64,000 nucleotides of DNA, taken from assembly GCF_900185715.1 (NCBI RefSeq), contig NZ_FYAS01000022.1:1-64000 (forward strand), in the 5' to 3' direction. The translations under genes and the position numbers were made by a program. This document shows positions 1-64,000 of the stretch, piece by piece. The first letter of the stretch is position 1; every line of letters starts with the position of its first letter. The DNA is from Allobosea sp. CS1GBMeth4. GTDB taxonomy: Bacteria; Pseudomonadota; Alphaproteobacteria; Rhizobiales; Beijerinckiaceae. The notes under the pieces are model-generated. The model was not told the DNA's origin and made no database searches. It saw only the letters and a program-made list of their open reading frames with translations.

Positions 1-598
1 CGGCGGCGGCGAGCGCAGCCCCCCGCCAGTCGAAGGCGGCGGCGAGCCGCGGCAGGGCCTCGTGCCCGGCGACGAAGAAGCCGGCGACCGCGGCGACCAG
101 AGGCGCCGCACGCAGCGCCCGCCTGTCGCGCCCGGCCATGCGCGGCTGCGGCGGGGCGACCTTCAGCGCCGCCACATGGGCGCTCTGGCGCTGCAGATGC
201 AGTGCCCACAGCGCCTGCGAGACCGGGTCCTTGCCGCCGACCGCGAGCGTGTCCTCGAGGCTGGTCGCAGGGCGGTGCGCCCCGTCCATCGAATGGTCGA
301 GCCGGGCGAGTGCCTCACGGCGGCTGGGCCAGCGGCCGGAGACGGCCGGCCAGAAACTTCCGAGTAGGGCCAGGGCGAAGCCGGCCGTGCCGGCGGCCCG
401 GCCCCACCAGGGCAGGTAGCCCCACAGGCCGAGCCATGAGACGGCGAGGAAGAGCAGGACCACGCTGAGCGGCGCCCACAGCCGCGGCCAGAGCCGCTCC
501 CAGCCCAGCGACAGCCGCGATACCGCAGCGAGGCGGTCGAGCCGTCTGCGGATCGTCCCAGCCGGGTCAAGCGCCGTCCGGCGCGGTGTCTCGCTCAT
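1..598 (-). CDS. TIGR02302/DUF4175 family membrane protein, N-terminal part
   Basis: Cut by the left edge; only the first 199 codons are present. The frame opens at an ATG at 598 (protein starts MSETPRRTALDP) with a GGAG six bases upstream. Two hydrophobic segments near residues 45-60 and 68-82 look like membrane helices, followed by a stretch reading SREALARLDHSMDGAHRPATSLEDTLA and a further hydrophobic segment near residue 165 (LVAAVAGFFVAGHEALPRLA, at the 20-residue limit). This layout matches the N-terminus of the large alphaproteobacterial TIGR02302 proteins, which are membrane proteins of unknown function commonly found downstream of lysA. Here it follows lysA on the same strand after a 249-base gap. 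The family call rests on remembered similarity; the rest of the gene is outside the window. Confidence 0.72.
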   Translation of the reverse strand, partial: MSETPRRTALDPAGTIRRRLDRLAAVSRLSLGWERLWPRLWAPLSVVLLFLAVSWLGLWGYLPWWGRAAGTAGFALALLGSFWPAVSGRWPSRREALARLDHSMDGAHRPATSLEDTLAVGGKDPVSQALWALHLQRQSAHVAALKVAPPQPRMAGRDRRALRAAPLVAAVAGFFVAGHEALPRLAAAFDWRGAALAAA

Positions 599-648
599 CC
601 GATGCTCCGAGCCCCCCCCCCCGCGGCGCCTCTCTCAAGCCGGATCCG

Positions 649-669
649 ATCGGATTGACTCAATCTGAT
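649..669. promoter_or_regulatory. 21-bp near-perfect palindrome upstream of the TIGR02302 gene
   Basis: The sequence ATCGGATTGA-C-TCAATCTGAT has 10-base arms with one mismatch around a single central base. It lies 51 bases upstream of the TIGR02302 start codon, in the 599-847 gap after lysA, where I see no gene. It could be an operator for a dimeric regulator or a short hairpin in the lysA–TIGR02302 transcript. No T-run follows, so it does not look like a terminator. Confidence 0.4.
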
Positions 670-847
670 CGGTGAATCCGCCTCTCGCTTTGAGTCTGGA
701 GACCGTTTTACCGATCAGCTCGCGGGCAAGCCGACCGGAACGGGCTTCAGGCTTCATCGACCGAGCATGCAGGCTAGCATGGGAATGTGGCGTGACCAGC
801 ACCGAGGCGCGCCGCCCCACAGCTCCTCCGCTTATTGTGAAGCGGAG

Positions 848-2137
848 TCAGGACAGCCAGGGCGGCGCACGATCCGTGCCGATCAGTTCCTCATAGCTCT
901 GTCGCGGCCGCGTCACCGCGAATTTGTCGCCCTTGACCAGCACTTCCGCGACGAGCGGGCGCTGATTGTAGGTCGAGGACATGCTGGCGCCATAGGCCCC
1001 GGCCGTCATGAAGGCGATGAGGTCGCCGGGCTTCAGTTCGGACAATTCGCGCCCGGTGGTGAAGGTGTCGCCTGATTCGCAGATCGGCCCGACCACGTCG
1101 TAGGCGATCGTCCTCGCGCCCTCCGCCGGTTCCGCCACCGGCCAGATCTCGTGATAGGCCTCGTACATCGCCGGCCGCATCAGGTCGTTCATCGCCGCGT
1201 CGACGACCAGGAACTGCTTGTTCGGGCGCGGATTCAGATGCAGCACCCTCGTCAGGAGGATGCCGGCATTGCCGACGATCAGCCGGCCGGGCTCGAAACC
1301 GAGCTCGACATCGAGTCCTTGCGTGACCCTGGCGACCATCGCTGCATAGGCCTCGATCAGGCCCGGGCCGTGATCGAATTCCTTCGGGATGTCATAGGGG
1401 ATGCCGAGCCCGCCGCCGAGATCGAGCCGGTCGACGCGATGGCCCTCCGCCCGCAGCGCCAGCACGAGATCGCGCATCTTGGCATAGGCCGCCTCGAAGG
1501 CGTCGACCTCGTGGATCTGACTGCCGATATGCACGGCGAGCCCCATGATGCGGACGCCCGCCATGTTGGCGGCCCGGGCATAGAGCCGATGCACCTCCTC
1601 GAAGGAGACGCCGAACTTGTTGGCCGAGGAGCCGGTGGTGATCTTGGCGTGGCCGCCGGCGCCGATGTCGGGATTGACCCGGAACACCGCCTCCTGGCGC
1701 TTGCCCAGCCGCTGCGCCACCTTCGACAGCAGGTCGAGCTCGCCCTCGGTCTCGATATTGACCTGGTAGATGCCGGCCTCGACGGCGAAGGACAGCTCGC
1801 TCTCGCTCTTGCCGACGCCGGAGAAGACGATCCTGTTCGCCGGAAATCCGGCCGCGAGCGCCTTGCGGATCTCGCCTTCAGAGACCGTGTCGGCGCCGGC
1901 GCCGAGCGCCGCCAGCGTCTTCAGCACGCCGAGATTGCTGTTCGCCTTCATGGCGTAGAAGACATGCGCCGGCCTATCCGGCGCCGTCGACCTCATCGCC
2001 TCCTGATAGAGGCGGTAATGCCGCTCGATCGTCGCCGAGGAATAGACGTAGACCGGCGTTCCGACCTTCTCCGCGATCTCGCGCAGGTCGACATCCTCGG
2101 CGAAGAGCGCGCCGTCGCGATAGTCGAAGTGGTGCAT
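848..2137 (-). CDS. lysA: diaminopimelate decarboxylase
   Basis: Catalyses the last step of lysine synthesis, decarboxylating meso-diaminopimelate to L-lysine in the cytoplasm with pyridoxal phosphate. The 429-residue product has the usual length of the family. The PLP lysine is in FYAMKANSN (K64), and the substrate/active-site cysteine stretch GPICESGDTF lies near residue 350; HIGSQI and the glycine-rich LDLGGGLGIPY PLP-phosphate motif are also visible. The start is the ATG at 2137, six bases after the stop of the LptM-like lipoprotein gene, which points to co-transcription in an argH–lptM–lysA operon, an order common in Hyphomicrobiales. Confidence 0.97.
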   Translation of the reverse strand: MHHFDYRDGALFAEDVDLREIAEKVGTPVYVYSSATIERHYRLYQEAMRSTAPDRPAHVFYAMKANSNLGVLKTLAALGAGADTVSEGEIRKALAAGFPANRIVFSGVGKSESELSFAVEAGIYQVNIETEGELDLLSKVAQRLGKRQEAVFRVNPDIGAGGHAKITTGSSANKFGVSFEEVHRLYARAANMAGVRIMGLAVHIGSQIHEVDAFEAAYAKMRDLVLALRAEGHRVDRLDLGGGLGIPYDIPKEFDHGPGLIEAYAAMVARVTQGLDVELGFEPGRLIVGNAGILLTRVLHLNPRPNKQFLVVDAAMNDLMRPAMYEAYHEIWPVAEPAEGARTIAYDVVGPICESGDTFTTGRELSELKPGDLIAFMTAGAYGASMSSTYNQRPLVAEVLVKGDKFAVTRPRQSYEELIGTDRAPPWLS

Positions 2138-2143
2138 GTCGTT

Positions 2144-2404
2144 TCAGAGCAACGGGTCGAGCACGAAGGGCTTCTCGGGAATCTCGATCGCCTTGTTGCG
2201 TTTCGCCGGCTTGCCGAGCGGCGAGGCATCCGTCGCGTTGAAGGTGTTCTCGACCGCGCCGGTCTGCTCGGCCGGCAGGTCGACCGCGTTTTTGGCGTTC
2301 GGCGGCGGCTCGAGCGGGCCACGGCGGCCGCAGGCACTGAGCGCGAGACCGAGGAGGCCGGCCAGCAACACGGCGCGGCCGATAGTCAGACGGGAATGCG
2401 GCAC
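2144..2404 (-). CDS. LptM-like small lipoprotein
   Basis: An 86-residue secreted lipoprotein starting at a GTG (2404) preceded by GAGGA nine bases upstream. The signal peptide ends in a lipobox, LALSAC, with the acylated cysteine near residue 25, directly followed by GRRGPLEPPPNA, the GxKGPL-like motif of the LptM (formerly YifL) family. LptM assists maturation of the LPS transporter LptDE in E. coli; a similar outer-membrane role here is inference. It sits between argH and lysA, six bases before lysA, as in many alphaproteobacteria. The C-terminal half (NAVDLPAEQTGAVENTFNA) is low in hydrophobics and probably disordered. Confidence 0.85.
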   Translation of the reverse strand: MPHSRLTIGRAVLLAGLLGLALSACGRRGPLEPPPNAKNAVDLPAEQTGAVENTFNATDASPLGKPAKRNKAIEIPEKPFVLDPLL

Positions 2405-2476
2405 GAACGGGTATCCTCGGGCAAGGCGTCGAAGGGACTGTAGCGAATGGCGTGAAAGCTTGCGAGCCTCACACGC

Positions 2477-2552
2477 GTCATTCTCGGGCGGAGCAAAGCG
2501 CAGACCCGAGAATCCCCTGCAGGAGATGCCCGGGTCAAGCCCGGGCATGACG
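2477..2552. repeat. GTCATTCTCGGG-type intergenic repeat, copy 1
   Basis: Begins GTCATTCTCGGGCGGAGCAA and ends CGGGTCAAGCCCGGGCATGACG. Its two ends are inverted (GTCAT/ATGAC), and its 3' part folds as CCCGGG-TCAAG-CCCGGG. Copies with the same ends lie at 31011-31107 and 35509-35615. It lies between argH and the lipoprotein gene, inside a probable operon, so it would be transcribed as a hairpin. Confidence 0.8.
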
Positions 2553-2556
2553 AGTC

Positions 2557-3942
2557 TCAGCCCTTGGCGAGCTGCTTCAGCCAGCGCCTGGCCTGCCGCC
2601 TCACATTGGCAGGAGCGGTACCGCCATAGCTGGTGCGGCTCTTGACCGAACGCTCGACCCCGAGCACGGCAAAGACCTCGTCGCTGATCCGCGGCTCGAC
2701 CTCCTGCATCTCGGCGAGCGAGAGCTTCTCCAGCCCGACGCCCTTGCCCGAAGCGATGCCGACGAGCCGGCCGGTGACGTGATGGGCGTCGCGGAACGGC
2801 ATCTTGAGAACGCGCACCAGCCAGTCGGCGAGGTCGGTCGCGGTCGCGTAGCCGAGCCCTGCCGCCTTCCTCATCGTCTTCAGGTCCGGCTGCATGTCGC
2901 GGACCATGCCGGCAGTCGCGGCGAGGCAGAGCGACAGGGTCTGCACCGCGTCGAACGTGCCTTCCTTGTCCTCCTGCATGTCCTTCGAATAGGTCAGCGG
3001 CAAGCCCTTCATCATCGTCAGAAGGCCCTGCAGCGCGCCGAAGACGCGACCCGCCTTGCCGCGCACCAGCTCGGCCGCATCGGGATTGCGCTTCTGCGGC
3101 ATGATCGAGGAGCCCGTCGAGAATCTGTCGGAGAGCTTGACGAAGCCGAATTGCGGCGTCGCCCACAGCACGATCTCCTCGGCGAGACGCGACAGGTGCA
3201 CGGCGCAGATCGAGGCGGCCGACAAAGTCTCCAGCACGAAGTCGCGGTCCGAGACCGAATCGAGCGAGTTCGCCGTCGGCCGGGCGAAGCCGAGCGCCTT
3301 GGCGGTCATGTGCCGGTCGATCGGGAAGGAGGTGCCCGCGAGCGCGGCAGCGCCGAGCGGGCATTCGTTCATGCGCTCGCGCGCATCGCGCAGCCGGCCG
3401 CGGTCGCGCGCCAGCATCTCGACATAGGCGAGCAGGTGATGGCCGAAGGTGACCGGCTGCGCCGATTGCAGATGGGTGAAGCCCGGCATCACCGCCCCGG
3501 CATAGCTCTCGGCCTTCTCGGCAAGCGCGAGCTGCAGGTCCGCGACCTGCTCGTCGAGCTGGTCGAGCGCATCGCGCACCCACAGGCGCATGTCGGTCGC
3601 GACCTGGTCGTTGCGCGAGCGGGCGGTGTGCAGGCGCCCGGCCGCCGGGCCGATGCGGTCCTTGAGATTGCTCTCGACATTCATGTGGATGTCCTCGAGC
3701 GCGCGCGAGAACGTGAAGCGCCCGGCCTCGATCTCGGTCTCGATCCCCTTGAGTCCGGCGCTGATGGCATCCACGTCCGCCTGTGTCAGGATGCCGGTGG
3801 CGGCGAGCATGGCGGCGTGCGCCAGCGAACCGCGGATGTCCTGACGCCAGAGGCGCTGGTCGAAATCGATGGAGGCGTTGATCTCCTCCATGATGGCGTC
3901 GGGACCTGTGGCGAAACGCCCACCCCACATGCGGTTGCTCAC
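2557..3942 (-). CDS. argH: argininosuccinate lyase
   Basis: Cleaves argininosuccinate to arginine and fumarate, the last step of arginine synthesis. The 461-residue product matches the family length. The fumarase/aspartase-superfamily signature [12 protein letters not shown] is at residues 277-288, and the second conserved region HTARSRND is at 105-112. The start ATG at 3942 gives the usual N-terminus [10 protein letters not shown]. It is transcribed away from the TlpA-like gene; the start codons are about 31 bases apart, so the two promoters must overlap or share the gap. Confidence 0.97.
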
Positions 3943-3973
3943 GGCGGTCTTTCCTGCTCTTCAAGGACGCGCG

Positions 3974-4603
3974 ATGACGTCTCGGTCGAAAATGATGGCG
4001 GCCTGCGGGGCTCTGGCGCTGCTGGTGATCGGCGGCGCAGCGGCCTTCTACTCCGTGCGGGGCGGGGCCGGCAATTCCACTTGCAGCGCCGCCGGCGCAA
4101 GGGCCGAGGCGCTGCGCCCGCTCGCGAGGGGCGAGGTCGCCGCCGTCGAGGTGGCGAAACAGCCGGCGCTTATCCCCGATCTCGCCTTCAACGGCCCCGA
4201 CGGCGAGCCGACGACGCTCTCCGCCTTCCGCGGCAAGACCGTGCTGGTCAATCTCTGGGCGACCTGGTGCCTGCCCTGCCTCACCGAGATGCCGGCGCTC
4301 GATGCGCTCCAGGGCGCCCTCGGCGGCTCCGATTTCGAGGTCGTCGCCATCAATATCGACACGCGCCACCCCGACAAGCCGAAGAAATGGCTCGCCGACA
4401 AGAACATCGTCCGCCTCGGCTATTACGCCGATCCGCAGGCCAAGGTCTTCCAGGACATTCGCGCGGTGAAGAAGGTCGAGGGCATGCCGATCAGCCTGCT
4501 GGTCGACCCCGCCGGCTGCGAGCTCGCCTTGCTGCAGGGCCCGGCGGAATGGTCGGGCGCCGACGCCAGGACGCTGATCACCGCCGCGATCGGCCGCCGC
4601 TGA
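3974..4603 (+). CDS. TlpA-like membrane-anchored thiol:disulfide oxidoreductase
   Basis: A 209-residue periplasmic thioredoxin with an uncleaved N-terminal anchor (residues about 8-26). The redox motif is WCLPC (C99, C102) and the cis-proline is in GMPIS (P172). Two extra cysteines, C37 just after the anchor and C182 in PAGCELA, are placed like the structural disulfide of Bradyrhizobium TlpA, which supports TlpA over CcmG/ResA. TlpA reduces apo-CoxB for copper insertion in cytochrome aa3 oxidase. I chose the ATG at 3974 over an earlier one at 3869 because AAGGA precedes it and the earlier frame overlaps argH. Position next to argH is common in Hyphomicrobiales. Confidence 0.88.
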   Translation: MTSRSKMMAACGALALLVIGGAAAFYSVRGGAGNSTCSAAGARAEALRPLARGEVAAVEVAKQPALIPDLAFNGPDGEPTTLSAFRGKTVLVNLWATWCLPCLTEMPALDALQGALGGSDFEVVAINIDTRHPDKPKKWLADKNIVRLGYYADPQAKVFQDIRAVKKVEGMPISLLVDPAGCELALLQGPAEWSGADARTLITAAIGRR

Positions 4604-4661
4604 CGGTCCTGCCCGGGCGCCATTTGCCATGGCCGCCCGGCTGTTCCATACCCTGCCGGCC

Positions 4662-6392
4662 ATGAGCTACACCATCGGCCTCGCCACCACCTTCCACGAC
4701 CCCGCCATCGCCATCGTCGACCCCGCCGGCGAGGTCCTGTTCGCCGAGGCGGCCGAGCGCTACCTGCAATACAAGCGGGCGCCGAACTGCGAGCCGGACA
4801 CGGCGGCGCGGATGGAAGGACTGCTCAGGCGCTATATTCCCCGGGGGGCCGAGATCACGCTCGCCACCAGCTGGGGCGAGGAGTTCACCGGCTTCCTCGA
4901 CCAGATGAGCCGCGGCGGCGCCTTCGGCCTCGAGGCGCTGCTGAAGCTCTCGCCCGCCTTCAACCGCTCGCTCGTGCCCGAGCGCAGCGAGCGCGCCCTG
5001 ATCGCGGCGCTGCATCACCAGCAGCAGCGCGCCGGCCTCGGCACCCTGCTCGGCCTCGACCGCGCTTTCGGCGAGGCGAAGATCACCGGGATGACGCGCT
5101 ACGGGCACCATCTCAGCCATGCCGCCTATGCCTGCTGGTCCTCGCCCTTCCGCGAGGCCGCCTGCCTCGTCGTCGACGGCATGGGCGAGACCGGCGCCTC
5201 CGCCATCTTCGCTCTGAAGGACGGCCGCCTCACCGAGCTGAAGCGCCATCGCGGCCGCGAATCGATCGGCTTCTATTTCGGCTTCGTCACCGACCTCGCC
5301 GGCTTCGATCAGGCCAAGGGCGAGGAATGGAAGATCATGGGGCTCGCGCCCTATGGCCGGCGCGATCCCGAACTGCTCGCTCTGCTGCGCAAGCTCTATC
5401 GCGTCGAGGGCACCAAGCTCACCTTCGCCGATGCCGCGACGATCCGGGACGTCGCCGCCGAGATCCTCGCCCGCCGCCCGGCCGAGGCGCTCGACACGGG
5501 CTGGGCCGATCTCTCGCGCTGCGGCCAGGACGTCTTCGCCGAGATGATGGAGGCGCTGCTCGCCGAGACGGCGGCGCTCTGCCCCTCCGAGAACCTCGTG
5601 CTCGCCGGCGGCTGCGCGCTCAATTCCTCGTTCAACGGCAGGATCGTCGGCCGCCACGGCTTCACCCGCGTCCATGTGCCCTCCGCGCCGGCCGATGACG
5701 GCAACGCGATCGGCGCTGCCTGGCTCGCCCATGCCGAGGCCAATCCGGATTGGCGGGCGCCTGCGGGGCCGATGACGCCCTATCTCGGCTCGACCCTGTC
5801 GAGCGAACCCTTCGAGCGCATGACGGCCTGGGAGCCGAGGCTGCAGAAGCTCTCGCCCGACGAGATCGTGGTGGCGACGGCGGAGCTGCTCGCCGAGGGC
5901 AAGCTCGTCGGCTGGGCCCAGGGGCGCGCCGAGTTCGGGCCGCGCGCCCTCGGCAACCGCTCGATCCTGGCCGATCCGCGCCCGGCGAACGCCAAGGACA
6001 TCCTCAACGCCAAGGTCAAGTACCGCGAGGCCTTCCGGCCCTTCGCCCCCTCGATCCTGGCCGAGCACGGCCCGGACTGGTTCGAGAACTACCAGGACGC
6101 GCCCTATATGGAACGCACCCTGACCTGGAAGGAGGCGGTGCGGGCACGCGTCCCCGCCGTCGTCCATGAGGATGCGACCGGGCGCCTGCAGAGCGTCACG
6201 GCCGAGCGCAATCCGCGCTACCACGCGCTGATCACGGCCTTCCACGCGCTGACCGGCGTGCCGGTGATCCTCAACACCTCGTTCAACATCATGGGCAAGC
6301 CGATCCTGCACAGCAGCGAGGATGCGATCCTGATGTTCTATACGAGCGGGCTCGATGCGCTGGTGGTCGACGACTGGCTGCTGGTGAAGTGA
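4662..6392 (+). CDS. NodU/CmcH-family O-carbamoyltransferase
   Basis: A 576-residue protein with the two-domain layout of NodU/CmcH/TobZ carbamoyltransferases: an N-terminal ASKHA (Kae1-like) domain that makes carbamoyl-adenylate from carbamoyl phosphate and ATP, and a C-terminal transferase domain. Visible motifs are YGHHLSHAAYACW, EEWKIMGLAPYGRRDP, the signature GRAEFGPRALGNRSILADPR and NTSFNIMGKPIL. The acceptor is unknown: family members carbamoylate Nod factors, cephalosporins, aminoglycosides or polysaccharides. No nod, antibiotic or glycan genes lie nearby. The start at 4662 gives MSYTIGLATTFHDPAI, the usual N-terminus; an ATG 33 bases upstream adds only MAARLFHTLPA. Confidence 0.88.
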   Translation: MSYTIGLATTFHDPAIAIVDPAGEVLFAEAAERYLQYKRAPNCEPDTAARMEGLLRRYIPRGAEITLATSWGEEFTGFLDQMSRGGAFGLEALLKLSPAFNRSLVPERSERALIAALHHQQQRAGLGTLLGLDRAFGEAKITGMTRYGHHLSHAAYACWSSPFREAACLVVDGMGETGASAIFALKDGRLTELKRHRGRESIGFYFGFVTDLAGFDQAKGEEWKIMGLAPYGRRDPELLALLRKLYRVEGTKLTFADAATIRDVAAEILARRPAEALDTGWADLSRCGQDVFAEMMEALLAETAALCPSENLVLAGGCALNSSFNGRIVGRHGFTRVHVPSAPADDGNAIGAAWLAHAEANPDWRAPAGPMTPYLGSTLSSEPFERMTAWEPRLQKLSPDEIVVATAELLAEGKLVGWAQGRAEFGPRALGNRSILADPRPANAKDILNAKVKYREAFRPFAPSILAEHGPDWFENYQDAPYMERTLTWKEAVRARVPAVVHEDATGRLQSVTAERNPRYHALITAFHALTGVPVILNTSFNIMGKPILHSSEDAILMFYTSGLDALVVDDWLLVK

Positions 6393-6397
6393 CCGCC

Positions 6398-6448
6398 AGA
6401 GCATCGGACCGAAAAGCGGAATCCGCTTCTCGGAACAATCCGGTGCTT
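6398..6448. repeat. GAGCAT...GTGCTT palindromic intergenic repeat, divergent copy
   Basis: An imperfect hairpin: CCGAAAAGCGGA (6409-6420) pairs with TCCGCTTCTCGG (6422-6433) with one mismatch, and outer arms AGCATCGGA/TCCGGTGCT pair around it. It has the same layout (outer GAGCAT-like arms, inner AAAGTGG/CCACTTT-like stem) as 34988-35036 and 58373-58421. It follows the carbamoyltransferase stop and could form an RNA hairpin there. Confidence 0.7.
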
Positions 6449-6537
6449 CGACAAAGGGATTGATCGGACCGATCACGCGAAATCGCTGGCTTCGACCGCG
6501 GCGAAGCCCATCATCGCCGCGATGGAGGATCAGCGCC

Positions 6538-6786
6538 ATGCTGCAACTGCGCCCGAACTGCGAATGCTGCGACCGCGACCTGCCGCCCGAGGCGCAGGAC
6601 GCGATGATCTGCACCTTCGAATGCACCTTCTGCGCCGATTGCGCGCAGACGCGCTTCGGCGGCGCCTGCCCGAACTGCGGCGGCGAGTTGGTGCGCCGGC
6701 CGGTGAGGCCGGCGCGCATGCTGGAAAAATACCCGGCCTCGACGGAGCGCGTGAGCAAACCGCACCCGGAATGCCGGGCGGCCTGA
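6538..6786 (+). CDS. DUF1272 zinc-ribbon-like small protein
   Basis: An 82-residue cysteine-rich protein: CECC near residues 8-11, then CTFECTFCADCA and CPNCGGELVRRP. The paired cysteines indicate one or two zinc sites, and the MLQLRPNCECCDRDLPP start is typical of DUF1272, a family of unknown function. The ATG at 6538 is preceded by GGAGG at about 12 bases; an upstream ATG at 6460 would add 26 arginine-rich residues with no family match. The gene stands alone after the carbamoyltransferase and is convergent with grxD. Confidence 0.85.
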   Translation: MLQLRPNCECCDRDLPPEAQDAMICTFECTFCADCAQTRFGGACPNCGGELVRRPVRPARMLEKYPASTERVSKPHPECRAA

Positions 6787-6808
6787 GCGGCCAGGGCTTT
6801 CGAGATCG

Positions 6809-6843
6809 GGCGGGCCGGGCAACGAAGGCTGCCCAGCCCCGCC
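6809..6843. terminator. GC-rich hairpin between convergent DUF1272 and grxD genes
   Basis: GGCGGGCCGGGCA (6809-6821) can pair, with a mismatch or two, with TGCCCAGCCCCGCC (6830-6843). It lies in the 68-base gap between the two converging stops, so it could end transcription from either side. There is no T-run, so it is not a canonical intrinsic terminator. Confidence 0.35.
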
Positions 6844-6854
6844 AAACTGCGGCG

Positions 6855-7190
6855 TCAGCTCGCCTGCTTGACCGCGATGCCCTTCTCTTCGAACAGCGCC
6901 TGCAACTCGCCGGCCTGGAACATCTCGCGGGTGATGTCGCAGCCGCCGACGAATTCGCCCTTGACGTAGAGCTGCGGAATCGTCGGCCAGTTCGAATAGG
7001 CCTTGATGCCCTCGCGGATCTCCTGATCCTCGAGCACGTTGACGCCCTTATAGGGCACGCCGACATAGTTGAGGATCTGCACGACCTGGCCGGAGAAGCC
7101 GCACATCGGGAATTGCGGCGTGCCCTTCATGAAGAGCACCACGTCGTTGGCCTTCACTTCGGCGTCGATGCGGGCGTTGATGTCGCTCAT
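6855..7190 (-). CDS. grxD: monothiol glutaredoxin, Grx4 family
   Basis: A 111-residue monothiol glutaredoxin with the CGFS active site ([11 protein letters not shown]) near residue 30, which binds a glutathione-ligated [2Fe-2S] cluster and passes it on in iron–sulfur assembly. [11 protein letters not shown] is the glutathione-binding region. I chose the ATG at 7190 ([12 protein letters not shown]), which has GGAG a few bases upstream, over one eight codons earlier. It follows bolA on the same strand after 45 bases; Grx4 and BolA proteins form a cluster-bridged heterodimer, so the pairing is functional as well as positional. Confidence 0.95.
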
Positions 7191-7235
7191 GTCTTGCTCC
7201 TGGGGCGGGTTCAAGGCCCGCTGGATGAACTCGCT

Positions 7236-7472
7236 CTAATTCTGGGGAACCGCAGTCGTCAGCGCAAGGGCATGCAGCACGCCGCCCATGTTTCCTTGCA
7301 GGGCGGCATAGACCATCTGGTGCTGCTGCACCCGCGACTTGCCCTTGAAGGCGGCAGAGGTCACGGTCGCGGCATAATGGTCGCCGTCGCCGGCGAGATC
7401 CTTGATCTCGATCACGGCATCCGGCAGCGCCGCCTTGATCAGGCGCTCGATCTCGCTCGCTTCCATCGCCAT
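7236..7472 (-). CDS. bolA: BolA family protein
   Basis: A 78-residue BolA-fold protein with the family's class II KH-like core, including DGDHYAATVTS and the conserved HQMVYAAL(Q/K)G segment (residues 51-60). BolA proteins partner with CGFS glutaredoxins in iron–sulfur cluster handling and iron-dependent regulation. The start at 7472 is supported by GAGGAG seven bases upstream; an upstream start would read into the repeat at 7502-7590. It lies between purL and grxD, as in many Hyphomicrobiales. The C-terminus TTAVPQN is slightly short of some relatives. Confidence 0.92.
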   Translation of the reverse strand: MAMEASEIERLIKAALPDAVIEIKDLAGDGDHYAATVTSAAFKGKSRVQQHQMVYAALQGNMGGVLHALALTTAVPQN

Positions 7473-7501
7473 GTGGCGTCTCCTCAAATTCGGACCGTTT
7501 C

Positions 7502-7590
7502 CGTCATTGCGAGGAGCGGAGCGACGATGCAATCCAGGAGCGGCAGAGCTCTACGTATCCTGGATTGCTTCGCTCACGCTCACAATGACG
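7502..7590. repeat. CGTCATTGCGAGG-type palindromic repeat element
   Basis: Starts CGTCATTGCGAGGAGCGGAG and ends GCTCACGCTCACAATGACG, so the two ends are inverted; the middle CAATCCAGGA/TCCTGGATTG also pairs. This is the widespread CGTCATTGCGAG element of proteobacterial intergenic regions. It sits in the 138-base gap between purL and bolA and would form a long hairpin in their shared transcript. Confidence 0.85.
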
Positions 7591-7610
7591 GTGGTGTTCC
7601 TCGTAATCAA

Positions 7611-9821
<2,211 letters not shown>

Positions 9822-9923
9822 GCGGCCTGTTCCTGACGGAGGGGGCGAGCCAGAGGCTCGATCTCAAGCGGGGGCAATAGCCCAAAAGCGGCTCCGGAGA
9901 CAATCGCGGCGGGAACGCGCAGA

Positions 9924-9972
9924 TTGAACGGCAAGTGCATGATGTGTACGATTTACATCTCTCTTACACATC
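9924..9972 (+). promoter_or_regulatory. vapBC promoter with inverted-repeat operator
   Basis: TTGAAC (9924-9929) and TACGAT (9947-9952), 17 bases apart, form a plausible sigma-70 promoter. Perfect 8-base inverted arms GATGTGTA (9941-9948) and TACACATC (9965-9972) with a 16-base spacer overlap the -10 and likely start site, and a third partial arm TACATC lies between. This is the expected arrangement for autorepression by the VapB/VapC complex; binding itself is inference. Confidence 0.55.
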
Positions 9973-9981
9973 GAGACCGCC

Positions 9982-10194
9982 ATGCGCACCAATATCGAGC
10001 TCGATGACAAATTGCTCGCCGAGGCGATGGAAGCGACGGGCTTGCCCACCAAACGGGCGACCGTCGAGGAAGCCCTGCGAAAGCTCGTCCAGGAGTATCG
10101 GCGGCGACGAGCGCTGGAAGACCTGCGCGGACTCGGCTGGGAGGGCGATCTCGACGCGATGCGACTCGGCGAGCCCGATCACCGGCAGAAATGA
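9982..10194 (+). CDS. vapB: VapB-type antitoxin
   Basis: A 70-residue antitoxin. The N-terminus MRTNIELDDKLLAEAMEATG is the ribbon-helix-helix DNA-binding start of the PF09957 (DUF2191) VapB group; the tail from about residue 40 (YRRRRALEDLRGLGWEGDL) is the charged segment that usually wraps the toxin. It overlaps vapC by four bases (ATGA at 10191), so translation is coupled. It should neutralise VapC and, with it, bind the inverted repeat just upstream. Confidence 0.93.
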   Translation: MRTNIELDDKLLAEAMEATGLPTKRATVEEALRKLVQEYRRRRALEDLRGLGWEGDLDAMRLGEPDHRQK

Positions 10195-10580
10195 TCGTCG
10201 TCGACACCTCGGTCTGGATTGCACTGCTGCGCGATCGGGCAACGCAACAGGTCGAACGATTGCTCTCGATCCGCGATCGCTCGCAGATCCTGCTCACGGA
10301 TCTGGTGTTGCTCGAATTGCTGCAAGGCAGCCGCGACGATCGGCATGCGGCCCGAATCGAGCGCGACCTCGGCGTCTTCGAACAGGTTGCGATCTCCAGC
10401 CTGGAACTCGCACCGCTTGCCGCCGGCCATTACCGACGGCTCCGCATGCGAGGCATCACGGTCCGCAAGACGGTCGACCTGATCATCGCCAGCTACTGCA
10501 TCGCGCATGGCCATCACCTGCTGCATCAGGATCGCGATTTCGAGCCCTTTGCAGAGCATTGCGGCCTGCTGATCGCGTGA
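10191..10580 (+). CDS. vapC: VapC-type PIN-domain ribonuclease toxin
   Basis: A 129-residue PIN-domain protein. The metal-binding acidic residues are seen in VVDTSVWI (D4), the central glutamate in LVLLELLQG and the C-terminal aspartates in KTVDLIIASYC and HQDRDFEPF. VapC toxins cleave tRNA or rRNA sites with Mg2+ or Mn2+; the target here cannot be told from sequence. All catalytic positions are intact, so the toxin should be active. It is translationally coupled to vapB and ends 18 bases before the converging thioesterase gene. Confidence 0.94.
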   Translation: MIVVDTSVWIALLRDRATQQVERLLSIRDRSQILLTDLVLLELLQGSRDDRHAARIERDLGVFEQVAISSLELAPLAAGHYRRLRMRGITVRKTVDLIIASYCIAHGHHLLHQDRDFEPFAEHCGLLIA

Positions 10581-10598
10581 GGTCAGTCGCCGGAGCTC

Positions 10599-11039
10599 CT
10601 ACCCCACCCTGATCTCAGCCATGGCCGCCCGCAGGCTGGCCGGGATCGGCACCGGGGTCTGCGGGCCACGCTCGACATAGACATGGGTGAACAGGCCCTG
10701 CGCCGCCGCGAGCGCGCCGCCCTGCCGGAAGATGCCGATGCGATAGGTCACCGAGGAGCGCCCGAGCCTCTCGACGGCGAGCGCGCCCTCGACCACCTCG
10801 GGGAAGGCGATGCTCTCGAAATAATCGCAGCGCGTGCCGACCACGAGGCCGACGACCGAACTCTCCTTCACGTCGAGGAAGCCGCGCTCGATCAGCCAGG
10901 CGTTCACCACCGTGTCGAACCAGTTGTAGTAGATCACGTTGTTGACGTGGCCGAAGACGTCGTTGTCGGCCCAACGGGTCGGGATCGTGCGGAACAGGCG
11001 GAAATCGGCCCGCCCGAGCCTGACCGGCTTCTCGCTCAT
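10599..11039 (-). CDS. acyl-CoA thioesterase, 4HBT hot-dog family
   Basis: A 146-residue single hot-dog-fold protein. The segment RWADNDVFGHVNNVIYYNWFDT carries the catalytic Asp and the HVNN motif of YbgC/4-hydroxybenzoyl-CoA thioesterases. It would hydrolyse an acyl-CoA to the free acid; the substrate is not clear. Its start overlaps the stop of the upstream methyltransferase gene by four bases (ATGA), so the two are probably co-translated. Confidence 0.9.
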   Translation of the reverse strand: MSEKPVRLGRADFRLFRTIPTRWADNDVFGHVNNVIYYNWFDTVVNAWLIERGFLDVKESSVVGLVVGTRCDYFESIAFPEVVEGALAVERLGRSSVTYRIGIFRQGGALAAAQGLFTHVYVERGPQTPVPIPASLRAAMAEIRVG

Positions 11040-11920
11040 GGCTTCTCCCCGCCCGCCTTGTCGCCCGCGCCGATCTCGGCGACGCCGAGCGCGTCTGCCA
11101 GCCGCGCCTTGGCCGAGCCCGGACGCAGCGGCTTCTGCTGGCTCTCGTGCGGCGCCCAGCCGGAGAGCCAGACGATCTCGAAGGTCGCGCGCAGGCGCCC
11201 GTCCGGATCGGCGAAACGCTCGGCATAGAGCTCCGCCGCCCGCAGCAGCACGCCGCGCCGCAGCGGCTTGCCGCTGCGTTCGGCGAGGGCATTGGCCCAG
11301 CCCATGGCGCGCAGATCGCGCAGCAGCCCGAACATGTCGCCATAGCGTACGGTCACGCTCTCGCTGTCGATCACCGGCAGCGCAAAGCCGGCCCGCTGGA
11401 GCAGGCCGCCGAGATCGCGCAGATCGGCGAAGGGCGCGACGCGCGGGCTCGCACCGCCGGTCAGCTCGACCTCGGCCGCGAGCAGAGACTGACGCAGTTC
11501 GGTCAGGCTCTGGCCACCGAGCAGGCAGGCGATGAAGAGCCCGTCGGGGCGCAGCGCCCGCCGAATCTGGACCAGCGCGCCGGGCAGGTCGTTGACCGCG
11601 TGCAACGCCAGCAGCGAGGTCGCGAGGTCGAGCGATTCCGGTGCGAAGGGCAAGGCCTCGAGGTCGCCGGCCAAGGCGCCGCTCGCATCCGCGACCTCGG
11701 CCATGCGCAGCAATTCGCCTGCCCGCTCCCGCAGCACCTTGTCCGCAAGCGGCAGTGGCGTGCCGAGATCGGCCGCTCGCGCGAAGCGGCGCAGCACGGT
11801 GGAGAGCCGCTCGTCGAGATCGGCGACGCAGCGCGCCAGCAGGAAATCCGGGTAGCCGGCGGCGAGCGCCGCCGCGAGACGGCGGCGATAGAGCGCGCGG
11901 TCGAAGACGACGGAGCTCAC
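11036..11920 (-). CDS. SAM-dependent methyltransferase-fold protein, BioC/NDUFAF5-like
   Basis: A 294-residue protein with a class I methyltransferase fold. VFDRALYRRRLAAALA at the start and LPFAPESLDLATSLLALHAVNDLPG in the middle are characteristic of the alphaproteobacterial homologues of mitochondrial NDUFAF5, which acts as an arginine hydroxylase in complex I assembly. The usual GxGxG SAM-binding motif after strand 1 is not evident, which fits the NDUFAF5 side of the family, but BioC-like function cannot be excluded. It lies 13 bases after the peptidase gene and overlaps the thioesterase gene. Confidence 0.8.
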   Translation of the reverse strand: MSSVVFDRALYRRRLAAALAAGYPDFLLARCVADLDERLSTVLRRFARAADLGTPLPLADKVLRERAGELLRMAEVADASGALAGDLEALPFAPESLDLATSLLALHAVNDLPGALVQIRRALRPDGLFIACLLGGQSLTELRQSLLAAEVELTGGASPRVAPFADLRDLGGLLQRAGFALPVIDSESVTVRYGDMFGLLRDLRAMGWANALAERSGKPLRRGVLLRAAELYAERFADPDGRLRATFEIVWLSGWAPHESQQKPLRPGSAKARLADALGVAEIGAGDKAGGEKP

Positions 11921-11933
11921 CGCGCGCCCCGCT

Positions 11934-13775
11934 TCACTCCATCCCCTCCAGCTCGGCGATCAGCCCCTCGATCATCTTGAGCCCTATCTGCCAGAAGGCC
12001 GGGTCGCGCGCATCGAGCCCGAACGGCTTCAGCAGCTCGGAATGGTGCTTGGTTCCGCCCGCCGAGAGCAGGGCGAAATAGCGCTCCTGAAAGCCCGCCG
12101 CCGAGTTCTGGTAGACGCCGTAGAGCGAGTTCACCAGGCAATCGCCGAAGGCGTAGGCATAGACGTAGAAGGGCGAGTGGATGAAGTGCGGGATATAGGC
12201 CCAGAAGGTCTCGTAGCCCGGCCCGAGCCGGATCGCCGGCCCGAGGCTTTCCGACTGCACGCTGAGCCAGAGATCGCACAGGTTTTCCGCGGTCAGCTCG
12301 CCCTGCCGGCGCGCTTCATGGACCTTGCGCTCGAAGGAATAGAAGGCGATCTGGCGCACGACCGTGTTGATCATGTCCTCGACCTTGGCCGCCAGCATCG
12401 CCTTGCGCTGCTTCGGATCGCGCGTCCCGTCGAGCAGCTTGCGGAAGGTCAGCATCTCGCCGAACACGCTCGCGGTCTCGGCCAGAGTCAGCGGCGTCGG
12501 TGCCATCAGCGCCCCGTTCGGCCCGGCCAGGACCTGGTGCACGCCATGGCCGAGCTCATGCGCCAGCGTCATCACGTCGCGCGGCTTGCCCTGATAGTTG
12601 AGCAGGACGTAAGGGTGCGCGGACGGCACCGTCGGATGCGCGAACGCGCCCGGCGCCTTGCCCGGCCGGGCCGGCGCGTCGATCCAGCCCTCGTCGAAGA
12701 AGCGTCGCGCGATCCCCGCCATATCGGTCGAGAAGTCGCCATAGGCCGAGAGCACCGTGTCGCGCGCCTCGGTCCAGGGGATGGTGCGCTGCTCGACCTT
12801 GGGCAGCGGCGCGTTGCGATCCCAATAGTCGAGCACCTCCTGGCCGAACCAGCGCGCCTTCAGCCTGTAATAGCGGTGCGACAGGCGCGGATAGGCGTCG
12901 CGCACGGCCGCGACCAGCGCATCGACGACCTCGCGCTCGACCCGGTTGGCGAGATGCCTGGAATCGGCGACGTCGGCGAACTTGCGCCAGCGATCGGAGA
13001 TCTCCTTGTCCTTCGCCAGCGTGTTGGTGATCAGGCCGAATGTGCGCAGATGCTGGCGAAACACGGTGCCGAGCACCTCCGCCGCCTCCTTGCGCACCGC
13101 CCCGTCGGCGTCCTGCAGCTTGTTGAGCGTCAGCTCGAGGGTGAGATCCTCGCCGCCGACCTTGAAGCGCAGCGAGGCGATGGTCTCGTCGAAGAGCCGG
13201 TTCCAGGCGCCGTGGCCTGTGACCGACTTCTCGTGGAAGAGCTCCTCGATCCGGTCCTCGAGCTGGTGCGGCTTGTCCTTGGCGAGGTCGTCGAGCCAGG
13301 GCTTCCAGTGGCTGAGCGGAGCCTGTGCAGCCGCCTTGGCCAGCAGCGCCTCGTCGATCCGGTTCAGCTCGAGCCCGAAGAACAGGAGGTCGGTCGAGAT
13401 CGCGGTGACCTTGTCCTGCGTGTCGCCATAGAATTTGGCGCGCTGCGGATCGGTGGTGTCGCCGGAATAGACCAGCCCCGCATAGGACATGATCTTGCCG
13501 ACCAGATCCTCCAGCCCCTCATAGGCCTTGACCGCCTCGGCCAGCGCGGCGCTCGCATCCTCGCGCGCGGCGAGCGCCGCGAGCTTGCCGCGATAGAGCT
13601 CGGCGAAGCGCCGGGCCTCGGCCGCGGCGCGCTCGACATCGGCCGCGAAGGCGGGCGAATCCATCGCCGGATAGAGATGCGTCAGATTCCATTCCGGCAG
13701 GGCGCCGAGCGCGTCGGCGGCGCCCCCGGCATGGGCGGCGCGTGCGAATGCGGGACGGTCGAAGGGGCGGGTCAT
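11934..13775 (-). CDS. M3 family oligoendopeptidase F
   Basis: A 613-residue zinc metallopeptidase. The HEXXH site is in TLAHELGHGVHQ near residue 410, with the third ligand glutamate in ETASVFGEM about 28 residues later. PepF-type enzymes cleave short peptides of roughly 7-17 residues in the cytoplasm. The length and the LPEWNLTHLYPAMDSPAF start match the PepF/M3 family of alphaproteobacteria. It heads a probable minus-strand operon with the methyltransferase and thioesterase genes. Its promoter region (13776-13976) is shared with the divergent NtrC-type regulator. Confidence 0.94.
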   Translation of the reverse strand: MTRPFDRPAFARAAHAGGAADALGALPEWNLTHLYPAMDSPAFAADVERAAAEARRFAELYRGKLAALAAREDASAALAEAVKAYEGLEDLVGKIMSYAGLVYSGDTTDPQRAKFYGDTQDKVTAISTDLLFFGLELNRIDEALLAKAAAQAPLSHWKPWLDDLAKDKPHQLEDRIEELFHEKSVTGHGAWNRLFDETIASLRFKVGGEDLTLELTLNKLQDADGAVRKEAAEVLGTVFRQHLRTFGLITNTLAKDKEISDRWRKFADVADSRHLANRVEREVVDALVAAVRDAYPRLSHRYYRLKARWFGQEVLDYWDRNAPLPKVEQRTIPWTEARDTVLSAYGDFSTDMAGIARRFFDEGWIDAPARPGKAPGAFAHPTVPSAHPYVLLNYQGKPRDVMTLAHELGHGVHQVLAGPNGALMAPTPLTLAETASVFGEMLTFRKLLDGTRDPKQRKAMLAAKVEDMINTVVRQIAFYSFERKVHEARRQGELTAENLCDLWLSVQSESLGPAIRLGPGYETFWAYIPHFIHSPFYVYAYAFGDCLVNSLYGVYQNSAAGFQERYFALLSAGGTKHHSELLKPFGLDARDPAFWQIGLKMIEGLIAELEGME

Positions 13776-13891
13776 GGCGTCTCTGCCTCGGCCTGTCGGG
13801 AGGGTTGCGGCCCTCTCATATGCGCGGCCCGCTGCCCGCGATCAACGGCGGCGCTGCCGCAGGTCCCCGATTTCCGGCCGGCCGAGCCAGC

Positions 13892-13906
13892 TTAAGCGGG
13901 GCTTAA
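13892..13906. promoter_or_regulatory. CtrA-like box TTAA-N7-TTAA
   Basis: TTAA-GCGGGGC-TTAA matches exactly the consensus full site of the alphaproteobacterial cell-cycle regulator CtrA and is followed by the common C. It lies 71 bases before the start of the NtrC-type regulator and 117 bases before the M3 peptidase start. In a GC-rich genome a chance match in a 201-base gap is unlikely, but binding is inferred. Confidence 0.55.
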
Positions 13907-13976
13907 CCCTTCTCCTCGACAGTGACCCGAAACGGAACAGCCGATTCCGGCTAACAGCCTGGCCTACCGAGGGTTC

Positions 13977-15461
<1,485 letters not shown>

Positions 15462-15608
15462 TTCGCCCGTAGCGAAACGCGCTCTGCAGCCGACGGGGAC
15501 CGGCTGCGGAGCCGAATATCGGCCGCTGTTGCAGGCCGGCATCTTGTCGTAGCAGGCCGAGTCACGCAGTTATCGGCGTGGATCGGCCGGGACCGGGGAA
15601 GTTCATCG

Positions 15609-17498
15609 ATGCGCCGTCGCCGCCTGGCGGAAACCGTCTCAGCCACCGCACTCGGTCTCTCGCTGCTGCTCGCTTCGGCGGCGGCTCAGGAGCCCGCCGG
15701 CACGCTCGGCCTTCCGCTGCCCGAACAGCCTGCCCTCGTGATCCTGCAGCGCGACGCCGAGCCGCGGACCCTCGACATCCCGGCCCCCGCGCAGGTCACG
15801 CTCGACCTGCGGCCGTCGAGCGCCCCGCGATCGGCCGAAGCCGCCGAGGCCGGGGAGATGGTCACCGGCGCGCTCTCGACCAGGCCGGACCATGGCGAGA
15901 CCGTGATCGAGCCCGATCTCGATCTGCCCGAGCCGGAGCTGCCGCCGGTCGATCCGGCCCTGACGAGGCCGGCCGAACCGCGGCCGCAGCTGGCCGAACC
16001 GGCTGCGCCGGCGATCGATCTTCCGCCCCTGCCGGAAGTCGCCGTCACCATGCCAGCCGGGCTCGAGCTCTCCGGCCGGATCGCGGCGCAGGCCGAGATC
16101 GCGGCGGCCCTGCCGCGCCTCTCCGCCCGCGAGCGCGCCGACATCGTCGCCGCCTACGCCGCCAACGAGAACCGGCCGTTCTGGATCGACGGCAAGGATT
16201 TCAGCGCCGCCGGCAAGCAGATCGTCGCCCAGCTCGGCCGTGCCGGCGAGGACGGGCTGCGCCCCGGCGATTATCTGCTGCCGGTCTTCGAGGCGAGCGA
16301 CAAGGACAGCCTCGCGGCGGCCGACGTCCGGCTGTCGGCGCTTGCCGTGCTCTATGCCCGCGACGCCCGCGGCGGGCGCATCGACCCGCGCCGCCTGTCC
16401 AAGCTGATCACGCCGAAGCTCGAGCTGCCCTCGGCGACCGAGGTGCTCTCGGAACTCGCCGGCGCCAGCGAGCCGGGCGCCGTGCTCGCGGCCTACAATC
16501 CCCCGCATCCCGGCTACCGGCACCTGAAGGCCAAGCTGGCCGAGCTGCGCGCCGACCGGCCCGAGACGCCCGTCGCCCGCATCCCGGCCGGCCCCGCCCT
16601 CAAGGTCGGCATGCGCGATGCCCGTGTTCCCCTGGTCCGCGCCCGGCTCGGCCTCGGCGCCAGCGAGGAACCGGTCTACGACCGCTCGATCGCGCTGGCG
16701 CTGGCCGACTTCCAGAAGCAGGCCGGGCTGCGCGCCGACGGCGTGCTCAGCGACCAGACCGTCGCCGCGCTCGCCATGCCGCGCTCGACGCGGCTGGAGA
16801 GCGACATCGTCGCCCAGATGGAACGCTGGCGCTGGCTGCCGGGCGATCTCGGCGACAACCGCATCGTCGTGAACATCCCCGAATACAAGATGCGCGTCAT
16901 GCACGGCGACAAGCTCGTGCACGAGGCGCGCGTGATCGTCGGCAAACCGGAATCGGCGACACCGATCTTCTCGCACCGGATGGAGCACGTCATCGTCAAC
17001 CCATCCTGGTTCGTGCCGCCCTCGATCCTGAGGAAGGAGTTCCTGCCGGGGCTGGCCGCCGATCCGAGCTATGCCGCGCGGCGCGGCTACGTCGTGACCC
17101 GCGGCAGGAACGGCAGCATTTCGGTGCGCCAGCCGCCGGGCGAGCGCAACGCGCTCGGCTGGATCAAGTTCATGTTCCCGAACGACCACGCCGTCTATCT
17201 GCACGACACCCCGAACCGCAGCCTGTTCGCGGCCGGCAAGCGCGCCTTCAGCCATGGCTGCGTCCGCGTCGAGAATCCGTTCGCCCTGGCCGACCAGGTG
17301 CTCGGGCCGGAATGGACCAGCGAGCGGCTGAAGCGGCTGATCGGCTCCGGCGAGCGCACCATCAAGCTGCCGCAGCCCCTGCCGATCCATCTCGTCTACG
17401 AGACCATCGTCGTCGACGCGGCCGGAACCGTCAGCACCTTCGACGACATCTACGGCTTCCACAGGCTGGTCAGGAACGCGCTCGAGCAGCGGTCCTGA
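15609..17498 (+). CDS. murein L,D-transpeptidase, YcbB-like
   Basis: A 629-residue periplasmic enzyme that forms 3-3 peptide crosslinks in peptidoglycan. A signal peptide with cleavage near AAAQ is followed by a long Pro/Glu-rich linker (about residues 25-160), a scaffold region, a peptidoglycan-binding domain (VRARLGLG...ALADFQKQAGLRADGVLS) and the YkuD catalytic domain with HxxxxxxxxSHGCVR: the motif is FSHGCVRVENP with catalytic C551. The large insert-bearing layout matches the YcbB/LdtD group. It follows the NtrC-type regulator by 147 bases. Confidence 0.93.
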   Translation: MRRRRLAETVSATALGLSLLLASAAAQEPAGTLGLPLPEQPALVILQRDAEPRTLDIPAPAQVTLDLRPSSAPRSAEAAEAGEMVTGALSTRPDHGETVIEPDLDLPEPELPPVDPALTRPAEPRPQLAEPAAPAIDLPPLPEVAVTMPAGLELSGRIAAQAEIAAALPRLSARERADIVAAYAANENRPFWIDGKDFSAAGKQIVAQLGRAGEDGLRPGDYLLPVFEASDKDSLAAADVRLSALAVLYARDARGGRIDPRRLSKLITPKLELPSATEVLSELAGASEPGAVLAAYNPPHPGYRHLKAKLAELRADRPETPVARIPAGPALKVGMRDARVPLVRARLGLGASEEPVYDRSIALALADFQKQAGLRADGVLSDQTVAALAMPRSTRLESDIVAQMERWRWLPGDLGDNRIVVNIPEYKMRVMHGDKLVHEARVIVGKPESATPIFSHRMEHVIVNPSWFVPPSILRKEFLPGLAADPSYAARRGYVVTRGRNGSISVRQPPGERNALGWIKFMFPNDHAVYLHDTPNRSLFAAGKRAFSHGCVRVENPFALADQVLGPEWTSERLKRLIGSGERTIKLPQPLPIHLVYETIVVDAAGTVSTFDDIYGFHRLVRNALEQRS

Positions 17499-17603
17499 CC
17501 GGCTCGGCCCACCGCAAAAGTCCCATTCGGCACGGTTTCGCCACGATCTGCCGCTAGCGAGCAAGCTTGCTTGCCGAAGACCGGCGGGGGAGTTGTCTCG
17601 CCG

Positions 17604-17618
17604 GTAACCTCCCGTTAA
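17604..17618. promoter_or_regulatory. CtrA-like near-match GTAA-N7-TTAA
   Basis: GTAA-CCTCCCG-TTAA differs from the CtrA full site by one base. It lies 73 bases before the chosen start of the M15/DUF882 gene, nearly the same spacing as the exact box before the NtrC-type regulator. Alone it would be weak; the matching position makes it worth recording. Confidence 0.35.
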
Positions 17619-17690
17619 GCCTTCTCGGCAACTGTTCCTTCACGTTTACCGCTCCGGCTCGCCCCGGTGCTTCGAGACGGGTCTGACAGA

Positions 17691-19484
17691 GTGAGCAGGT
17701 TGAAAGCCGAGACCGCAGCACGGCTCCCGCATCCCTTGCGGCATAGCGCACGTGCCGGCTTCCTGCTGATCGCCAGCGCGAGCTTCCTGGTCCTCGGCGT
17801 GCGCTCGACCCAGAACGCCATCGCCAACGGCGACACGCGCACCATCACCATCCGGCACATGCACACCAAGGAGGAGGCGACCGTCACCTTCAAGCGGGAC
17901 GGCCGCTACGATTCCGCCGCGCTCGAGAAGCTCAACTGGGCCCTGCGCGACTGGCGCATCGACGAGCCGATCCGGATGGATCCGAAGCTCTTCGACGTCG
18001 CCTGGGAGGTCCACCGCAAGGTCGGCTCCGACCAGCCCTTCCACGTCGTCTCCGCCTATCGCTCGCCCGGCACCAACTCGATGCTGCGCCGCCGTTCGCG
18101 CGGGGTCGCCAAGCACAGCCAGCACATGCTCGGCAAGGCGATGGATTTCTACCTGCCGGACACCCCGACCGCCCGCATTCGCGAGACCGCGATGCGGTTG
18201 CAGCGCGGCGGCGTCGGCTTCTATCCGGGCGCTCACACCCCCTTCGTCCATCTCGATGCCGGCTCGGTGCGCTCCTGGCCGCGCATGACGCGCGACCAGC
18301 TCGTGCGCCTCTTCCCGGATGAGAGGACCGTGCACCTGCCGGCCGACGGCAAGCCGCTCAGCGGCTACGAGGTCGCGAAGGCCGAGATCCTGTCGAGCGG
18401 CGGCTCGGTGATGGGCTACGCCGCCGCGGATTACGACGAGGGCGCGATCATGGCCTCGAGCGGCGGCGGCAAGAGCTTCTGGGCGGCGCTGTTCGGCGGC
18501 GACGACGAGGAGGCCGACGCCCGTCCGGCCCGTGGCCGCGCCGCGGCCCGGCGCGCGCCGACGCCGCAGCCGACCGTCATCGCCTATGCCGGCGACGGCA
18601 ACAGCGGCGATGGCGGCCGCTTCGCCGTCTTCAACCCGCAGCCGGCGCAGCCCGAGCCCACCGGCCGCGCCCTGCTGCGCGACCGCTCGAATCGCGCGAC
18701 GACCACCGCCCAGCCGCCGGCCGAGACCCAGGTCGCCGCGCTCGCTCCGGCCGAGGCGGCTCCGCCGGAGCCGGCGAAGCCGAGCCCGATCGCGACCGCC
18801 CTCCCCGTGGCGCGCCCGAGTGGTCTGACCCCGCCCGTTCCGAATCCGCCGGCCGGCTCGCCGCAACTCGCCGCCATGGCGGCCGAGGCCTCGGCCTTGC
18901 CGCTGCCCACGACCGAGCAGAAGCTGATCCTCGCCTCGCTTCCGCCGCGCCGGCCGAGCGACCTGCCCGGCCCCTCCCTGGAAACCATCATCACCGGCCG
19001 GCCCGTCTCGGCGCCGCTGCCGCCCTCGCGGCCGGTCGCGCTGGCGAGCCTCTCGACCGAGGGGCTGAGGCTCGGCGAGGCGAACGAGGACGCCGTTCCG
19101 GCTGGCGCCAGGCTCGTCACCGTCAGCCATCCGCCGCCGCCGATCAGGCCGCGTCCGCCGGCTGCCGCGCCGGAACCTGCCCGCGCGCCGCAGATCGCCG
19201 CGCAGCCACGGACCCCCATCGCCGCCGAATACGACGCCGACCGGGCGGGCCTCGACACGCTCTTTGCCACCGTCGCGGCGCCCGCCGCCGCGCCGGCACG
19301 CCGCACCACCGTCGCGGCCGCCAGGGCGAAGGCTCCGTCGGAAGCCCAGGCCAGGGGCTGGGTCGCGGGCCAGAGCCCGGCCGCGGCGCTCGGCTTCTCC
19401 GCCGCCGAGCCCAGCGATGTCGGCACCGGCGGCTTCAGCGGGCCCGCGGTCAAGGCCCTGCCGACCACCTTCATGCAGCATTGA
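17691..19484 (+). CDS. DUF882/M15 (YcbK-like) peptidoglycan peptidase with long Pro/Ala-rich tail
   Basis: About 597 residues from a GTG at 17691; another in-frame GTG at 17667 has no better ribosome site. After an N-terminal membrane segment (RAGFLLIASASFLVLGVRS) comes the DUF882/M15_3 domain: VVSAYRSPGTNSMLR, AKHSQHMLGKAMDFYLP and FVHLDAGSVRSWPR give the zinc-ligand H-x6-D and HLD pattern of D-Ala-D-Ala carboxypeptidase-like YcbK proteins. From about residue 270 the protein is rich in Ala and Pro without recognisable domains, probably spanning the periplasm or binding the wall. It follows the L,D-transpeptidase and likely acts on the same murein. Confidence 0.85.
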   Translation: MSRLKAETAARLPHPLRHSARAGFLLIASASFLVLGVRSTQNAIANGDTRTITIRHMHTKEEATVTFKRDGRYDSAALEKLNWALRDWRIDEPIRMDPKLFDVAWEVHRKVGSDQPFHVVSAYRSPGTNSMLRRRSRGVAKHSQHMLGKAMDFYLPDTPTARIRETAMRLQRGGVGFYPGAHTPFVHLDAGSVRSWPRMTRDQLVRLFPDERTVHLPADGKPLSGYEVAKAEILSSGGSVMGYAAADYDEGAIMASSGGGKSFWAALFGGDDEEADARPARGRAAARRAPTPQPTVIAYAGDGNSGDGGRFAVFNPQPAQPEPTGRALLRDRSNRATTTAQPPAETQVAALAPAEAAPPEPAKPSPIATALPVARPSGLTPPVPNPPAGSPQLAAMAAEASALPLPTTEQKLILASLPPRRPSDLPGPSLETIITGRPVSAPLPPSRPVALASLSTEGLRLGEANEDAVPAGARLVTVSHPPPPIRPRPPAAAPEPARAPQIAAQPRTPIAAEYDADRAGLDTLFATVAAPAAAPARRTTVAAARAKAPSEAQARGWVAGQSPAAALGFSAAEPSDVGTGGFSGPAVKALPTTFMQH

Positions 19485-19596
19485 GCGTTAACCGATCCGG
19501 CCGGCGCGGCCGTTTCGTCATCACGCTGACGTAGCGCCCCCGGAGGAAAGAGCGCAGAATGCCGCCGGCCGCGAGTCGCGGTGACGAAGCGGAGGC

Positions 19597-20763
19597 ATGT
19601 GGGGGCTCATGCTGGACGGTGTGCTTTCAAGACGCGCAAATCTGCGCCGTTCGCTCCGGCTCGGCTTCCTTCTTCCCCTCGCGCTGGCGGTGTCCTGCGG
19701 CCCTGCGCTCGCGCAGCAGGCGCAGCCTGCCGCGCTCCCGGTCGGCACCGTCGCCGCCGAGAAGCGGGCGATCGGCCGCACCGCCGATTTCGTCGGGCGC
19801 ATCGAGGCGGTGAACCGGGTCGAAATCCGGGCCCGCATCACCGGGTTCCTCGACGAGGTGCTGTTCCGCGACGGTGAGACGGTGAAGGAGGGCACGCCCC
19901 TCTTCCGCATCGAGAAGGCGCCGTTCGAGGCCGCCGTCGAGCAGGCGCAGGGCGCGCTCGAGCGCGCCGAGGGCACCTTGCAGAACGCCACCAGCCAGCG
20001 CGCCCGCGCGGAGGACCTCCTGCGCACCAATGCCGGCTCGGTCGCGGTGCGCGACCAGCGTGTCGCCGAGGAGAAGGCGGCGCAGGGCGACGCGACGACG
20101 GCCGCCGCGAACCTGAAGACGGCGCAGATCAATCTCGGCTACACCGAGATCACCTCGCCGATCGCCGGCCGCATCGGCCGCTCCAAGCTGACCAAGGGCA
20201 ATGTCGTCTCGCCCGACAGCGGCGTGCTGGCGCTGATCGTCAGCCAGGACAGGATGTACGTCACCTTCCCGGTCAGCCAGCGCGAATTCCTCGAGATCAA
20301 TACCAACCAGGCTCCCAGCAGCGCCACCGCGCCGAAGGTCAGCCTGCGCTTCTCCGACGGTTCGAGCTATGCCGAGCAGGGCACGATCGACTTCGTCGAC
20401 GTCTCGGTCGACCGCGCGACCGATACGATCCTCGTGCGCGCCGTGCTGCCGAACCCGTCCGGCAAGCTGGTCGACGGCACGCTGGTGCGCGTCGCCGTCC
20501 ACGGCAACGAGCCGGAGGAGAAGGTGCTGGTGCCGCAGGCGGCGCTGATCGCCGACCAGCAGGGCGCCTATGTCTTCGCCGTCGAGGACGGCAAGGCGGT
20601 CGTCAAGCGGCTGAAGATCGGCGGCGAGAGCGGCGCCTACGTCATCGTCGAGGACGGGCTCGCCGGCAACGAGCAGGTGATCGTCGAGGGCTTGCAGGGG
20701 TTGAGGCCCGGGACTCCCGTCCTGCCCTCGCCGGTGACGCCGCCGCTGTCCGGCCGGAGCTGA
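19597..20763 (+). CDS. RND efflux periplasmic adaptor subunit
   Basis: A 388-residue membrane fusion protein: signal sequence ([20 protein letters not shown]), lipoyl/barrel-sandwich halves ([25 protein letters not shown] and [20 protein letters not shown]), a coiled-coil hairpin between them (residues about 105-160) and beta-barrel region. It links the inner-membrane RND pump to an outer-membrane channel. The signal could be cleaved at ALA-QQ or lipidated at the LAVSC cysteine. ATG codons at 19597 and 19609 are both possible starts. The pump gene begins three bases after its stop, so the two form an operon. Confidence 0.93.
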
Positions 20764-20766
20764 GTC

Positions 20767-23700
20767 ATGTTCACCTCCGTCTTCGTCGACCGGCCGCGGC
20801 TGGCGATCGTCATCGCGATCGTCACCGTGATCGCCGGCCTGATCTCGCTCTTCGCCATCCCGGTCGCGCAGTATCCCAACATCGTCCCGCCGCAGGTCTC
20901 GGTGACGGCGTCATATTCCGGCGCCGCGGCGTCGGTGGTCGAGCAGACGATCGCGCAGCCGATCGAGGCGCAGATCGTCGGCACCGACAAGATGCTCTAC
21001 ATGAAGAGCGTCAGCGGCAACGACGGCAGCTACTCGCTCCAGGTCTCGTTCGAGCTCGGCACCGATCCGGACATCAACACGGTCAACGTCAACAATCGCG
21101 TCCAGATCGCGCTGTCGAAGCTGCCGGAAGAGGTCCGGCGCACCGGCGTGACCGTCAAGAAGCAATCCTCGGCCCTGCTCGGCGTCATCGCGGTCTATTC
21201 GCCGAAAAAGACCTATGACAGCCTCTTCGTCTCCAACTACACCACGATCAACCTGCTGGACGCGATCCGCTCGACCCCGGGCGTCGGCGATGCCGCGCTC
21301 TTCGGCGCCCAGGACTACGCCATGCGCGCCTGGGTCCGCACCGACGCGCTGACCGGGCTCGGGCTCACCACCAGCGACATCATCGGCGCCATCCAGGCGC
21401 AGAACGCGCAGGCCGCCGTCGGCCGCATCGGCGCCCGACCGATCTCCGACGACCAGCAGCTCCAGCTCAACATCCAGACCAAGGGCCGGCTGAGCACGCC
21501 GCAGGAATTCGAGCAGATCGTCATACGCACCAATGCCGACGGCTCGGTGCTGCGCCTGTCCGATGTCGCCCGCATCGAGCTCGGCGCCGCCAGTCTCGAC
21601 CGGGACACCCGGCTGAACGGCGGCCCGGCCGTGCTGATCGGCATCTACCAATCGCCCGGCGCCAACGCCATCACGGCGCTCGATGCGGTCAAGAAAACGG
21701 TCGCCGATCTCGCCCGCAGCTTCCCGGACGATCTGGCCTGGAAGGTCACCTACGATCCGACCGCCTTCGTCACCGCGACCATCCACGAGGTCCAGAAGAC
21801 CCTGATCGAGGCCTTCGTCCTCGTCATCCTGGTGGTCTATCTCTTCCTCGGCAGCTTCCGCGCCACGCTGGTGCCGACCTTCGCCGTGCCGGTCAGCCTG
21901 ATCGGCACCTTCATCGTCCTCAACGCCATCGGCTACTCCGCCAACACCGTCTCGCTGCTCGCCATCGTTCTCGCCATCGGCATCGTCGTCGACGACGCCA
22001 TCGTCGTCGTCGAGAACGTCGAGCGCGTCATGGAGGAGCACCCCGAGCTCTCTCCGGCCGAGGCGACCAAGAAGGCCATGGGCGAGATCGTCGCGCCGAT
22101 CATCGCGATCACCCTGGTGCTGCTCTCGGTCTTCGTGCCGGTCGCCTTCATCCCCGGCATTTCCGGCGAGCTCTTCCGCCAGTTCGCGATCACCGTCGCC
22201 GTGGCGATGCTGCTCTCGGCGATCAACGCGCTCACCCTGTCACCGGCGCTCTGCGCCATCCTGCTCAGGCCGCATCACGGTCCGCGCCGCGGCCCGATCG
22301 GCCATGTCATGCGCGGCATCGACTGGACCCGCGACCGCTATGGCGACGCCGTCGCCAGGCTGGTGCGGGTCGCCCTCGTCAGCCTGGCGCTGACAGCCGC
22401 CTTCGCCGCCGGCATCTATGCGATGGGACGCGTCACCCCCTCCGGCTTCCTGCCCGAGGACGACCAGGGCGCCTTCTTCGTCGTGGCGCAACTGCCGGAC
22501 GGCGCCTCGATCAACCGCACCTCGGCCGTCGCCGCCGAGGTCGAGAAGATCATCAAGACCGAGAGCGCGGTAGCGGATTACTCGTCGATCATCGGCCTCA
22601 ACTTCATCGACAACTATTCGCAGTCCAACGCCGCCTTCTTCCTCGTCTCGCTGAAGCCGTTCGAGGAGCGCGCCGGCGCCGAGGACAGTTCGCAGGCGAT
22701 CATCGCGCGTCTCGGCCAGAAGCTGCGCGCCGTGCGCGGCGGCTCCGTCGTGCCGATCGCCCCGCCGCCGATCATCGGCCTCGGCAGCGGCGGCGGTTTC
22801 ACCTATGTCCTGCAGGACATGGGCAGCTCGGATCCGAAGGCGCTGGCGCGCACGCTGCGCGGCCTCACCGTCGCCGCCAACCAGGACCCGCAGCTGCGCC
22901 GCGTCTTCTCGACCTTCTCGGACACGACCCCGTCGGTCTATCTCGACATCGACCGCGACAAGGTCCAGATCCTCGGCGTCGACCTGAGCGCACTGTTCCA
23001 GGTGCTGCAGGCTTCGCTCGGTGGCTTCTATGTCAACGACATGAACCTGTTCGGCCGCACCTGGCAGGTCAAGGTCCAGGCCGAGGGCATCGACCGCGCC
23101 TCGATCGACGACATCTACCGGATCAATGTCCGCAGCCGCGACGGCGGCATGATCCCGCTGCGCAGCCTGCTCGAGGCCCGGATCGTCGTCGGCCCTCAGG
23201 CGCTGATCCGCTACAACAACCGCCTCGCCGTCACCATCCAGGGCACGCCGGCGCCCGGCGTTTCCTCGGGGCAGGCCCTCGCCGCCATGGAGCAGGTCGC
23301 GGCCAAGACGCTGCCGGCCGGCTATCGCGGCGCCTGGACCGACGTCTCCTTCCAGGAGAAGCGCGCCGAAGGCCAGACGGGCATGATCCTCGCCTTCGCC
23401 GTGCTGTTCGCCTACCTCTTCCTGGTCGCGCTCTACGAGAGCTGGACGATCCCCGTTCCGGTGCTGCTCTCCGTCGCGGTGGGGGTGCTCGGCGCCTTCC
23501 TCGGCATCGTGCTCGGCGGCCTGACGCTGGATCTCTATGCCCAGATCGGCATCATCGTGCTGATCGGCCTCGCCGCCAAGAACGGCATCCTGATCGTCGA
23601 GTTCGCCAAGGAGCTGCGCGAGAAAGGCACCCCGCTGCTCGAAGCCTCGATCCACGGCGCGCGCCTGCGCTTCCGGCCGGTGATGATGACCTCGCTCGCC

Positions 23701-23916
23701 TTCATCCTAGGCCTGCTGCCGCTCGTCATCGCGGAAGGCCCCTCGCGCCTGGCGCGGCGGGATGTCGGAACGCCGGTGTTCGGCGGCATGCTCGCCGCCG
23801 CGCTGATCGGCATCTTCGTGATCCCGGCGCTCTACGTCGTCTTCCAGGGCCTGCGCGAGCGCCTGCGGCCGGGCGCGAGGCCGAAGGCCGAACAGGCGCA
23901 GGCGCCCGCGGAGTAG
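20767..23916 (+). CDS. RND multidrug efflux permease, HAE1/AcrB type
   Basis: A 1049-residue inner-membrane proton-driven pump. The N-terminal helix reads [39 protein letters not shown] in TM4 contains the paired aspartates of the proton relay, and [19 protein letters not shown] in TM10 has the relay lysine. Two large periplasmic loops flank these in the usual duplicated layout. AcrB relatives expel hydrophobic drugs and detergents. No outer-membrane factor or TetR/MarR regulator lies beside it, so it must borrow a TolC-like channel. It ends six bases before the converging GST gene. Confidence 0.96.
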
Positions 23917-23922
23917 CCGCGC

Positions 23923-24531
23923 CTATTCCTTGTCGATCGGCCAGGCCTTGAACACCGGCAGGGCCTCGCACGCCGCGGCCTGGCGCGCCAGCGCCGGCCA
24001 GCGCGCCTCCTCGACGAAGTCGGGGATCACGAAGCGGCAGAAGCCCCAGGCGATCGCGGCGGCGATGTCGCCGGGCCGGAGCTCCGGGCCGGCCCCGATC
24101 TCGCCGCGTCCCGCCGCCTGGTCGAGCAGATCGAGCGCCGTATGCAGCTGCGACAGGATGCGCTCCTGCCAGTTCTCGTAGCGCTTCTCCTCCGGCCGCT
24201 TGCGCTCGTACTCGACCGCGACCGCCTTGTCGGCGGCGACGATGCCGATGCCGGTCAGGCCGAGGTCCCTGACCCGCGCCGCCGGATCGGCCGGACGCAG
24301 CGAGCGGCCGGCGACGTCTTCGAAATGCTGGATGATCAACAGCGAGTCCGTGATCACCGTACCGTCGTCGGCGACCAGCGTCGGCGCCTTGATCAGCGGA
24401 TTGATCTTGCGGAATTCCGGCATGTGCCGGAACACGGAGACGGAACGGTGCTCGAAATCCAGGCCGAGCAAAGTCCCGGTGACGGCCGCGCGCCGCACAT
24501 AGGGGCTGTCGAGCATTCCAACCAGCAGCAT
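23923..24531 (-). CDS. glutathione S-transferase family protein
   Basis: A 202-residue protein. The N-terminal thioredoxin-like domain starts MLLVGMLDSPYVRRAAVTG, with a serine at the glutathione-activating position, and contains APTLVADDGTVITDSLLII, the cis-Pro and ESxS-like glutathione-binding stretch. The C-terminal helical domain ends in FKAWPIDKE. The ATG at 24531 has GGGAGA nine bases upstream; the open frame extends much further upstream but without GST similarity. It may be co-regulated with the LysR gene 80 bases upstream on the same strand. Confidence 0.9.
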   Translation of the reverse strand: MLLVGMLDSPYVRRAAVTGTLLGLDFEHRSVSVFRHMPEFRKINPLIKAPTLVADDGTVITDSLLIIQHFEDVAGRSLRPADPAARVRDLGLTGIGIVAADKAVAVEYERKRPEEKRYENWQERILSQLHTALDLLDQAAGRGEIGAGPELRPGDIAAAIAWGFCRFVIPDFVEEARWPALARQAAACEALPVFKAWPIDKE

Positions 24532-24611
24532 GACGATCTCCCGTTTCGTTGCGGGCGGCACCCTGGCGGCTCGCGGGCATATTGCCACGCGAATTCCGGT
24601 GAAGCGCGACT

Positions 24612-25592
24612 TCACGCCATTTGATGCTCGTCGGCCTGAAGCTCCTCCGGGGCCAATTCGCCGGCCGCGACCTTCGCCTGGATCGCGGCCTGGCACGGGT
24701 CCCATGACGGCGCATTGCCGAAACGTTCGAGCATGAGATCGATCAGGACCCGCACCTTGCCGGGCACATACGGCCCCGGCGGGCGCACGACATGGAGCGC
24801 GCTCTCGCGCATCGGATAGCGCCAGAGGATGTGCTCGAGCGTGCCGGCGCGGATTGCATCGCTGGCGATGAAGGTCGGCAGGACGGTGAGCCCCAGCCCG
24901 GATTCGGCCCAGCGCAGCAGCGTGTCGCCATTGTCGGAGCGCAGCCGCCCCGACGGGCGCACGGCGACCCAGCGCCGGTTCATGCGGAAACACCATTCCG
25001 CGGCGCTGGTGCCGGAATAGATCAGGCATTCGTGCCGGGTTAGCTCGAGCGGGCTCTCGGGCCGGCCATGCCGGTCGAAATAGGCCGGGCTGCCCAGCAC
25101 GGCCATCTTCACCGGCACGATGCGACGCGCCACCAGGCTGGAATCCTTGAGCGCCCCGATCCGGATCGCGGCGTCGAAGCGCTCGCCGATCAGGTCGACC
25201 TGCCGGTCGCTGGCCTCGACGTCGAGCTCCAGGCGGGGATGGCGCTCCGCGAGTTCGGCAAGCACCGGCGCGAGATGGCGGACGCCGAACGAAAGCGGCA
25301 TCGACAGCCGCAGACGGCCCGCGATCCCCTCGGATTGCCGCGCCACGGCCTCGCGCGCTTCGGCGAGCTCCGACAGGATGCGCTCGCCGCGCAGCTTGAA
25401 TTCCAGCCCCGCCTCGGTCGCCGCGACGCCGCGCGTGGTCCGGCTGAGCAGCCGCGTGCCGAGATCGGCCTCCAGCCTGGCGATGCGGCGGCTGACGATC
25501 GATTTCGCCAGGCCGAGGCTATGGGCGGCCCGGCCGAAGCCGCCGGCGTCGACGACCGCGATGAAGCTCCTGATATCGTCGATCTCGGACAT
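24612..25592 (-). CDS. LysR family transcriptional regulator
   Basis: A 326-residue regulator. The winged-helix domain is at residues 1-60 (FIAVVDAGGFGRAAHSLGLAKSIVSRRIARLE), followed by the periplasmic-binding-like effector domain (AGRLRLSMPLSFGVRHLAPVLAEL onward). It belongs to the CrgA/DsdC-like branch with an RGV(A) dimer-arm segment (LLSRTTRGVAATEAG). It is divergent from the nitroreductase gene, with a TGCCCA-N3-TGGGCA palindrome in between, so it probably controls that gene. I took the ATG at 25592 because it starts the conserved domain; an upstream ATG would overlap the palindrome. Confidence 0.93.
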   Translation of the reverse strand: MSEIDDIRSFIAVVDAGGFGRAAHSLGLAKSIVSRRIARLEADLGTRLLSRTTRGVAATEAGLEFKLRGERILSELAEAREAVARQSEGIAGRLRLSMPLSFGVRHLAPVLAELAERHPRLELDVEASDRQVDLIGERFDAAIRIGALKDSSLVARRIVPVKMAVLGSPAYFDRHGRPESPLELTRHECLIYSGTSAAEWCFRMNRRWVAVRPSGRLRSDNGDTLLRWAESGLGLTVLPTFIASDAIRAGTLEHILWRYPMRESALHVVRPPGPYVPGKVRVLIDLMLERFGNAPSWDPCQAAIQAKVAAGELAPEELQADEHQMA

Positions 25593-25621
25593 TAAGCGTT
25601 CCTGCACGAGCAACAGAGTGG

Positions 25622-25636
25622 TGCCCAATATGGGCA
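25622..25636. promoter_or_regulatory. LysR-type operator TGCCCA-ATA-TGGGCA
   Basis: A perfect 15-base palindrome with T-N11-A-like symmetry in the 184-base gap between the divergent LysR and nitroreductase starts. It is 30 bases upstream of the LysR start and 141 bases upstream of the nitroreductase start, the usual position of a LysR recognition site. Confidence 0.6.
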
Positions 25637-25776
25637 TTCTGGTGCGGCAAGTGAACCGCTACCTCTGCACCATCAGACCCGCCTTCGCAGGAAGGGCGCC
25701 TCAGGGCGCGCTCCGAGAAGAACCGCCCCGTTTCATCGGCCTGCCGGCGTGACAGCGTTCACAAGATGAGGAAGCC

Positions 25777-26364
25777 ATGCTCGACAAGCTCAAGAAGCGC
25801 CGTACGCAATACGCCCTCGGCAAGACCCTGCCGCTCCCGGAAGCGCAGGTGGATGCCCTGATCAGGGAGGCGATCCGCCTGTCGCCCTCCAGCTTCAACT
25901 CGCAAAGCTCGCGCGCCGTCATTCTCTTCGGCCGGGAGAGCGACAAGTTCTGGAGCATCACCAAGGAAGCGCTTCAGGCGGTCGTGCCGGCTGCCGATTT
26001 CGCCGCGACGGCCAAGAAGATCGAGGCCTTTGCAAGCGGCGCCGGGACCGTGCTGTTCTACGAGGATCAGGAGCCGGTGAAGGCGCTCCAGGCCAACTTC
26101 CCGCTCTATGCCCACAATTTCCCGATCTGGTCCGAGCATTCGACCGGCATGGCGCAGCTGGCGGTGTGGACGGCGCTCGCCGACGCCGGCATCGGCGCCA
26201 GCCTGCAGCACTATCATCCGCTCGTCGACGCGGAGGTCGCGAAGACCTGGAACATTCCCGCGTCCTGGAAGCTCACCGCGCAGATGCCGTTCGGCTCCAA
26301 CGAGGCGGGCTTCGCGGAGAAGACCTTCATCGACGACGCGCTGCGGTTCCGCACCCACCGCTGA
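25777..26364 (+). CDS. nitroreductase family protein, Frm2/HBN1-like
   Basis: A 195-residue FMN-dependent oxidoreductase. LDKLKKRRTQYALGKTLPLP and LSPSSFNSQSSRAVILFG form the N-terminal flavin-binding part, and ADAGIGASLQHYHPLVD is the second motif of the small Frm2/YdgI group of nitroreductases, which act on nitroaromatics or in oxidative and lipid stress. The gene is divergent from the LysR regulator and ends in a strong intrinsic terminator at 26442-26473, so it is a single-gene transcript. Confidence 0.9.
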   Translation: MLDKLKKRRTQYALGKTLPLPEAQVDALIREAIRLSPSSFNSQSSRAVILFGRESDKFWSITKEALQAVVPAADFAATAKKIEAFASGAGTVLFYEDQEPVKALQANFPLYAHNFPIWSEHSTGMAQLAVWTALADAGIGASLQHYHPLVDAEVAKTWNIPASWKLTAQMPFGSNEAGFAEKTFIDDALRFRTHR

Positions 26365-26441
26365 CCGAAGCGCGCGTCGGAGCCGCATAGGGCCGGCCCG
26401 GCTCGGATGCGCAGCCCGAGCGGTCCCGCCGCCGAAAAGCG

Positions 26442-26473
26442 AAACGCCGCCCGAGGGATCCCGGGCGGCGTTT
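26442..26473. terminator. intrinsic terminator between nitroreductase and gapR genes
   Basis: AAACGCCGCCCG (26442-26453) pairs perfectly with CGGGCGGCGTTT (26462-26473) around an 8-base loop, and a run of four T follows the plus-strand stem. The opposite strand also ends in T residues, so it probably serves both converging genes. Confidence 0.9.
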
Positions 26474-26495
26474 TCGTCCTGGCCGGAGCCTGCCT

Positions 26496-26738
26496 TCAGG
26501 CCGTCTCGCCGACCGCCTGCAGATAGAGGTCGAGGATCGCCTCCTCCTCCTTGCGCTCGTTGAGGTCGCGCTTGCGCAGCGCGATCACCTTGCGCAGCAC
26601 CTTGACGTCGTAGCCATTCGCCTTGGCCTCGGAATAGACCTCCTTGATGTCGTCGGAGATGGTCTTCTTCTCTTCCTCGAGCCGCTCGATGCGCTGCACG
26701 ATGCTCTTGAGCTGATCGCCCTGAACCGGATCGTCCAT
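26496..26738 (-). CDS. gapR: GapR family nucleoid-associated protein (DUF2312)
   Basis: An 80-residue, highly charged, helical protein: [44 protein letters not shown] and [20 protein letters not shown] are the hallmarks of DUF2312. In Caulobacter GapR binds overtwisted DNA ahead of replication and transcription forks. A coiled coil at residues 10-40 would give the dimer. The ATG at 26738 begins the conserved part; an upstream ATG adds 14 residues without similarity. Confidence 0.93.
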
Positions 26739-26817
26739 TCTCAAAACCCTTTTTCGGAATTCGGCCGCAGGGGTTCGCAAGGATGGGCGCGCAGGTCAAG
26801 CGAGAAGGGCGCCGAGT

Positions 26818-27603
26818 TCACATCTCTCGTGCCGCGGCGAGCGCGCCGGGCAGCAGGCGCGCCAGCCTCATCCCCCAGGCGCGGGCCGCATGCGGCTGGC
26901 CGATCAGGTCCTGACGGATCTCGACCAGGGCGTCGAGCAGGCCGCGGCGCCGCGCGTGACGGTCGATCGTGTCGCCCGGCAGGCCGCCATGATAGGGCTC
27001 GTTGTCGCCGACGATCAGGTCGCCCTCGGCCTGCAGCTGCGCAATCAGCGCCTGCGCCAGCCGGCCCTCCTTGTCCCACAGCACGCCGGCATGCCAGGGC
27101 CGCGGCACCCCCTTCCAGAACGGCGTGAACGAGTGCAGCGAGACGATCGCCGGCGGATGGCCGGCCGCGAGCGCCGTGCCGATCGCAGCCTCGATCGCCG
27201 TGTCGTAGGGAGCGTAGTAGCGCGCGATCCGCTCGGCGATGCCGGCCTCGTCGATGCGGGCATTGCCCGGCACGATCGCGCCGTCCGAGATCCGCATCAC
27301 CAGGGTGGGATCGTCGCGGCCGCGATTGGGGTCGATCAGCAGGCGCGAGAAATTGCTGAGCACCGCCGGCGCGCCGAGCGCCTGCGCCATGGCGCGCGTC
27401 ATCTCGGCGGCGCCGATGTCGTAGGCGATGTGGCGCTCGAGCTGCTGCGGCGGCAGGCCGAGCGCATTCAGCTCCGGCGGAATCGCGTTCGTCGCGTGAT
27501 CGCAGAGCAGCAGGACGCCGGTGGCCGGGTCGCCCGGGATGATCTCGACATCACCGGCCCGCCGAACAGCCCTCGTGCTCGGCGAAGCCATGTCCGGACG
27601 CAT
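26818..27603 (-). CDS. N-formylglutamate amidohydrolase family protein
   Basis: A 261-residue protein of the PF05013 family, which hydrolyses N-formyl-L-glutamate to glutamate and formate in histidine breakdown. DHATNAIPPELNALGLP near residue 35, YDIGAAEMTRAMA, DPNRGRDDPTL and IVSLHSFTPFW are conserved. No hut genes are nearby, so a role in another N-formyl/N-acyl amino acid pathway is possible. The start at 27603 has GAGGG four bases upstream; an in-frame ATG at 27591 lacks a ribosome site. It is divergent from the glycerate kinase gene. Confidence 0.9.
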   Translation of the reverse strand: MRPDMASPSTRAVRRAGDVEIIPGDPATGVLLLCDHATNAIPPELNALGLPPQQLERHIAYDIGAAEMTRAMAQALGAPAVLSNFSRLLIDPNRGRDDPTLVMRISDGAIVPGNARIDEAGIAERIARYYAPYDTAIEAAIGTALAAGHPPAIVSLHSFTPFWKGVPRPWHAGVLWDKEGRLAQALIAQLQAEGDLIVGDNEPYHGGLPGDTIDRHARRRGLLDALVEIRQDLIGQPHAARAWGMRLARLLPGALAAAREM

Positions 27604-27709
27604 TCTGCCCTCGGCATAGATCAGTAAATCGCGGGTGACGCCCGCACCGCAGCGACATAGAAGGAGCTCGGACGAAAGTCGATCGCCGACGGCAGATTCG
27701 CAAGAGGGA

Positions 27710-29035
27710 ATGCGCTTGGAGCAGCGAGCAGACGCAATCGCGCAACGGCGCCGGATCGCGCGCGCGATCTTCGACGCGGCCGTCGCTCGTGCCCATCCGC
27801 GGAGCTGGCTCGCCGCCCATCTGCCCCCTCCCCCGGCGAACGGCCGCCTGATCCTGCTCGCAGCCGGCAAGGCCGCCGGCAGCATGACGTTGCTGGCGGA
27901 AGCCCATTATCTCGACGCCCTGAAACTGCCGCCCGAGCGCCTGCTCGGCCATGCCGTGGCGCGTCACGGCTATGAGGCGCAGACCCGCCACATCCCGATG
28001 CTGGCCGCCGGCCATCCCGTGCCCGACGAAGGCAGCATCACCAGCGCGGCCCGCGCGCTCGAGCTCGCGGCCTCCGCCGGCGCCGACGATCTCGTCCTGG
28101 TGCTGCTGTCCGGCGGCGGCTCGGCCAACTGGGTCGCGCCGGCAGGGGCCCTGACCCTCGCCGAGAAGCAATCGGTCAACAAGGCGCTGCTGCGCTCGGG
28201 CGCGCCGATCGGCGAGATGAACATCGTCCGCAAGCGGCTCTCGCGCATCAAGGGCGGGCGGCTCGCCCTCGCCGCCGCGCCGGCGCGGCTGCTGACCCTC
28301 GCCGTCTCCGACGTGCCGCATGACGATCCCGCCGCGATCGCCTCGGGGCCGACCGTGCCCGATCCGAGCACCATGGCCGATGCCCGCGCCATCGTCGCCC
28401 GCTACGGGCTGACGCTGCCGCCCGCGGCGCAGGCCCTGCTCGCCGACGACGCCAGCGAGACGCCGAAGCCCGGAAATCCCGCCTTCGCCGACACCGAATA
28501 CCGCATCGTCGCCCGCCCCGCCGACGCCATCGCCGCGGCGGTGAGGGCCGCCGCGGAGGCGGGCTACGAGCCGATCGATCTCGGGCCCGACCTCGAGGGC
28601 GAGGCGCGCGAGGTCGCAGCCGCCCAGGCGCGGCGGGCGCTCGCACTCAAGGCCGCGGGCCGACGGGCTGCGCTGATCTCCGGCGGCGAGCTCACCGTCA
28701 CGATCGCCGGAGACGGCCGGGGCGGGCCGAACCAGGAATTTGCCCTGGCGCTGGCGCTCGCGCTCGCCGGCGAGCCCGGCATCGTCGCGCTCTCGGGCGA
28801 CACCGACGGCACCGATGGCGGCGGCGGCGAGGCGACCGACCCGGCCGGCGCGCTCATCGACGAGACCACGCTCGCCCGCGCCCGCGGCCGCGGCCTCGAT
28901 CCCGCCCAATCCCTGGCCCAGAACGATTCCACCGGCTTCTTCTCGGTCCTCGGCGACCTGTTGCAGACCGGCCCGACCCCGACCAATGTCAACGATTGCC
29001 GCGTGATCCTGATCGATCCAAGTTCCGATAGATGA
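27710..29035 (+). CDS. glycerate 2-kinase, MOFRL/GckA (TtuD) family
   Basis: A 441-residue protein with the DUF4147 N-terminal domain (LLAAGKAAGSMTLLAEAHY; LVLLSGGGSANWVAPAGALT) and the C-terminal MOFRL domain (GGPNQEFALALALAL; DTDGTDGGGGEATDPAGALI). It phosphorylates D-glycerate to 2-phosphoglycerate; some databases still call relatives hydroxypyruvate reductase. The DUF1036 gene overlaps its stop by four bases, and pyruvate kinase follows, so glycerate could be fed directly to lower glycolysis. The start at 27710 lies close behind GAGGGA; an upstream start at 27635 would reach the divergent promoter region. Confidence 0.9.
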   Translation: MRLEQRADAIAQRRRIARAIFDAAVARAHPRSWLAAHLPPPPANGRLILLAAGKAAGSMTLLAEAHYLDALKLPPERLLGHAVARHGYEAQTRHIPMLAAGHPVPDEGSITSAARALELAASAGADDLVLVLLSGGGSANWVAPAGALTLAEKQSVNKALLRSGAPIGEMNIVRKRLSRIKGGRLALAAAPARLLTLAVSDVPHDDPAAIASGPTVPDPSTMADARAIVARYGLTLPPAAQALLADDASETPKPGNPAFADTEYRIVARPADAIAAAVRAAAEAGYEPIDLGPDLEGEAREVAAAQARRALALKAAGRRAALISGGELTVTIAGDGRGGPNQEFALALALALAGEPGIVALSGDTDGTDGGGGEATDPAGALIDETTLARARGRGLDPAQSLAQNDSTGFFSVLGDLLQTGPTPTNVNDCRVILIDPSSDR

Positions 29036-29469
29036 GCCGAAGCGGACTTTCCCTCTCAGCAGCGCTTGCCGCCGGGCTGTTCCTGGCCGGCGTCGGCCCG
29101 GCCCTGGCCGATCTGCGCATGTGCAACACCACGGGCAGCCGCGTCGGCGTCGCCCTCGGCTATCGCGACGCCCAGGGCTGGGTCACCGAAGGCTGGTGGA
29201 ACCTCGCGCCGCGCGCCTGCGAGACCCTGCTGCGCGGCACGCTCGCCGCGCGCTTCTACTACGTCCATGCCGTCGACTACGACAAGGGCGGCGAATGGAC
29301 CGGCAAATCGGTGATGTGCACGCGCAACAAGGAGTTCACGATTCGCGGCATCGAGGACTGCCTGGCCCGCGGCTACGAGCGCTCCGGCTTCTTCGAGGTC
29401 GACACCGGCGAGCAGAAGGGCTGGACGATCCAGCTCACCGACACGGCGGGCGCCGCGCCGCGCCCGTGA
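29032..29469 (+). CDS. DUF1036 secreted protein
   Basis: A 145-residue protein with a signal peptide cleaved after ALA (residue about 26), then the DUF1036 domain with four conserved cysteines: LRMCNTTGSRVGVALGYRD, APRACETLL, SVMCTRNKEF and IEDCLARGYER, likely two periplasmic disulfides. Function is unknown. It starts within the stop of the glycerate kinase gene (ATGA overlap) and is followed 81 bases later by pyk, an arrangement frequent in Hyphomicrobiales. Confidence 0.9.
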   Translation: MSRSGLSLSAALAAGLFLAGVGPALADLRMCNTTGSRVGVALGYRDAQGWVTEGWWNLAPRACETLLRGTLAARFYYVHAVDYDKGGEWTGKSVMCTRNKEFTIRGIEDCLARGYERSGFFEVDTGEQKGWTIQLTDTAGAAPRP

Positions 29470-29550
29470 TTCCGAGCGGCCGCGGCTTGCTCTAATCGTT
29501 TGAATCGGCGAGGCCTGCGTAGGCGCAGACGGCTTTGGAGGAATGAGGCG

Positions 29551-30990
29551 ATGAGGCGGGAACGGCGGATCAAGATCATCGCGACGCTGGGGCCGGCCTC
29601 GTCGACGCCCGAGATGTGCGCGGCCCTGTTCGAGGCCGGCGTCGACGTCTTCCGCATCAATATGAGCCACACCCAGCGCGACACCCTCCCCGCCAGGATC
29701 GCGATGCTGCGGGCGCTGGAGAAGCAGTTCCGCCGGCCGGTCGGCATCCTCGCCGACCTGCAGGGCCCGAAGCTGCGCGTCGGCCAGTTCGGCGGCGATG
29801 GCGGCGTGATGCTGGAGAAGGGCGCCCGCTTCGTCCTCGATTCCGATGCCGCGCCGGGCACCGCCAAGCGCGTGCACCTGCCGCATCCGGAGATCCTCAC
29901 CGCTCTGGAGCCGGGCCATCACCTGATCCTCGACGACGGCAAGATCCGGCTCGTCGTCGAGAAGGCCTCGCCGAAGCAGGCCGCCACCAGGGTCGTCGTC
30001 GGCGGCCGGCTCTCCTCGCGCAAGGGCGTCAGCCTGCCCGACACCACGATCCCCGTCTCGGCGATGACCGAGAAGGACCGTTCGGACGCCGAGGCCGCCG
30101 CCGAGGCCGGCGTCGACTGGATCGCGCTCTCCTTCGTGCAGCGGCCGGAGGACATGGCGGACCTGCGCAAGATCGTCCAGGGCCGAGCGCTGGCGCTCGC
30201 CAAGATCGAGAAGCCGCAGGCCGTGGCGCGGCTCGAGGAGATCATCGAGGCCTCCGACGCGATCATGGTGGCGCGTGGCGATCTCGGCGTCGAGATGCCG
30301 ATCGAGAAGGTGCCGGGCACGCAGAAGCGCATCACCCGCATGGCGCGGCGCATGGGCAAGCCGGTCGTCGTCGCGACCCAGATGCTCGAGAGCATGATCA
30401 CCGCGCCGGTGCCGACCCGCGCCGAAGTCTCCGACGTCGCCACAGCCGTGTTCGAGGGCGCCGACGCCGTCATGCTCTCGGCCGAGAGCGCCGCCGGCCA
30501 GTACCCGATCGAGGCGGTGACGATGATGAACCGCATCGCCGAGGAGGTGGAGAGCGAGTCGATCTACCGCTCCATTCTCGAAGCGCAGCGCGCCGAGCCG
30601 GAGGCGACCGGCGCCGACGCCATCGCGAAGGCCGCGCACGAGATCGCCGACGCGCTCCATCTCAGGACGATTTCCGCCTGGACCTCCTCGGGTTCGACCG
30701 CCTTCCGCATCGCCCGCGAGCGGCCGAACTCGACCGTGATCGCCCTGACGCCGAACCCGGCGACGGCGCGCCGCCTCACCCTGGTCTGGGGCGTCCATTC
30801 GGTGGTGACCAAGGACGCCAGCGACGTCGACGACATGGCCTTCCGCGCCTGCAAGTTCGCGGTGCGCGAGGGCTTCGCCGCAGAGGGCGACCGGCTCATC
30901 GTCGTCGCCGGCGTCCCCTTCGGCACGCCGGGCGCGACCAACATGGTCCGCATCGCCTTCGTCGCCAGGGAGCATGTCGAGCAGGCGTGA
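29551..30990 (+). CDS. pyk: pyruvate kinase
   Basis: A 479-residue enzyme converting phosphoenolpyruvate and ADP to pyruvate and ATP. RIKIIATLGPASS at the N-terminus, DLQGPKLRVGQF, the active-site segment ALAKIEKPQAV with its catalytic lysine, and MVARGDLGVEMP are all present; the C-terminal allosteric domain is complete. The ATG at 29551 has GGAGG upstream; an ATG 51 bases earlier adds only an arginine-rich stretch. It may be co-transcribed with DUF1036 and the glycerate kinase. Confidence 0.97.
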   Translation: MRRERRIKIIATLGPASSTPEMCAALFEAGVDVFRINMSHTQRDTLPARIAMLRALEKQFRRPVGILADLQGPKLRVGQFGGDGGVMLEKGARFVLDSDAAPGTAKRVHLPHPEILTALEPGHHLILDDGKIRLVVEKASPKQAATRVVVGGRLSSRKGVSLPDTTIPVSAMTEKDRSDAEAAAEAGVDWIALSFVQRPEDMADLRKIVQGRALALAKIEKPQAVARLEEIIEASDAIMVARGDLGVEMPIEKVPGTQKRITRMARRMGKPVVVATQMLESMITAPVPTRAEVSDVATAVFEGADAVMLSAESAAGQYPIEAVTMMNRIAEEVESESIYRSILEAQRAEPEATGADAIAKAAHEIADALHLRTISAWTSSGSTAFRIARERPNSTVIALTPNPATARRLTLVWGVHSVVTKDASDVDDMAFRACKFAVREGFAAEGDRLIVVAGVPFGTPGATNMVRIAFVAREHVEQA

Positions 30991-31010
30991 GAGTTTCCCG
31001 CGTCGGAGGC

Positions 31011-31107
31011 GTCATTCTCGGGCGAAGCGAAGCGCAGACCCGGGAATCTCTGGCAGGATGAGGCGCTTTTCCGTCATGAGATGCTCGGGTCAAGCCCGAG
31101 CATGACG
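31011..31107. repeat. GTCATTCTCGGG-type intergenic repeat, copy 2
   Basis: Begins GTCATTCTCGGGCGAAGCGA and ends GCTCGGGTCAAGCCCGAGCA-TGACGG. Same ends and inner CTCGGG/CCCGAG hairpin as 2477-2552 and 35509-35615. It fills most of the gap between pyk and pncB. Confidence 0.8.
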
Positions 31108-31181
31108 GACCACCCGCCATTCCCCTTCGCCTCGCCCTGCTCTACTGCTTGAGCCGTCCGCCTCCTGCCGCAGCGACGCCC

Positions 31182-32486
31182 ATGGCCCTGACCGACATCG
31201 CCACCCGCACCTACAACCACAGCTGGCGGCTCGACCCGATCATCCGCAGCCTGCTCGACACCGATTTCTACAAGCTGCTGATGCTGCAGATGATCAGGAG
31301 CTTCCATCCGGAGGTCGAGGTCACCTTCGGCCTGATCAACCGCTCGCGGCAGATCCGGCTCGCCGAGATCATCGAGGAGGCGGAGCTGCGCGCCCAGCTC
31401 GACCATGCCCGCGAGCTGCGCTTCACCAAGAAGGAGCTGATCTGGCTCGCCGGCAACAGCTTCTACGGCAAGACGCAGATGTTCACGCCGGACTTCATCG
31501 CCTGGCTCGCCGAGTTCCGCCTGCCCGAATACGAACTGCGCAAGGTCGACGGCCAGTATGAACTGACCTTCGCCGGCCCCTGGACCCATTCGATGATGTG
31601 GGAGATCCCGGCGCTCGCCATCGTCAACGAGTTGCGCTCGCGCCAGGCCCTGAAGGGCTGGGGCCGCTTCGCGCTCGACGTGCTCTACGCCCGCGCCAAG
31701 TCGAAGCTCTGGGACAAGGTCGAGCGGCTGAAGAAGCTGCCCGACCTGCGCATCTCCGATTTCGGCACGCGCCGCCGCCACGGCCATCTCTGGCAGCGCT
31801 GGTGCGTCGAGGCGCTGAAGGAGGGGCTGGGGCCGACCTTCACCGGCACCTCCAACGTCCTGCTCGCCATGGAGAACGATCTCGAGGCGATCGGCACCAA
31901 CGCCCATGAACTGCCGATGGTGCTCGCCGCCCTCGCCGACAATGACGAGGAGCTGAAGCGCGCGCCCTATCGCGTGCTCGACGAATGGCGCCAGGTCTAT
32001 GGCGGCAATCTCCTGATCGTGCTGCCCGACGCCTTCGGCACCACCGCCTTCCTGCGCGACGCGCCGGCCTGGCTCGCCGACTGGACCGGCTTTCGCCCCG
32101 ACAGCGCCCCGCCGATCGAGGCCGGCGAGCAGATCATCGCCTGGTGGCAATCGCAGGGCCGCGACCCGAAGGGCAAGCTGCTGATCTTCTCCGACGGCAT
32201 GGACATCGACTCGATCGAGGAGGCCTACCGCCATTTCCACGGCAGGGTCCGCACCGGCTTCGGCTGGGGCACCAACCTGACCAACGACTTCGTCGGCTGC
32301 TCGCCGGTCGGCACGCCCGATCTCGACCCGATCTCGCTGGTCTGCAAGGTCGTCAGCGCCAATGGCCGCCCGGCGGTGAAGCTCTCCGACAACCCCAACA
32401 AGGCGACGGGCGATCCAGCCGAGATCGCAAGGTATCTCAGGGTGTTCGGGGGCGCGGACCGGAAGGCGAAGGCGGTGAGGGTGTAA
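31182..32486 (+). CDS. pncB: nicotinate phosphoribosyltransferase
   Basis: A 434-residue enzyme that makes nicotinate mononucleotide from nicotinate and PRPP in NAD salvage. [15 protein letters not shown] is the family's N-terminal signature, [15 protein letters not shown] carries the auto-phosphorylated histidine region, [10 protein letters not shown] and [11 protein letters not shown] follow in the expected order. The ATG at 31182 is taken; a TTG 33 bases upstream is possible but weaker, and neither has a strong ribosome site. Confidence 0.95.
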
Positions 32487-32538
32487 GGCGGGCTTTTTGC
32501 GCGGCTGCTTTCGACCCGTTGCGGACGAGGGTTATGCG

Positions 32539-33024
32539 TCACTTCGTGCGACGGCTTCGCCAGAACGCATGAATCGCCCAAATCACCAGCGCTCCGCAAA
32601 CGAGCGCTCCCAGCACATTGTAGGCGACGCCAAACCAAATCGATTGGTCTGGCTGCAGTGGCTCCCATCGCTTATAATACTTCCACTGCTTCAAGATCAG
32701 AATTCGAAATAAACTGTCTATACAGTTGACGGCATAGAGGAAACATAACCCTAAAATCCCAAGCCGCCTGCCGTAGACAAGAGCATCAGCGTACTTGTCA
32801 CTGTCCTTGAGTTTATGCATGAAAATAAGGGCGCCTAGTACCCAAATTTGAACGGACAACAGCGGGCCGAGGAACCACCACAGTCTGCCCATCAGGCCAA
32901 ACATGCTCGGATAGACAATTGCGTTGATCGCTAGGAGAGCGAGCAATAGGAGCCACGGATAAGCCTGCCCTGTGAACACCGCTTTTACGAGGCTGGGTTC
33001 AGCGGCCTTCTCGTCGTCAGGCAT
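32539..33024 (-). CDS. hypothetical four-helix membrane protein
   Basis: A 161-residue protein I do not recognise. It has about four hydrophobic segments: AYPWLLLLALLAINAIVYPS, WWFLGPLLSVQIWVLGALIF, RLGILGLCFLYAVNC and GVAYNVLGALVCGALVIWAI, with a charged N-terminus (MPDDEKAAEPSL). The ATG at 33024 has AGAGGG just upstream; a GTG at 33093 has none. Base composition is clearly more AT-rich than the neighbours, as is the next gene, which suggests a transferred segment. No neighbour hints at function. Confidence 0.6.
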   Translation of the reverse strand: MPDDEKAAEPSLVKAVFTGQAYPWLLLLALLAINAIVYPSMFGLMGRLWWFLGPLLSVQIWVLGALIFMHKLKDSDKYADALVYGRRLGILGLCFLYAVNCIDSLFRILILKQWKYYKRWEPLQPDQSIWFGVAYNVLGALVCGALVIWAIHAFWRSRRTK

Positions 33025-33148
33025 CCTACCCTCTTGGCCCTCTGGCCGATCGGTCGGAATTAAAGCACAATAAGCAGCCTCGATTGCAGACACCGCAACG
33101 TCCGCTCCCGACCCAGAGCTGGCACTGTCGGTGCCGGGGATATCGACT

Positions 33149-33535
33149 CTAGGCGGACCTTATATTGTCGGCAAAAGCGGTGCGGATGATTGGCATGATC
33201 GGGTGATCCGCTGGGAACCAATAGCGAGCTATGAACCGCACGAACATCGTGGGATCGGTGGGGGCGTTGACCTGTTCAAGCGTTGCAACCCCGTTGCGTA
33301 AAATTGCCTCAAGAGCGGCAGCGTCGAAAACATAAAGCGCTCCGCTATTGATGCAGCACTCTTGCGGCCCGATGGAGAGAGCATTGAGCCCGCAAGCCGC
33401 TGCGTGTGCGATGGCGTCCTCGACGTTTAACTGCAGCACCTGCGTAACCGTCTGCAGCGGCAGATAGCCGATAGCCTTGGTAGAGCCGACCAGCGTCAAG
33501 CTTTCCAGAACGGAAGAGGGAATGTCGGGCGTCAT
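33149..33535 (-). CDS. hypothetical protein
   Basis: A 128-residue protein of unknown family, mostly soluble, with two adjacent cysteines in IGPQECCINSGALYVFDAAA. Sequence suggests alternating helices and strands; a motif such as LGYLPLQTVTQVLQLNVEDA may be a helix-turn-helix-like or scaffold region, but this is weak. It is AT-richer than the surrounding genome, like the membrane-protein gene downstream, and the two share a strand with a 124-base gap. Confidence 0.5.
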   Translation of the reverse strand: MTPDIPSSVLESLTLVGSTKAIGYLPLQTVTQVLQLNVEDAIAHAAACGLNALSIGPQECCINSGALYVFDAAALEAILRNGVATLEQVNAPTDPTMFVRFIARYWFPADHPIMPIIRTAFADNIRSA

Positions 33536-33623
33536 CGCCCATAGCGTAGGCGGGGCGAGTTAATGCTCGCTCTCGACCCAAAGCGGACTTCCAGCTTCAG
33601 CGCAAACCAGCGGGCTCGCACGA

Positions 33624-34154
33624 CTAGGCAGGCACATATGTCAGCCTGATCACGCTCTCCCCGATGCGATCGCTGGCGATGAGGCGGAGTGGCGGCCTCG
33701 GTCCTGCGAAGAACGGCGTGCCGTGGCCGAGCACATGCGGGTGGAAGTAGAGCCGATACTCGTCGATGAGGCCAAGCTCGCTGACGCTTTGCGCCAGTCT
33801 CGGCCCGGACACCGTGATCTCGCCCGGCAAATCATCCTTCAGCCTGCGGATCGCCGTCGCCATATCGTCCGCGACGAGCGTCGCGTTGGGGCCGACCGAC
33901 GCCAGCGAGCGCGACACCACCCATTTCGGCAGGCGCCGCCACGCCGCCGCGAAGTCGCGATGATCCTGCGTCCATTCGGGCTGGTCCTCGTCCCAATAGC
34001 GCATGATCTCGTACATGCGGCGGCCGTAGACGCTGCCCGCCAGGCCCCTTACATGCTCGATCCAGTGGCGGAAGAGCACGGCGTCGGGCGCGAACGCCTC
34101 GTGGTCGACATAGCCGTCCAGGGACAGGTTCATTCCGAAGACGAGCTTGGCCAT
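33624..34154 (-). CDS. dihydrofolate reductase/RibD C-terminal family reductase
   Basis: A 176-residue protein with the RibD C-terminal (PF01872) fold: KLVFGMNLSLDGYVDHEAFA at the N-terminus, VYGRRMYEIMRYW, and ITVSGPRLAQSVSELGLIDE followed by FHPHVLGHGTPFF. It would bind NADPH; the substrate is unknown, and such stand-alone genes are not riboflavin enzymes by default. The ATG at 34154 has GGAGGAGG eight bases upstream, a strong ribosome site. It ends an accessory patch next to the RES toxin gene. Confidence 0.88.
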   Translation of the reverse strand: MAKLVFGMNLSLDGYVDHEAFAPDAVLFRHWIEHVRGLAGSVYGRRMYEIMRYWDEDQPEWTQDHRDFAAAWRRLPKWVVSRSLASVGPNATLVADDMATAIRRLKDDLPGEITVSGPRLAQSVSELGLIDEYRLYFHPHVLGHGTPFFAGPRPPLRLIASDRIGESVIRLTYVPA

Positions 34155-34211
34155 GCTGCAAAACCTCCTCCCCCAAGTCTTCAGCATAGCGTGAGCCGCG
34201 GCAACGCACGC

Positions 34212-34922
34212 CTACCCGATCCGGAACACCCGCCCCGTCCCGGCCTCGCGATAGAAATCCACCCGCTCGCCGTTCCAGTGATAATCGAGATGCCGGCCCT
34301 GGACCGGCTTGCTGGCGAGGTCCGGCCAGAACAGCCCGGCGCACTCCCCGCCCGGCCGGCGCACGCTCGGATAGACCACGCCGTCCGATTGGGCGGCGCG
34401 CAGCCTCGCCCCGAGCGCCTGGCTCGCCGCATAGTCGTCCGGAGACAAAAACGCGCTCTCCCCAGCCCGCTCGCCGCGCAGATCGTGCAGGGCGGCGTCG
34501 ATCGACAGCACCAGCTCGCGGAACTGCGAGGTCCAGCCCGGCGGCTCCCTGGTGCGCGCCATGAAGCGGCCATGGTGATGGATGGTCTCGAACAGCGCCG
34601 TCTCGAAGCTCTCGCCGGCATAGAGCACGCCATAGGAGCCGTCGCTGAAGCGGCTCGGCCGGTCGCGGCTGACATGGGTGAACGGCGCCATCAGCCAGCT
34701 CGCGCCCGGGCCGGAGACACGGCGGGACGGCGGCACCAGGTCGAGATTGCCGATCGTCTCCATCACGCGCGGATTGGTCTTCATCTCCGCCAGGATCAGC
34801 AGCGGCCAGTCGGCCGGGCCGGCGATGTCCTCGAACAGGTCGATCGGCGGAAAGGCGCTGCGGATGATGCGGACCGCGCCGGGCCACGCGACAGCTGCGA
34901 CTGGATAGTCTTCGGCCTTCAC
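34212..34922 (-). CDS. RES-domain NAD+-degrading toxin
   Basis: A 236-residue RES-family protein. WPGAVRIIRSAFPPIDLFED at the start, then FTHVSRDRPSRFSDGSYGVLYAGESFETALFET, which contains the R-x-S/Y-E triad region of RES toxins, and VVYPSVRRPGGECAGLFW. Characterised members degrade NAD+ by phosphorolysis or hydrolysis and are neutralised by a Xre/MbcA-type antitoxin, here encoded upstream. It begins at a GTG (34922). Unusually, 112 bases containing a palindromic repeat separate it from the antitoxin gene. Confidence 0.88.
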   Translation of the reverse strand: MKAEDYPVAAVAWPGAVRIIRSAFPPIDLFEDIAGPADWPLLILAEMKTNPRVMETIGNLDLVPPSRRVSGPGASWLMAPFTHVSRDRPSRFSDGSYGVLYAGESFETALFETIHHHGRFMARTREPPGWTSQFRELVLSIDAALHDLRGERAGESAFLSPDDYAASQALGARLRAAQSDGVVYPSVRRPGGECAGLFWPDLASKPVQGRHLDYHWNGERVDFYREAGTGRVFRIG

Positions 34923-34987
34923 CGGCGCGCTTTCCGCTCGACCGGAATCGGTCGAACGATCAGAATTCGCGCCAGCCTATAGTGCTG

Positions 34988-35036
34988 GAGCATGTTCTGA
35001 TCGCAAAAGTGGGGTCCACTTTTGCGGAACATGCTC
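34988..35036. repeat. GAGCATGTTC-type palindromic repeat within the Xre–RES operon
   Basis: Outer arms GAGCATGTTC (34988-34997) and GAACATGCTC (35027-35036) are perfect, and inner arms CGCAAAAGTGG (35002-35012) and CCACTTTTGCG (35016-35026) are perfect, giving 21 base pairs with a four-base bulge and a three-base loop. The minus-strand end TGAGCATG supplies the stop codon of the antitoxin gene. The same element is at 58373-58421 and, degenerate, at 6398-6448. Confidence 0.85.
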
Positions 35037-35445
35037 AAAGCCCGCGCTCCGCGTCGAGATAGCGCCGAACCCGCATCAGGTCGGTGAGCTCGCCGCCGAG
35101 CATGACCTCCAGCGCCGATCTGCCGCCGAAGGCCTCGTTGCCCGCCTTGATCCAGGCATAGCCGCGCTGCGGCTCGCGGAAGATCAGGCGCAGCGCCTTG
35201 TGGATGCCCATCAGGTTGGAGAGCCGCGCTTTGGCGTCGCGGTCGATCCGGCCGATCTCGCCCGCCTTCCAGCGCCGATAGCTGCGCACTGGCTGATCGA
35301 GCAGCACGGCTGCTTCCTCGTCGGTGAGGCCCCAGAGCCGGAACAGGTTCACCGCCGCCCGGAACATCGCCGCGGCCTCGGCCTCGGTGATCGCGGCCGG
35401 CGCAAAGGCATTCGGGACAGTCGGAACCGGCGAGAGCTGGCTCAT
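35035..35445 (-). CDS. Xre/MbcA/ParS-type antitoxin (DUF2384)
   Basis: A 136-residue antitoxin partner of the RES toxin. An N-terminal Xre-like helix-turn-helix (LWGLTDEEAAVLLDQPVRSYRRWKAG, residues about 40-65) is followed by the MbcA/ParS toxin-binding domain: LMGIHKALRLIF, RGYAWIKAGNEAFGGRSALEVMLGG and DLMRVRRYLDAERGL at the C-terminus. The stop codon lies inside a palindromic repeat, so the last residues may have been replaced. The ATG at 35445 has GGAG upstream; an earlier frame start at 35505 has no support. Confidence 0.88.
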   Translation of the reverse strand: MSQLSPVPTVPNAFAPAAITEAEAAAMFRAAVNLFRLWGLTDEEAAVLLDQPVRSYRRWKAGEIGRIDRDAKARLSNLMGIHKALRLIFREPQRGYAWIKAGNEAFGGRSALEVMLGGELTDLMRVRRYLDAERGL

Positions 35446-35508
35446 CGGGCAATCTCCATTTGGCAGAAGATAGGTAAAATACTGCCAAATGGCAATAGAG
35501 CGCATGCC

Positions 35509-35615
35509 GTCATTCTCGGGCGGAGCGAAGCGCAGACCCGAGGAAATCAGGACGAGAAAGTGCCGAACGGAGTTTCATCCGGCCAGAGATGCCCGGCTCA
35601 AGCCCGAGCATGACG
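35509..35615. repeat. GTCATTCTCGGG-type intergenic repeat, copy 3
   Basis: Begins GTCATTCTCGGGCGGAGCGA and ends GCTCAAGCCCGAGCATGACG. The centre (about 35540-35580) differs from the other copies. It lies between the antitoxin start and the converging end of the TPR gene, near the antitoxin promoter region. Confidence 0.78.
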
Positions 35616-35626
35616 CGCAAGGCTAC

Positions 35627-36271
35627 TCACGCGTCGCGGCCGTCGACCTCGAGCTTGAGCGATTCGACCGCGTCCTTGACCGCCTCCAATTGCGGATAGA
35701 CCTCGAGCGCCCGCCGATAGGCGACCATGGCGCGCTTGTCGTCGCCTTGCTGGCGCAGGATCGTGCCGAGCCCCATCATCGCGCCGTAATGGCGCGGCTC
35801 GCGCTTCAGCGTCTCGGCGATGTCGAGCATCGAGCGAATCGGGTCGCCCGCGACGAAGAGGGCATTGGCCCGCTGATTCCAGCCCTCGGCCCAGTCCGGC
35901 TCCAGCGCGATGACCCGGTCGAGCAATTCGATCGCCAGGGGCAGTTCGCGCGCCTTCAGCGCATCCTGCGCGCGGGTCATCAGCAGGTCTGCCGTATCCG
36001 AGCCGGAACGGGCCCAGCGCCGCTGGATCAGGCTGGCGATGCCTTTCGCCTCGTCGGGCGTCTTCGCCGCCGCGAGCCGCTCGAACAGGCGATCGAGCGT
36101 GGCGGCCGGGCCGCGCGGCGCCGGCGTCTCGGGCAGGTTCGGCTTGTCGTCATGGTCGGCATGCGGCACCGCGCCGTCGCGCAGCGGCGCCTCCTGGGCG
36201 CGCGCTTCCGGCACGGCCGCCAGGAGCAGCCCCGGAATCAGCGCGGAGAGGACAAGACGTGAGAGCCGCAT
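35627..36271 (-). CDS. secreted tetratricopeptide-repeat protein
   Basis: A 214-residue protein with a signal peptide cleaved after ARA (residue about 25), an acidic linker, then at least three TPR-like units: LLMTRAQDALKARELPLAIELLDRVIALEPDWAEGWNQRANALFVAGD, SMLDIAETLKREPRHYGAMMGLGTILRQQGD and KRAMVAYRRALEVYPQL. TPRs mediate protein contacts; the partner is unknown. The arrangement with rpmJ just upstream on the same strand is common in Hyphomicrobiales. Confidence 0.85.
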   Translation of the reverse strand: MRLSRLVLSALIPGLLLAAVPEARAQEAPLRDGAVPHADHDDKPNLPETPAPRGPAATLDRLFERLAAAKTPDEAKGIASLIQRRWARSGSDTADLLMTRAQDALKARELPLAIELLDRVIALEPDWAEGWNQRANALFVAGDPIRSMLDIAETLKREPRHYGAMMGLGTILRQQGDDKRAMVAYRRALEVYPQLEAVKDAVESLKLEVDGRDA

Positions 36272-36351
36272 ACCCTCAAAGTGGGGCCGATGCCGGCCCG
36301 CGTCAATTCACGGCCTGGCGAGATCGCCCGAGGCAGGGCCGCAGACATGCC

Positions 36352-36383
36352 AAAAAAGCGGGCCGCACAGCGTGCAGCCCGCT
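36352..36383 (-). terminator. intrinsic terminator of rpmJ
   Basis: On the minus strand AGCGGGC pairs with GCCCGCT (plus 36377-36383 and 36357-36363), with further inner GCA/TGC pairing, followed by six T (plus-strand A-run 36352-36357). It lies 50 bases after the rpmJ stop, making rpmJ a single-gene transcript. Confidence 0.85.
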
Positions 36384-36433
36384 CTTCGATCTCGACAGGG
36401 ACGCTTGCCGCGCGGCGACGGCCGCGCGCAGCC

Positions 36434-36559
36434 TCAGCCCTGGCGCGCCTTGAAGCGCTTCTGGACCTTGTTGATGATGTAGACGCGGCCCTTGCGGCGC
36501 ACGAGCTGGTTGTCGCGATGGCGCGCGCGCAGCGACTTCAGCGAATTGCGGATCTTCAT
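36434..36559 (-). CDS. rpmJ: 50S ribosomal protein L36
   Basis: A 41-residue protein, [20 protein letters not shown] then [21 protein letters not shown]. It lacks the four zinc-binding cysteines and is thus the C-minus, YkgO-type L36 that is the standard form in many alphaproteobacteria. It binds 23S rRNA in the large subunit. A promoter with TTGCCA and TATACA elements about 120-145 bases upstream and a terminator downstream make it a self-contained unit. Confidence 0.95.
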
Positions 36560-36676
36560 CGTCCGAACTCCCATCGGCCCGTCTCTCGGCGGAACCGGTC
36601 AAAAAACCAAAGGCGACGCGAACCGGAGGCCGGCCCTCATCGAACAAACGACATGCGCGCCTGATGCGATGGCGGC

Positions 36677-36704
36677 TGTATAAGGATTTCACGCCGAATG
36701 GCAA
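36677..36704 (-). promoter_or_regulatory. putative rpmJ promoter
   Basis: On the minus strand TTGCCA (36704-36699) and TATACA (36682-36677) are separated by 16 bases. This is the best sigma-70-like pair in the 275-base gap between rpmJ and the DUF533 gene and would give a leader of about 110 bases before rpmJ. Confidence 0.45.
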
Positions 36705-36834
36705 GGCCCTGGCGCATATTTCCACGCCCTGGCCGGCTCGTCATGCTCCCGTCGCAATCGCATGGCCGCCCTAGCGACGCAGCCGGCGCATGCCTAGATT
36801 GCAGGCGCGGCAGGCCTAGCCAGGAGTTCCCTCG

Positions 36835-37725
36835 ATGTTCAACGCCAAGTCCCTCCTCGACGCCCTCGTCAATGCGGGCAGCCAGATCGGCGCCCAGGGG
36901 GGCCAGAGCGGCGGCCTTGGCGGCATCCTGGGCAATCTCGCCGAGCAGGCCCGGCAGGCGGGCGGCTCCGGCGGGCTCGCGGGCATGGCCGGCCAGATCC
37001 TCGGCCAGGCGACGCAGGGTGTGCAGGACGCGGCGCGCAACACCGGCGTCCAGCAGGGCGCGACCGACATCGTCGGGCAGCTTTCCGGCGGCAGGACGCC
37101 CGAACAGCTGCTCGAACAGGCCAGGGGCATGCTCGGCAACAACCAGCTCGCTGCCGGCGCCGTGCTCGGCGGCCTCGGCGCGCTGATCTTCGGCACCTCG
37201 GCCGGGCGTTCGCTCGCCGGCTCGGCGGCCAGGATCGGCGGCCTCGCCCTGATCGGCGGGCTCGCCTACAAGGCCTATCAGAACTATCAGGCCGGCAAGC
37301 CGCTGCTCGGCGCCGACCAGGCCGCGCTGCCTGCCCCGAGCGGCTCCGGCTTCGAGCCGGAGGCGGCGCGGAACGAGCACGCACTGCTCTTCATCCGGGC
37401 CATGATCGCGGCTTCGGCCTCCGACGGCCATATCGACGATGCCGAGCGCAACGCCATCCTCGGCGGCCTGAACGAGGCCGGCCTCGATGCCGAAGCCGGC
37501 CAATGGCTCGCCAACGAGCTGGCGAACCCGGCCAGCGTCGATGCGCTGGTCGAAGGCGCCGAGAGCCCGGAGCTCGCCGCGCAGATCTATACGGCCGCCC
37601 GCATCGCCATCAATCCGGACACCCCGGCCGAGAAGGACTTCCTCGCCGGCCTCGCCGGCTCGCTCGGCCTCGATGCCGAGCTGGTCGCGAACATCGACGC
37701 CGCCGCCAGCGCCGCGAAGGTGTAA
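36835..37725 (+). CDS. DUF533/TerB-like inner-membrane-associated protein
   Basis: A 296-residue protein of the DUF533 (YebE-like) family. The N-terminal 100 residues are Gly/Gln-rich (GSQIGAQGGQSGGLGGILGN); a hydrophobic segment LAAGAVLGGLGALIFGTSAG and another GLALIGGLAYKAYQNYQ follow; the C-terminal TerB-like helical domain holds MIAASASDGHIDDAERNAIL with its paired acidic residues, then a repeated helix set ending in LVANIDAAASAAKV. TerB domains bind metal through such acidic residues. Function in this family is unknown. The ATG at 36835 has AGGAG at eight bases. Confidence 0.88.
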   Translation: MFNAKSLLDALVNAGSQIGAQGGQSGGLGGILGNLAEQARQAGGSGGLAGMAGQILGQATQGVQDAARNTGVQQGATDIVGQLSGGRTPEQLLEQARGMLGNNQLAAGAVLGGLGALIFGTSAGRSLAGSAARIGGLALIGGLAYKAYQNYQAGKPLLGADQAALPAPSGSGFEPEAARNEHALLFIRAMIAASASDGHIDDAERNAILGGLNEAGLDAEAGQWLANELANPASVDALVEGAESPELAAQIYTAARIAINPDTPAEKDFLAGLAGSLGLDAELVANIDAAASAAKV

Positions 37726-37743
37726 CGAGAACGAGAGTGGCGA

Positions 37744-38076
37744 TCAGGGCGCGCGCTCGACGCCCTGATCGTCCTCGAAGACCGGCCGGAAGAAGCTGCG
37801 CTCATAGCTGACGATGAAGCGGTGCTTCTCGTTCTCCGCCACCACGGCGAGGCATTCGGCGTCCTTGAGCGAGGCCTCGCGATAGGCCTCGTAGTCCGCG
37901 AGCGACGGAAAGCTGAACATCGCCAGCGCAATGTTGGAGGCGCCCTCCGACGGCATGAAATAGCCGTGATGCCTGCCGCCGAACCGCTCGACCAGCCGGA
38001 TCCAGGCCTTGCCATAGGCTTCGAAAGCCGGGAGCTGGTAGGGGTCGACGACGTAGCGCAGATGGCAGGTGATCAT
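37744..38076 (-). CDS. NIPSNAP family protein
   Basis: A 110-residue ferredoxin-like alpha/beta-barrel protein: MITCHLRYVVDPYQLPAFEA, HHGYFMPSEGASNIALAMFS and SLADYEAYREASLKD are typical of bacterial NIPSNAP proteins, whose role is not settled. It starts two bases after the aminotransferase stop (TGA-GC-ATG), so translation is coupled. A longer upstream frame exists but is the out-of-frame shadow of the aminotransferase gene. Confidence 0.88.
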   Translation of the reverse strand: MITCHLRYVVDPYQLPAFEAYGKAWIRLVERFGGRHHGYFMPSEGASNIALAMFSFPSLADYEAYREASLKDAECLAVVAENEKHRFIVSYERSFFRPVFEDDQGVERAP

Positions 38077-38078
38077 GC

Positions 38079-39263
38079 TCAGGCTGCCTTCGCGCTCTTG
38101 AGGAACTCGCCCATCCGCCCCAGCGCCCGCTCGATATTCTCCAGCGAATTGGCGTAGGAGAGCCGGATATAGCCCTCGCCATGCACGCCGAAATCCGGGC
38201 CGCCGATCGTGGCGACTCCGGTCTCCTCCAGCAGGGCCGAAGCCAGCTTCTTCGCTTTCCAGCCGGTCTTCGACACGTTCGGGAAGGCGTAGAACGCCCC
38301 CTTCGGCGTGGCGCAGGAGACGTTCGGCAGGGCGTTCAGGCCCGCGACCACGGCCTTCCGGCGCCGGTCGAACTCGGCGACCATGGCATGGACCGCGTCC
38401 TGCGGGCCTGTCAGCGCCGCGAGCCCCGCCCATTGCGCCGGCGCGTTGACGCAGGAATGCGAGTTGACCGCGAGCTTGCGTGCGTTGTCGTAGAGCGGCT
38501 TCGGCCAGACCGAGAAGCCCAGGCGCCAGCCGGTCATCGCATAGGTCTTCGACCAGCCGTTGAGCAGGATCAGCCGGTCGCGGATCTCGGGATAGCTCAG
38601 CAGGCAGACATGGCTTTCGCCGTCATAGAGCATCTGGTCGTAGATCTCGTCCGACATCACCGCGACGTCGGGGAAGCGGGCGAGGCCGGCGACCAGCTTG
38701 TCGACCTCGGCTTTCGGCGTGACGCCGCCGGTCGGATTCGCCGGCGAGTTGACGATGAGCAGCCTCGTCTTCGGCGTGATCAGCGCGAGCGTCTCCTCCG
38801 CCGAGAAGGCGAAGCCGTTCTCCTCGCGGATCGGCACCGGCACGGGCGTCGCGCCGGTGAACTCGATCATCGAGCGGTAGATCGGGAAGCCGGGATCGGG
38901 ATAGAGGATTTCGGCGCCGGGCTCGCCGAACATCAGGATCGCCATGAACATGGTGACCTTGCCGCCCGGCACGATCATCACCTCCTCCGGCGAGACCTCG
39001 ACCTGGAAGCGCTTGTGCAGATCGGCCGCCACCGCCTCGCGCAGGGGCAGGATGCCGTTCGCCGGGGTGTAGCCGTGATGGCCGTCGCGCAGCGCCTTTA
39101 CCGCCGCCTCGACGATATGCCCCGGCGTCGGAAAGTCCGGCTGGCCGATGCCGAGGTTGATGATGTCCTTGCCCTGGCGCTGCAATTCGGTCGCGCGGGC
39201 GAGCACCGCGAAGGCGTTCTCTTCGCCGATGCGCGAGAAGGCGGGGACGACGTGCAGCGTCAT
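38079..39263 (-). CDS. PLP-dependent class I/II aminotransferase
   Basis: A 394-residue fold-type I aminotransferase. The PLP lysine is in LNGWSKTYAMTGWRLGF near residue 233; NSPANPTGGVTPKAEVD, AVMSDEIYDQMLYDG and the C-terminal RLSYANSLENIERAL supply the other cofactor and carboxylate contacts. The similarity is to aspartate/aromatic aminotransferases of the AspC/DapL side, but the amino acid specificity cannot be read from sequence. The ATG at 39263 has GAGGAAA at about seven bases. The coupled NIPSNAP gene follows. Confidence 0.92.
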   Translation of the reverse strand: MTLHVVPAFSRIGEENAFAVLARATELQRQGKDIINLGIGQPDFPTPGHIVEAAVKALRDGHHGYTPANGILPLREAVAADLHKRFQVEVSPEEVMIVPGGKVTMFMAILMFGEPGAEILYPDPGFPIYRSMIEFTGATPVPVPIREENGFAFSAEETLALITPKTRLLIVNSPANPTGGVTPKAEVDKLVAGLARFPDVAVMSDEIYDQMLYDGESHVCLLSYPEIRDRLILLNGWSKTYAMTGWRLGFSVWPKPLYDNARKLAVNSHSCVNAPAQWAGLAALTGPQDAVHAMVAEFDRRRKAVVAGLNALPNVSCATPKGAFYAFPNVSKTGWKAKKLASALLEETGVATIGGPDFGVHGEGYIRLSYANSLENIERALGRMGEFLKSAKAA

Positions 39264-39460
39264 GGCAGTTTCCTCTTCGCTCGCGGCCGGTCTGCGCGCC
39301 GCCGCCTTGCTCGCCCTGTCTTGGCCGCAAAGCCGGGGCTCGCGCAAGCGCTCCGTCTGCGTCCCGCTCGGGACGGGGGCGCATTTGGACACTTGCAAAC
39401 TGCGCCGCAGCGACCTTTGCTGACACCGGCACCGACCAGATGATTGGCAGGGCGCCATAA

Positions 39461-39485
39461 GCTGCTGTATGCAGAATACAACAGC
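39461..39485. promoter_or_regulatory. 25-bp operator-like palindrome upstream of the dehydratase
   Basis: GCTGCTGTAT-GCAGA-ATACAACAGC has 10-base arms with a single mismatch around five central bases. It is 116 bases before the dehydratase start. The TGTAT-N5-ATACA core is the kind of site bound by dimeric GntR- or IclR-type regulators; which protein binds is unknown. Confidence 0.55.
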
Positions 39486-39533
39486 GGCGGCAAGTTGTTT
39501 TGCCGCCCTGTCGGCAGCCGGCTTGCCGGCCGC

Positions 39534-39547
39534 TCAAATCGATTTAA
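39534..39547. promoter_or_regulatory. LacI-type operator TCAAATC|GATTTAA
   Basis: A 14-base palindrome with a central CG and six of seven matching arm positions, typical of LacI-family sites. Its GATTTAA half recurs at 41601-41614 and 58443-58456, and its TCAAATCG half recurs at 56282-56289. It lies 54 bases before the dehydratase start. Confidence 0.6.
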
Positions 39548-39600
39548 GACCGACGCCGAAGCGGCTCGAAGGCCGCCTGGCCGCGAGAGGGAATGACGGG

Positions 39601-41463
39601 ATGGCCAAGACGCCCAAGAGTGATGTTCCGCGCCAGGAGCGGCCGGTTGCGGTGACGAAGTCCAAGGCCGTGCGGCGGATCAAGCCGGAGCAGCTCCGCT
39701 CCAAGGCCTGGTTCGACAACCCGGCCAATGCCGACATGACCGCGCTCTATATCGAGCGCACCATGAATTTCGGCCTGTCGCGCGAGGAGCTGCAATCCGG
39801 ACGCCCGATCATCGGCATCGCCCAGACCGGCTCCGACATCGCCCCCTGCAACCGCCATCACCTCGAGCTCGCCAGCAGGGTGCGCGACGGCATCCGCGAG
39901 ATGGGCGGCATTCCCTTCGAGTTCCCGATCCACCCGATCCAGGAAACCTGCAAGCGGCCCACGGCCGCGCTCGACCGCAACCTGCAATATCTCAGCCTCG
40001 TCGAGATCCTCTACGGCTACCCGCTCGACGGCGTCGTGCTGACCACCGGCTGCGACAAGACCACGCCGGCACAGATCATGGCAGCCGCGACCGTCGACAT
40101 CCCGGCGATCGCGCTGCCGGGCGGCCCGATGCTGAACGGCTCCTTCCGCGGCGAGCGCACCGGCTCGGGCACGATCGTCTGGAAGGCGCGCCAGATGATG
40201 GCGGCCGGCGAGATCGACTATCGCGGTTTCGTCGATCTGGTCGCGTCGTCCGCGCCGTCCGCGGGTCATTGCAACACCATGGGCACGGCCTCGACCATGA
40301 ACGCGCTCGCCGAGGCGATGGGCATGACCCTGCCCGGCGCCGCCGCAATTCCCGCGCCCTATCGCGACCGCTACGAGATGGCCTATCTCACCGGCCGGCG
40401 CATCGTCGAGATGGTCTGGGAGAACCTGATCCCCTCGAAGATCCTGACGCGCGAGGCCTTCGAGAACACCATCGTCATCAACTCCGCCATCGGCGGCTCG
40501 ACCAACGCGCCGGTCCACGTCAACGCCATCGCCAAGCATATCGGCGTCAAGCTCGACAACGAGGACTGGACGAGGATCGGCTACGACACGCCGCTGCTGG
40601 TCAACATGCAGCCGGCCGGCGAGTATCTCGGCGAGGATTATTATCGCGCCGGCGGGCTGCCCGCCGTGATCGCCGAATTGATCGCCAAGGGCCGGATCAA
40701 GCCGGCGATCACCGCCAATGGCCGGACTCACATCGAGAACTGCACCGGCGCCTTCTCGGGCGACCGCGAGGTCATCAAGGCCTATGACGAGCCGATGAAG
40801 AAGGAGGCGGGGTTCCTCAATCTCTCCGGCAATCTGTTCGACTCGGCGATCATGAAGACCAGCGTGATCACGCCGGAATTCCGCAAGCGCTATCTCGAGA
40901 ATCCGAAGGACCCGATGGCCTTCGAGGGCAAGGCGATCGTCTTCGACGGCCCCGAGGACTACCACCACCGCATCGACGACCCGGCCCTCGCCATCGACGA
41001 GCACTCGATCCTGTTCATCCGCGGCGTCGGCCCGGTCGGCTATCCCGGCGCGGCCGAGGTGGTGAACATGCGTCCGCCGGATTACCTGATCAAGAAGGGT
41101 GTGACCGCCCTCGCCTGCGTCGGCGACGGCCGCCAGTCCGGCACTTCGGGCTCGCCCTCGATCCTCAACGCCTCGCCGGAAGCGGCGACCGGCGGCGGCC
41201 TCGCGCTGCTCAGGACCGGCGACAAGGTCCGCATCGACCTGAAGAAGCGCACCGCCAACATGCTGATCTCGGACGAGGAGCTCGAGCAGCGGCGCGCCGA
41301 GCTCAAGGCGGCCGGCGGCTACAAGTACCCGAAGAGCCAGACGCCCTGGCAGGAGATCCAGCGCAAGATCGTCGACGAGCTCTCCGAGGGCATGGTGCTG
41401 AAGCCGGCGGTCAAGTACCAGAAGATCCACAAGAAGTTCGGCGTTCCGCGCGACAATCACTGA
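39601..41463 (+). CDS. IlvD/Edd-family sugar-acid dehydratase
   Basis: A 620-residue [2Fe-2S] or [4Fe-4S] enzyme that dehydrates an aldonic acid to its 2-keto-3-deoxy form. Cluster cysteines are seen in [21 protein letters not shown] and [12 protein letters not shown], and the catalytic serine region in [13 protein letters not shown]. It resembles arabonate/xylonate-type dehydratases more than IlvD; substrate unknown. It has a longer N-terminus (about 35 extra basic residues). The ATG at 39601 follows GAGAGGGA. It heads the sugar-acid cluster, with a LacI-type operator and a large palindrome in front. Confidence 0.9.
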
Positions 41464-41600
41464 GACTGCACCGAACCGGGCCGGCGGCGGGACCCCTGCC
41501 GCCGGCCATTCCCGCGGCGCATCGCGCCTCGTCGGCGGATGCGCGCGAGCGGGGCTGACAAACCCGCGCCAGGGCGACAATATGGCGGCCCTGAACCGCT

Positions 41601-41614
41601 TTGAAACGATTTAA
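41601..41614. promoter_or_regulatory. LacI-type operator TTGAAAC|GATTTAA
   Basis: Its right half GATTTAA is identical to 39534-39547 and the centre is CG. A second, weaker site CTGAACC|GCTTTGA sits directly upstream at 41591-41604, giving a tandem pair that ends one base before the lyase ATG at 41616. Binding there would block the promoter or the ribosome site. Confidence 0.5.
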
Positions 41615-41615
41615 A

Positions 41616-42455
41616 ATGGCTTACAGCCCGCAGGTCGACGCGTTTCGCAAGCTCCATGAATCCGGCTGCTTCGTCATGCCGAACCCCTGGGATTTCGGCT
41701 CGGCGCGCTGGCTGCGCGGCCAGGGCTTCCAGGCGCTGGCCTCGACCAGCGCCGGCTTCGCCTTCACGCAGGGCCGCGCCGACCAGGATGTGCCGCGCGA
41801 CATGATGCTGGCCCACCTCGCCGAGCTGGTGAAGGCGGTGCCGGACCTGCCGGTCAACGCCGATTTCGAGAACGGCTACGCCGATACGCCCGACGGCGTC
41901 GCCGCCAACGTCAAGCTCTGCATCGCGACCGGCGTCGCCGGCCTCTCGATCGAGGACGCGACCGGCCGTGACAACGATCCGCTCTATCCCTTCGAGCTCG
42001 CCGTCGAACGGGTGAAGGCGGCACGACGCGCCATCGACGAGACCGGCTCCGGCATCGTGCTGACGGCGCGGGCTGAAGCCTTCCTCACCGGCCACCCCGA
42101 GCCATTGGCGGAGGCGGTCAGGCGCATCGAGGCCTTCGTCGAGGCCGGCGCCGACGTGCTCTATGCGCCGGGCGTCAAGACGCCGGAGGAGATCGGCGCG
42201 ATCGTCACCGCGGCGCGCGGCCGGCCCGTCAACGTCGTCGCCTTCGCCGATTTCGGCCTCTCCGTCCGCGATTTCGCGGCGCTCGGCGTGCGCCGCATCT
42301 CGACCGGCTCGGCCTCGGCGCGCTCCGCCTGGGCCGGCTTCGTCGAATCGACCCGGATCATCAAGGAGGAGGGCAGCTTCCGCGGCTTCTCCGGCAATGC
42401 GCCGAGCCGGCAGATCGATGCCTTCTTCCGCGACGACCTGAAGGCGCGCTCGTGA
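41616..42455 (+). CDS. isocitrate lyase/PEP mutase family protein
   Basis: A 279-residue member of the ICL/PEPM superfamily (TIM barrel). LPVNADFENGYADTPDGVAA carries the metal-binding acidic residues, GVAGLSIEDATGRDND and VLTARAEAFLTGHPE follow. The usual lyase loop K(K/R)CGH of isocitrate and 2-methylisocitrate lyases is absent, so it is more like the oxaloacetate-decarboxylase or carboxyphosphonoenolpyruvate-type branch. It could cleave a keto-acid made by the neighbouring enzymes. The next gene starts inside its stop codon, beginning a tightly packed run of four or more genes. Confidence 0.87.
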   Translation: MAYSPQVDAFRKLHESGCFVMPNPWDFGSARWLRGQGFQALASTSAGFAFTQGRADQDVPRDMMLAHLAELVKAVPDLPVNADFENGYADTPDGVAANVKLCIATGVAGLSIEDATGRDNDPLYPFELAVERVKAARRAIDETGSGIVLTARAEAFLTGHPEPLAEAVRRIEAFVEAGADVLYAPGVKTPEEIGAIVTAARGRPVNVVAFADFGLSVRDFAALGVRRISTGSASARSAWAGFVESTRIIKEEGSFRGFSGNAPSRQIDAFFRDDLKARS

Positions 42456-42778
42456 GCGGGCCGGTGCTCGTCGCGCCGGAATGGCTCGGCAGGAGCGGGC
42501 TCTGGCTGATCGACGCCAAGGGCAGGCGCAAGCCGGTCGATGCCGACGATCTCGGCCTGTCCGACGATCTCGCCGACCGGCTCGAAAGCTGGATGGACAT
42601 GTTCGACGCGATCTATGACGAGGCGGACGAGGCCGCCTCCGATTTCGCCGACGAGGCCGAGCGGGCCGCCTGGGAGGCGGAAGGCGCCGCCCTCGTTCGG
42701 GCCATCGCCGCCGAGCTCGGCCCCGAATGGGACGTCACCCAGGATCTGAACGGCTGGCGTGGGAAGATATCGCGATGA
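42452..42778 (+). CDS. small acidic hypothetical protein
   Basis: A 108-residue protein of no family I recognise. It is strongly acidic (DADDLGLSDDLADRLESWMD; YDEADEAASDFADEAERAAW) and predicted helical, with a C-terminal GPEWDVTQDLNGWRGKISR. It starts at a GTG that overlaps the lyase stop and its own stop overlaps the double-GNAT start (ATGA), so it is co-translated with both. It could be a partner or inhibitor of the acetyltransferase, but that is only position-based. Confidence 0.65.
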   Translation: MSGPVLVAPEWLGRSGLWLIDAKGRRKPVDADDLGLSDDLADRLESWMDMFDAIYDEADEAASDFADEAERAAWEAEGAALVRAIAAELGPEWDVTQDLNGWRGKISR

Positions 42779-43914
42779 ACCCGATTCTGAACTGGACTCC
42801 GCCCCCCTTCCCGCCCGCGAAGGCGCTCGACGGCCGGTATTGCCGGCTCGAGCCGCTCGACCCCGCGCGCCATCTCGACGACATCTGGGCCGCCATGGCC
42901 GGCCACGACTCCCTCTGGGAGTGGATGCCGGCCCACCCGCCCAAAGACAAGGCCGCCTATGGCGACTTGCTGGCGGGCATGGCGGCCAAGGCCGGCATCG
43001 TGCCGTTCGCCGTGATCGACAAGGAAGACGGCAAGGCCAAGGGCCATCTCTGGCTGATGGAGATCAGGCCCGAGCACGGCGTCTTCGAGGTCGGCTACAT
43101 CACCTATTCGCCCGCCCTGCAGCGGACGCGGGTCGCGACCGAGGCCATCCATCTCTGCGGCGCCTACGGCTTCTCGCTCGGCTACCGCCGCTACGAGTGG
43201 AAGTGCAACAACCTCAACGAGCCTTCCAAGCGCGCGGCGCTGCGTTTCGGCTTCCGCTATGAGGGGCTGTTCCGCCAACACATGGTGGTCAAGGGCCGCA
43301 ATCGCGATACCGCCTGGTTCTCGATCGTCGACGGCGAATGGCCCCAGATCGCGCAGGGCTTCCGGCGCTGGCTCGCGCCGGAGAATTTCGATGCGCACGG
43401 CCGCCAGCGCGCGGCGCTCGGCGCCTTCAACCAGGCGAGCGCGATCGTCGGCGGGACGCGACTTCGCCGCGCCACCCTCGCCGATCTGCCCGCGATCACC
43501 GCGCTCAAGCAGGCGGCCTATCTGCCGAACGAGGCGATCATCGGCGTGCCGTCCCTGCCGCGCATCGCCGATTATCGCGACATCATCGCCAGCCACGAGA
43601 TCTGGCTGGTCGACGGTGCCGACGGCCTCGACGCCGCGCTCGTGCTGCAGATCGATCCGGACAAGTTCACGCTTTGGAGCATCGCCGTCGCGCCGGGCAC
43701 GGCCGGGCGCGGCCTCGGCGCCGAGCTGATGCGCTTTTGCGAGGAACGCGCCGCCACGCTCGGCTATGTCGCCGTGCAGCTCTACACCAACGCCAAGCTG
43801 ACCCGGCGCATCGGCTGGTACGAGCGGCTCGGCTACCGGTTCAGCCACCATGAGGAGCTCGCCGACCGGCGGCTGACCCATCTCGCCAAGAAACTCGACA
43901 AACCCGCAGCATAG
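42775..43914 (+). CDS. double-GNAT acetyltransferase fusion
   Basis: A 379-residue protein with two acetyltransferase domains in one frame. The N-terminal half (residues about 15-200) is a RimJ/RimL-like GNAT: LDGRYCRLEPLDPARHLDDI, VGYITYSPALQRTRVATEA, NNLNEPSKRAALRFGFRYEG. The C-terminal half (about 220-372) is a second GNAT: TRLRRATLADLPAITALKQA, LWSIAVAPGTAGRGLGAELM (acetyl-CoA loop GTAGRGLG) and LYTNAKLTRRIGWYERLGY. Both look intact. Substrates are unknown. It is translationally coupled to the acidic protein and followed 13 bases later by the SDR gene. Confidence 0.88.
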   Translation: MNPILNWTPPPFPPAKALDGRYCRLEPLDPARHLDDIWAAMAGHDSLWEWMPAHPPKDKAAYGDLLAGMAAKAGIVPFAVIDKEDGKAKGHLWLMEIRPEHGVFEVGYITYSPALQRTRVATEAIHLCGAYGFSLGYRRYEWKCNNLNEPSKRAALRFGFRYEGLFRQHMVVKGRNRDTAWFSIVDGEWPQIAQGFRRWLAPENFDAHGRQRAALGAFNQASAIVGGTRLRRATLADLPAITALKQAAYLPNEAIIGVPSLPRIADYRDIIASHEIWLVDGADGLDAALVLQIDPDKFTLWSIAVAPGTAGRGLGAELMRFCEERAATLGYVAVQLYTNAKLTRRIGWYERLGYRFSHHEELADRRLTHLAKKLDKPAA

Positions 43915-43927
43915 GAACGGAAACGAC

Positions 43928-44674
43928 ATGGCAGGACGTTTGAAGGGCAAGGTCGCGGTGGTCACCGCGGCCGGCCAGGGCATCGGCCGCGCGATCGCCG
44001 AGGCCTTCGTCGCCGAGGGCGCCACCGTCTGGGCGACCGACAAGGACGTCGCCCTGCTCGACGGCATCCCGAAGGCGAAGAAGCGCAAGCTCGACGTGCT
44101 CTCGACCAAGGCGGTCGAGGCCTTCGCCGAAAAGGTCGGCACCATCGACATCCTGGTCAACGCCGCCGGCTACGTCCATCACGGCACCGTGCTGGAGTGC
44201 GACGACAAGGCCTGGGAGTTCTCCTTCGACCTCAACGTCAAGTCGATGCACCGCACGATCAAGGCCTTCATCCCCGGCATGCTCGCCGCCGGCAAGGGCT
44301 CGATCGTCAACATCGCCTCCGGCGCCGGCTCGGTGCGCGGCATCCCGAACCGCTATGTCTACGGTGCCACCAAGGCCGCGGTGATCGGCCTGACCAAGGC
44401 GGTCGCCGCCGACTTCATCAAGAAGGGCATCCGCGCCAACGCGATCTGCCCGGGCACCATCCAGTCGCCCTCGCTCGATCAGCGCATCGTCGATCTCGCC
44501 AGGGCGACCAAGACCAGCGAGGCGGCCGCCCGCCAGGCCTTCATCGACCGCCAGCCCATGGGCCGGCTCGGCACCGCCGAGGAGATCGCCTGGCTCGCGG
44601 TCTATCTCGCTTCGGACGAGGCGAGCTACACCACCGGCCAGATCCATCTCGCCGACGGCGGCTTCGCGCTCTGA
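43928..44674 (+). CDS. SDR-family NAD(P)-dependent dehydrogenase
   Basis: A 248-residue classical short-chain dehydrogenase: cofactor motif TAAGQGIG near residue 14, NAAG, catalytic serine in NIASGAGS and YxxxK in YVYGATKAA, and the PG motif AICPGTIQSPSLDQRI. The RKLDVL strand and the PSL(D/E)xRI segment resemble the BDH2 / 2-keto-3-deoxy-L-fuconate dehydrogenase branch, so it may oxidise the 2-keto-3-deoxy product of the dehydratase upstream. It lies 13 bases after the GNAT gene with AGGAACGGA-like ribosome sites before the ATG. Confidence 0.9.
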   Translation: MAGRLKGKVAVVTAAGQGIGRAIAEAFVAEGATVWATDKDVALLDGIPKAKKRKLDVLSTKAVEAFAEKVGTIDILVNAAGYVHHGTVLECDDKAWEFSFDLNVKSMHRTIKAFIPGMLAAGKGSIVNIASGAGSVRGIPNRYVYGATKAAVIGLTKAVAADFIKKGIRANAICPGTIQSPSLDQRIVDLARATKTSEAAARQAFIDRQPMGRLGTAEEIAWLAVYLASDEASYTTGQIHLADGGFAL

Positions 44675-44693
44675 CGGGCGCGGGAGCAGCGCC

Positions 44694-45686
44694 ATGCACG
44701 TCCTGATCACCGGCGCCGCCGGGATGATCGGCCAGCGGCTCGCCGCGCGCATCGCCCGCGAGGGTGCCTGCGCCGGCAAGCCGCTCACACGGCTGAGCTT
44801 GACCGACGTCGTGGCGCCGCCCCGACCGGCCGGCTTCGACGGGCCGGTCGAGACGCGCACCGAGGATTCGAGCCCGGCGGCGGTCGCGGCCGAACTCGCG
44901 GCCTTGCGGCCCGACATCATCTTCCATCTCGCCGCGATCATCTCCGGCGAGGCCGAGCGCGATCTCGACAAGGGCTATCGCATCAATCTCGATGGCATGC
45001 GCAATCTGCTGGAGGCGATCCGGCAGGAGAGCGCGCGCAAAGGCTCCTATGTCCCGAGGCTCGTCTTCTCCTCCTCGAGCGGCATCTTCGGCGCGCCCTT
45101 CCCGCCTTCGATCTCCGACGAGTTCCATGTCACGCCGCTGACCAGCTACGGCACGCAGAAGGCCATCGGCGAGCTGCTGCTGGCCGACTATTCGCGCCGC
45201 GGCTTCGTCGACGGCGTCGGCGTCCGTTTCCCCTCGATCGTGATCCGGCCGGGCAAGCCGAACGCCTCGGCGGGAGGCTTCTTCTCCGGCATCATCCGCG
45301 AGCCGCTGCAGGGCCGTGAGGCGCTGCTGCCGGTCGAGGACGACGTCGTCTTCACCCATGCCTCGCCGCGCGCGGCCGTCGGCTTCCTGCTGCATGGCGC
45401 CGCGCTGACGCGCGAGCAGCTCGGCCTCCGCATCAACCTGACCATGCCGGGCGTCTGCGTCAGCGTCGGCGAGCAGATCGAGGCACTGCGCCGGATCGCC
45501 GGCGACAGGGCGGTGAAGCTGATCAGGCGCGCGCCCGACAAGGCCGCCTCCGACATCGTCAAGGGCTGGCCGACACGCTTCGACGCCCGCCGCGCGCTCG
45601 CGCTCGGCTTCCAGGCCGAACAGGATTTCGACGAGATCATCCGCATCCATATCGAGGACGATCTCGGCGGCCGCCTTCCCAACTGA
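44694..45686 (+). CDS. DenD-like NAD-dependent epimerase/dehydrogenase, copy 1
   Basis: A 330-residue extended SDR. The Rossmann motif is LITGAAGMIGQRLA, the active-site YxxxK is in TPLTSYGTQKAIGELLLADY, and RFPSIVIRPGKPNASAGGFF follows. The sequence pattern fits the D-erythronate dehydrogenase (DenD) group, which oxidises C2 of four-carbon sugar acids. It is followed 27 bases later by a paralogue with the same motifs in the same order. Confidence 0.9.
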   Translation: MHVLITGAAGMIGQRLAARIAREGACAGKPLTRLSLTDVVAPPRPAGFDGPVETRTEDSSPAAVAAELAALRPDIIFHLAAIISGEAERDLDKGYRINLDGMRNLLEAIRQESARKGSYVPRLVFSSSSGIFGAPFPPSISDEFHVTPLTSYGTQKAIGELLLADYSRRGFVDGVGVRFPSIVIRPGKPNASAGGFFSGIIREPLQGREALLPVEDDVVFTHASPRAAVGFLLHGAALTREQLGLRINLTMPGVCVSVGEQIEALRRIAGDRAVKLIRRAPDKAASDIVKGWPTRFDARRALALGFQAEQDFDEIIRIHIEDDLGGRLPN

Positions 45687-45713
45687 GTTCGACAACCCGA
45701 TCGGAAAGAGACA

Positions 45714-46697
45714 ATGCACATCCTCGTTCTCGGCGGCGCCGGCATGGTCGGCCGCAAGTTCATCGAGCGCCTGGCGCGCGACGGCGGCCTCGGCGGCAAG
45801 GCGATCGCCAAGGTGACGGCGCAGGACGTCTTCCCGGCCTCCGCGCCGGCGAACGCGCCCTTCGCCTTCGAAGCGCTGACCTCGGACCTGTCGCAGCCCG
45901 GCGAGGCCGAGAAGCTGATCGCCGCGCGCCCCGAGCTGATCGTTCACCTCGCCGCCATCGTCTCCGGCGAGGCCGAGGTCGATTTCGACAAGGGCTACCG
46001 CATCAACCTCGACGGCACGCGCTATCTCTTCGACGCGATCCGCCTCGCCGGCGACGGCTACAAGCCGCGCGTGATCTTCACCTCGTCGATCGCTGTCTTC
46101 GGCGCACCCTTCCACGACAAGATCGAGGACGAGTTCTTCACCACGCCGCTGACCAGCTACGGCACGCAGAAGGCGATCGGCGAGCTCCTGCTCTGCGACT
46201 ACAGCCGCCGCGGCTTCTTCGACGGCGTCGGCATCCGCCTGCCGACGATCTGCGTCCGCCCCGGTGCGCCAAACAAGGCCGCCTCCGGCTTCTTCTCCAA
46301 CATCATCCGCGAGCCGCTCAACGGCCAGGAGGCCGTGCTGCCGGTCTCCGAGCAGGTCCGCCACTGGCATGCCTCGCCGCGCTCGGCCGTCGGCTTCCTC
46401 ATCCACGCCGCGACGATGGATACCAGCCTGATCGGCCCGCGCCGGGCCCTGACCATGCCGGGCTATTCCTGCACCGTCGCCGAGCAGATCGAGGCGCTGC
46501 GCAAGGTCGCCGGCGAGAACGTGGTGAAGCGCATCAAGCGCGTGCCCGATCCGGTCATCGACGGGATCGTCGCCGGCTGGCCGCGCAATTTCGACGCCAG
46601 GCGCGCCCCTGCGCTCGGCTTCACGGCGGAATCGAGCTTCGAGGAGATCATCCGCGTCCATATCGACGACGAGCTCGGCGGGAAATTCGTCGCGTGA
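45714..46697 (+). CDS. DenD-like NAD-dependent epimerase/dehydrogenase, copy 2
   Basis: A 327-residue paralogue of the preceding gene: VLGGAGMVGRKFIERLARDG, FDKGYRINLDGTRYLFDAIR, TPLTSYGTQKAIGELLLCDY, GIRLPTICVRPGAPNKAASG. The active-site block TPLTSYGTQKAIGELLL is identical in both copies, while the N-terminal cofactor loop and the middle loop differ, so substrate or cofactor preference may have shifted. It begins 27 bases after copy 1 with GGAAAGAGA upstream. Confidence 0.9.
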   Translation: MHILVLGGAGMVGRKFIERLARDGGLGGKAIAKVTAQDVFPASAPANAPFAFEALTSDLSQPGEAEKLIAARPELIVHLAAIVSGEAEVDFDKGYRINLDGTRYLFDAIRLAGDGYKPRVIFTSSIAVFGAPFHDKIEDEFFTTPLTSYGTQKAIGELLLCDYSRRGFFDGVGIRLPTICVRPGAPNKAASGFFSNIIREPLNGQEAVLPVSEQVRHWHASPRSAVGFLIHAATMDTSLIGPRRALTMPGYSCTVAEQIEALRKVAGENVVKRIKRVPDPVIDGIVAGWPRNFDARRAPALGFTAESSFEEIIRVHIDDELGGKFVA

Positions 46698-46721
46698 TCG
46701 CGTAGGCGCAAGACAACTCCA

Positions 46722-46816
46722 CCGTCATGCTCGCCCTTGTGGCGAGCATCCGCGTCCTGGGCGCCGGCTTCGCCAAAGGAGGACGGGGATGGTCGGGACA
46801 GGCCCGACCATGACGG
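46722..46816. repeat. GTCATGCTCGCCC-type intergenic repeat, copy 1
   Basis: Starts CCGTCATGCTCGCCCTTGTG and ends GGACAGGCCCGACCATGACGG, with inverted CCGTCATG/CATGACGG ends. It shares GTCATGCTCGCCCTTGTGGC, GAGCATCCGCGTC and CAAAGGA blocks with 61112-61203. It lies between the converging DenD-2 and Inh-type genes. Confidence 0.82.
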
Positions 46817-46833
46817 AATGAGGCGAGCCCTTC

Positions 46834-47637
46834 TCAGGGCAGCTTCTTCAGCAGCAGCGGCGCGCCGACCGCCGGGTCCTTGCGCCACTGCCCCGCCTCG
46901 AAGACCAGCTCGACCTTGTGGCCCTTGCGGGCGATCAGCGCGAGCCGGCCGGCCTCGTAGCGCCAGGCGACGGGCGAGAAGATCGTCAGCCCGGTATCGG
47001 GGCAGAGCCCCTCGAACTCCGCCACGAACGCGCCCGCAGTGTCGGAGGGGCTCGGCGAGAGCACGAGATTGCAGACCTCGCGCCCGGCCTGCCGCATCAC
47101 GCCGTAGCGGCCTGGAACGCTGCCGGCGGCCGGCGCGCTCGCCGGGTCGACCGGGGTCGGACGCGCCGCCGCCGTCGCCGCGAGCTCGGCCCGGCTCGGC
47201 GCAGGACGCGCCGCGGCGCGGACATGCCCCTTCGGGTCGAGCCCGTATTGCGCGCCGTCGCTGCCCCTGCCGCGCCGGCCGGGATCGGCCTTCTCCGCGA
47301 AGGCGATCACGGGCTTGCCGGAACCGTCGAGCAGGCGCGGCGCGCCGCCGGCGACATCCCAGGCGACGACCTCGTCCAGGATCGGCAGGGCGCGGCGGCA
47401 CGTCGCCGGGAAGCGCACCTGCCGCCCCTGCGCCGTCGCCTCGGCGCCGAAGGTCACCGTGCATTTGCGCGAGGCGCCGAGCTTCTCGAGATCCCAGGCC
47501 CCGATGAACGGCTTCAACGCCTCGGGCGCCTGCTCGGCGCCGCGCGGCAGCGGCGCCGTCTGCGCACCGGCCGGCGAGACGAGGAGCAGGGCCAGGAATC
47601 CGGCCGCAGCGCCTCGCTCCGCCCGACGGGTACCCAT
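46834..47637 (-). CDS. AprI/Inh-family metalloprotease inhibitor-like secreted protein
   Basis: A 267-residue protein with a signal peptide cleaved after AGA (residue about 26). Two Inh-like beta-barrel units are visible: GAWDLEKLGASRKCTVTFGA...CRRALPILDEVVAWDVAG and GRYGVMRQAGREVCNLVLSP...CPDTGLTIFSPVAWRYEAG, each with a cysteine pair, joined by an Ala/Pro-rich linker. Inh/AprI proteins inhibit serralysin-type proteases in the periplasm, but no such protease gene is nearby. It begins five bases after the D-2-hydroxyacid dehydrogenase stop. Confidence 0.75.
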   Translation of the reverse strand: MGTRRAERGAAAGFLALLLVSPAGAQTAPLPRGAEQAPEALKPFIGAWDLEKLGASRKCTVTFGAEATAQGRQVRFPATCRRALPILDEVVAWDVAGGAPRLLDGSGKPVIAFAEKADPGRRGRGSDGAQYGLDPKGHVRAAARPAPSRAELAATAAARPTPVDPASAPAAGSVPGRYGVMRQAGREVCNLVLSPSPSDTAGAFVAEFEGLCPDTGLTIFSPVAWRYEAGRLALIARKGHKVELVFEAGQWRKDPAVGAPLLLKKLP

Positions 47638-47642
47638 CCTGA

Positions 47643-48617
47643 TCAGGCCTTCCTCCATGGCGTCTCGGCAACGGGCGTCAGCGGGCCCTTGCCATCGAAC
47701 CATGAAACCAGATTGTCGACCAGAAGCTGGCCCATCTGCTCGCGCGTATGCACCGAGGCCGAGCCGACATGCGGCAGAAGCACGACATGGTCCATCGCGA
47801 TCAGCTCGGCCGGCACGCGCGGCTCGTCCTCGAACACGTCGAGGCCGGCCGAGAGGATGGTCTTGCTCTTCAGCGCCTCGATCAGCGCCGCTTCGTCGAT
47901 CACCGTGCCGCGCCCGACATTGACGACGATGCCGTTCGGGCCGAGCGCCTTCAGCACCTCGGCGTTGATGATGTGGTAGGTCGACTTCCCGCCCGGCGCG
48001 ACCGAGACCAGCGTATCGACATCCTGGGCCATCTCGACCAGCGAGGAATAGTAGCGATAGCCGACATCGGCCTGGCGCGAGCGGCCGTGATAGACGATCG
48101 GCACGTCGAAGGCCTCGAGCCGGCGCGCCACCGCCTTGCCGATCCGGCCGAGCCCGACGATGCCGATCTTGCGCTTGCGCAGCGAGGTGGTGAGCGGGTA
48201 GGCGCCCGAGAGCCACTTGCCGGCGCGCAGATAGCGGTCGACCTGCGGCAATTGCCGGACCGTCGCCAGCAGCAGGCCGACGGCGAGGTCGGCGACCTCG
48301 TCGGTCAGCACATCCGGCGTGTTGGTGACGATGATGCCGCGCTTGCCGGCGGCCACGGCGTCGACATTGTCGTAGCCGACGCCGAAATTCGAGACGATCT
48401 CCAGCATGGGCAGCGCGTCGAACAGCGCATCGTCGATGCGCACATGCGCGCCGCCGCCGGCGACGCCGCGCACGCGATCCCTCACCGCGGCCAGCGCCGC
48501 CGGGCGGTCCTGCTCCTTCCAGAGCTCGTGCACGGTGAAGCGCGCCTTCAGCTGGTCGGCGGCATAGGCCATCAGCGGCCCGGTCATGATGATCTCGATC
48601 TTGCTCTGCGCGGTCAT
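47643..48617 (-). CDS. D-2-hydroxyacid dehydrogenase (glyoxylate/hydroxypyruvate reductase type)
   Basis: A 324-residue NAD(P)-dependent enzyme. GIVGLGRIGKAVARRLEAFD is the cofactor motif, and the catalytic Arg–Glu–His triad lies in VSVAPGGKSTYH/NVGRGTVID, EDEP and LLPHVGSASVHTRE. It resembles GhrB-type reductases that turn hydroxypyruvate into D-glycerate, which the glycerate kinase at 27710-29035 could use. The ATG at 48617 follows AGCAGGG. A LacI-type site and a GT-ATG-AC site lie upstream. Confidence 0.92.
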   Translation of the reverse strand: MTAQSKIEIIMTGPLMAYAADQLKARFTVHELWKEQDRPAALAAVRDRVRGVAGGGAHVRIDDALFDALPMLEIVSNFGVGYDNVDAVAAGKRGIIVTNTPDVLTDEVADLAVGLLLATVRQLPQVDRYLRAGKWLSGAYPLTTSLRKRKIGIVGLGRIGKAVARRLEAFDVPIVYHGRSRQADVGYRYYSSLVEMAQDVDTLVSVAPGGKSTYHIINAEVLKALGPNGIVVNVGRGTVIDEAALIEALKSKTILSAGLDVFEDEPRVPAELIAMDHVVLLPHVGSASVHTREQMGQLLVDNLVSWFDGKGPLTPVAETPWRKA

Positions 48618-48661
48618 GGCCCTGCTTTCGTCGAACGAATCTGTGGCTTGATTTCAAATTC

Positions 48662-48675
48662 TTAAAACGATTAGA
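48662..48675. promoter_or_regulatory. LacI-type operator-like site TTAAAAC|GATTAGA
   Basis: A weaker member of the family (right half GATTAGA matches GATTTAA at five of seven positions; CG centre). It lies 45 bases before the D-2-hydroxyacid dehydrogenase start on the minus strand. Confidence 0.35.
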
Positions 48676-48781
48676 TCAACATAGCCGCCGGCTCGCCGCA
48701 GGGGAATTGCCCTGGCGCGCAGACAGGGGCTGCTCGCAGAGCCGGCGACGCGTCCCGGTCCGGCCGTCGATTCACCTCGAT

Positions 48782-48796
48782 ATAGTATGACTTAAT
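48782..48796. promoter_or_regulatory. GntR/FadR-type motif, downstream copy
   Basis: ATAGTATGACTTAAT has the GT-N3-AC core of FadR-branch GntR operators. It touches the first base of the gntR stop codon and lies 165 bases before the D-2-hydroxyacid dehydrogenase. It matches the copy at 49639-49653 at 13 of 15 positions. Confidence 0.5.
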
Positions 48797-49590
48797 CACG
48801 CGCCCTCGGCCGGTTCCAGCTGCGCTCGCCCGGCGAGCAGGCGCAGGGTGCTGTTCAGGCTGTCGATCACCAGGCCGCTCATCCGCGCCGCCGCGAGCTC
48901 GCCGTCGCACTGCACGATCGCGTCGCGCACACGTTCGTGATCGATCAGCGACGCCGTGAAGAAGAAGCGGTCGTCCGGGGCCTTCAGGAACAGCGACCAC
49001 TGGATGGTGGCGCAGACCGCCGGCGCGAGGCATTGCAGCGGCGGGTTGCGGGTGGCGGCGAAGATCGCCTCGTGGAAGGCGAGGTCGGCGCTGACCGTCG
49101 GCTCCGCATAGGGCGGGTTCTCGCACATGCCGCGAAACGCCGTCTCGATCCGCTGGAGATCGGCGGCGCTGCGCCGCTGCGCCGCGAGCCGGGCGGCGCT
49201 CGGCTCGACGAAAAGCCTGAGTTCGAACAGGTCCCGGATGAACTTCTCGTTCGGATCGGCCTCGAAATGCCAGGCCAGCACGTCGGGATCGAGCAGGTTC
49301 CAGGCCTCGCGCGGCGCGACCCGGGTGCCGCTCTTGGGCCGCGCCTCGACCAGCCCCTTACCGCTCAGGAACTTGACGGCCTCGCGATAGGCCGTGCGCG
49401 AGACCGAGATCTCGTCCTTCAGGTCGTCCTCGTTCGGCAGCAGCCCGCCGGCCGGCGCGGCGCCGGTGATGATCGCGACCGCGAGCCGATGCGCGACCTG
49501 GCCGAACAGCCGGTCGGGGTTGAGCCTCGTCGGGCGCGCAGGCACGGGACGCTGCATCGAAGCGGGCTTTTCCTCCGTATCGGGTGGCAT
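48796..49590 (-). CDS. GntR family (FadR/FCD branch) transcriptional regulator
   Basis: A 264-residue regulator: winged helix (residues about 20-85; LLPNEDDLKDEISVSRTAYREAVKFL) and an FCD ligand domain whose metal-ligand residues are in SADLAFHEAIFAATRN and LIDHERVRDAI. FCD regulators usually sense hydroxy- or sugar acids, which fits the cluster. Starts at 49590 and 49557 are both possible; neither has an ideal ribosome site. A longer open frame reaches 49704 without similarity. It is divergent from the ABC transporter operon. Confidence 0.9.
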   Translation of the reverse strand: MPPDTEEKPASMQRPVPARPTRLNPDRLFGQVAHRLAVAIITGAAPAGGLLPNEDDLKDEISVSRTAYREAVKFLSGKGLVEARPKSGTRVAPREAWNLLDPDVLAWHFEADPNEKFIRDLFELRLFVEPSAARLAAQRRSAADLQRIETAFRGMCENPPYAEPTVSADLAFHEAIFAATRNPPLQCLAPAVCATIQWSLFLKAPDDRFFFTASLIDHERVRDAIVQCDGELAAARMSGLVIDSLNSTLRLLAGRAQLEPAEGA

Positions 49591-49621
49591 CGGACATCGC
49601 CCGCTGCCGGCTCCCGGGCGC

Positions 49622-49653
49622 TTGACACGCCTGTTCCTATCGTATGACTTTAT
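49622..49653 (+). promoter_or_regulatory. ABC-operon promoter with GntR-type motif
   Basis: TTGACA at 49622-49627 is a perfect -35; with 17-base spacing the -10 position falls on TGACTT, which is poor and lies inside the 15-base motif ATCGTATGACTTTAT (49639-49653). That motif matches 48782-48796. A regulator bound here would cover the -10 region. It lies about 150 bases before the ABC ATPase start and 50 bases upstream of the gntR start. Confidence 0.5.
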
Positions 49654-49800
49654 CCGCGAACGAGGTCGACGCAACAGGCCCCTCGCCTGAGTGCGCGACC
49701 TCATGTCGATCGGTCGTCTAGAAACCGATGATCTGCAGCGCCGCCGGCGGGGATCGTGTCAGGCACCCCGGGGCCAACGAAGAGCGGGAGAGAAACCGAG

Positions 49801-50865
<1,065 letters not shown>

Positions 50866-50971
50866 GTTCCATCGGCCGCCGCACGGGGAACGCTCCGGCG
50901 GCGGCGACGTCCCAGCAAAACGCGACGAGGCTCCCATGCAGGGCCTCGCGGCAACCCGGAGGAGACAGACG

Positions 50972-52279
50972 ATGACCATTTCCAGACGCGACGTATTGAT
51001 CGGCGGCGCGGGCCTCGCGGCCGGCGCCACCCTGCCCGTGCCGTCGACCGCCCAGACCGCCAACATCGAGAAGGGCGCGACGCTGCGCGTGCTGCGCCCG
51101 ACCAAGTTCGTCGATCCCGACCAGGCGATCTTCGACGAGAACACCGCCGCCTTCACCAAGGCGACCGGCGTCCAGGTCCGTGTCGACTATGCCAGCTGGG
51201 AGGATCTGCGCCCGCAGACCGCCGTCACCGCCAACACCGGCGCCGGCCCCGACGTCGTCGTCGGCTGGGCCGACGACCCGCACATCTTCTCGGACAAGCT
51301 GCTCGACCTGACGCCGATCGCCGAGGACCTCGGCAAGAAATACGGCGGCTGGTACCCCGTCGCCGAGAAATACGGCAAGAAGGACAAGACCAACACCTGG
51401 ATCTCGATCCCCATGGGCGGCTCCGGCGGCCCGGCGGTCTATCGTGAATCCTGGGTCAAGGAAGCTGGCTTCGACAAGTTCCCGAACGACCATGCCGGCT
51501 TCCTCGACCTCTGCCGCAAGCTCAAGGCTAACGGCCATCCGGCCGGCTTCGCCCTCGGCAACGCGGTGGGCGACGGCAACTCGTTCTGCAACTGGCTGGT
51601 CTGGTCGCATGGCGGCTACATGGTCGACGAGAACAACAAGGTCGCGATCAACAGCAAGGAGACGATCGAGGCGCTGAAATACGCCAAGGCGCTCTACGAG
51701 ACCTTCATCCCTGGCACCCTGTCCTGGCTCGACATCGCCAACAACAAGGCGCTGACCGCCGGCGAAATCGGCCTGACCCAGAACGGCGTCTCGCTCTACT
51801 TCTCGATCAAGAACTCGAAGGATGAGAAGATCGCGGCGATCGGCAAGGATCTCAACCATGCCCCGATGCCCATCGGCGCCGGGGTCGGGCGCGCGACGGA
51901 GACGGCGCTGGTGATCAACGCCATGGTGTTCAAGCACACCAAGTTCCCGAACGCGGCCAAGGAATATCTCCGCTTCATGATGGAGAAGGACCAGTACGAC
52001 AAGTGGCTGACCGGCTGCTATGGCTACTGGACGCAGCCGCTCAAGGGCTATGCCTCGAGCAAGGTCTGGGAGAGTGATCCCAAGATCCTGGTCTATCGCG
52101 ACACCTGGGAGCGCGCTCTGTGGAGCGGCTACAAGGGCGCGATCACCGAGGCCGCCGGCACCGTCAACGCCGAATATGTCATGGTGCAGATGGTCGCCTC
52201 CGTCTGCGCCGGCCAGGCGACGCCGGAGCAGGCCGCGGCCGAGGCCGAGCGCCGCGCCAAGCGCTACTACCGCACCTGA
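50972..52279 (+). CDS. sugar ABC transporter substrate-binding protein (Tat-type signal)
   Basis: A 435-residue periplasmic binding protein of the carbohydrate group 1 family. The signal peptide carries a twin-arginine motif (SRRDVLIGGAGLAAGATLPV), so it is probably exported folded. The mature part shows GAGPDVVVGWADDPHIFSDK, SIPMGGSGGPAVYRES and a C-terminal helix-rich end. The ligand is unknown; context suggests a sugar acid or polyol. The ATG at 50972 has GGAGGAGA upstream. It lies 106 bases after the ATPase gene. Confidence 0.93.
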   Translation: MTISRRDVLIGGAGLAAGATLPVPSTAQTANIEKGATLRVLRPTKFVDPDQAIFDENTAAFTKATGVQVRVDYASWEDLRPQTAVTANTGAGPDVVVGWADDPHIFSDKLLDLTPIAEDLGKKYGGWYPVAEKYGKKDKTNTWISIPMGGSGGPAVYRESWVKEAGFDKFPNDHAGFLDLCRKLKANGHPAGFALGNAVGDGNSFCNWLVWSHGGYMVDENNKVAINSKETIEALKYAKALYETFIPGTLSWLDIANNKALTAGEIGLTQNGVSLYFSIKNSKDEKIAAIGKDLNHAPMPIGAGVGRATETALVINAMVFKHTKFPNAAKEYLRFMMEKDQYDKWLTGCYGYWTQPLKGYASSKVWESDPKILVYRDTWERALWSGYKGAITEAAGTVNAEYVMVQMVASVCAGQATPEQAAAEAERRAKRYYRT

Positions 52280-52340
52280 TCCGTCGAGACCGCGCCGTCG
52301 GGACGCCCGGCGGCGCGGCTCCATCACGGGATAACGCGCC

Positions 52341-53294
52341 ATGACAATTGCGGCGGAGGCCCGGCCGGTCCCCCAGCTCTCGCAGAGCTGGCTGGTCAGG
52401 CTGTTCGACTACAAGCCCTTTCTGATCTTCATCTGCCTCCTGCCGGCGATGGGCCTGCTCCTGGTCTTCCTGAGCTATCCGCTCGGCCTCGGGATCTGGC
52501 TCGCCTTCACCGATACGCGCATCGGCCGCGGCGGCTATTTCATCGGCTTCGAGAATTTCGAGTCGCTCTGGCACGATCCGGTCTTCATCACCTCGGTCTG
52601 GAACACGCTGCTCTACACGGGCGTCGCGACCGTCGGGAAATTCGCGCTCGGGCTCTGGCTCGCGCTGCTGCTCAACAACCACTTGCCGTTCAAGTCGCTG
52701 CTGCGGGCCCTGATCCTGGTGCCGTGGATCGTGCCGACAGTGCTCTCCGCGATCGCCTTCTGGTGGATCTACGATCCGCAGTTCTCGATCATCTCCTACA
52801 TCCTCGTCGACGTGCTCGGCTGGCGCGACACCTATATCGACTTCCTCGGCTCGCCCTGGCCGGCGCGCTGGTCGCTGATCGCCGCCAATATCTGGCGCGG
52901 CATTCCCTTCGTCGCGATTTCGCTGCTCGCCGGCCTGCAGACCATCTCGCCTGCGCTCTACGAGGCGGCGATGCTCGACGGCGCCAATGCCTGGCAGCGC
53001 TTCCGCCATGTCACCCTGCCCATGCTGATGCCGATCCTGGCGGTGGTGCTGACCTTCTCGGTGCTGTTCACCTTCACCGATTTCCAGCTCGTCTACGCCA
53101 TCACCCGCGGCGGCCCGATCAACTCGACCCATCTGATGGCGACGCTCGCCTTCCAGCGCGGCATCCCGGGCGGCCAGCTCGGCGAGGGCGCGGCGATCGC
53201 GGTGGCGATGATCCCCTTCCTCGTGCTGGCCACGCTGTTCAGCTACTTCGCGCTCGCCCGCCGCAAATGGCAGCAGGGAGAAGACAATGACTGA
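52341..53294 (+). CDS. sugar ABC transporter permease, MalF/UgpA type
   Basis: A 317-residue inner-membrane protein with six predicted helices. The EAA loop that docks on the ATPase reads YEAAMLDGANAWQRFRHVTL near residue 210. Its N-terminus is cytoplasmic (MTIAAEARPVPQLSQSWLV). The partner permease starts eight bases before its stop, so the two are translationally coupled. Confidence 0.94.
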   Translation: MTIAAEARPVPQLSQSWLVRLFDYKPFLIFICLLPAMGLLLVFLSYPLGLGIWLAFTDTRIGRGGYFIGFENFESLWHDPVFITSVWNTLLYTGVATVGKFALGLWLALLLNNHLPFKSLLRALILVPWIVPTVLSAIAFWWIYDPQFSIISYILVDVLGWRDTYIDFLGSPWPARWSLIAANIWRGIPFVAISLLAGLQTISPALYEAAMLDGANAWQRFRHVTLPMLMPILAVVLTFSVLFTFTDFQLVYAITRGGPINSTHLMATLAFQRGIPGGQLGEGAAIAVAMIPFLVLATLFSYFALARRKWQQGEDND

Positions 53295-54195
53295 TCAGGC
53301 TCCCGCCGCGGCCGCGCGCCCGCATCTCGTCGACAAGGAGCGGACCGGCGTCATCGACTGGTCCTCCGGACCGCGCCGCTTCATCACGCTCTATCTGCCG
53401 CTCGCGATCTTCGTGATCGTGCTGCTGTTCCCGTTCTACTGGATGGCGATCACGGCGATCAAACCGAACGCCGAGCTCTACGACTACAAGACCTACAACC
53501 CGTTCTGGGTGAAGTCGCCGACGCTGGAGAACATCAACCGGCTGCTGTTCCAGACCGATTACCCGCAATGGCTCTGGACGACGATGATGGTGGCGACGGT
53601 CGCGACCGCGCTCTCGCTCTTCTCCAGCGTGCTCGCCGCCTATGCGATCCAGCGCCTGAAGTTCAAGGGTTCGAGCTATGTCGGCCTGGCGATCTACCTC
53701 GCCTATCTCGTCCCGCCCTCGATCCTGTTCATTCCCCTGGCGACGCTGATCTTCCAGTTCGGCCTGTTCGACTCGCCGATGGCGCTGATCCTGACTTATC
53801 CGACCTTCCTGATCCCGTTCTGCACCTGGCTGCTGATCGGCTACTTCAAGTCGATCCCCTACGAGCTCGAGGAATGCGCCATGATCGACGGCGCGACCCG
53901 CTTGCAGACGCTCTGGCAGATCACCTTGCCGCTGGCCCTGCCCGGGCTGATCTCGGCCGGCATCTTCGCCTTCACCCTGTCCTGGAACGAGTTCATCTAT
54001 GCGCTCGCCTTCATCCAGTCGGCCGAGAAGAAGACGGTGCCGGTCGCGGTGCTGACCCAGCTCGTCGAGGGCGACGTCTACCATTGGGGCTCTCTGATGG
54101 CCGGCGCGCTGCTCGGCTCGATCCCCGTCGCCCTGCTCTATTCCTTCTTCGTCGACTACTACGTCGCCTCGCTGACCGGCGCGGTGAAGGAGTGA
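53287..54195 (+). CDS. sugar ABC transporter permease, MalG/UgpE type
   Basis: A 302-residue inner-membrane protein, six predicted helices; the EAA loop is in YELEECAMIDGATRLQTLWQ near residue 195. It completes the importer with the ATPase, binding protein and first permease. The next gene, an LtnD-like dehydrogenase, starts 52 bases later on the same strand, which ties the transporter to catabolism of its substrate. Confidence 0.94.
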   Translation: MTDQAPAAAARPHLVDKERTGVIDWSSGPRRFITLYLPLAIFVIVLLFPFYWMAITAIKPNAELYDYKTYNPFWVKSPTLENINRLLFQTDYPQWLWTTMMVATVATALSLFSSVLAAYAIQRLKFKGSSYVGLAIYLAYLVPPSILFIPLATLIFQFGLFDSPMALILTYPTFLIPFCTWLLIGYFKSIPYELEECAMIDGATRLQTLWQITLPLALPGLISAGIFAFTLSWNEFIYALAFIQSAEKKTVPVAVLTQLVEGDVYHWGSLMAGALLGSIPVALLYSFFVDYYVASLTGAVKE

Positions 54196-54247
54196 TGCTC
54201 AGGATGGGCGGCCGCCCCGCCGCCCTCATAGCCGAGGCCAGAGATCA

Positions 54248-55138
54248 GTGACTTCCATCGCCTTCGTCGGGCTCGGCGCCATGGGTGCGCCGATGGCCGA
54301 AAACCTCGTCAAGCGACAGTTCCGCGTCACCGGCTTCGACATGCGCGAGAGCGCCCGGGCCGCGCTCGCCGCCGCCGGCGGGATCGCCGCCGACAGCGCG
54401 GCCGCGGCGGCCCGGGGCGCCGATGCGCTCGTTCTGATGGTGGTCAACGCCGCCCAGGCCCGGTCCGTGCTGTTCGACGCCGGCGCGCTGGCGGCGCTGG
54501 CGCCCGGCGCCACGGTCATCCTGATGGCGACCTGCCCGCCGGGCGAGGTCGAGGCCATGGCCGATGCGGTGACGCAGACCGGCCGGCATTTCGTCGACGC
54601 GCCGGTTTCGGGCGGCGTGAAGGGCGCCGAAGGCGGCACGCTCACCATCATGGTGGGCGCTCCGGCGGAGAGCTTCGCCAGGGCGAGGCCGGTGCTCGAC
54701 GCCATGGGCGACAAGGTCTTCCATGTCGGCGAGAAACCCGGCCAGGGCGCGACGGTGAAGACCGTCAACCAGCTGCTCTGCGGCGTCCACATCGCGGTGG
54801 CGGCGGAGGCGCTCTCGCTGGCGCAGAAGGCGGGCATCGACGGCGCGCTGCTCTTCGAGATCCTCGGGGGCTCGGCCGCCTCGTCCTGGATGCTGAAGGA
54901 CCGCGGCCCGCGCATGCTCGAGGACGAGCCGCCCGTCGCCAGCGCCGTCGACATCTTCGTCAAGGATCTCGGCATCGTCCTCGATGCCGGCCGGGCGGCC
55001 AAGGCGGCGCTGCCGCTCGCCGCGGCCGCGCACCAGATGTTCCTCGCCGCCTCGGGCCTCGGCCATGGCGGGCGCGACGACTCGCATGTCGTGCGCGCCT
55101 ACCGGGCGCTGAACCGCAAGCCCGACGGTGATGCCTGA
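54248..55138 (+). CDS. 3-hydroxyisobutyrate-dehydrogenase-family oxidoreductase, LtnD-like
   Basis: A 296-residue beta-hydroxyacid dehydrogenase: cofactor motif FVGLGAMGAPMAENLVK, substrate motif DAPVSGGVKGAEGGTLTIM, and the catalytic lysine in GQGATVKTVNQLL. The pattern resembles L-threonate dehydrogenase (LtnD), which oxidises C2 or C3 of four-carbon acids. Together with the DenD-like genes this points to C4 sugar acids, but the kinase (OtnK), isomerase (OtnI) and aldolase (OtnC) of the known pathways are not in the window. It begins at a GTG and converges with the lacI-type gene seven bases later. Confidence 0.88.
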   Translation: MTSIAFVGLGAMGAPMAENLVKRQFRVTGFDMRESARAALAAAGGIAADSAAAAARGADALVLMVVNAAQARSVLFDAGALAALAPGATVILMATCPPGEVEAMADAVTQTGRHFVDAPVSGGVKGAEGGTLTIMVGAPAESFARARPVLDAMGDKVFHVGEKPGQGATVKTVNQLLCGVHIAVAAEALSLAQKAGIDGALLFEILGGSAASSWMLKDRGPRMLEDEPPVASAVDIFVKDLGIVLDAGRAAKAALPLAAAAHQMFLAASGLGHGGRDDSHVVRAYRALNRKPDGDA

Positions 55139-55145
55139 GCCTGCC

Positions 55146-56231
55146 TCAGCGCCGCGTCTTCGGCGCTGCCGTGGTCTGGCGCACGACGAGCTCGGGCGTC
55201 AGGACGACGCGCTGCGGCGGCGCCGACGGGTCGGCGATCCGGCGGATCAGCATCTCCGCGGTCTTGCGTCCCATCTCGTCCTGGAAGTTCTTGACCGTGG
55301 TCAGCGCCGGATACCATTGCGAGGCTTCCTGAACATCGTCGCAGCCGATGATCGAGAAGTCCGCGCCGGCCTCCAATCCGCGATGACGCAGGCCGAGCAT
55401 CGCGCCGAAGGCGGTGAGGTCGTTGAAGCAGACGGCGGCGCTCGGCGGATTCTCCGCGTCGAGCACCTTCTGGACACCCTTGAGGCCATTCTCGCGCGTG
55501 CCATAGGCCGAGTAGACGATGGTGGGGTCGAGCGGCAGGCCGTGTTTCGCCAGCGTCTCGCAATAGCCGCTATAGCGGTTGCGGCCGGTCGAGATCAGCG
55601 GGCTCTCGCCGAGGAAGGCGATGCGGCGATGGCCGAGGCCGATCAGGTGCTCGACGGCGAGCACGGTGCCGTGCCGGTCGTCGGAGCCGACGAAATCGAG
55701 CCCGATGCCGGGGATCTCGCGCGAGAGCTGCACCAGCGGCACATGCGCCGCCATCAGGTGTTGCAGGGTCTCGGCCGTGCTGCCGCCGGCCGGGCAGATG
55801 ATCATCCCGTCGGGACGGTATTCCTTCAGCGTGTTGAGGACCCGGTCCTGCCGCTCGAGATTCTCGGCATAGGTCCCGAGCAGGATCGAGCGGCCATGCG
55901 CCGCCGCCGTTTCCTCGATCGCCGCGAGCAGCTCGGCGAAATAGGGATTGGTGATGTCGTGGAAGCCGACGCCGAGGATATTCGTGCGGTCGGTCCGGAG
56001 CGAGGCGGCGCTGCGATTGTAGCTGTAGCCCATCTCGCGCGCGATCTGCTGGACGCGCAGGCGCGTGCCGTCGGCGACGAGCGGACTCTCGCGCAAGGCG
56101 AGCGACACGGTCGCCGTCGAGACCTCGAGCCGGTCAGCGATGATCTGCAAGGTAACGCGCCCGCGCCCACCCGGTTTCACACCCGCCCTGCCCGGCCCCG
56201 AGGGGTCGCGCGGGTGTCCGTCATTCGCCAT
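55146..56231 (-). CDS. LacI family transcriptional regulator
   Basis: A 361-residue regulator. The helix-turn-helix is VTLQIIADRLEVSTATVSLA (residues about 27-47) with the hinge helix near YNRSAASLRTDRTN; the periplasmic-binding-like ligand domain follows (ILGVGFHDITNPYFAELLAA). A longer basic N-terminal tail precedes the HTH. The ATG at 56231 has AGGAG at nine bases. It is divergent from an oxidoreductase gene. Five LacI-type operator-like sites spread over 39.5-58.5 kb are the natural targets. Confidence 0.93.
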   Translation of the reverse strand: MANDGHPRDPSGPGRAGVKPGGRGRVTLQIIADRLEVSTATVSLALRESPLVADGTRLRVQQIAREMGYSYNRSAASLRTDRTNILGVGFHDITNPYFAELLAAIEETAAAHGRSILLGTYAENLERQDRVLNTLKEYRPDGMIICPAGGSTAETLQHLMAAHVPLVQLSREIPGIGLDFVGSDDRHGTVLAVEHLIGLGHRRIAFLGESPLISTGRNRYSGYCETLAKHGLPLDPTIVYSAYGTRENGLKGVQKVLDAENPPSAAVCFNDLTAFGAMLGLRHRGLEAGADFSIIGCDDVQEASQWYPALTTVKNFQDEMGRKTAEMLIRRIADPSAPPQRVVLTPELVVRQTTAAPKTRR

Positions 56232-56269
56232 CAATCGCTTCTCCTGAAGCCTCGAAGCCGCAGCACTCA

Positions 56270-56295
56270 ACCAATTCTTGGTCAAATCGTTCCGC
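56270..56295. promoter_or_regulatory. divergent lacI/oxidoreductase operator region
   Basis: Holds a perfect ACCAA-TTC-TTGGT palindrome (56270-56282) directly followed by TCAAATC|GTTCCGC (56282-56295), whose left half TCAAATCG equals that of 39534-39547. It lies in the 104-base gap between the divergent starts, a natural autoregulation site. Confidence 0.45.
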
Positions 56296-56335
56296 ATTTC
56301 CTTGTTCCATCTCATAGAATTCGGAGAAACTGAAG

Positions 56336-57238
56336 ATGAGCACGACTAAAGAATCGATCGGCTTCATCGGCGTCGGGTACATGGGCCAGGGCATGGCGAG
56401 CTGCATTCTCGCCAAGGGCTACCCTCTCGTGGTCATGGGCCATCGCAACCGCCGGCCCGTCGAGGAGTTGAAGGCCGCCGGCGCCGAGGAAGCGGCGACA
56501 CCGCGCGAACTCGCCGGGAAGGCGGACATCATCTTCCTTTGCGTCACCGGCTCGCCGCAGGTCGAACAGGTCGTCGATGGTCCCGACGGCATCGCCGCCG
56601 GCGCGAGGCCCGGCACCATCATCGTCGACTGCTCGACCTCCGATCCCGTCTCGACCGTGGCCTTGGCGGCTCGTCTCTCTGCCATGGGCCTGCACCTCTG
56701 CGACGCCCCGCTCGGGGGAACGCCCGCTCAGGCGAAGCTCGGGCAGCTCTCGACGATGATTGGAGCCGACAGGGCGGTTTTCGAGCGCATTCGCCCCGTC
56801 TGCGAAGCCTGGGCCCAGAAGATCGTCCATCTCGGCCCGGTCGGGGACGGTCACAAGATGAAGCTGCTCAACAACTTCCTCTCGCTCGGCTACGGCGCGA
56901 TCTACGCCGAGGCCCTCACGCTCGCCCAGAAGGTCGGGATCGCCCCGCAGACCTTCGACAGCGTCATCTCGGGCGGCCGGATGGACTGCGGCTTCTACCA
57001 GACCTTCATGAAATACGTGCTGGAGCGCGACCGCGACGCCCACAAGTTCACGCTCTCCAACGCCTTGAAGGACGTGCGCTATCTGGAGAGCCTCGCCAAT
57101 GCCGCCGGGGTTCCCAATCCGGTCGGCGGAGCGGTCAAGAACCTCTATGCCGCCGCCGTCGCCAGCGGCAGGGGCGAGGACTACGTGCCGATGCTCTCGG
57201 ACTTCGTCGCGGCGCAAAGCGGCGTGTCGCTCGGCTGA
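56336..57238 (+). CDS. NAD(P)-dependent beta-hydroxyacid dehydrogenase
   Basis: A 300-residue 3-hydroxyisobutyrate-dehydrogenase-family enzyme: GFIGVGYMGQGMASCILAKG, substrate motif CDAPLGGTPAQAKLGQLSTM (a variant of DAPVSGG), catalytic lysine in GDGHKMKLLNNFLSLG. It is only distantly like the LtnD-like protein at 54248-55138. Likely substrate is a short hydroxy acid or semialdehyde such as tartronate semialdehyde or a C4 acid. It is divergent from, and probably controlled by, the LacI-type regulator. Confidence 0.9.
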   Translation: MSTTKESIGFIGVGYMGQGMASCILAKGYPLVVMGHRNRRPVEELKAAGAEEAATPRELAGKADIIFLCVTGSPQVEQVVDGPDGIAAGARPGTIIVDCSTSDPVSTVALAARLSAMGLHLCDAPLGGTPAQAKLGQLSTMIGADRAVFERIRPVCEAWAQKIVHLGPVGDGHKMKLLNNFLSLGYGAIYAEALTLAQKVGIAPQTFDSVISGGRMDCGFYQTFMKYVLERDRDAHKFTLSNALKDVRYLESLANAAGVPNPVGGAVKNLYAAAVASGRGEDYVPMLSDFVAAQSGVSLG

Positions 57239-57328
57239 GCGCGCGGCCTGTGCCGAAGCGGGACCGGCCCGGACCAGGGTTGTGCCGAACGGGGCCGCCT
57301 GTCGCCATTTCCGGTGCAATACCGTCAT

Positions 57329-57359
57329 GAAGGCCTCCATCCATGGTGGAGGCCTTCAA
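57329..57359. terminator. perfect 12-bp hairpin between converging genes
   Basis: TGAAGGCCTCCA (57329-57340) pairs with TGGAGGCCTTCA (57348-57359) around a seven-base loop, between the oxidoreductase stop and the EamA gene's end. No T-run follows on either strand, so it is a likely but non-canonical bidirectional stop signal. Confidence 0.5.
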
Positions 57360-57372
57360 GGAGCGTGCCGGA

Positions 57373-58290
57373 TCAGTCCAGCCGGGCCGAGCCCTCGGGC
57401 ACGGCCCGGATGCGCTCGCGATAGAGCAGATAGAGGCCGGAGGCGATGACGATCCCCGCGCCGATGAACGTGAAACGGTCGGGGATCTGGCCGAAGACGA
57501 ACCAGCCGAGCAGGATCATCCAGACGATCTGGGAGTAAACGAAGGGCGCCAGGATCGTCGCCGGCGCGCGCTGATGCGCCAGGATCAGCAGCCAGTGGCC
57601 GAGCGCGCCGAAGAAGCCCGTCGCGCACATCAGCAGCCAGCTCTGCCAGCCCGCGGGCCAGGACCAGAACAGCGGCAGGAGCGGCAGCATCAGGACGACT
57701 CCGCCGATCCCAGAATAGAACATCGTCGTCTGCGGCGAGTCGCTCGACGCCAGCATGCGCGTCGACAGGCTGTACAGGGCGTAGCAGAAGCAGCCGCAGA
57801 CGCAGAGCAGCGCAGCCGGATGCAGCCCCCCGAGCCCCGGCCGCGTCACCACCAGCACGCCGAGGAAGCCGACGCCGATCGCCAGCAACCGGCGCGGCCC
57901 GGCCCATTCGCCCAGCAACGGCCCCGCCAGCAGCGCGACCAGCAGCGGCGCCGCGAACATGATCGAGACCGTCTCTGCCAGTTGCAGGTACTGCAGCGCC
58001 ACGAAGTTGAGCCCGGTCGAGCCGAGCAGCAGCAGCGAGCGGACAGCTTGCAGCCAGGGGCGCCGGGTCCGGGTGATTCCGGGATGGCTCCAGGGATTGA
58101 GCAGCAGCGAGACCAGCGCGACGCTGATCACATAGCGCGCCAGGACGACCTGCATCGGATGCATCGTCCCGCCGAGCCATTTCGCGCTGGCGTCGAGCAG
58201 GGAGAAGCAGATGATCGCCCCGCTCATCAGGGCGATGGCGGTCAGGCGTGTCCGGCGCGTATCGGGAAGCGGAGCGGGAGCGGCCGACAA
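57373..58290 (-). CDS. EamA/DMT family transporter
   Basis: A 305-residue inner-membrane protein with two EamA repeats of about five helices each, roughly residues 17-140 and 160-290 (LTAIALMSGAIICFSLLDAS; ALLCVCGCFCYALYSLSTRM). Members export or import small metabolites such as amino acids and nucleosides. A LacI-type operator-like site at 58443-58456 lies 153 bases before its start, so it may belong to the sugar-acid regulon and export a by-product. The ATG at 58290 gives a short cytoplasmic lead. Confidence 0.92.
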   Translation of the reverse strand: MSAAPAPLPDTRRTRLTAIALMSGAIICFSLLDASAKWLGGTMHPMQVVLARYVISVALVSLLLNPWSHPGITRTRRPWLQAVRSLLLLGSTGLNFVALQYLQLAETVSIMFAAPLLVALLAGPLLGEWAGPRRLLAIGVGFLGVLVVTRPGLGGLHPAALLCVCGCFCYALYSLSTRMLASSDSPQTTMFYSGIGGVVLMLPLLPLFWSWPAGWQSWLLMCATGFFGALGHWLLILAHQRAPATILAPFVYSQIVWMILLGWFVFGQIPDRFTFIGAGIVIASGLYLLYRERIRAVPEGSARLD

Positions 58291-58372
58291 GGCTCTTGTC
58301 TCGTCATGCCGGCCCGCCTTCCGATCGGCCGAACGGCCGGTCGATCAGACTCCGTGCCAGCCCGGGTTGGTG

Positions 58373-58421
58373 GAGCGTGCCCTGATCGCGAAAGCGGTCT
58401 CCACTTTCGCGGAACATGCTC
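58373..58421. repeat. GAGCATGTTC-type palindromic repeat, copy in front of EamA gene
   Basis: GAGCGTGCCC, TGAT, CGCGAAAGCGG, TCT, CCACTTTCGCG, GAACATGCTC: the same modular layout and length as 34988-35036, with compensating and non-compensating changes. It lies in the 219-base EamA–MarR gap. Confidence 0.8.
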
Positions 58422-58442
58422 TGGAGGAATGACGAGACATCA

Positions 58443-58456
58443 GTGAACCGATTTAA
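58443..58456. promoter_or_regulatory. LacI-type operator-like site GTGAACC|GATTTAA
   Basis: The right half GATTTAA equals that of 39534-39547 and 41601-41614, with a CG centre. It lies 153 bases upstream of the EamA start on the minus strand. Confidence 0.5.
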
Positions 58457-58509
58457 GGCGCGACACCAGCCTGCCGACGCATGCAGGTCATGCCGGTGGC
58501 GCGACCGCC

Positions 58510-58983
58510 TCAGGCCGCGTCCTCGGTCTCCTCCTCCGCCTCCTCGACATCGGCTCCGGCCTTGGAGAGCCCCTTCGCCGCCTTGCGCAGCAATTTGCGC
58601 AGCTGCTTGCGCTCCTTCGCGTCGAGCTTTTCGAGCAGCTCTTCCTCGACCTGGTTCCAGACCGCGTCGAGCGCGGCGGCGGTCTTCTGCCCGTTCTCGG
58701 TCAGCGCCACCTGGACCAGCCGGCCGTCCCGGCCGCCGCCCTCGCGCGTCACCAGCCCCTGCAGCGAGAGCCGGCCGATCGTCTTGGACACGGTCGGCGG
58801 CTTGACCCGCAGCAGGGTCGCGAGCTCACCCATCGTCATCGGCGCGGCCTGCAGCGATTTCAGGGCCTGCTCCTGGCCCGGGAAGAGCCCGAGCGCATTG
58901 AGGCGCTCGCCCATCCGCGCCCGGTGCAGCCGGGCGGTCACCAGCAGGGCACGGCCGACGCTTTTTTCGAGGGACTTGGTCAT
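58510..58983 (-). CDS. MarR family transcriptional regulator
   Basis: A 157-residue winged-helix regulator: LGLFPGQEQALKSLQAAPMT, MGELATLLRVKPPTVSKTIG (recognition helix) and GLVTREGGGRDGRLVQVALT (wing). The end is unusually acidic (EEAEEETEDAA). The ATG at 58983 has AAGGG upstream; the frame opens earlier without similarity. It follows the quinone reductase gene on the same strand and may control the oxidoreductase operon. Confidence 0.92.
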   Translation of the reverse strand: MTKSLEKSVGRALLVTARLHRARMGERLNALGLFPGQEQALKSLQAAPMTMGELATLLRVKPPTVSKTIGRLSLQGLVTREGGGRDGRLVQVALTENGQKTAAALDAVWNQVEEELLEKLDAKERKQLRKLLRKAAKGLSKAGADVEEAEEETEDAA

Positions 58984-59064
58984 GAGCCGGCCCTTGGAAA
59001 AGATTGCGGATACGCTTCGCCGGCTGTGCAATCGCGCGCCTTCATGACAGGCTGATGACAACTG

Positions 59065-59658
59065 TCAGACAGGCTGTTGAATCCGCGCGATTTCCCTCTC
59101 CACCCTGGACAGAAACGCCGCCCGGCTCTCCGGCGTCGAGCGGTTCATGTCGTAATGCGCGAGATAGGAGACTCGCGCCGCCGGATGGCACACCGCCCGC
59201 AGGCCACGCTTGATCTGCCGGCGCGGCGGGTCGCCCATCAGGAACGTACGCCAGCGCGAGCCGCCATAGGTCGTCACCGTCGTCAGCCGGCGAATATTCC
59301 AGAGGTTCGGGCGAATCGAGCCGTCGACCAGCTTGAACGAGACGCCGGGCAGGAAGACGCGATCGAAATAGCCCTTCAGGATCGCCGGGTAGCCGTAGTT
59401 CCAGACCGGGAAGCATAGGAACAGGGCGTCCGCCCGCAAGAGACGGTCGACATAGCCGGCTACGGCGTTCCGGTTGCTGGCGAGGTCATGATAGCCGGCG
59501 CGCTCCTCCCGGCTCAGCACCGGGTCGAAGCCTTCGGCGTAGAGATCGCAATCGTCGACCTCATGCCCGGCCCGGCGCAGGCCCGAGACCACCGTCTCGT
59601 GCACGGCCGCCCCGAAGCTCGCGGGATCCGGATGCGCGTAGAGGACGAGCGCGCGCAT
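59065..59658 (-). CDS. flavodoxin-fold NAD(P)H:quinone oxidoreductase, MdaB/KefF-like
   Basis: A 197-residue FMN/FAD protein: ALVLYAHPDPASFGAAVHET binds the flavin phosphate, and LFLCFPVWNYGYPAILKGYF is the isoalloxazine-side motif of the Flavodoxin_2 family. It would reduce quinones by two electrons. The start lies eight bases after the FAD oxidase stop, so both are co-transcribed; a redox partnership is possible. Confidence 0.9.
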   Translation of the reverse strand: MRALVLYAHPDPASFGAAVHETVVSGLRRAGHEVDDCDLYAEGFDPVLSREERAGYHDLASNRNAVAGYVDRLLRADALFLCFPVWNYGYPAILKGYFDRVFLPGVSFKLVDGSIRPNLWNIRRLTTVTTYGGSRWRTFLMGDPPRRQIKRGLRAVCHPAARVSYLAHYDMNRSTPESRAAFLSRVEREIARIQQPV

Positions 59659-59666
59659 CGCCCGGC

Positions 59667-61094
59667 TCAGGCCCCGACACCGGCTTCGCCGAGGCTGCGG
59701 AACAGGAAGGTCCGGCCCGAGCGGTAGTCGTAATCGGGATCCTCCCAGGCGATCATCTTGCCGGGATTCAGCAGGCCCTGCGGGTCGGCCTCGCGCTTGA
59801 AGGCGAGCTGGACCGCATCGGTCTGCTTCATCCCGCCCTCCTCCAGCGTGTAGCGGTGCGGGTTGAAGATCGGCGCCCCCATCTCCTCGTGGATCGCCAT
59901 GATCTCCTCGAGCCGCTCCTCGCTGGTGAAGCGCACCAGCGGCAGGCCGAAGCAGGTGACCTTGCCGTCGAAGCGGACGAATTCGAGATGGCAGGAGACC
60001 TCGTCGCCGAAGCGGGCGTGGATCCTGTCGACGAGCTCGACCTGGTTCGGGAAGGGATAGAGCACCTGCAGATAGGTGATGGCGGGGTCGACGCGCAGCG
60101 CCCGCAAGGTGGTGTGGTTCCAGGCGAGCTCGTAGGTCGGCGGCAGGCCCTTCGCCTCCTCCTGCGTCAGCCTGTCGGACCGCATCAGCAGCTGCGAGCC
60201 GCCGAAGCGGCGCGCGAAGGCGAGCATGGCCTCGACCGCGAAATCGGCGACCATCACCAGAACGCAATGGCTGCCGCGCGGCAGGAACTTCCTGTGGCGC
60301 AGGAAATAGTCGTGGGGCGCGGGCGCGGCGACCACGGCGAGGTTCTTCAGCGCCAGCCCGTCCTGCTCTCCGAGCGCATTGGCGAATTCGGCCGCGGCCC
60401 GTAGCTCGTCGAAGCCGAGGATCACGTCGACCCAGGCATAGGCCGGCCCGAGCGGCATCTCGACCTGCGTGATGATGCCGTTGGTGCCATAGGCATGGGC
60501 GACCTTGTGCAGATCCTCGCCCTGGAGCGCCAGGATGCGCGGCGTGCCTTCCATGGTCGCGACGCGCAGCGAGATGATGTTGCCCCAGTCGCGCAAGCCG
60601 CCCCATTTGATCGAGCCGACGCCGCCCGAGCCGCCGGCGATGAAGCCGCCGACGGAGGCGGTGTGATAGGTCGACGGATGCAGCCTGATCTCCTGGCGCG
60701 AATGCGCTCGCGTCTGCTGATCGATCTTCGCCAGCACGGCTCCGGGCTCGGCGACATAACGCCCCGCCTCGATACCGGTCACCTTGTCGAAGCCGGAGAG
60801 GTCGAGGACGATGCCGCCCGAGAGCGGCATGGCCTGGCCGTAATTGCCGGTGCCGGTGCCGCGCGGCGTCACCGGTATGCCGAGCGCATGCGCCGCCGCG
60901 AGCGTCTCCAGCACCTCGGCCTCGCTCGTGGGCGAGACCACGATGTCGGCGACGACATGGTCGAGCTGGCGCTTCAGCCGCGGCGAATACCAGAAGAAAT
61001 CGCGGCTCTTCTGCTTCACCAGCGCCGGATTGTCCTCGGTGCGGATGCCGTTCAGGCGGCGTTTGAGGGCGTCGATATCGTAGCGTGCGGTCAT
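59667..61094 (-). CDS. FAD-binding (PCMH-type) oxidase
   Basis: A 475-residue flavoprotein of the GlcD/D-lactate dehydrogenase superfamily. The FAD-binding stretch is VTPRGTGTGNYGQAMPLSGG (residues about 75-94), followed by HPSTYHTASVGGFIAGGSGG; the C-terminal cap ends in DPQGLLNPGKMIAWEDP. It probably oxidises a 2-hydroxy acid, passing electrons to quinone. The ATG at 61094 has AGGA nine bases upstream; the longer frame to 61199 runs into a repeat. Confidence 0.9.
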   Translation of the reverse strand: MTARYDIDALKRRLNGIRTEDNPALVKQKSRDFFWYSPRLKRQLDHVVADIVVSPTSEAEVLETLAAAHALGIPVTPRGTGTGNYGQAMPLSGGIVLDLSGFDKVTGIEAGRYVAEPGAVLAKIDQQTRAHSRQEIRLHPSTYHTASVGGFIAGGSGGVGSIKWGGLRDWGNIISLRVATMEGTPRILALQGEDLHKVAHAYGTNGIITQVEMPLGPAYAWVDVILGFDELRAAAEFANALGEQDGLALKNLAVVAAPAPHDYFLRHRKFLPRGSHCVLVMVADFAVEAMLAFARRFGGSQLLMRSDRLTQEEAKGLPPTYELAWNHTTLRALRVDPAITYLQVLYPFPNQVELVDRIHARFGDEVSCHLEFVRFDGKVTCFGLPLVRFTSEERLEEIMAIHEEMGAPIFNPHRYTLEEGGMKQTDAVQLAFKREADPQGLLNPGKMIAWEDPDYDYRSGRTFLFRSLGEAGVGA

Positions 61095-61111
61095 GCGGAG
61101 CGTTCCTGTGG

Positions 61112-61203
61112 CGTCATGCTCGCCCTTGTGGCGAGCATCCGCGTCTTGAACACGCCCTCGACAAAGGAAGACGTGGATGCTCGGGACAAGCCCGACCATG
61201 ACG
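61112..61203. repeat. GTCATGCTCGCCC-type intergenic repeat, copy 2
   Basis: Begins CGTCATGCTCGCCCTTGTGG and ends GGGACAAGCCCGACCATGACG; shares its ends and internal blocks with 46722-46816. It lies between the amidohydrolase stop and the FAD oxidase start, inside a probable operon. Confidence 0.82.
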
Positions 61204-61229
61204 GGAAGAGGGAGCGGCGGATGACATCG

Positions 61230-62558
61230 TCAGGTCGCACTCGCCATCAGGCGATCGAGTTCGCGATAATCGGGCAGGCTTCGGTCGATGGCACGGCCGG
61301 CGACCAGCACGGTCCGGTCGGCCTGTGGCCGGGCGAAGAACTCGGTCCAGTCGCGGGCGCGGGTCAGGATCAGGTCGGCAGAGCCGCCCACCGCAATGCG
61401 GCCAACTCCTGAAAGCCCCATGACATCGGCCGGTGTCGCCGCGATCGCCTTCGCCCAGTCGCGATCCGAGTGATCGAGCTGGAGGATGCGGGTGCCCTCG
61501 CGCAGCGTCTCGACGAGGTCGAGATCGCCATAGGCGTAGAACGGGTCCCGGGTGTTGTCGGAAGCGATCGTCACCGGAACGCCGGCCGCCTTGAGCTCGT
61601 GCAGCGCGGTGACGCCACGCCAGCGCGGCGTGCGCCCGGGCTGGCGATCCTGCAGGTACATGTTGCACATCGGCAGCGAAACCACGGCGATGCCGGCCTC
61701 GCGCACCTTGGCGATGATGCGCGCCTCGTCCTGCGGCTGCTGCAGCGCGAGCGAGCAGCAATGCCCGGCCAGGATCCTGCCCGGGAAGCGGTGCCGCAGC
61801 GCCGCGTCGGCGATGTGCTCGAGCGAGCGCGCCGCAGGGTCGTTGGTCTCGTCGACATGGAAGTCGAGTTCGAAGCCGTGCTCGATCGCGCTCCGGAACA
61901 GCGTGTCGAGCGCAGCATCGAGCTCGGGTATCATGTAGGTCACGGCGCCGAGCAGATTGTCGCCATGGGCCGTGACGGCGCGCACGATCGCCGGCAGATG
62001 CGCGGGATCGGCGAGCGCATCGACGCCGAACAGCGGCGACGCCTGCAGCGCGATGCGCCCGGCCCACTCGGCCCGCAATTCGGCATAGACCGGCCAGGAG
62101 ATCCCGATCTGCTTGCCGAGCGAGTCGAGATGGGTGCGGATCGCCGCCGTGCCATGGGCATAGGCGCAGCGCAGGCCGAATTCCATGCGCGCCCGCACGT
62201 CTTCCGCGGACCAGTTCGCCTCGCGATCGGCCGCGACCGCGTTGAGCGCGCCCATGAAGCTGCCGTCGGGATTGGGTCGGCGCGGCCAGATATGGCCCTT
62301 GTCGAGATGGGTGTGAACGTCGACCAGCCGCGGCAGCACGATGCCGCCGTCGAGATCGCACGCGGCCGCGCGATCGAGGGCGGGCGTTCCCGCCGGCAGG
62401 ACCGAAGCGACGATGCCGTCCTCGAGGGCGATGTCGAGCAGGGCGAGGCCGTCGCGATCGCTCGCCAGGGTGCCAGCCTCGACCAGGCAGGCGGGAGCCC
62501 GGGCATTGCGCAAGACATAGCTGCCTGAAGCGGGGATCGCCGCAAAGCCGGTGGTCAC
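61230..62558 (-). CDS. cytosine-deaminase-like metal-dependent amidohydrolase
   Basis: A 442-residue TIM-barrel hydrolase of the CodA group. Metal ligands are in [27 protein letters not shown] and [11 protein letters not shown], and the catalytic aspartate is in [16 protein letters not shown]. Substrate may be cytosine, a related N-heterocycle or a creatinine-like compound. I chose the GTG at 62558 because GGAG lies eight bases upstream; a GTG seven codons earlier has no ribosome site. It is divergent from folD and upstream of the FAD oxidase on its strand. Confidence 0.88.
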
Positions 62559-62787
62559 GTCGCTGTCTCCGGCTGGCACGCCGCCTTCTGAATCGTCCTT
62601 CGACCATGCTGGCTCGGCGCGTCCCGATCAAGCGGCGCCCAGGACATGGCCCACCCCTCGCGCGTGGAGAAGCGAAGGCGGAGCCTGCAGGCAAGCGGGG
62701 CATCGATGCCGGCGAGCGCGACGGCTCTTGTCGGTTCCGTCGCGATGCAGCATGAGGACCACTCGACTGCGTAGGACGGAGCTGGTC

Positions 62788-63642
62788 ATGACGGCACGCA
62801 TCATCGACGGCAAGGCGGCGGCGGCAGAGCTGCGCGCCGAGATCGCCCGCGAGGTCGCAGCGCTCAAGGCCGCCGGCAAGCCGGTTCCCGGCCTGCACGT
62901 CGTCCTCGTCGGCGAGGACCCGGCGAGCAAGGTCTATGTCGCCTCCAAGGAGAAGCTGGCGGCCGAGGTCGGCATGAACTCGGTCGCGCACCGTCTGCCG
63001 ACCGAGACCACCGAGACGGCGCTGCTCGCCAGGATCGCCGAGCTCAACGCCGATGACGGCGTCGACGGCATCCTCGTCCAGCTGCCTTTGCCGAAGCATA
63101 TCGACACCGGCAGGATCATCGACGCCATCGACCCGGCCAAGGATGTCGACGGACTGCACCCGATCAATGCCGGCCTGCTCGCCGGCGGCAAGGCCGGCCT
63201 GGTGCCCTGCACGCCGCTCGGCTGCATGCTGCTCCTGAAGCAGGCGCTGCCCTCGCTCGCGGGGCTGGAGGCCGTGGTGATCGGCCGCTCGGAGCTCGTC
63301 GGCCGGCCGGTCGCGCAGCTCCTGCTTCAGGCCGACTGTACCGTCACCATCGCCCATTCGCGCACGCGTGACCTCCCGGGCGTGGTCAAGCGCGCCGACA
63401 TCGTCGTCGCCGCGGTCGGGCGCCCGCGCATGGTCAAGGGCGACTGGATCAAGCCGGGCGCCACGGTGATCGATGTCGGCATCAACCGCATGCCCGACGG
63501 CAAGCTCGCCGGCGATGTCGACTATGCCGAGGCGGCCGAGATCGCCGGCGCGATCACGCCGGTTCCCGGCGGCGTCGGCCCGATGACCATCGCCTGCCTA
63601 CTGCGCAACACGCTGACTGCCTATCGCGCCCGACGGGGCTGA
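62788..63642 (+). CDS. folD: bifunctional methylene-THF dehydrogenase/methenyl-THF cyclohydrolase
   Basis: A 284-residue enzyme of one-carbon metabolism that interconverts 5,10-methylene-, 5,10-methenyl- and 10-formyl-tetrahydrofolate with NADP. The catalytic lysine is in [13 protein letters not shown] (K near residue 54), [10 protein letters not shown] and the NADP-binding [16 protein letters not shown] follow, and [15 protein letters not shown] ends the active site. The ATG at 62788 has GGAG six bases upstream; an in-frame ATG at 62752 adds 12 residues. No folate riboswitch is seen in the 229-base leader. Confidence 0.96.
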
Positions 63643-63665
63643 TCTTCAATCGCCGCGATAGTCGC

Positions 63666-64000
63666 TTACGAGGAGGCACGCCGAAACAGATCCTCGACTG
63701 CGGCGCGGAGAGTGGGGAGGTCGTCCGCGGCGATTGACCAGACCAGCGCCGGATCAACGCGCCAATATTCGTGCCTGATCCTGTTGCCGATCGCGCGGAC
63801 ATCATTCCAGGCGATGTCCGGCCGCATTGCGAGCAAGGCATCGGGAAGATGCCGAACAGCTTCGGAAATGATTTCCAGCGACCGCTCCGTGGCCCGCTGC
63901 AGAAAAAGCGACGCCGCGAACGATGCTCGGGTATGGCCGGCAAGCTCATGCTCGATGAGCGCGATCGCGTCGAGGATTTCCTCAAGGACGACATCGCTTC
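63666..64000 (-). CDS. HepT-like ribonuclease toxin (DUF86), C-terminal part
   Basis: Cut by the right edge; the N-terminus is missing. The visible 111 codons read DVVLEEILDAIALIEHELAG through AASLFLQRATERSLEIISEA to AIGNRIRHEYWRVDP, ending LFRRASS. The RIRHEYW segment is the R-x(n)-H-x-Y motif of HEPN toxins of the HepT family, which cleave RNA and are silenced by the MntA nucleotidyltransferase antitoxin. The mntA partner, if present, would lie to the right of the window. It converges with folD, 23 bases apart. Confidence 0.82.
   Translation of the reverse strand, partial: SDVVLEEILDAIALIEHELAGHTRASFAASLFLQRATERSLEIISEAVRHLPDALLAMRPDIAWNDVRAIGNRIRHEYWRVDPALVWSIAADDLPTLRAAVEDLFRRASS

What the first reader, a model, noticed from the sequence alone, without database searches (positions are those of the whole stretch)
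39534..58456. Scattered LacI-type operators define a putative sugar-acid regulon
Seen directly: 14-base sites with a central CG and a GATTTAA half at 39534 (before the dehydratase), 41601 (before the lyase operon) and 58443 (before the EamA gene), a weaker site at 48662 (before the D-2-hydroxyacid dehydrogenase), and the matching TCAAATCG half at 56282 (between lacI and the oxidoreductase). Known: LacI proteins bind CG-centred palindromes and often their own promoter. Inferred: the regulator at 55146-56231 controls all five units, including the EamA transporter.
Basis: partly seen in the sequence, partly recalled or inferred. Interest (0 to 1): 0.75.

Follow-up and report, generated by a model that had tools for sequence, protein, structure and literature searches.

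The report
Bosea PckR-type carbon regulon operators
The scattered 14-base sites are real, strongly conserved binding sites, most likely for one LacI-family regulator (the Bosea counterpart of rhizobial PckR) that ties sugar-acid breakdown genes and a transporter to control of central carbon metabolism; this is a solid regulon with new members, but not a new kind of system.

Summary
Four of the five reported sites (39534, 41601, 48662, 58443) are real. With a matrix trained only on other Bosea species they rank 1, 2, 3 and 5 of all 14-mers in the window. They are conserved genus-wide before orthologues of the dehydratase, lyase, 2-hydroxyacid dehydrogenase (hpr) and EamA gene, even where these genes are unlinked to lacI. 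The fifth (56282, before lacI) is not supported: chance gives about 5.6 such matches per 64 kb, and it is absent in most Bosea.

The regulon is larger than reported. Rank 4 (29491) precedes pyruvate kinase, and conserved sites precede pckA, idnD/idnO and an SMP-30-like gene elsewhere in the genome. The motif fits the published PckR consensus TNNAANCGNTT. The window's LacI is the closest Bosea homologue of Sinorhizobium meliloti PckR (41%; same recognition helix; tree support 94/85; MarR-pckR-hpr gene order). The only Bosea genome of 67 without it has lost or damaged the hpr, dehydratase and EamA sites, keeping the boxes of a second, FCD-GntR regulator.

Best reading: a Bosea PckR regulon, probably PEP-responsive, with new sugar-acid and transporter members. 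Binding and effector are untested.

The parts
39534..39547 (.). operator TCAAATCGATTTAA before the sugar-acid dehydratase
   Evidence: rank 1 of the window with a relatives-only matrix; conserved as TCAAATCG[AT]TTNAA in most Bosea
39601..41463 (+). IlvD/Edd-family dehydratase, sugar-acid type
   Evidence: NCBIfam PRK13017; best solved relative is named galactonate dehydratase, 7m3k, E 1.8e-302
41555..41583 (+). putative promoter of the lyase: CTGACA, 17 nt, CAATAT
   Evidence: CTGACA-n17-CANTAT kept in the leaders of the other species; the simple promoter scan found nothing
41601..41614 (.). operator TTGAAACGATTTAA, between the putative -10 box and the lyase ATG
   Evidence: 97% mean column conservation against 51% in the 20 nt before it, 30 species; 39 exact copies in 67 Bosea genomes, none for the reversed control
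41616..42455 (+). isocitrate lyase/PEP mutase-superfamily lyase
   Evidence: Pfam PEP_mutase; nearest solved relative 4lsb
48662..48675 (.). operator TTAAAACGATTAGA before hpr
   Evidence: rank 3; position conserved in 30/30 Bosea and in Chelatococcus, Alsobacter and two other Hyphomicrobiales MAGs
47643..48617 (-). D-2-hydroxyacid dehydrogenase (hpr-like)
   Evidence: Pfam 2-Hacid_dh; 52% identical to the gene next to S. meliloti pckR
58443..58456 (.). operator GTGAACCGATTTAA before EamA
   Evidence: rank 5; conserved in 24/30 Bosea, and before EamA in Chelatococcus and Alsobacter
57373..58290 (-). EamA-family transporter
   Evidence: Pfam EamA
   Evidence: rank 4; kept in 5 of 6 relatives checked, lost in G017
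29551..30990 (+). pyruvate kinase pykA
   Evidence: NCBIfam PRK06247 and TIGR01064 above cut-off
55146..56231 (-). LacI-family regulator, Bosea counterpart of PckR
   Evidence: Pfam LacI; best Bosea match to S. meliloti PckR; tree; gene order
56282..56295 (.). half-site TCAAATCGTTCCGC before lacI; not supported as an operator
   Evidence: rank 9, chance expectation 5.55 per window; not conserved in most Bosea
48796..49704 (-). FCD-domain GntR regulator, probable second regulator of the cluster
   Evidence: Pfam FCD and GntR
48782..48794 (+). FCD-GntR-type box ATAGTATGACTTA upstream of hpr
   Evidence: same kind of box conserved before hpr and the dehydratase in other Bosea
49639..49651 (+). 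second such box ATCGTATGACTTT, near the 5' end of the FCD-GntR gene
   Evidence: two matches against 0.10 expected
58510..59061 (-). MarR-family gene, part of the conserved MarR-pckR-hpr order
   Evidence: 32% identical to the MarR gene just upstream of S. meliloti pckR, E 2e-15

Best explanation
The sites are operators of a single dispersed regulon run by the LacI-family protein at 55146-56231, which is the Bosea orthologue of rhizobial PckR. The protein would bind CG-centred palindromes of the form TTNAANCGNTTNAA as a dimer. At the lyase the operator lies between the putative -10 box and the start codon, so binding should repress; at pckA it lies about 190 nt before the start codon, upstream of the conserved putative promoter, which fits activation. 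By analogy with S. meliloti PckR the signal is phosphoenolpyruvate, so sugar-acid breakdown (dehydratase, lyase, hpr, idnD/idnO), EamA, pykA and pckA would be set together by the PEP/pyruvate state of the cell. Shown here: the sites, their conservation, the kinship of the regulator, and the co-loss of sites and regulator in one species. Inferred: binding, sign of regulation and effector.
For: Sites conserved before orthologues of four window genes and of pckA and idnD. The lyase site is 97% conserved while its flanks are about 50%, and its distance to the ATG varies by 1-3 nt between species, as expected of a DNA-level site. The exact 14-mer occurs 39 times in 67 Bosea genomes, never as reversed control; of 29 loci read, 24 precede the lyase and 5 precede one SMP-30-like gene, whose copy in this genome carries TTAAATCGGTTTAA instead, so the AAACG and CCG forms replace each other at one gene. 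G016, the only one of 67 Bosea genomes without this LacI, has no site left at hpr or the dehydratase and CG changed to CA at EamA, while FCD-type boxes and the FCD gene remain. The recognition helix STATVSLAL is shared with S. meliloti PckR and with no other of the six LacI proteins here. PckR's best Bosea match is this protein, 249 bits against 131 for the next; the tree joins them at 94/85 and leaves out the other S. meliloti homologue. MarR-pckR-hpr order in Sinorhizobium and Shinella matches MarR-EamA-LacI-hpr in Chelatococcus and Bosea. S. meliloti pckA and eda carry the same kind of site, eda 27 nt before its ATG. The motif fits TNNAANCGNTT reported for PckR (PMC8877191), and pckA, pykA, edd and hpr are listed PckR targets (PMC4052901).
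Against: No binding or expression data. In G016 the pckA site is nearly intact (TTCAAGCGATTTAA), so co-loss is 3 of 4 and rests on one lineage. Eight small-genome Bosea carry a 52% LacI, and the three of them checked have no pckA site. The dehydratase site is lost in G009, G011, G028 and G032 although they keep the regulator. As a query, the window LacI scores slightly higher against another S. meliloti LacI (255 bits) than against PckR (251). Sites before zwf, edd and eda of Bosea were not found or not tested.
Confidence: 0.84

Rival explanations
1. The sites are real operators but are bound by another LacI paralogue, or shared between several LacI proteins, so there is no single regulon.
For: Six LacI genes in the genome; the published PckR and ThuR motifs overlap in rhizobia (PMC8877191); the pckA site persists in G016 without this LacI.
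Against: Only this LacI has Leu after STATVS in the recognition helix; the other five have R, D or N there. Orthologues with the same helix carry this motif before their own gene in Chelatococcus and Phreatobacter. Three sites decay in the species that lacks it.
Confidence: 0.1
2. The lyase site is a translation-start or RNA element instead of a DNA operator, and the rest are chance look-alikes.
For: At the lyase the site touches the ATG, and no clear Shine-Dalgarno sequence is seen in the leader.
Against: Its spacing to the ATG varies between species; the same 14-mer sits 35-40 nt before the ATG of an unrelated gene, in the other orientation; it is palindromic and conserved at six or more genes.
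Confidence: 0.02
3. The FCD-GntR regulator at 48796-49704 owns the cluster, and the CG sites have no role in it.
For: FCD-type boxes lie before hpr and, in most species, before the dehydratase.
Against: The FCD boxes are a different sequence (ATAGTATGACTAT type), and they persist in G016 where the CG sites are gone. Two regulators acting together is more likely.
Confidence: 0.04

Closest known systems
PckR (SMc02975 of Sinorhizobium meliloti; Rhizobiales PckR regulog of Ravcheev et al. 2014, PMC4052901)
   Same: LacI family; 41% identity with the same recognition helix; matching CG-centred motif; sites at pckA, pykA and hpr; MarR-pckR-hpr order; gene largely unlinked to its targets
   Different: Bosea adds the lyase, a sugar-acid dehydratase, EamA, idnD/idnO and an SMP-30-like gene; one pckA site where S. 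meliloti has two; no good site before its own gene; zwf-pgl-edd, eda and fba not shown as targets
Cra/FruR of enterobacteria
   Same: LacI-family regulator at the glycolysis/gluconeogenesis switch that includes pckA and pykF-type genes (established knowledge; compared in PMC4052901)
   Different: PMC4052901 calls PckR a partial functional replacement of Cra/FruR; no sequence comparison of this protein with Cra was made beyond a weak profile match
Local LacI regulators of gluconate/idonate use (GntR, IdnR)
   Same: sites before idnD/idnO and sugar-acid genes
   Different: profile scores far below the GntR and IdnR cut-offs; the regulon also covers central metabolism

Membership tests
PckR | LacI-family protein with LacI DNA-binding and sugar-binding-like domains | tested here: met
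   Pfam LacI, Peripla_BP_1 and Peripla_BP_3
PckR | orthology to S. meliloti PckR | tested here: met
   best Bosea match of PckR, 249 against 131 bits; tree 94/85; synteny. In the reverse direction another S. meliloti LacI scores 255 against 251 bits, so the call leans on tree, helix and synteny. The S. meliloti gene was identified as PckR by its place about 17 genes from eda and next to hpr, not by a name in the record
PckR | motif TNNAANCGNTT | tested here: met
   matrix consensus TTAAATCGATTTAA; published motif quoted in PMC8877191
PckR | operator at pckA | tested here: met
   30/30 Bosea pckA upstream regions
PckR | operator at hpr and pykA | tested here: met
   hpr 30/30; pykA in the window and 5 of 6 relatives
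PckR | operators at zwf-pgl-edd, eda and fba | not tested
The eda of a Bosea plasmid has no site
PckR | effector phosphoenolpyruvate | not testable with these tools
   reported for S. meliloti (PMC8877191, citing diCenzo and colleagues); needs a binding assay
PckR | autoregulation | tested here: not met
   56282 is at chance level and not conserved in most Bosea. Not a strict defining feature: fewer than half of global LacI regulators are autoregulated (PMC4052901)

The most novel reading that the evidence does not exclude
In Boseaceae the PckR lineage has been rewired from a mainly glycolytic/gluconeogenic switch into a combined sugar-acid and PEP-node regulator, with an EamA carrier as a dedicated transporter of a pathway acid and a genus-specific lyase held by an operator next to its start codon, double-gated by an FCD-GntR regulator.
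Probability: 0.4. Interest if true: 0.5.

Novelty: new member of a known kind. Interest (0 to 1): 0.42.

Why it matters
It turns a set of unlinked genes of unclear role (a PEP-mutase-type lyase, an EamA transporter, an SMP-30-like protein) into predicted members of one carbon regulon, extends PckR to Boseaceae and neighbouring families, and gives sites and a natural loss (G016) with which the regulon can be tested directly.

Tried and rejected
The site before lacI: rejected as conserved operator. The weak 41591 site overlapping 41601 was not followed. Repeated TCAGATCGATTCAA at C6:100392 and C48:104588 sits in a shared repeat context and was set aside. Sites before kup, inside lepA and inside other genes were treated as probable chance; sites before a FAH hydrolase, an SDR, a TAXI-TRAP and a tripartite tricarboxylate transporter and a galactarate-dehydratase-like gene are candidates only, because conservation was not tested. 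First deep tree with long branches was unreliable and was rebuilt. First-pass LacI alignment was too gappy to read and was replaced by unaligned leaders. The experimental S. meliloti PckR paper is not in the library. Literature check for the MalI operator as analogy gave nothing used.
Full report
Setting. The window is positions 1-64000 of contig 6 of a 5.07 Mb genome; its closest named relatives are Bosea lupini and other Bosea. The genome has six LacI genes.

Observation. Four of them are the only matches within three mismatches of TTAAATCGATTTAA in the window. In the whole genome there are 27 such places against 15 for the reversed control, so a loose match alone proves little. A matrix built only from other species ranks the sites 1 (39534), 2 (41601), 3 (48662) and 5 (58443); no shuffled window reached the score of 48662. 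Site 56282 ranks 9th, at a score reached 5.55 times per shuffled window.

Conservation. Upstream regions of orthologues were collected from the genus. Within 300 bp a strong site is found for the lyase in 28/30, the dehydratase in 23/29, hpr in 30/30, EamA in 24/30, idnD in 30/30 and pckA in 30/30; random 300-bp stretches give 2.1%, an overestimate because the loci sampled contain real sites. The matrix was trained on these same sets, so the counts describe conservation and are not an independent test. The independent points are the ranks in the window and the cross-genus sites. In Chelatococcus, Alsobacter and two other Hyphomicrobiales MAGs the best, second-best or third-best 14-mer of a 15-21 kb locus falls within 120 bp before hpr or EamA. 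At the lyase, site columns average 97% identity against 51% for the 20 nt before it, and the distance to the ATG varies by one to three bases. The exact lyase 14-mer occurs 39 times in 33 of 67 genomes, and the reversed control never. Of the 29 loci read, 24 precede the lyase; the other five precede orthologues of one SMP-30/gluconolactonase-like protein in reverse orientation. That gene has TTAAATCGGTTTAA in this genome, so the two site classes seen before the lyase and before EamA replace each other at one gene.

Which regulator. One Bosea of 67, G016, lacks an orthologue of the window's LacI. It also lacks a close homologue of the lyase and of idnD. Its dehydratase and hpr have no operator left, and its EamA site reads CTAAATCAGTTCAA, with the central CG broken; FCD-type boxes before the dehydratase and hpr remain, and the FCD gene is still upstream of hpr. 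Its pckA site, TTCAAGCGATTTAA, is nearly intact. This is one loss event, so it supports but does not prove the assignment. Among the six LacI proteins only this one has the STATVSLAL helix, which is shared by all orthologues inspected and by S. meliloti PckR.

Identity with PckR. A Sinorhizobium record filed as a plasmid but 3.72 Mb long carries pckA, chvGI and eda. About 17 genes from eda lies a LacI gene just upstream of a 2-hydroxyacid dehydrogenase and just downstream of a MarR gene. This spacing agrees with the locus numbers RL4145 (pckR) and RL4162 (eda2) in Rhizobium leguminosarum (PMC11406972), so I take it to be PckR. Its best Bosea match is the window's LacI (41%, 249 bits; next 131 bits). 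In the reverse direction another S. meliloti LacI scores 255 against 251 bits, but the tree places PckR with the window clade at 94/85 and that other protein outside. The MarR-pckR-hpr order recurs in Shinella and, with insertions, in Chelatococcus and Bosea. S. meliloti pckA and eda carry the same kind of palindrome. Published PckR work gives the motif TNNAANCGNTT and PEP as effector (PMC8877191), and targets that include pckA, pykA, edd and hpr (PMC4052901).

Mechanism. Shown: sites, positions, conservation and kinship. Inferred: at the lyase, a promoter CTGACA-n17-CANTAT is followed by the operator and then the ATG, so a bound repressor would block RNA polymerase. At pckA the site sits about 190 nt before the ATG, upstream of a conserved TTGAGC...CCTAAAG stretch, consistent with the activation of pckA reported in S. 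meliloti (PMC11406972). With PEP as signal, the regulon would balance sugar-acid and PEP/pyruvate flux. A second regulator, the FCD-GntR protein at 48796-49704, probably acts at hpr and the dehydratase through ATAGTATGACTAT-type boxes.

Function of the targets. The dehydratase is nearest to a solved galactonate dehydratase and a solved IlvD/Edd dehydratase. The cluster also holds two D-erythronate dehydrogenase-like genes, an L-threonate dehydrogenase-like gene below its cut-off and an ABC transporter, so a C4-C6 sugar acid is plausible, but the substrate is unknown.

Verdict. The regulator belongs with the known PckR; the Bosea membership and several targets appear undescribed in the papers that could be searched.

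Noticed in passing
window 48782-48794 and 49639-49651: FCD-GntR-type boxes beside the FCD regulator gene, and the same kind of box before the dehydratase in most Bosea: a probable second regulon over the same cluster.
   Followed up: partly
window 27635-29035: Glycerate 2-kinase-like gene just upstream of pykA; hpr, glycerate kinase and pyruvate kinase would form a path from hydroxypyruvate to pyruvate.
   Followed up: no
L270 (G000:C38:10000-20000), site at 5426: TTCAATCGTTTGAA before a galactarate-dehydratase-like gene, next to a 6-phosphogluconate dehydrogenase gene and a gluconokinase-like gene; candidate further regulon member, conservation not tested.
   Followed up: partly
L258, L259, L260, L261 (own genome): Operator-like sites close before the start of a 2,4-didehydro-3-deoxy-L-rhamnonate hydrolase-like gene, a TAXI-TRAP transporter, an SDR gene and a tripartite tricarboxylate transporter; conservation not tested.
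   Followed up: partly
L265 (G000:C39), 7744 and 7764: Two similar CG palindromes 20 bp apart, TTAAACCGATTTAG and CTGAATCGGTTTAA, between a Ku-like gene and an autotransporter-like gene; no explanation.
   Followed up: no
L366, L368 (CP090106.1): Record named 'plasmid pSymB' of S. meliloti Ak57 is 3.72 Mb and carries chromosomal genes such as pckA, chvGI and eda; probably a mislabelled chromosome.
   Followed up: partly
L370, L371 (G026, G078): Small-genome Bosea carry a 52% identical LacI with the same recognition helix directly next to hpr, as in S. meliloti, but matrix scans found no matching site before lacI or hpr there.
   Followed up: partly

Follow-up and report, generated by a model that had tools for sequence, protein, structure and literature searches.

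The window, meaning the whole stretch of 64,000 nucleotides analysed here, contains a gene for a GntR/FCD regulator with a short operator-like sequence at either end, a dehydrogenase gene on its left and a divergent transporter operon on its right. The features of the locus are the following:

47643-48617, minus strand: D-2-hydroxyacid dehydrogenase, found to the left of gntR in Bosea; 166 bases separate its ATG from site 1 in the window
48782-48797, plus strand: site 1, operator-like ATAGTATGACTTAATC, at the gntR 3' end, with the dyad centre at T 48788
48796-49557, minus strand: gntR, a DgoR-like GntR/FCD regulator of 253 aa (PF00392 and PF07729 above cutoff, relative 7c7e, structure model)
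49622-49627, plus strand: TTGACA, the probable -35 element of the ABC operon, 14 bases before the GTATGAC of site 2
49639-49654, plus strand: site 2, operator-like ATCGTATGACTTTATC, before the ABC operon and upstream of gntR, with the dyad centre at T 49645
49801-54195, plus strand: transporter genes of the ABC sugar-type operon, divergent from gntR
49801-50865, plus strand: ATPase of the ABC operon
50936-52279, plus strand: binding protein of the ABC operon
52341-53294 and 53287-54195, plus strand: permeases of the ABC operon
54248-55138, plus strand: 3-hydroxyisobutyrate/L-threonate-dehydrogenase-like enzyme, last operon gene (NCBIfam ThreonDh 317 bits, below the cutoff of 350)
55146-56315: LacI gene, at the end of the ABC operon

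To the left of the hydroxyacid dehydrogenase, at 44694-46697, are two adjacent D-erythronate dehydrogenase genes, tandem paralogues that both score above the NCBIfam cutoff. Because of this pair, the gene content points to sugar-acid use as the likely theme of the locus, and our guess from the neighbouring enzymes is that the ligand of GntR is a sugar acid.

The GntR protein comprises an N-terminal winged helix-turn-helix (PF00392, 46.7 bits against a cutoff of 27) and a C-terminal FCD domain (PF07729, 69.1 bits against 24.3). None of the NCBIfam regulator models reached its cutoff. The structure model has a mean pLDDT of 81.6, with a weaker linker region, and its FCD domain is all-helical, with helices at 91-100, 104-128, 131-146, 152-168, 178-192, 197-215 and 219-247 plus a short one at 172-176. 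In the model the domain is of the seven-helix FadR type, following the definition of the seven-helix FadR group and the six-helix VanR group given in PMC7797058. FCD structures are its top Foldseek matches, with modest TM scores, and the closest solved relative by sequence is Escherichia coli DgoR (7c7e, E 1.4e-31).

Site 1 reads ATAGTATGACTTAAT at 48782-48796 and site 2 reads ATCGTATGACTTTAT at 49639-49653, both on the plus strand and differing in 2 of 15 bases. The original prediction had placed two sites here, identical at 13 of 15 bases, with one abutting the gntR stop, and this is what the window holds, the gntR stop codon (48796-48798) even sharing one base with site 1. The joint pattern with up to three mismatches has two matches in the window, where 0.16 were expected and two were reached in 1 of 100 shuffles. 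However, the best 15-mer common to both intergenic regions, at 13/15, is equalled or exceeded in 7 of 60 dinucleotide-shuffled pairs, so the likeness taken from the window alone is unconvincing and within reach of chance. The reality of the pair is settled by the conservation of both sites, far above their flanks, in the Bosea loci.

For this comparison 68 Bosea rows were measured, from which 19 duplicate sequences were dropped to leave 49 distinct loci; the counts of identity and base composition also exclude locus L108, whose gntR is split over two frames, and cover 48. Pairwise comparison of these 48 gave a mean identity of 0.88 for site 1, where the 15-base blocks on either side are at 0.30-0.60, and of 0.98 for site 2, where those blocks are at 0.32-0.69. 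Both sites are in place in 30 genus loci and in a second set of 36, many genomes being common to the two sets. Loss of the motif was looked for in relatives keeping the gene order and was not found. In the genome with the split gene (G016, L108:7854-8548) site 2 is intact and site 1 is one base off the degenerate pattern; this gntR could be a pseudogene or a sequencing error.

The distribution of the motif follows that of the gene. The 13-mer GTATGACTTWATC has 40 matches in 61 relatives, none of them more than about 125 bases from an end of gntR. It is present in all 34 genus genomes with a gntR orthologue (at least 71% identity) and absent from the 3 genus genomes without one and from the 24 genomes of other genera. 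The order-wide background is 14 of 397 genomes, two of them from Bosea, hence 12 of 395 others, and no GntR homologue was found near the background matches in the 8 inspected. The degenerate site-1 pattern gave 3 stray matches in 23 genus genomes. A wider regulon was sought in the genome of the window: when two mismatches were allowed, the pattern had one further match (with two mismatches) against four for the reversed control.

The core of both window sites is GT-ATG-AC, with GT and AC three bases apart as is usual in operators of the FadR subfamily, where the spacing is 2-3 bases, and with the dyad centre at its T. The original prediction invoked a GT-N(0-3)-AC core for FadR-branch operators, and the GT-N3-AC core seen here fits the published description of the subfamily (PMC4494728). 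At site 2 the G of this core is kept in 47 and the AC in all 48 Bosea loci, whereas at site 1 the C is changed to T in 31 and the A to C in 15 of the 48. The symmetry of the sites is partial in these loci. The base just before GT can be A, C, G or T, with no fixed G, and HTH position 28 of GntR, as placed by our own judgement, appears to be Asp; these two observations agree with the link drawn in the survey between Arg at that position and a G immediately before GT (PMC4494728).

Orthologues of GntR, 48-56% identical, were identified in two other genera of the family, and ten outgroup loci were examined (L099-L104 and L120-L123). In all ten the ABC operon is divergent from gntR with site 2 behind TTGACA, and a site-1-like sequence is found at the gntR 3' end. 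A weight matrix built from Bosea sites only ranked site 2 first in 10/10 loci and site 1 among the top three in 9/10, the exception being L100, where site 1 is degenerate (2/14 mismatches). A later consensus with up to two mismatches found both sites in all ten and no other match in 162,510 bases; this consensus was written after the sites of the same loci had been viewed and its fit there is partly circular, a reservation that does not apply to the lack of other matches in those genomes or of any match in genomes lacking gntR. Searched exactly, the consensus TARTATKAYTWWTT has 17 matches in genus g27, all at gntR ends, against 4 for the reversed control, and is present in 9/9 genomes with gntR and 0/8 without. 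Outgroup site 1 has near or full symmetry about the same centre as in Bosea, near-symmetric as in AATTAGTATTATTAATT and a full palindrome, TAGTATTACTA, in L120. The motif is absent at more distant GntR homologues (44-48% identical; L105-L107), and in the tree the motif-bearing proteins stand apart from the 13 non-motif homologues included, with local support of 0.952-0.994.

On this comparative evidence the two sites are almost certainly the operator pair of the GntR protein encoded between them. The adjacent GntR/FCD protein is the likely binder since the motif is co-inherited with gntR, persists beside the outgroup orthologues and has the GT-N3-AC core that fits the FadR subfamily. Binding of both sites by another regulator, for instance the LacI encoded at 55146-56315 or a protein encoded elsewhere, is improbable. 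The LacI gene does end the operon in the window and in 6 of 7 further Bosea loci (it was not seen in L108), but no LacI match was found in the ten outgroup loci, where the sites are retained, which led us to reject it as the binder; moreover, genomes lacking gntR do not carry the motif, and its core is that of the FadR subfamily. GntR is the only regulator gene seen in common across the motif-bearing loci.

Site 2 lies behind the perfect TTGACA noted in the original prediction, which had it cover the -10 region of the ABC promoter. The arrangement is nearly fixed, TTGACA-N14-[GA]TATGA being present in 55 of 59 loci (49 Bosea and ten outgroup), with N13 or N15 in the other 4. Of that earlier claim the perfect TTGACA is confirmed and is a probable -35 element; the -10 box is a provisional assignment because TTGACA-N15-TATGAC is off-consensus; the sigma-70 scan of 48560-49830 with spacers of 16-18 bases gave no promoter. 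The near-fixed distance to TTGACA would also be expected if site 2 were a mere conserved -10 region and site 1 a chance lookalike, as the window-only similarity would allow. This is very improbable: site 1 has no TTGACA at a matching distance and is nevertheless conserved (0.88, compared with 0.30-0.60 for the flanking blocks), and it recurs in other genera. As an operator of GntR, site 2 likely acts on the ABC operon by repression, judging from its position. Further downstream, in the leader of the operon, there is an inverted repeat ATCGGT-N9-ACCGAT (49709-49729) identified in 27 of 30 genus loci, with arms that change in pairs; it might be an RNA hairpin or a second operator.

In Bosea the hydroxyacid dehydrogenase follows gntR in all 68 rows measured (49 distinct), and the distance between its ATG and site 1 is 124-211 bases in the distinct loci. 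A single base is shared by site 1 and the gntR stop in 30 of these 49, and in 16 the site lies inside the gntR coding sequence; its DNA is kept regardless of the gntR reading frame. The outgroup loci differ in the gene on the left, four having an SDR enzyme (L099, L101, L120 and L121), one having pyruvate carboxylase (L100) and five having a convergent lysR (L102, L103, L104, L122 and L123), and the site-1-like sequence is there whatever the left gene. In the five lysR loci, which are one clade and hence one event, site 1 encodes the C-terminus of LysR with the same codons throughout, including three ATT for Ile; these codons are locally rare (ATT:ATC usage 7:58 over four coding stretches of L103). 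With a convergent lysR on the left, a promoter of the left gene cannot explain site 1 there. An antisense or leftward promoter at site 1 in the window was considered and rejected, there being no TTGACA at the site-2 spacing and no sigma-70-like site in 48560-49830.

These data bear on the claim of the original prediction that GntR controls the genes on both sides of it. In one form of this claim GntR binds both sites, site 2 controlling the ABC operon and site 1 independently controlling the hydroxyacid dehydrogenase. This form is possible but rather doubtful. The same motif is found at both places, the constancy of the dehydrogenase in Bosea is what would be expected of a gene served by site 1 and counts against a purely auxiliary operator, and FadR-subfamily divergons in which each of two sites serves its own operon are described in PMC4494728. 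However, site 1 keeps its place at the gntR 3' end although the interval to the dehydrogenase ATG is variable, in other genera it is retained even where the left gene is unrelated or convergent, and the dehydrogenase has a conserved inverted repeat of its own closer to the ATG. Control of the ABC side is the likely part of the claim, and control of the left side the weaker one as site 1 tracks the gntR 3' end; in Bosea site 1 may have a role at the dehydrogenase in addition. The inverted repeat just mentioned is TTGATTY-N9-RAAWCGATT, at 48648-48672 upstream of the dehydrogenase. In 18 of 23 genus genomes it matches at this locus and nowhere else, its arms change together between clades, and it is possibly the operator of another regulator.

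The joint reading that we slightly favour is that both sites are GntR operators, that GntR is a local, DgoR-like repressor of a locus for transport and catabolism of the sugar-acid type, and that site 1 is an auxiliary operator. The strongly supported step of the corresponding mechanism is that GntR would bind as a dimer to the pseudo-palindrome that has the T of GT-ATG-AC as its centre. Bound at site 2, the dimer would cover the DNA just downstream of the fixed TTGACA and block the ABC promoter and, as this site is upstream of gntR, autoregulation could follow. Less certainly, site 1 would be a further operator, tied to the gntR 3' end, that assists site 2 in cis over a distance of about 860 bases, either through higher local occupancy of the repressor or by looping around gntR; in Bosea it may additionally affect the dehydrogenase. 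The more specific proposal, that a FadR-group repressor keeps a 3'-end operator whatever lies beyond and that gntR is bracketed and probably enclosed in a repression loop, is put forward tentatively, as something a little short of probable. The spacing between the sites is 846-868 in Bosea and 852-914 in the outgroups and is not locked to the DNA helix; no helical phasing was found (resultant 0.15-0.21), which gives no support for a tight loop, and phasing was discarded as evidence of looping. Looping is plausible and no more since the spacing is unphased and the FCD domain, in the model, places GntR in the seven-helix FadR group, whose proteins are described as dimers with sites near promoters, the looping precedent being a VanR-group tetramer (PMC7797058).

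The sugar-acid setting is alike in the closest solved relative, DgoR, a GntR/FadR-group repressor of the D-galactonate genes of E. coli. Its operator IR1 is reported to contain TTGTAGTACAA, a GT-N3-AC palindrome overlapping the dgo promoter (PMC12288454); its two repeats lie near each other at a single promoter, whereas sites 1 and 2 are separated by about 860 bases and stand at opposite ends of gntR. The FadR-subfamily operators described by Suvorova et al. 2015 are similar A/T-rich palindromes, with GT and AC three bases apart and paired sites around regulator genes, but those described are in divergent intergenic regions, while here one site is at the 3' end of the regulator gene (PMC4494728). 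Atu1419 of Agrobacterium fabrum is, as here, an FCD regulator with two separate operators, one of them on the -10 box; the weaker operator is inside a reading frame and looping was proposed by the authors (PMC7797058). Unlike the GntR modelled here with seven helices, Atu1419 is a tetramer of the VanR group with a six-helix domain, and its sites are 109-190 bases apart. In the open-licence literature Atu1419 and NanR were the nearest cases of looping or second operators in the family (see also PMC8012715), and no paper was found for the motif or for any GntR operator in Bosea.

The operator pair is new as a case and ordinary as a kind, and the persistent 3'-end operator is the interesting part. 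A previously unlinked group of regulators gains a concrete predicted operator, limited to one locus in the genomes searched. The 3'-end site, kept through changes of neighbour, is a natural test between a distal operator acting on the main promoter and an operator of the adjacent gene. If true, the proposal implies a long-range arrangement in which the regulator brackets its own gene, in a group whose members are described as dimers that bind close to promoters.

Two further observations concern variation around these loci. The binding protein and both permeases (50936-54195) are at least 82% identical in L031, L050, L053 and L108 and only 44-46% and 61-68% identical in L042, L056 and L060, while the ATPase, GntR and the operators stay; this may be read as replacement of a cassette within a conserved operon. 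In G026, the start of the 44% identical GntR homologue at L107:1087-1713 is closely preceded by a palindrome of its own, TTATCATATGATAA, which is a candidate operator for another group.
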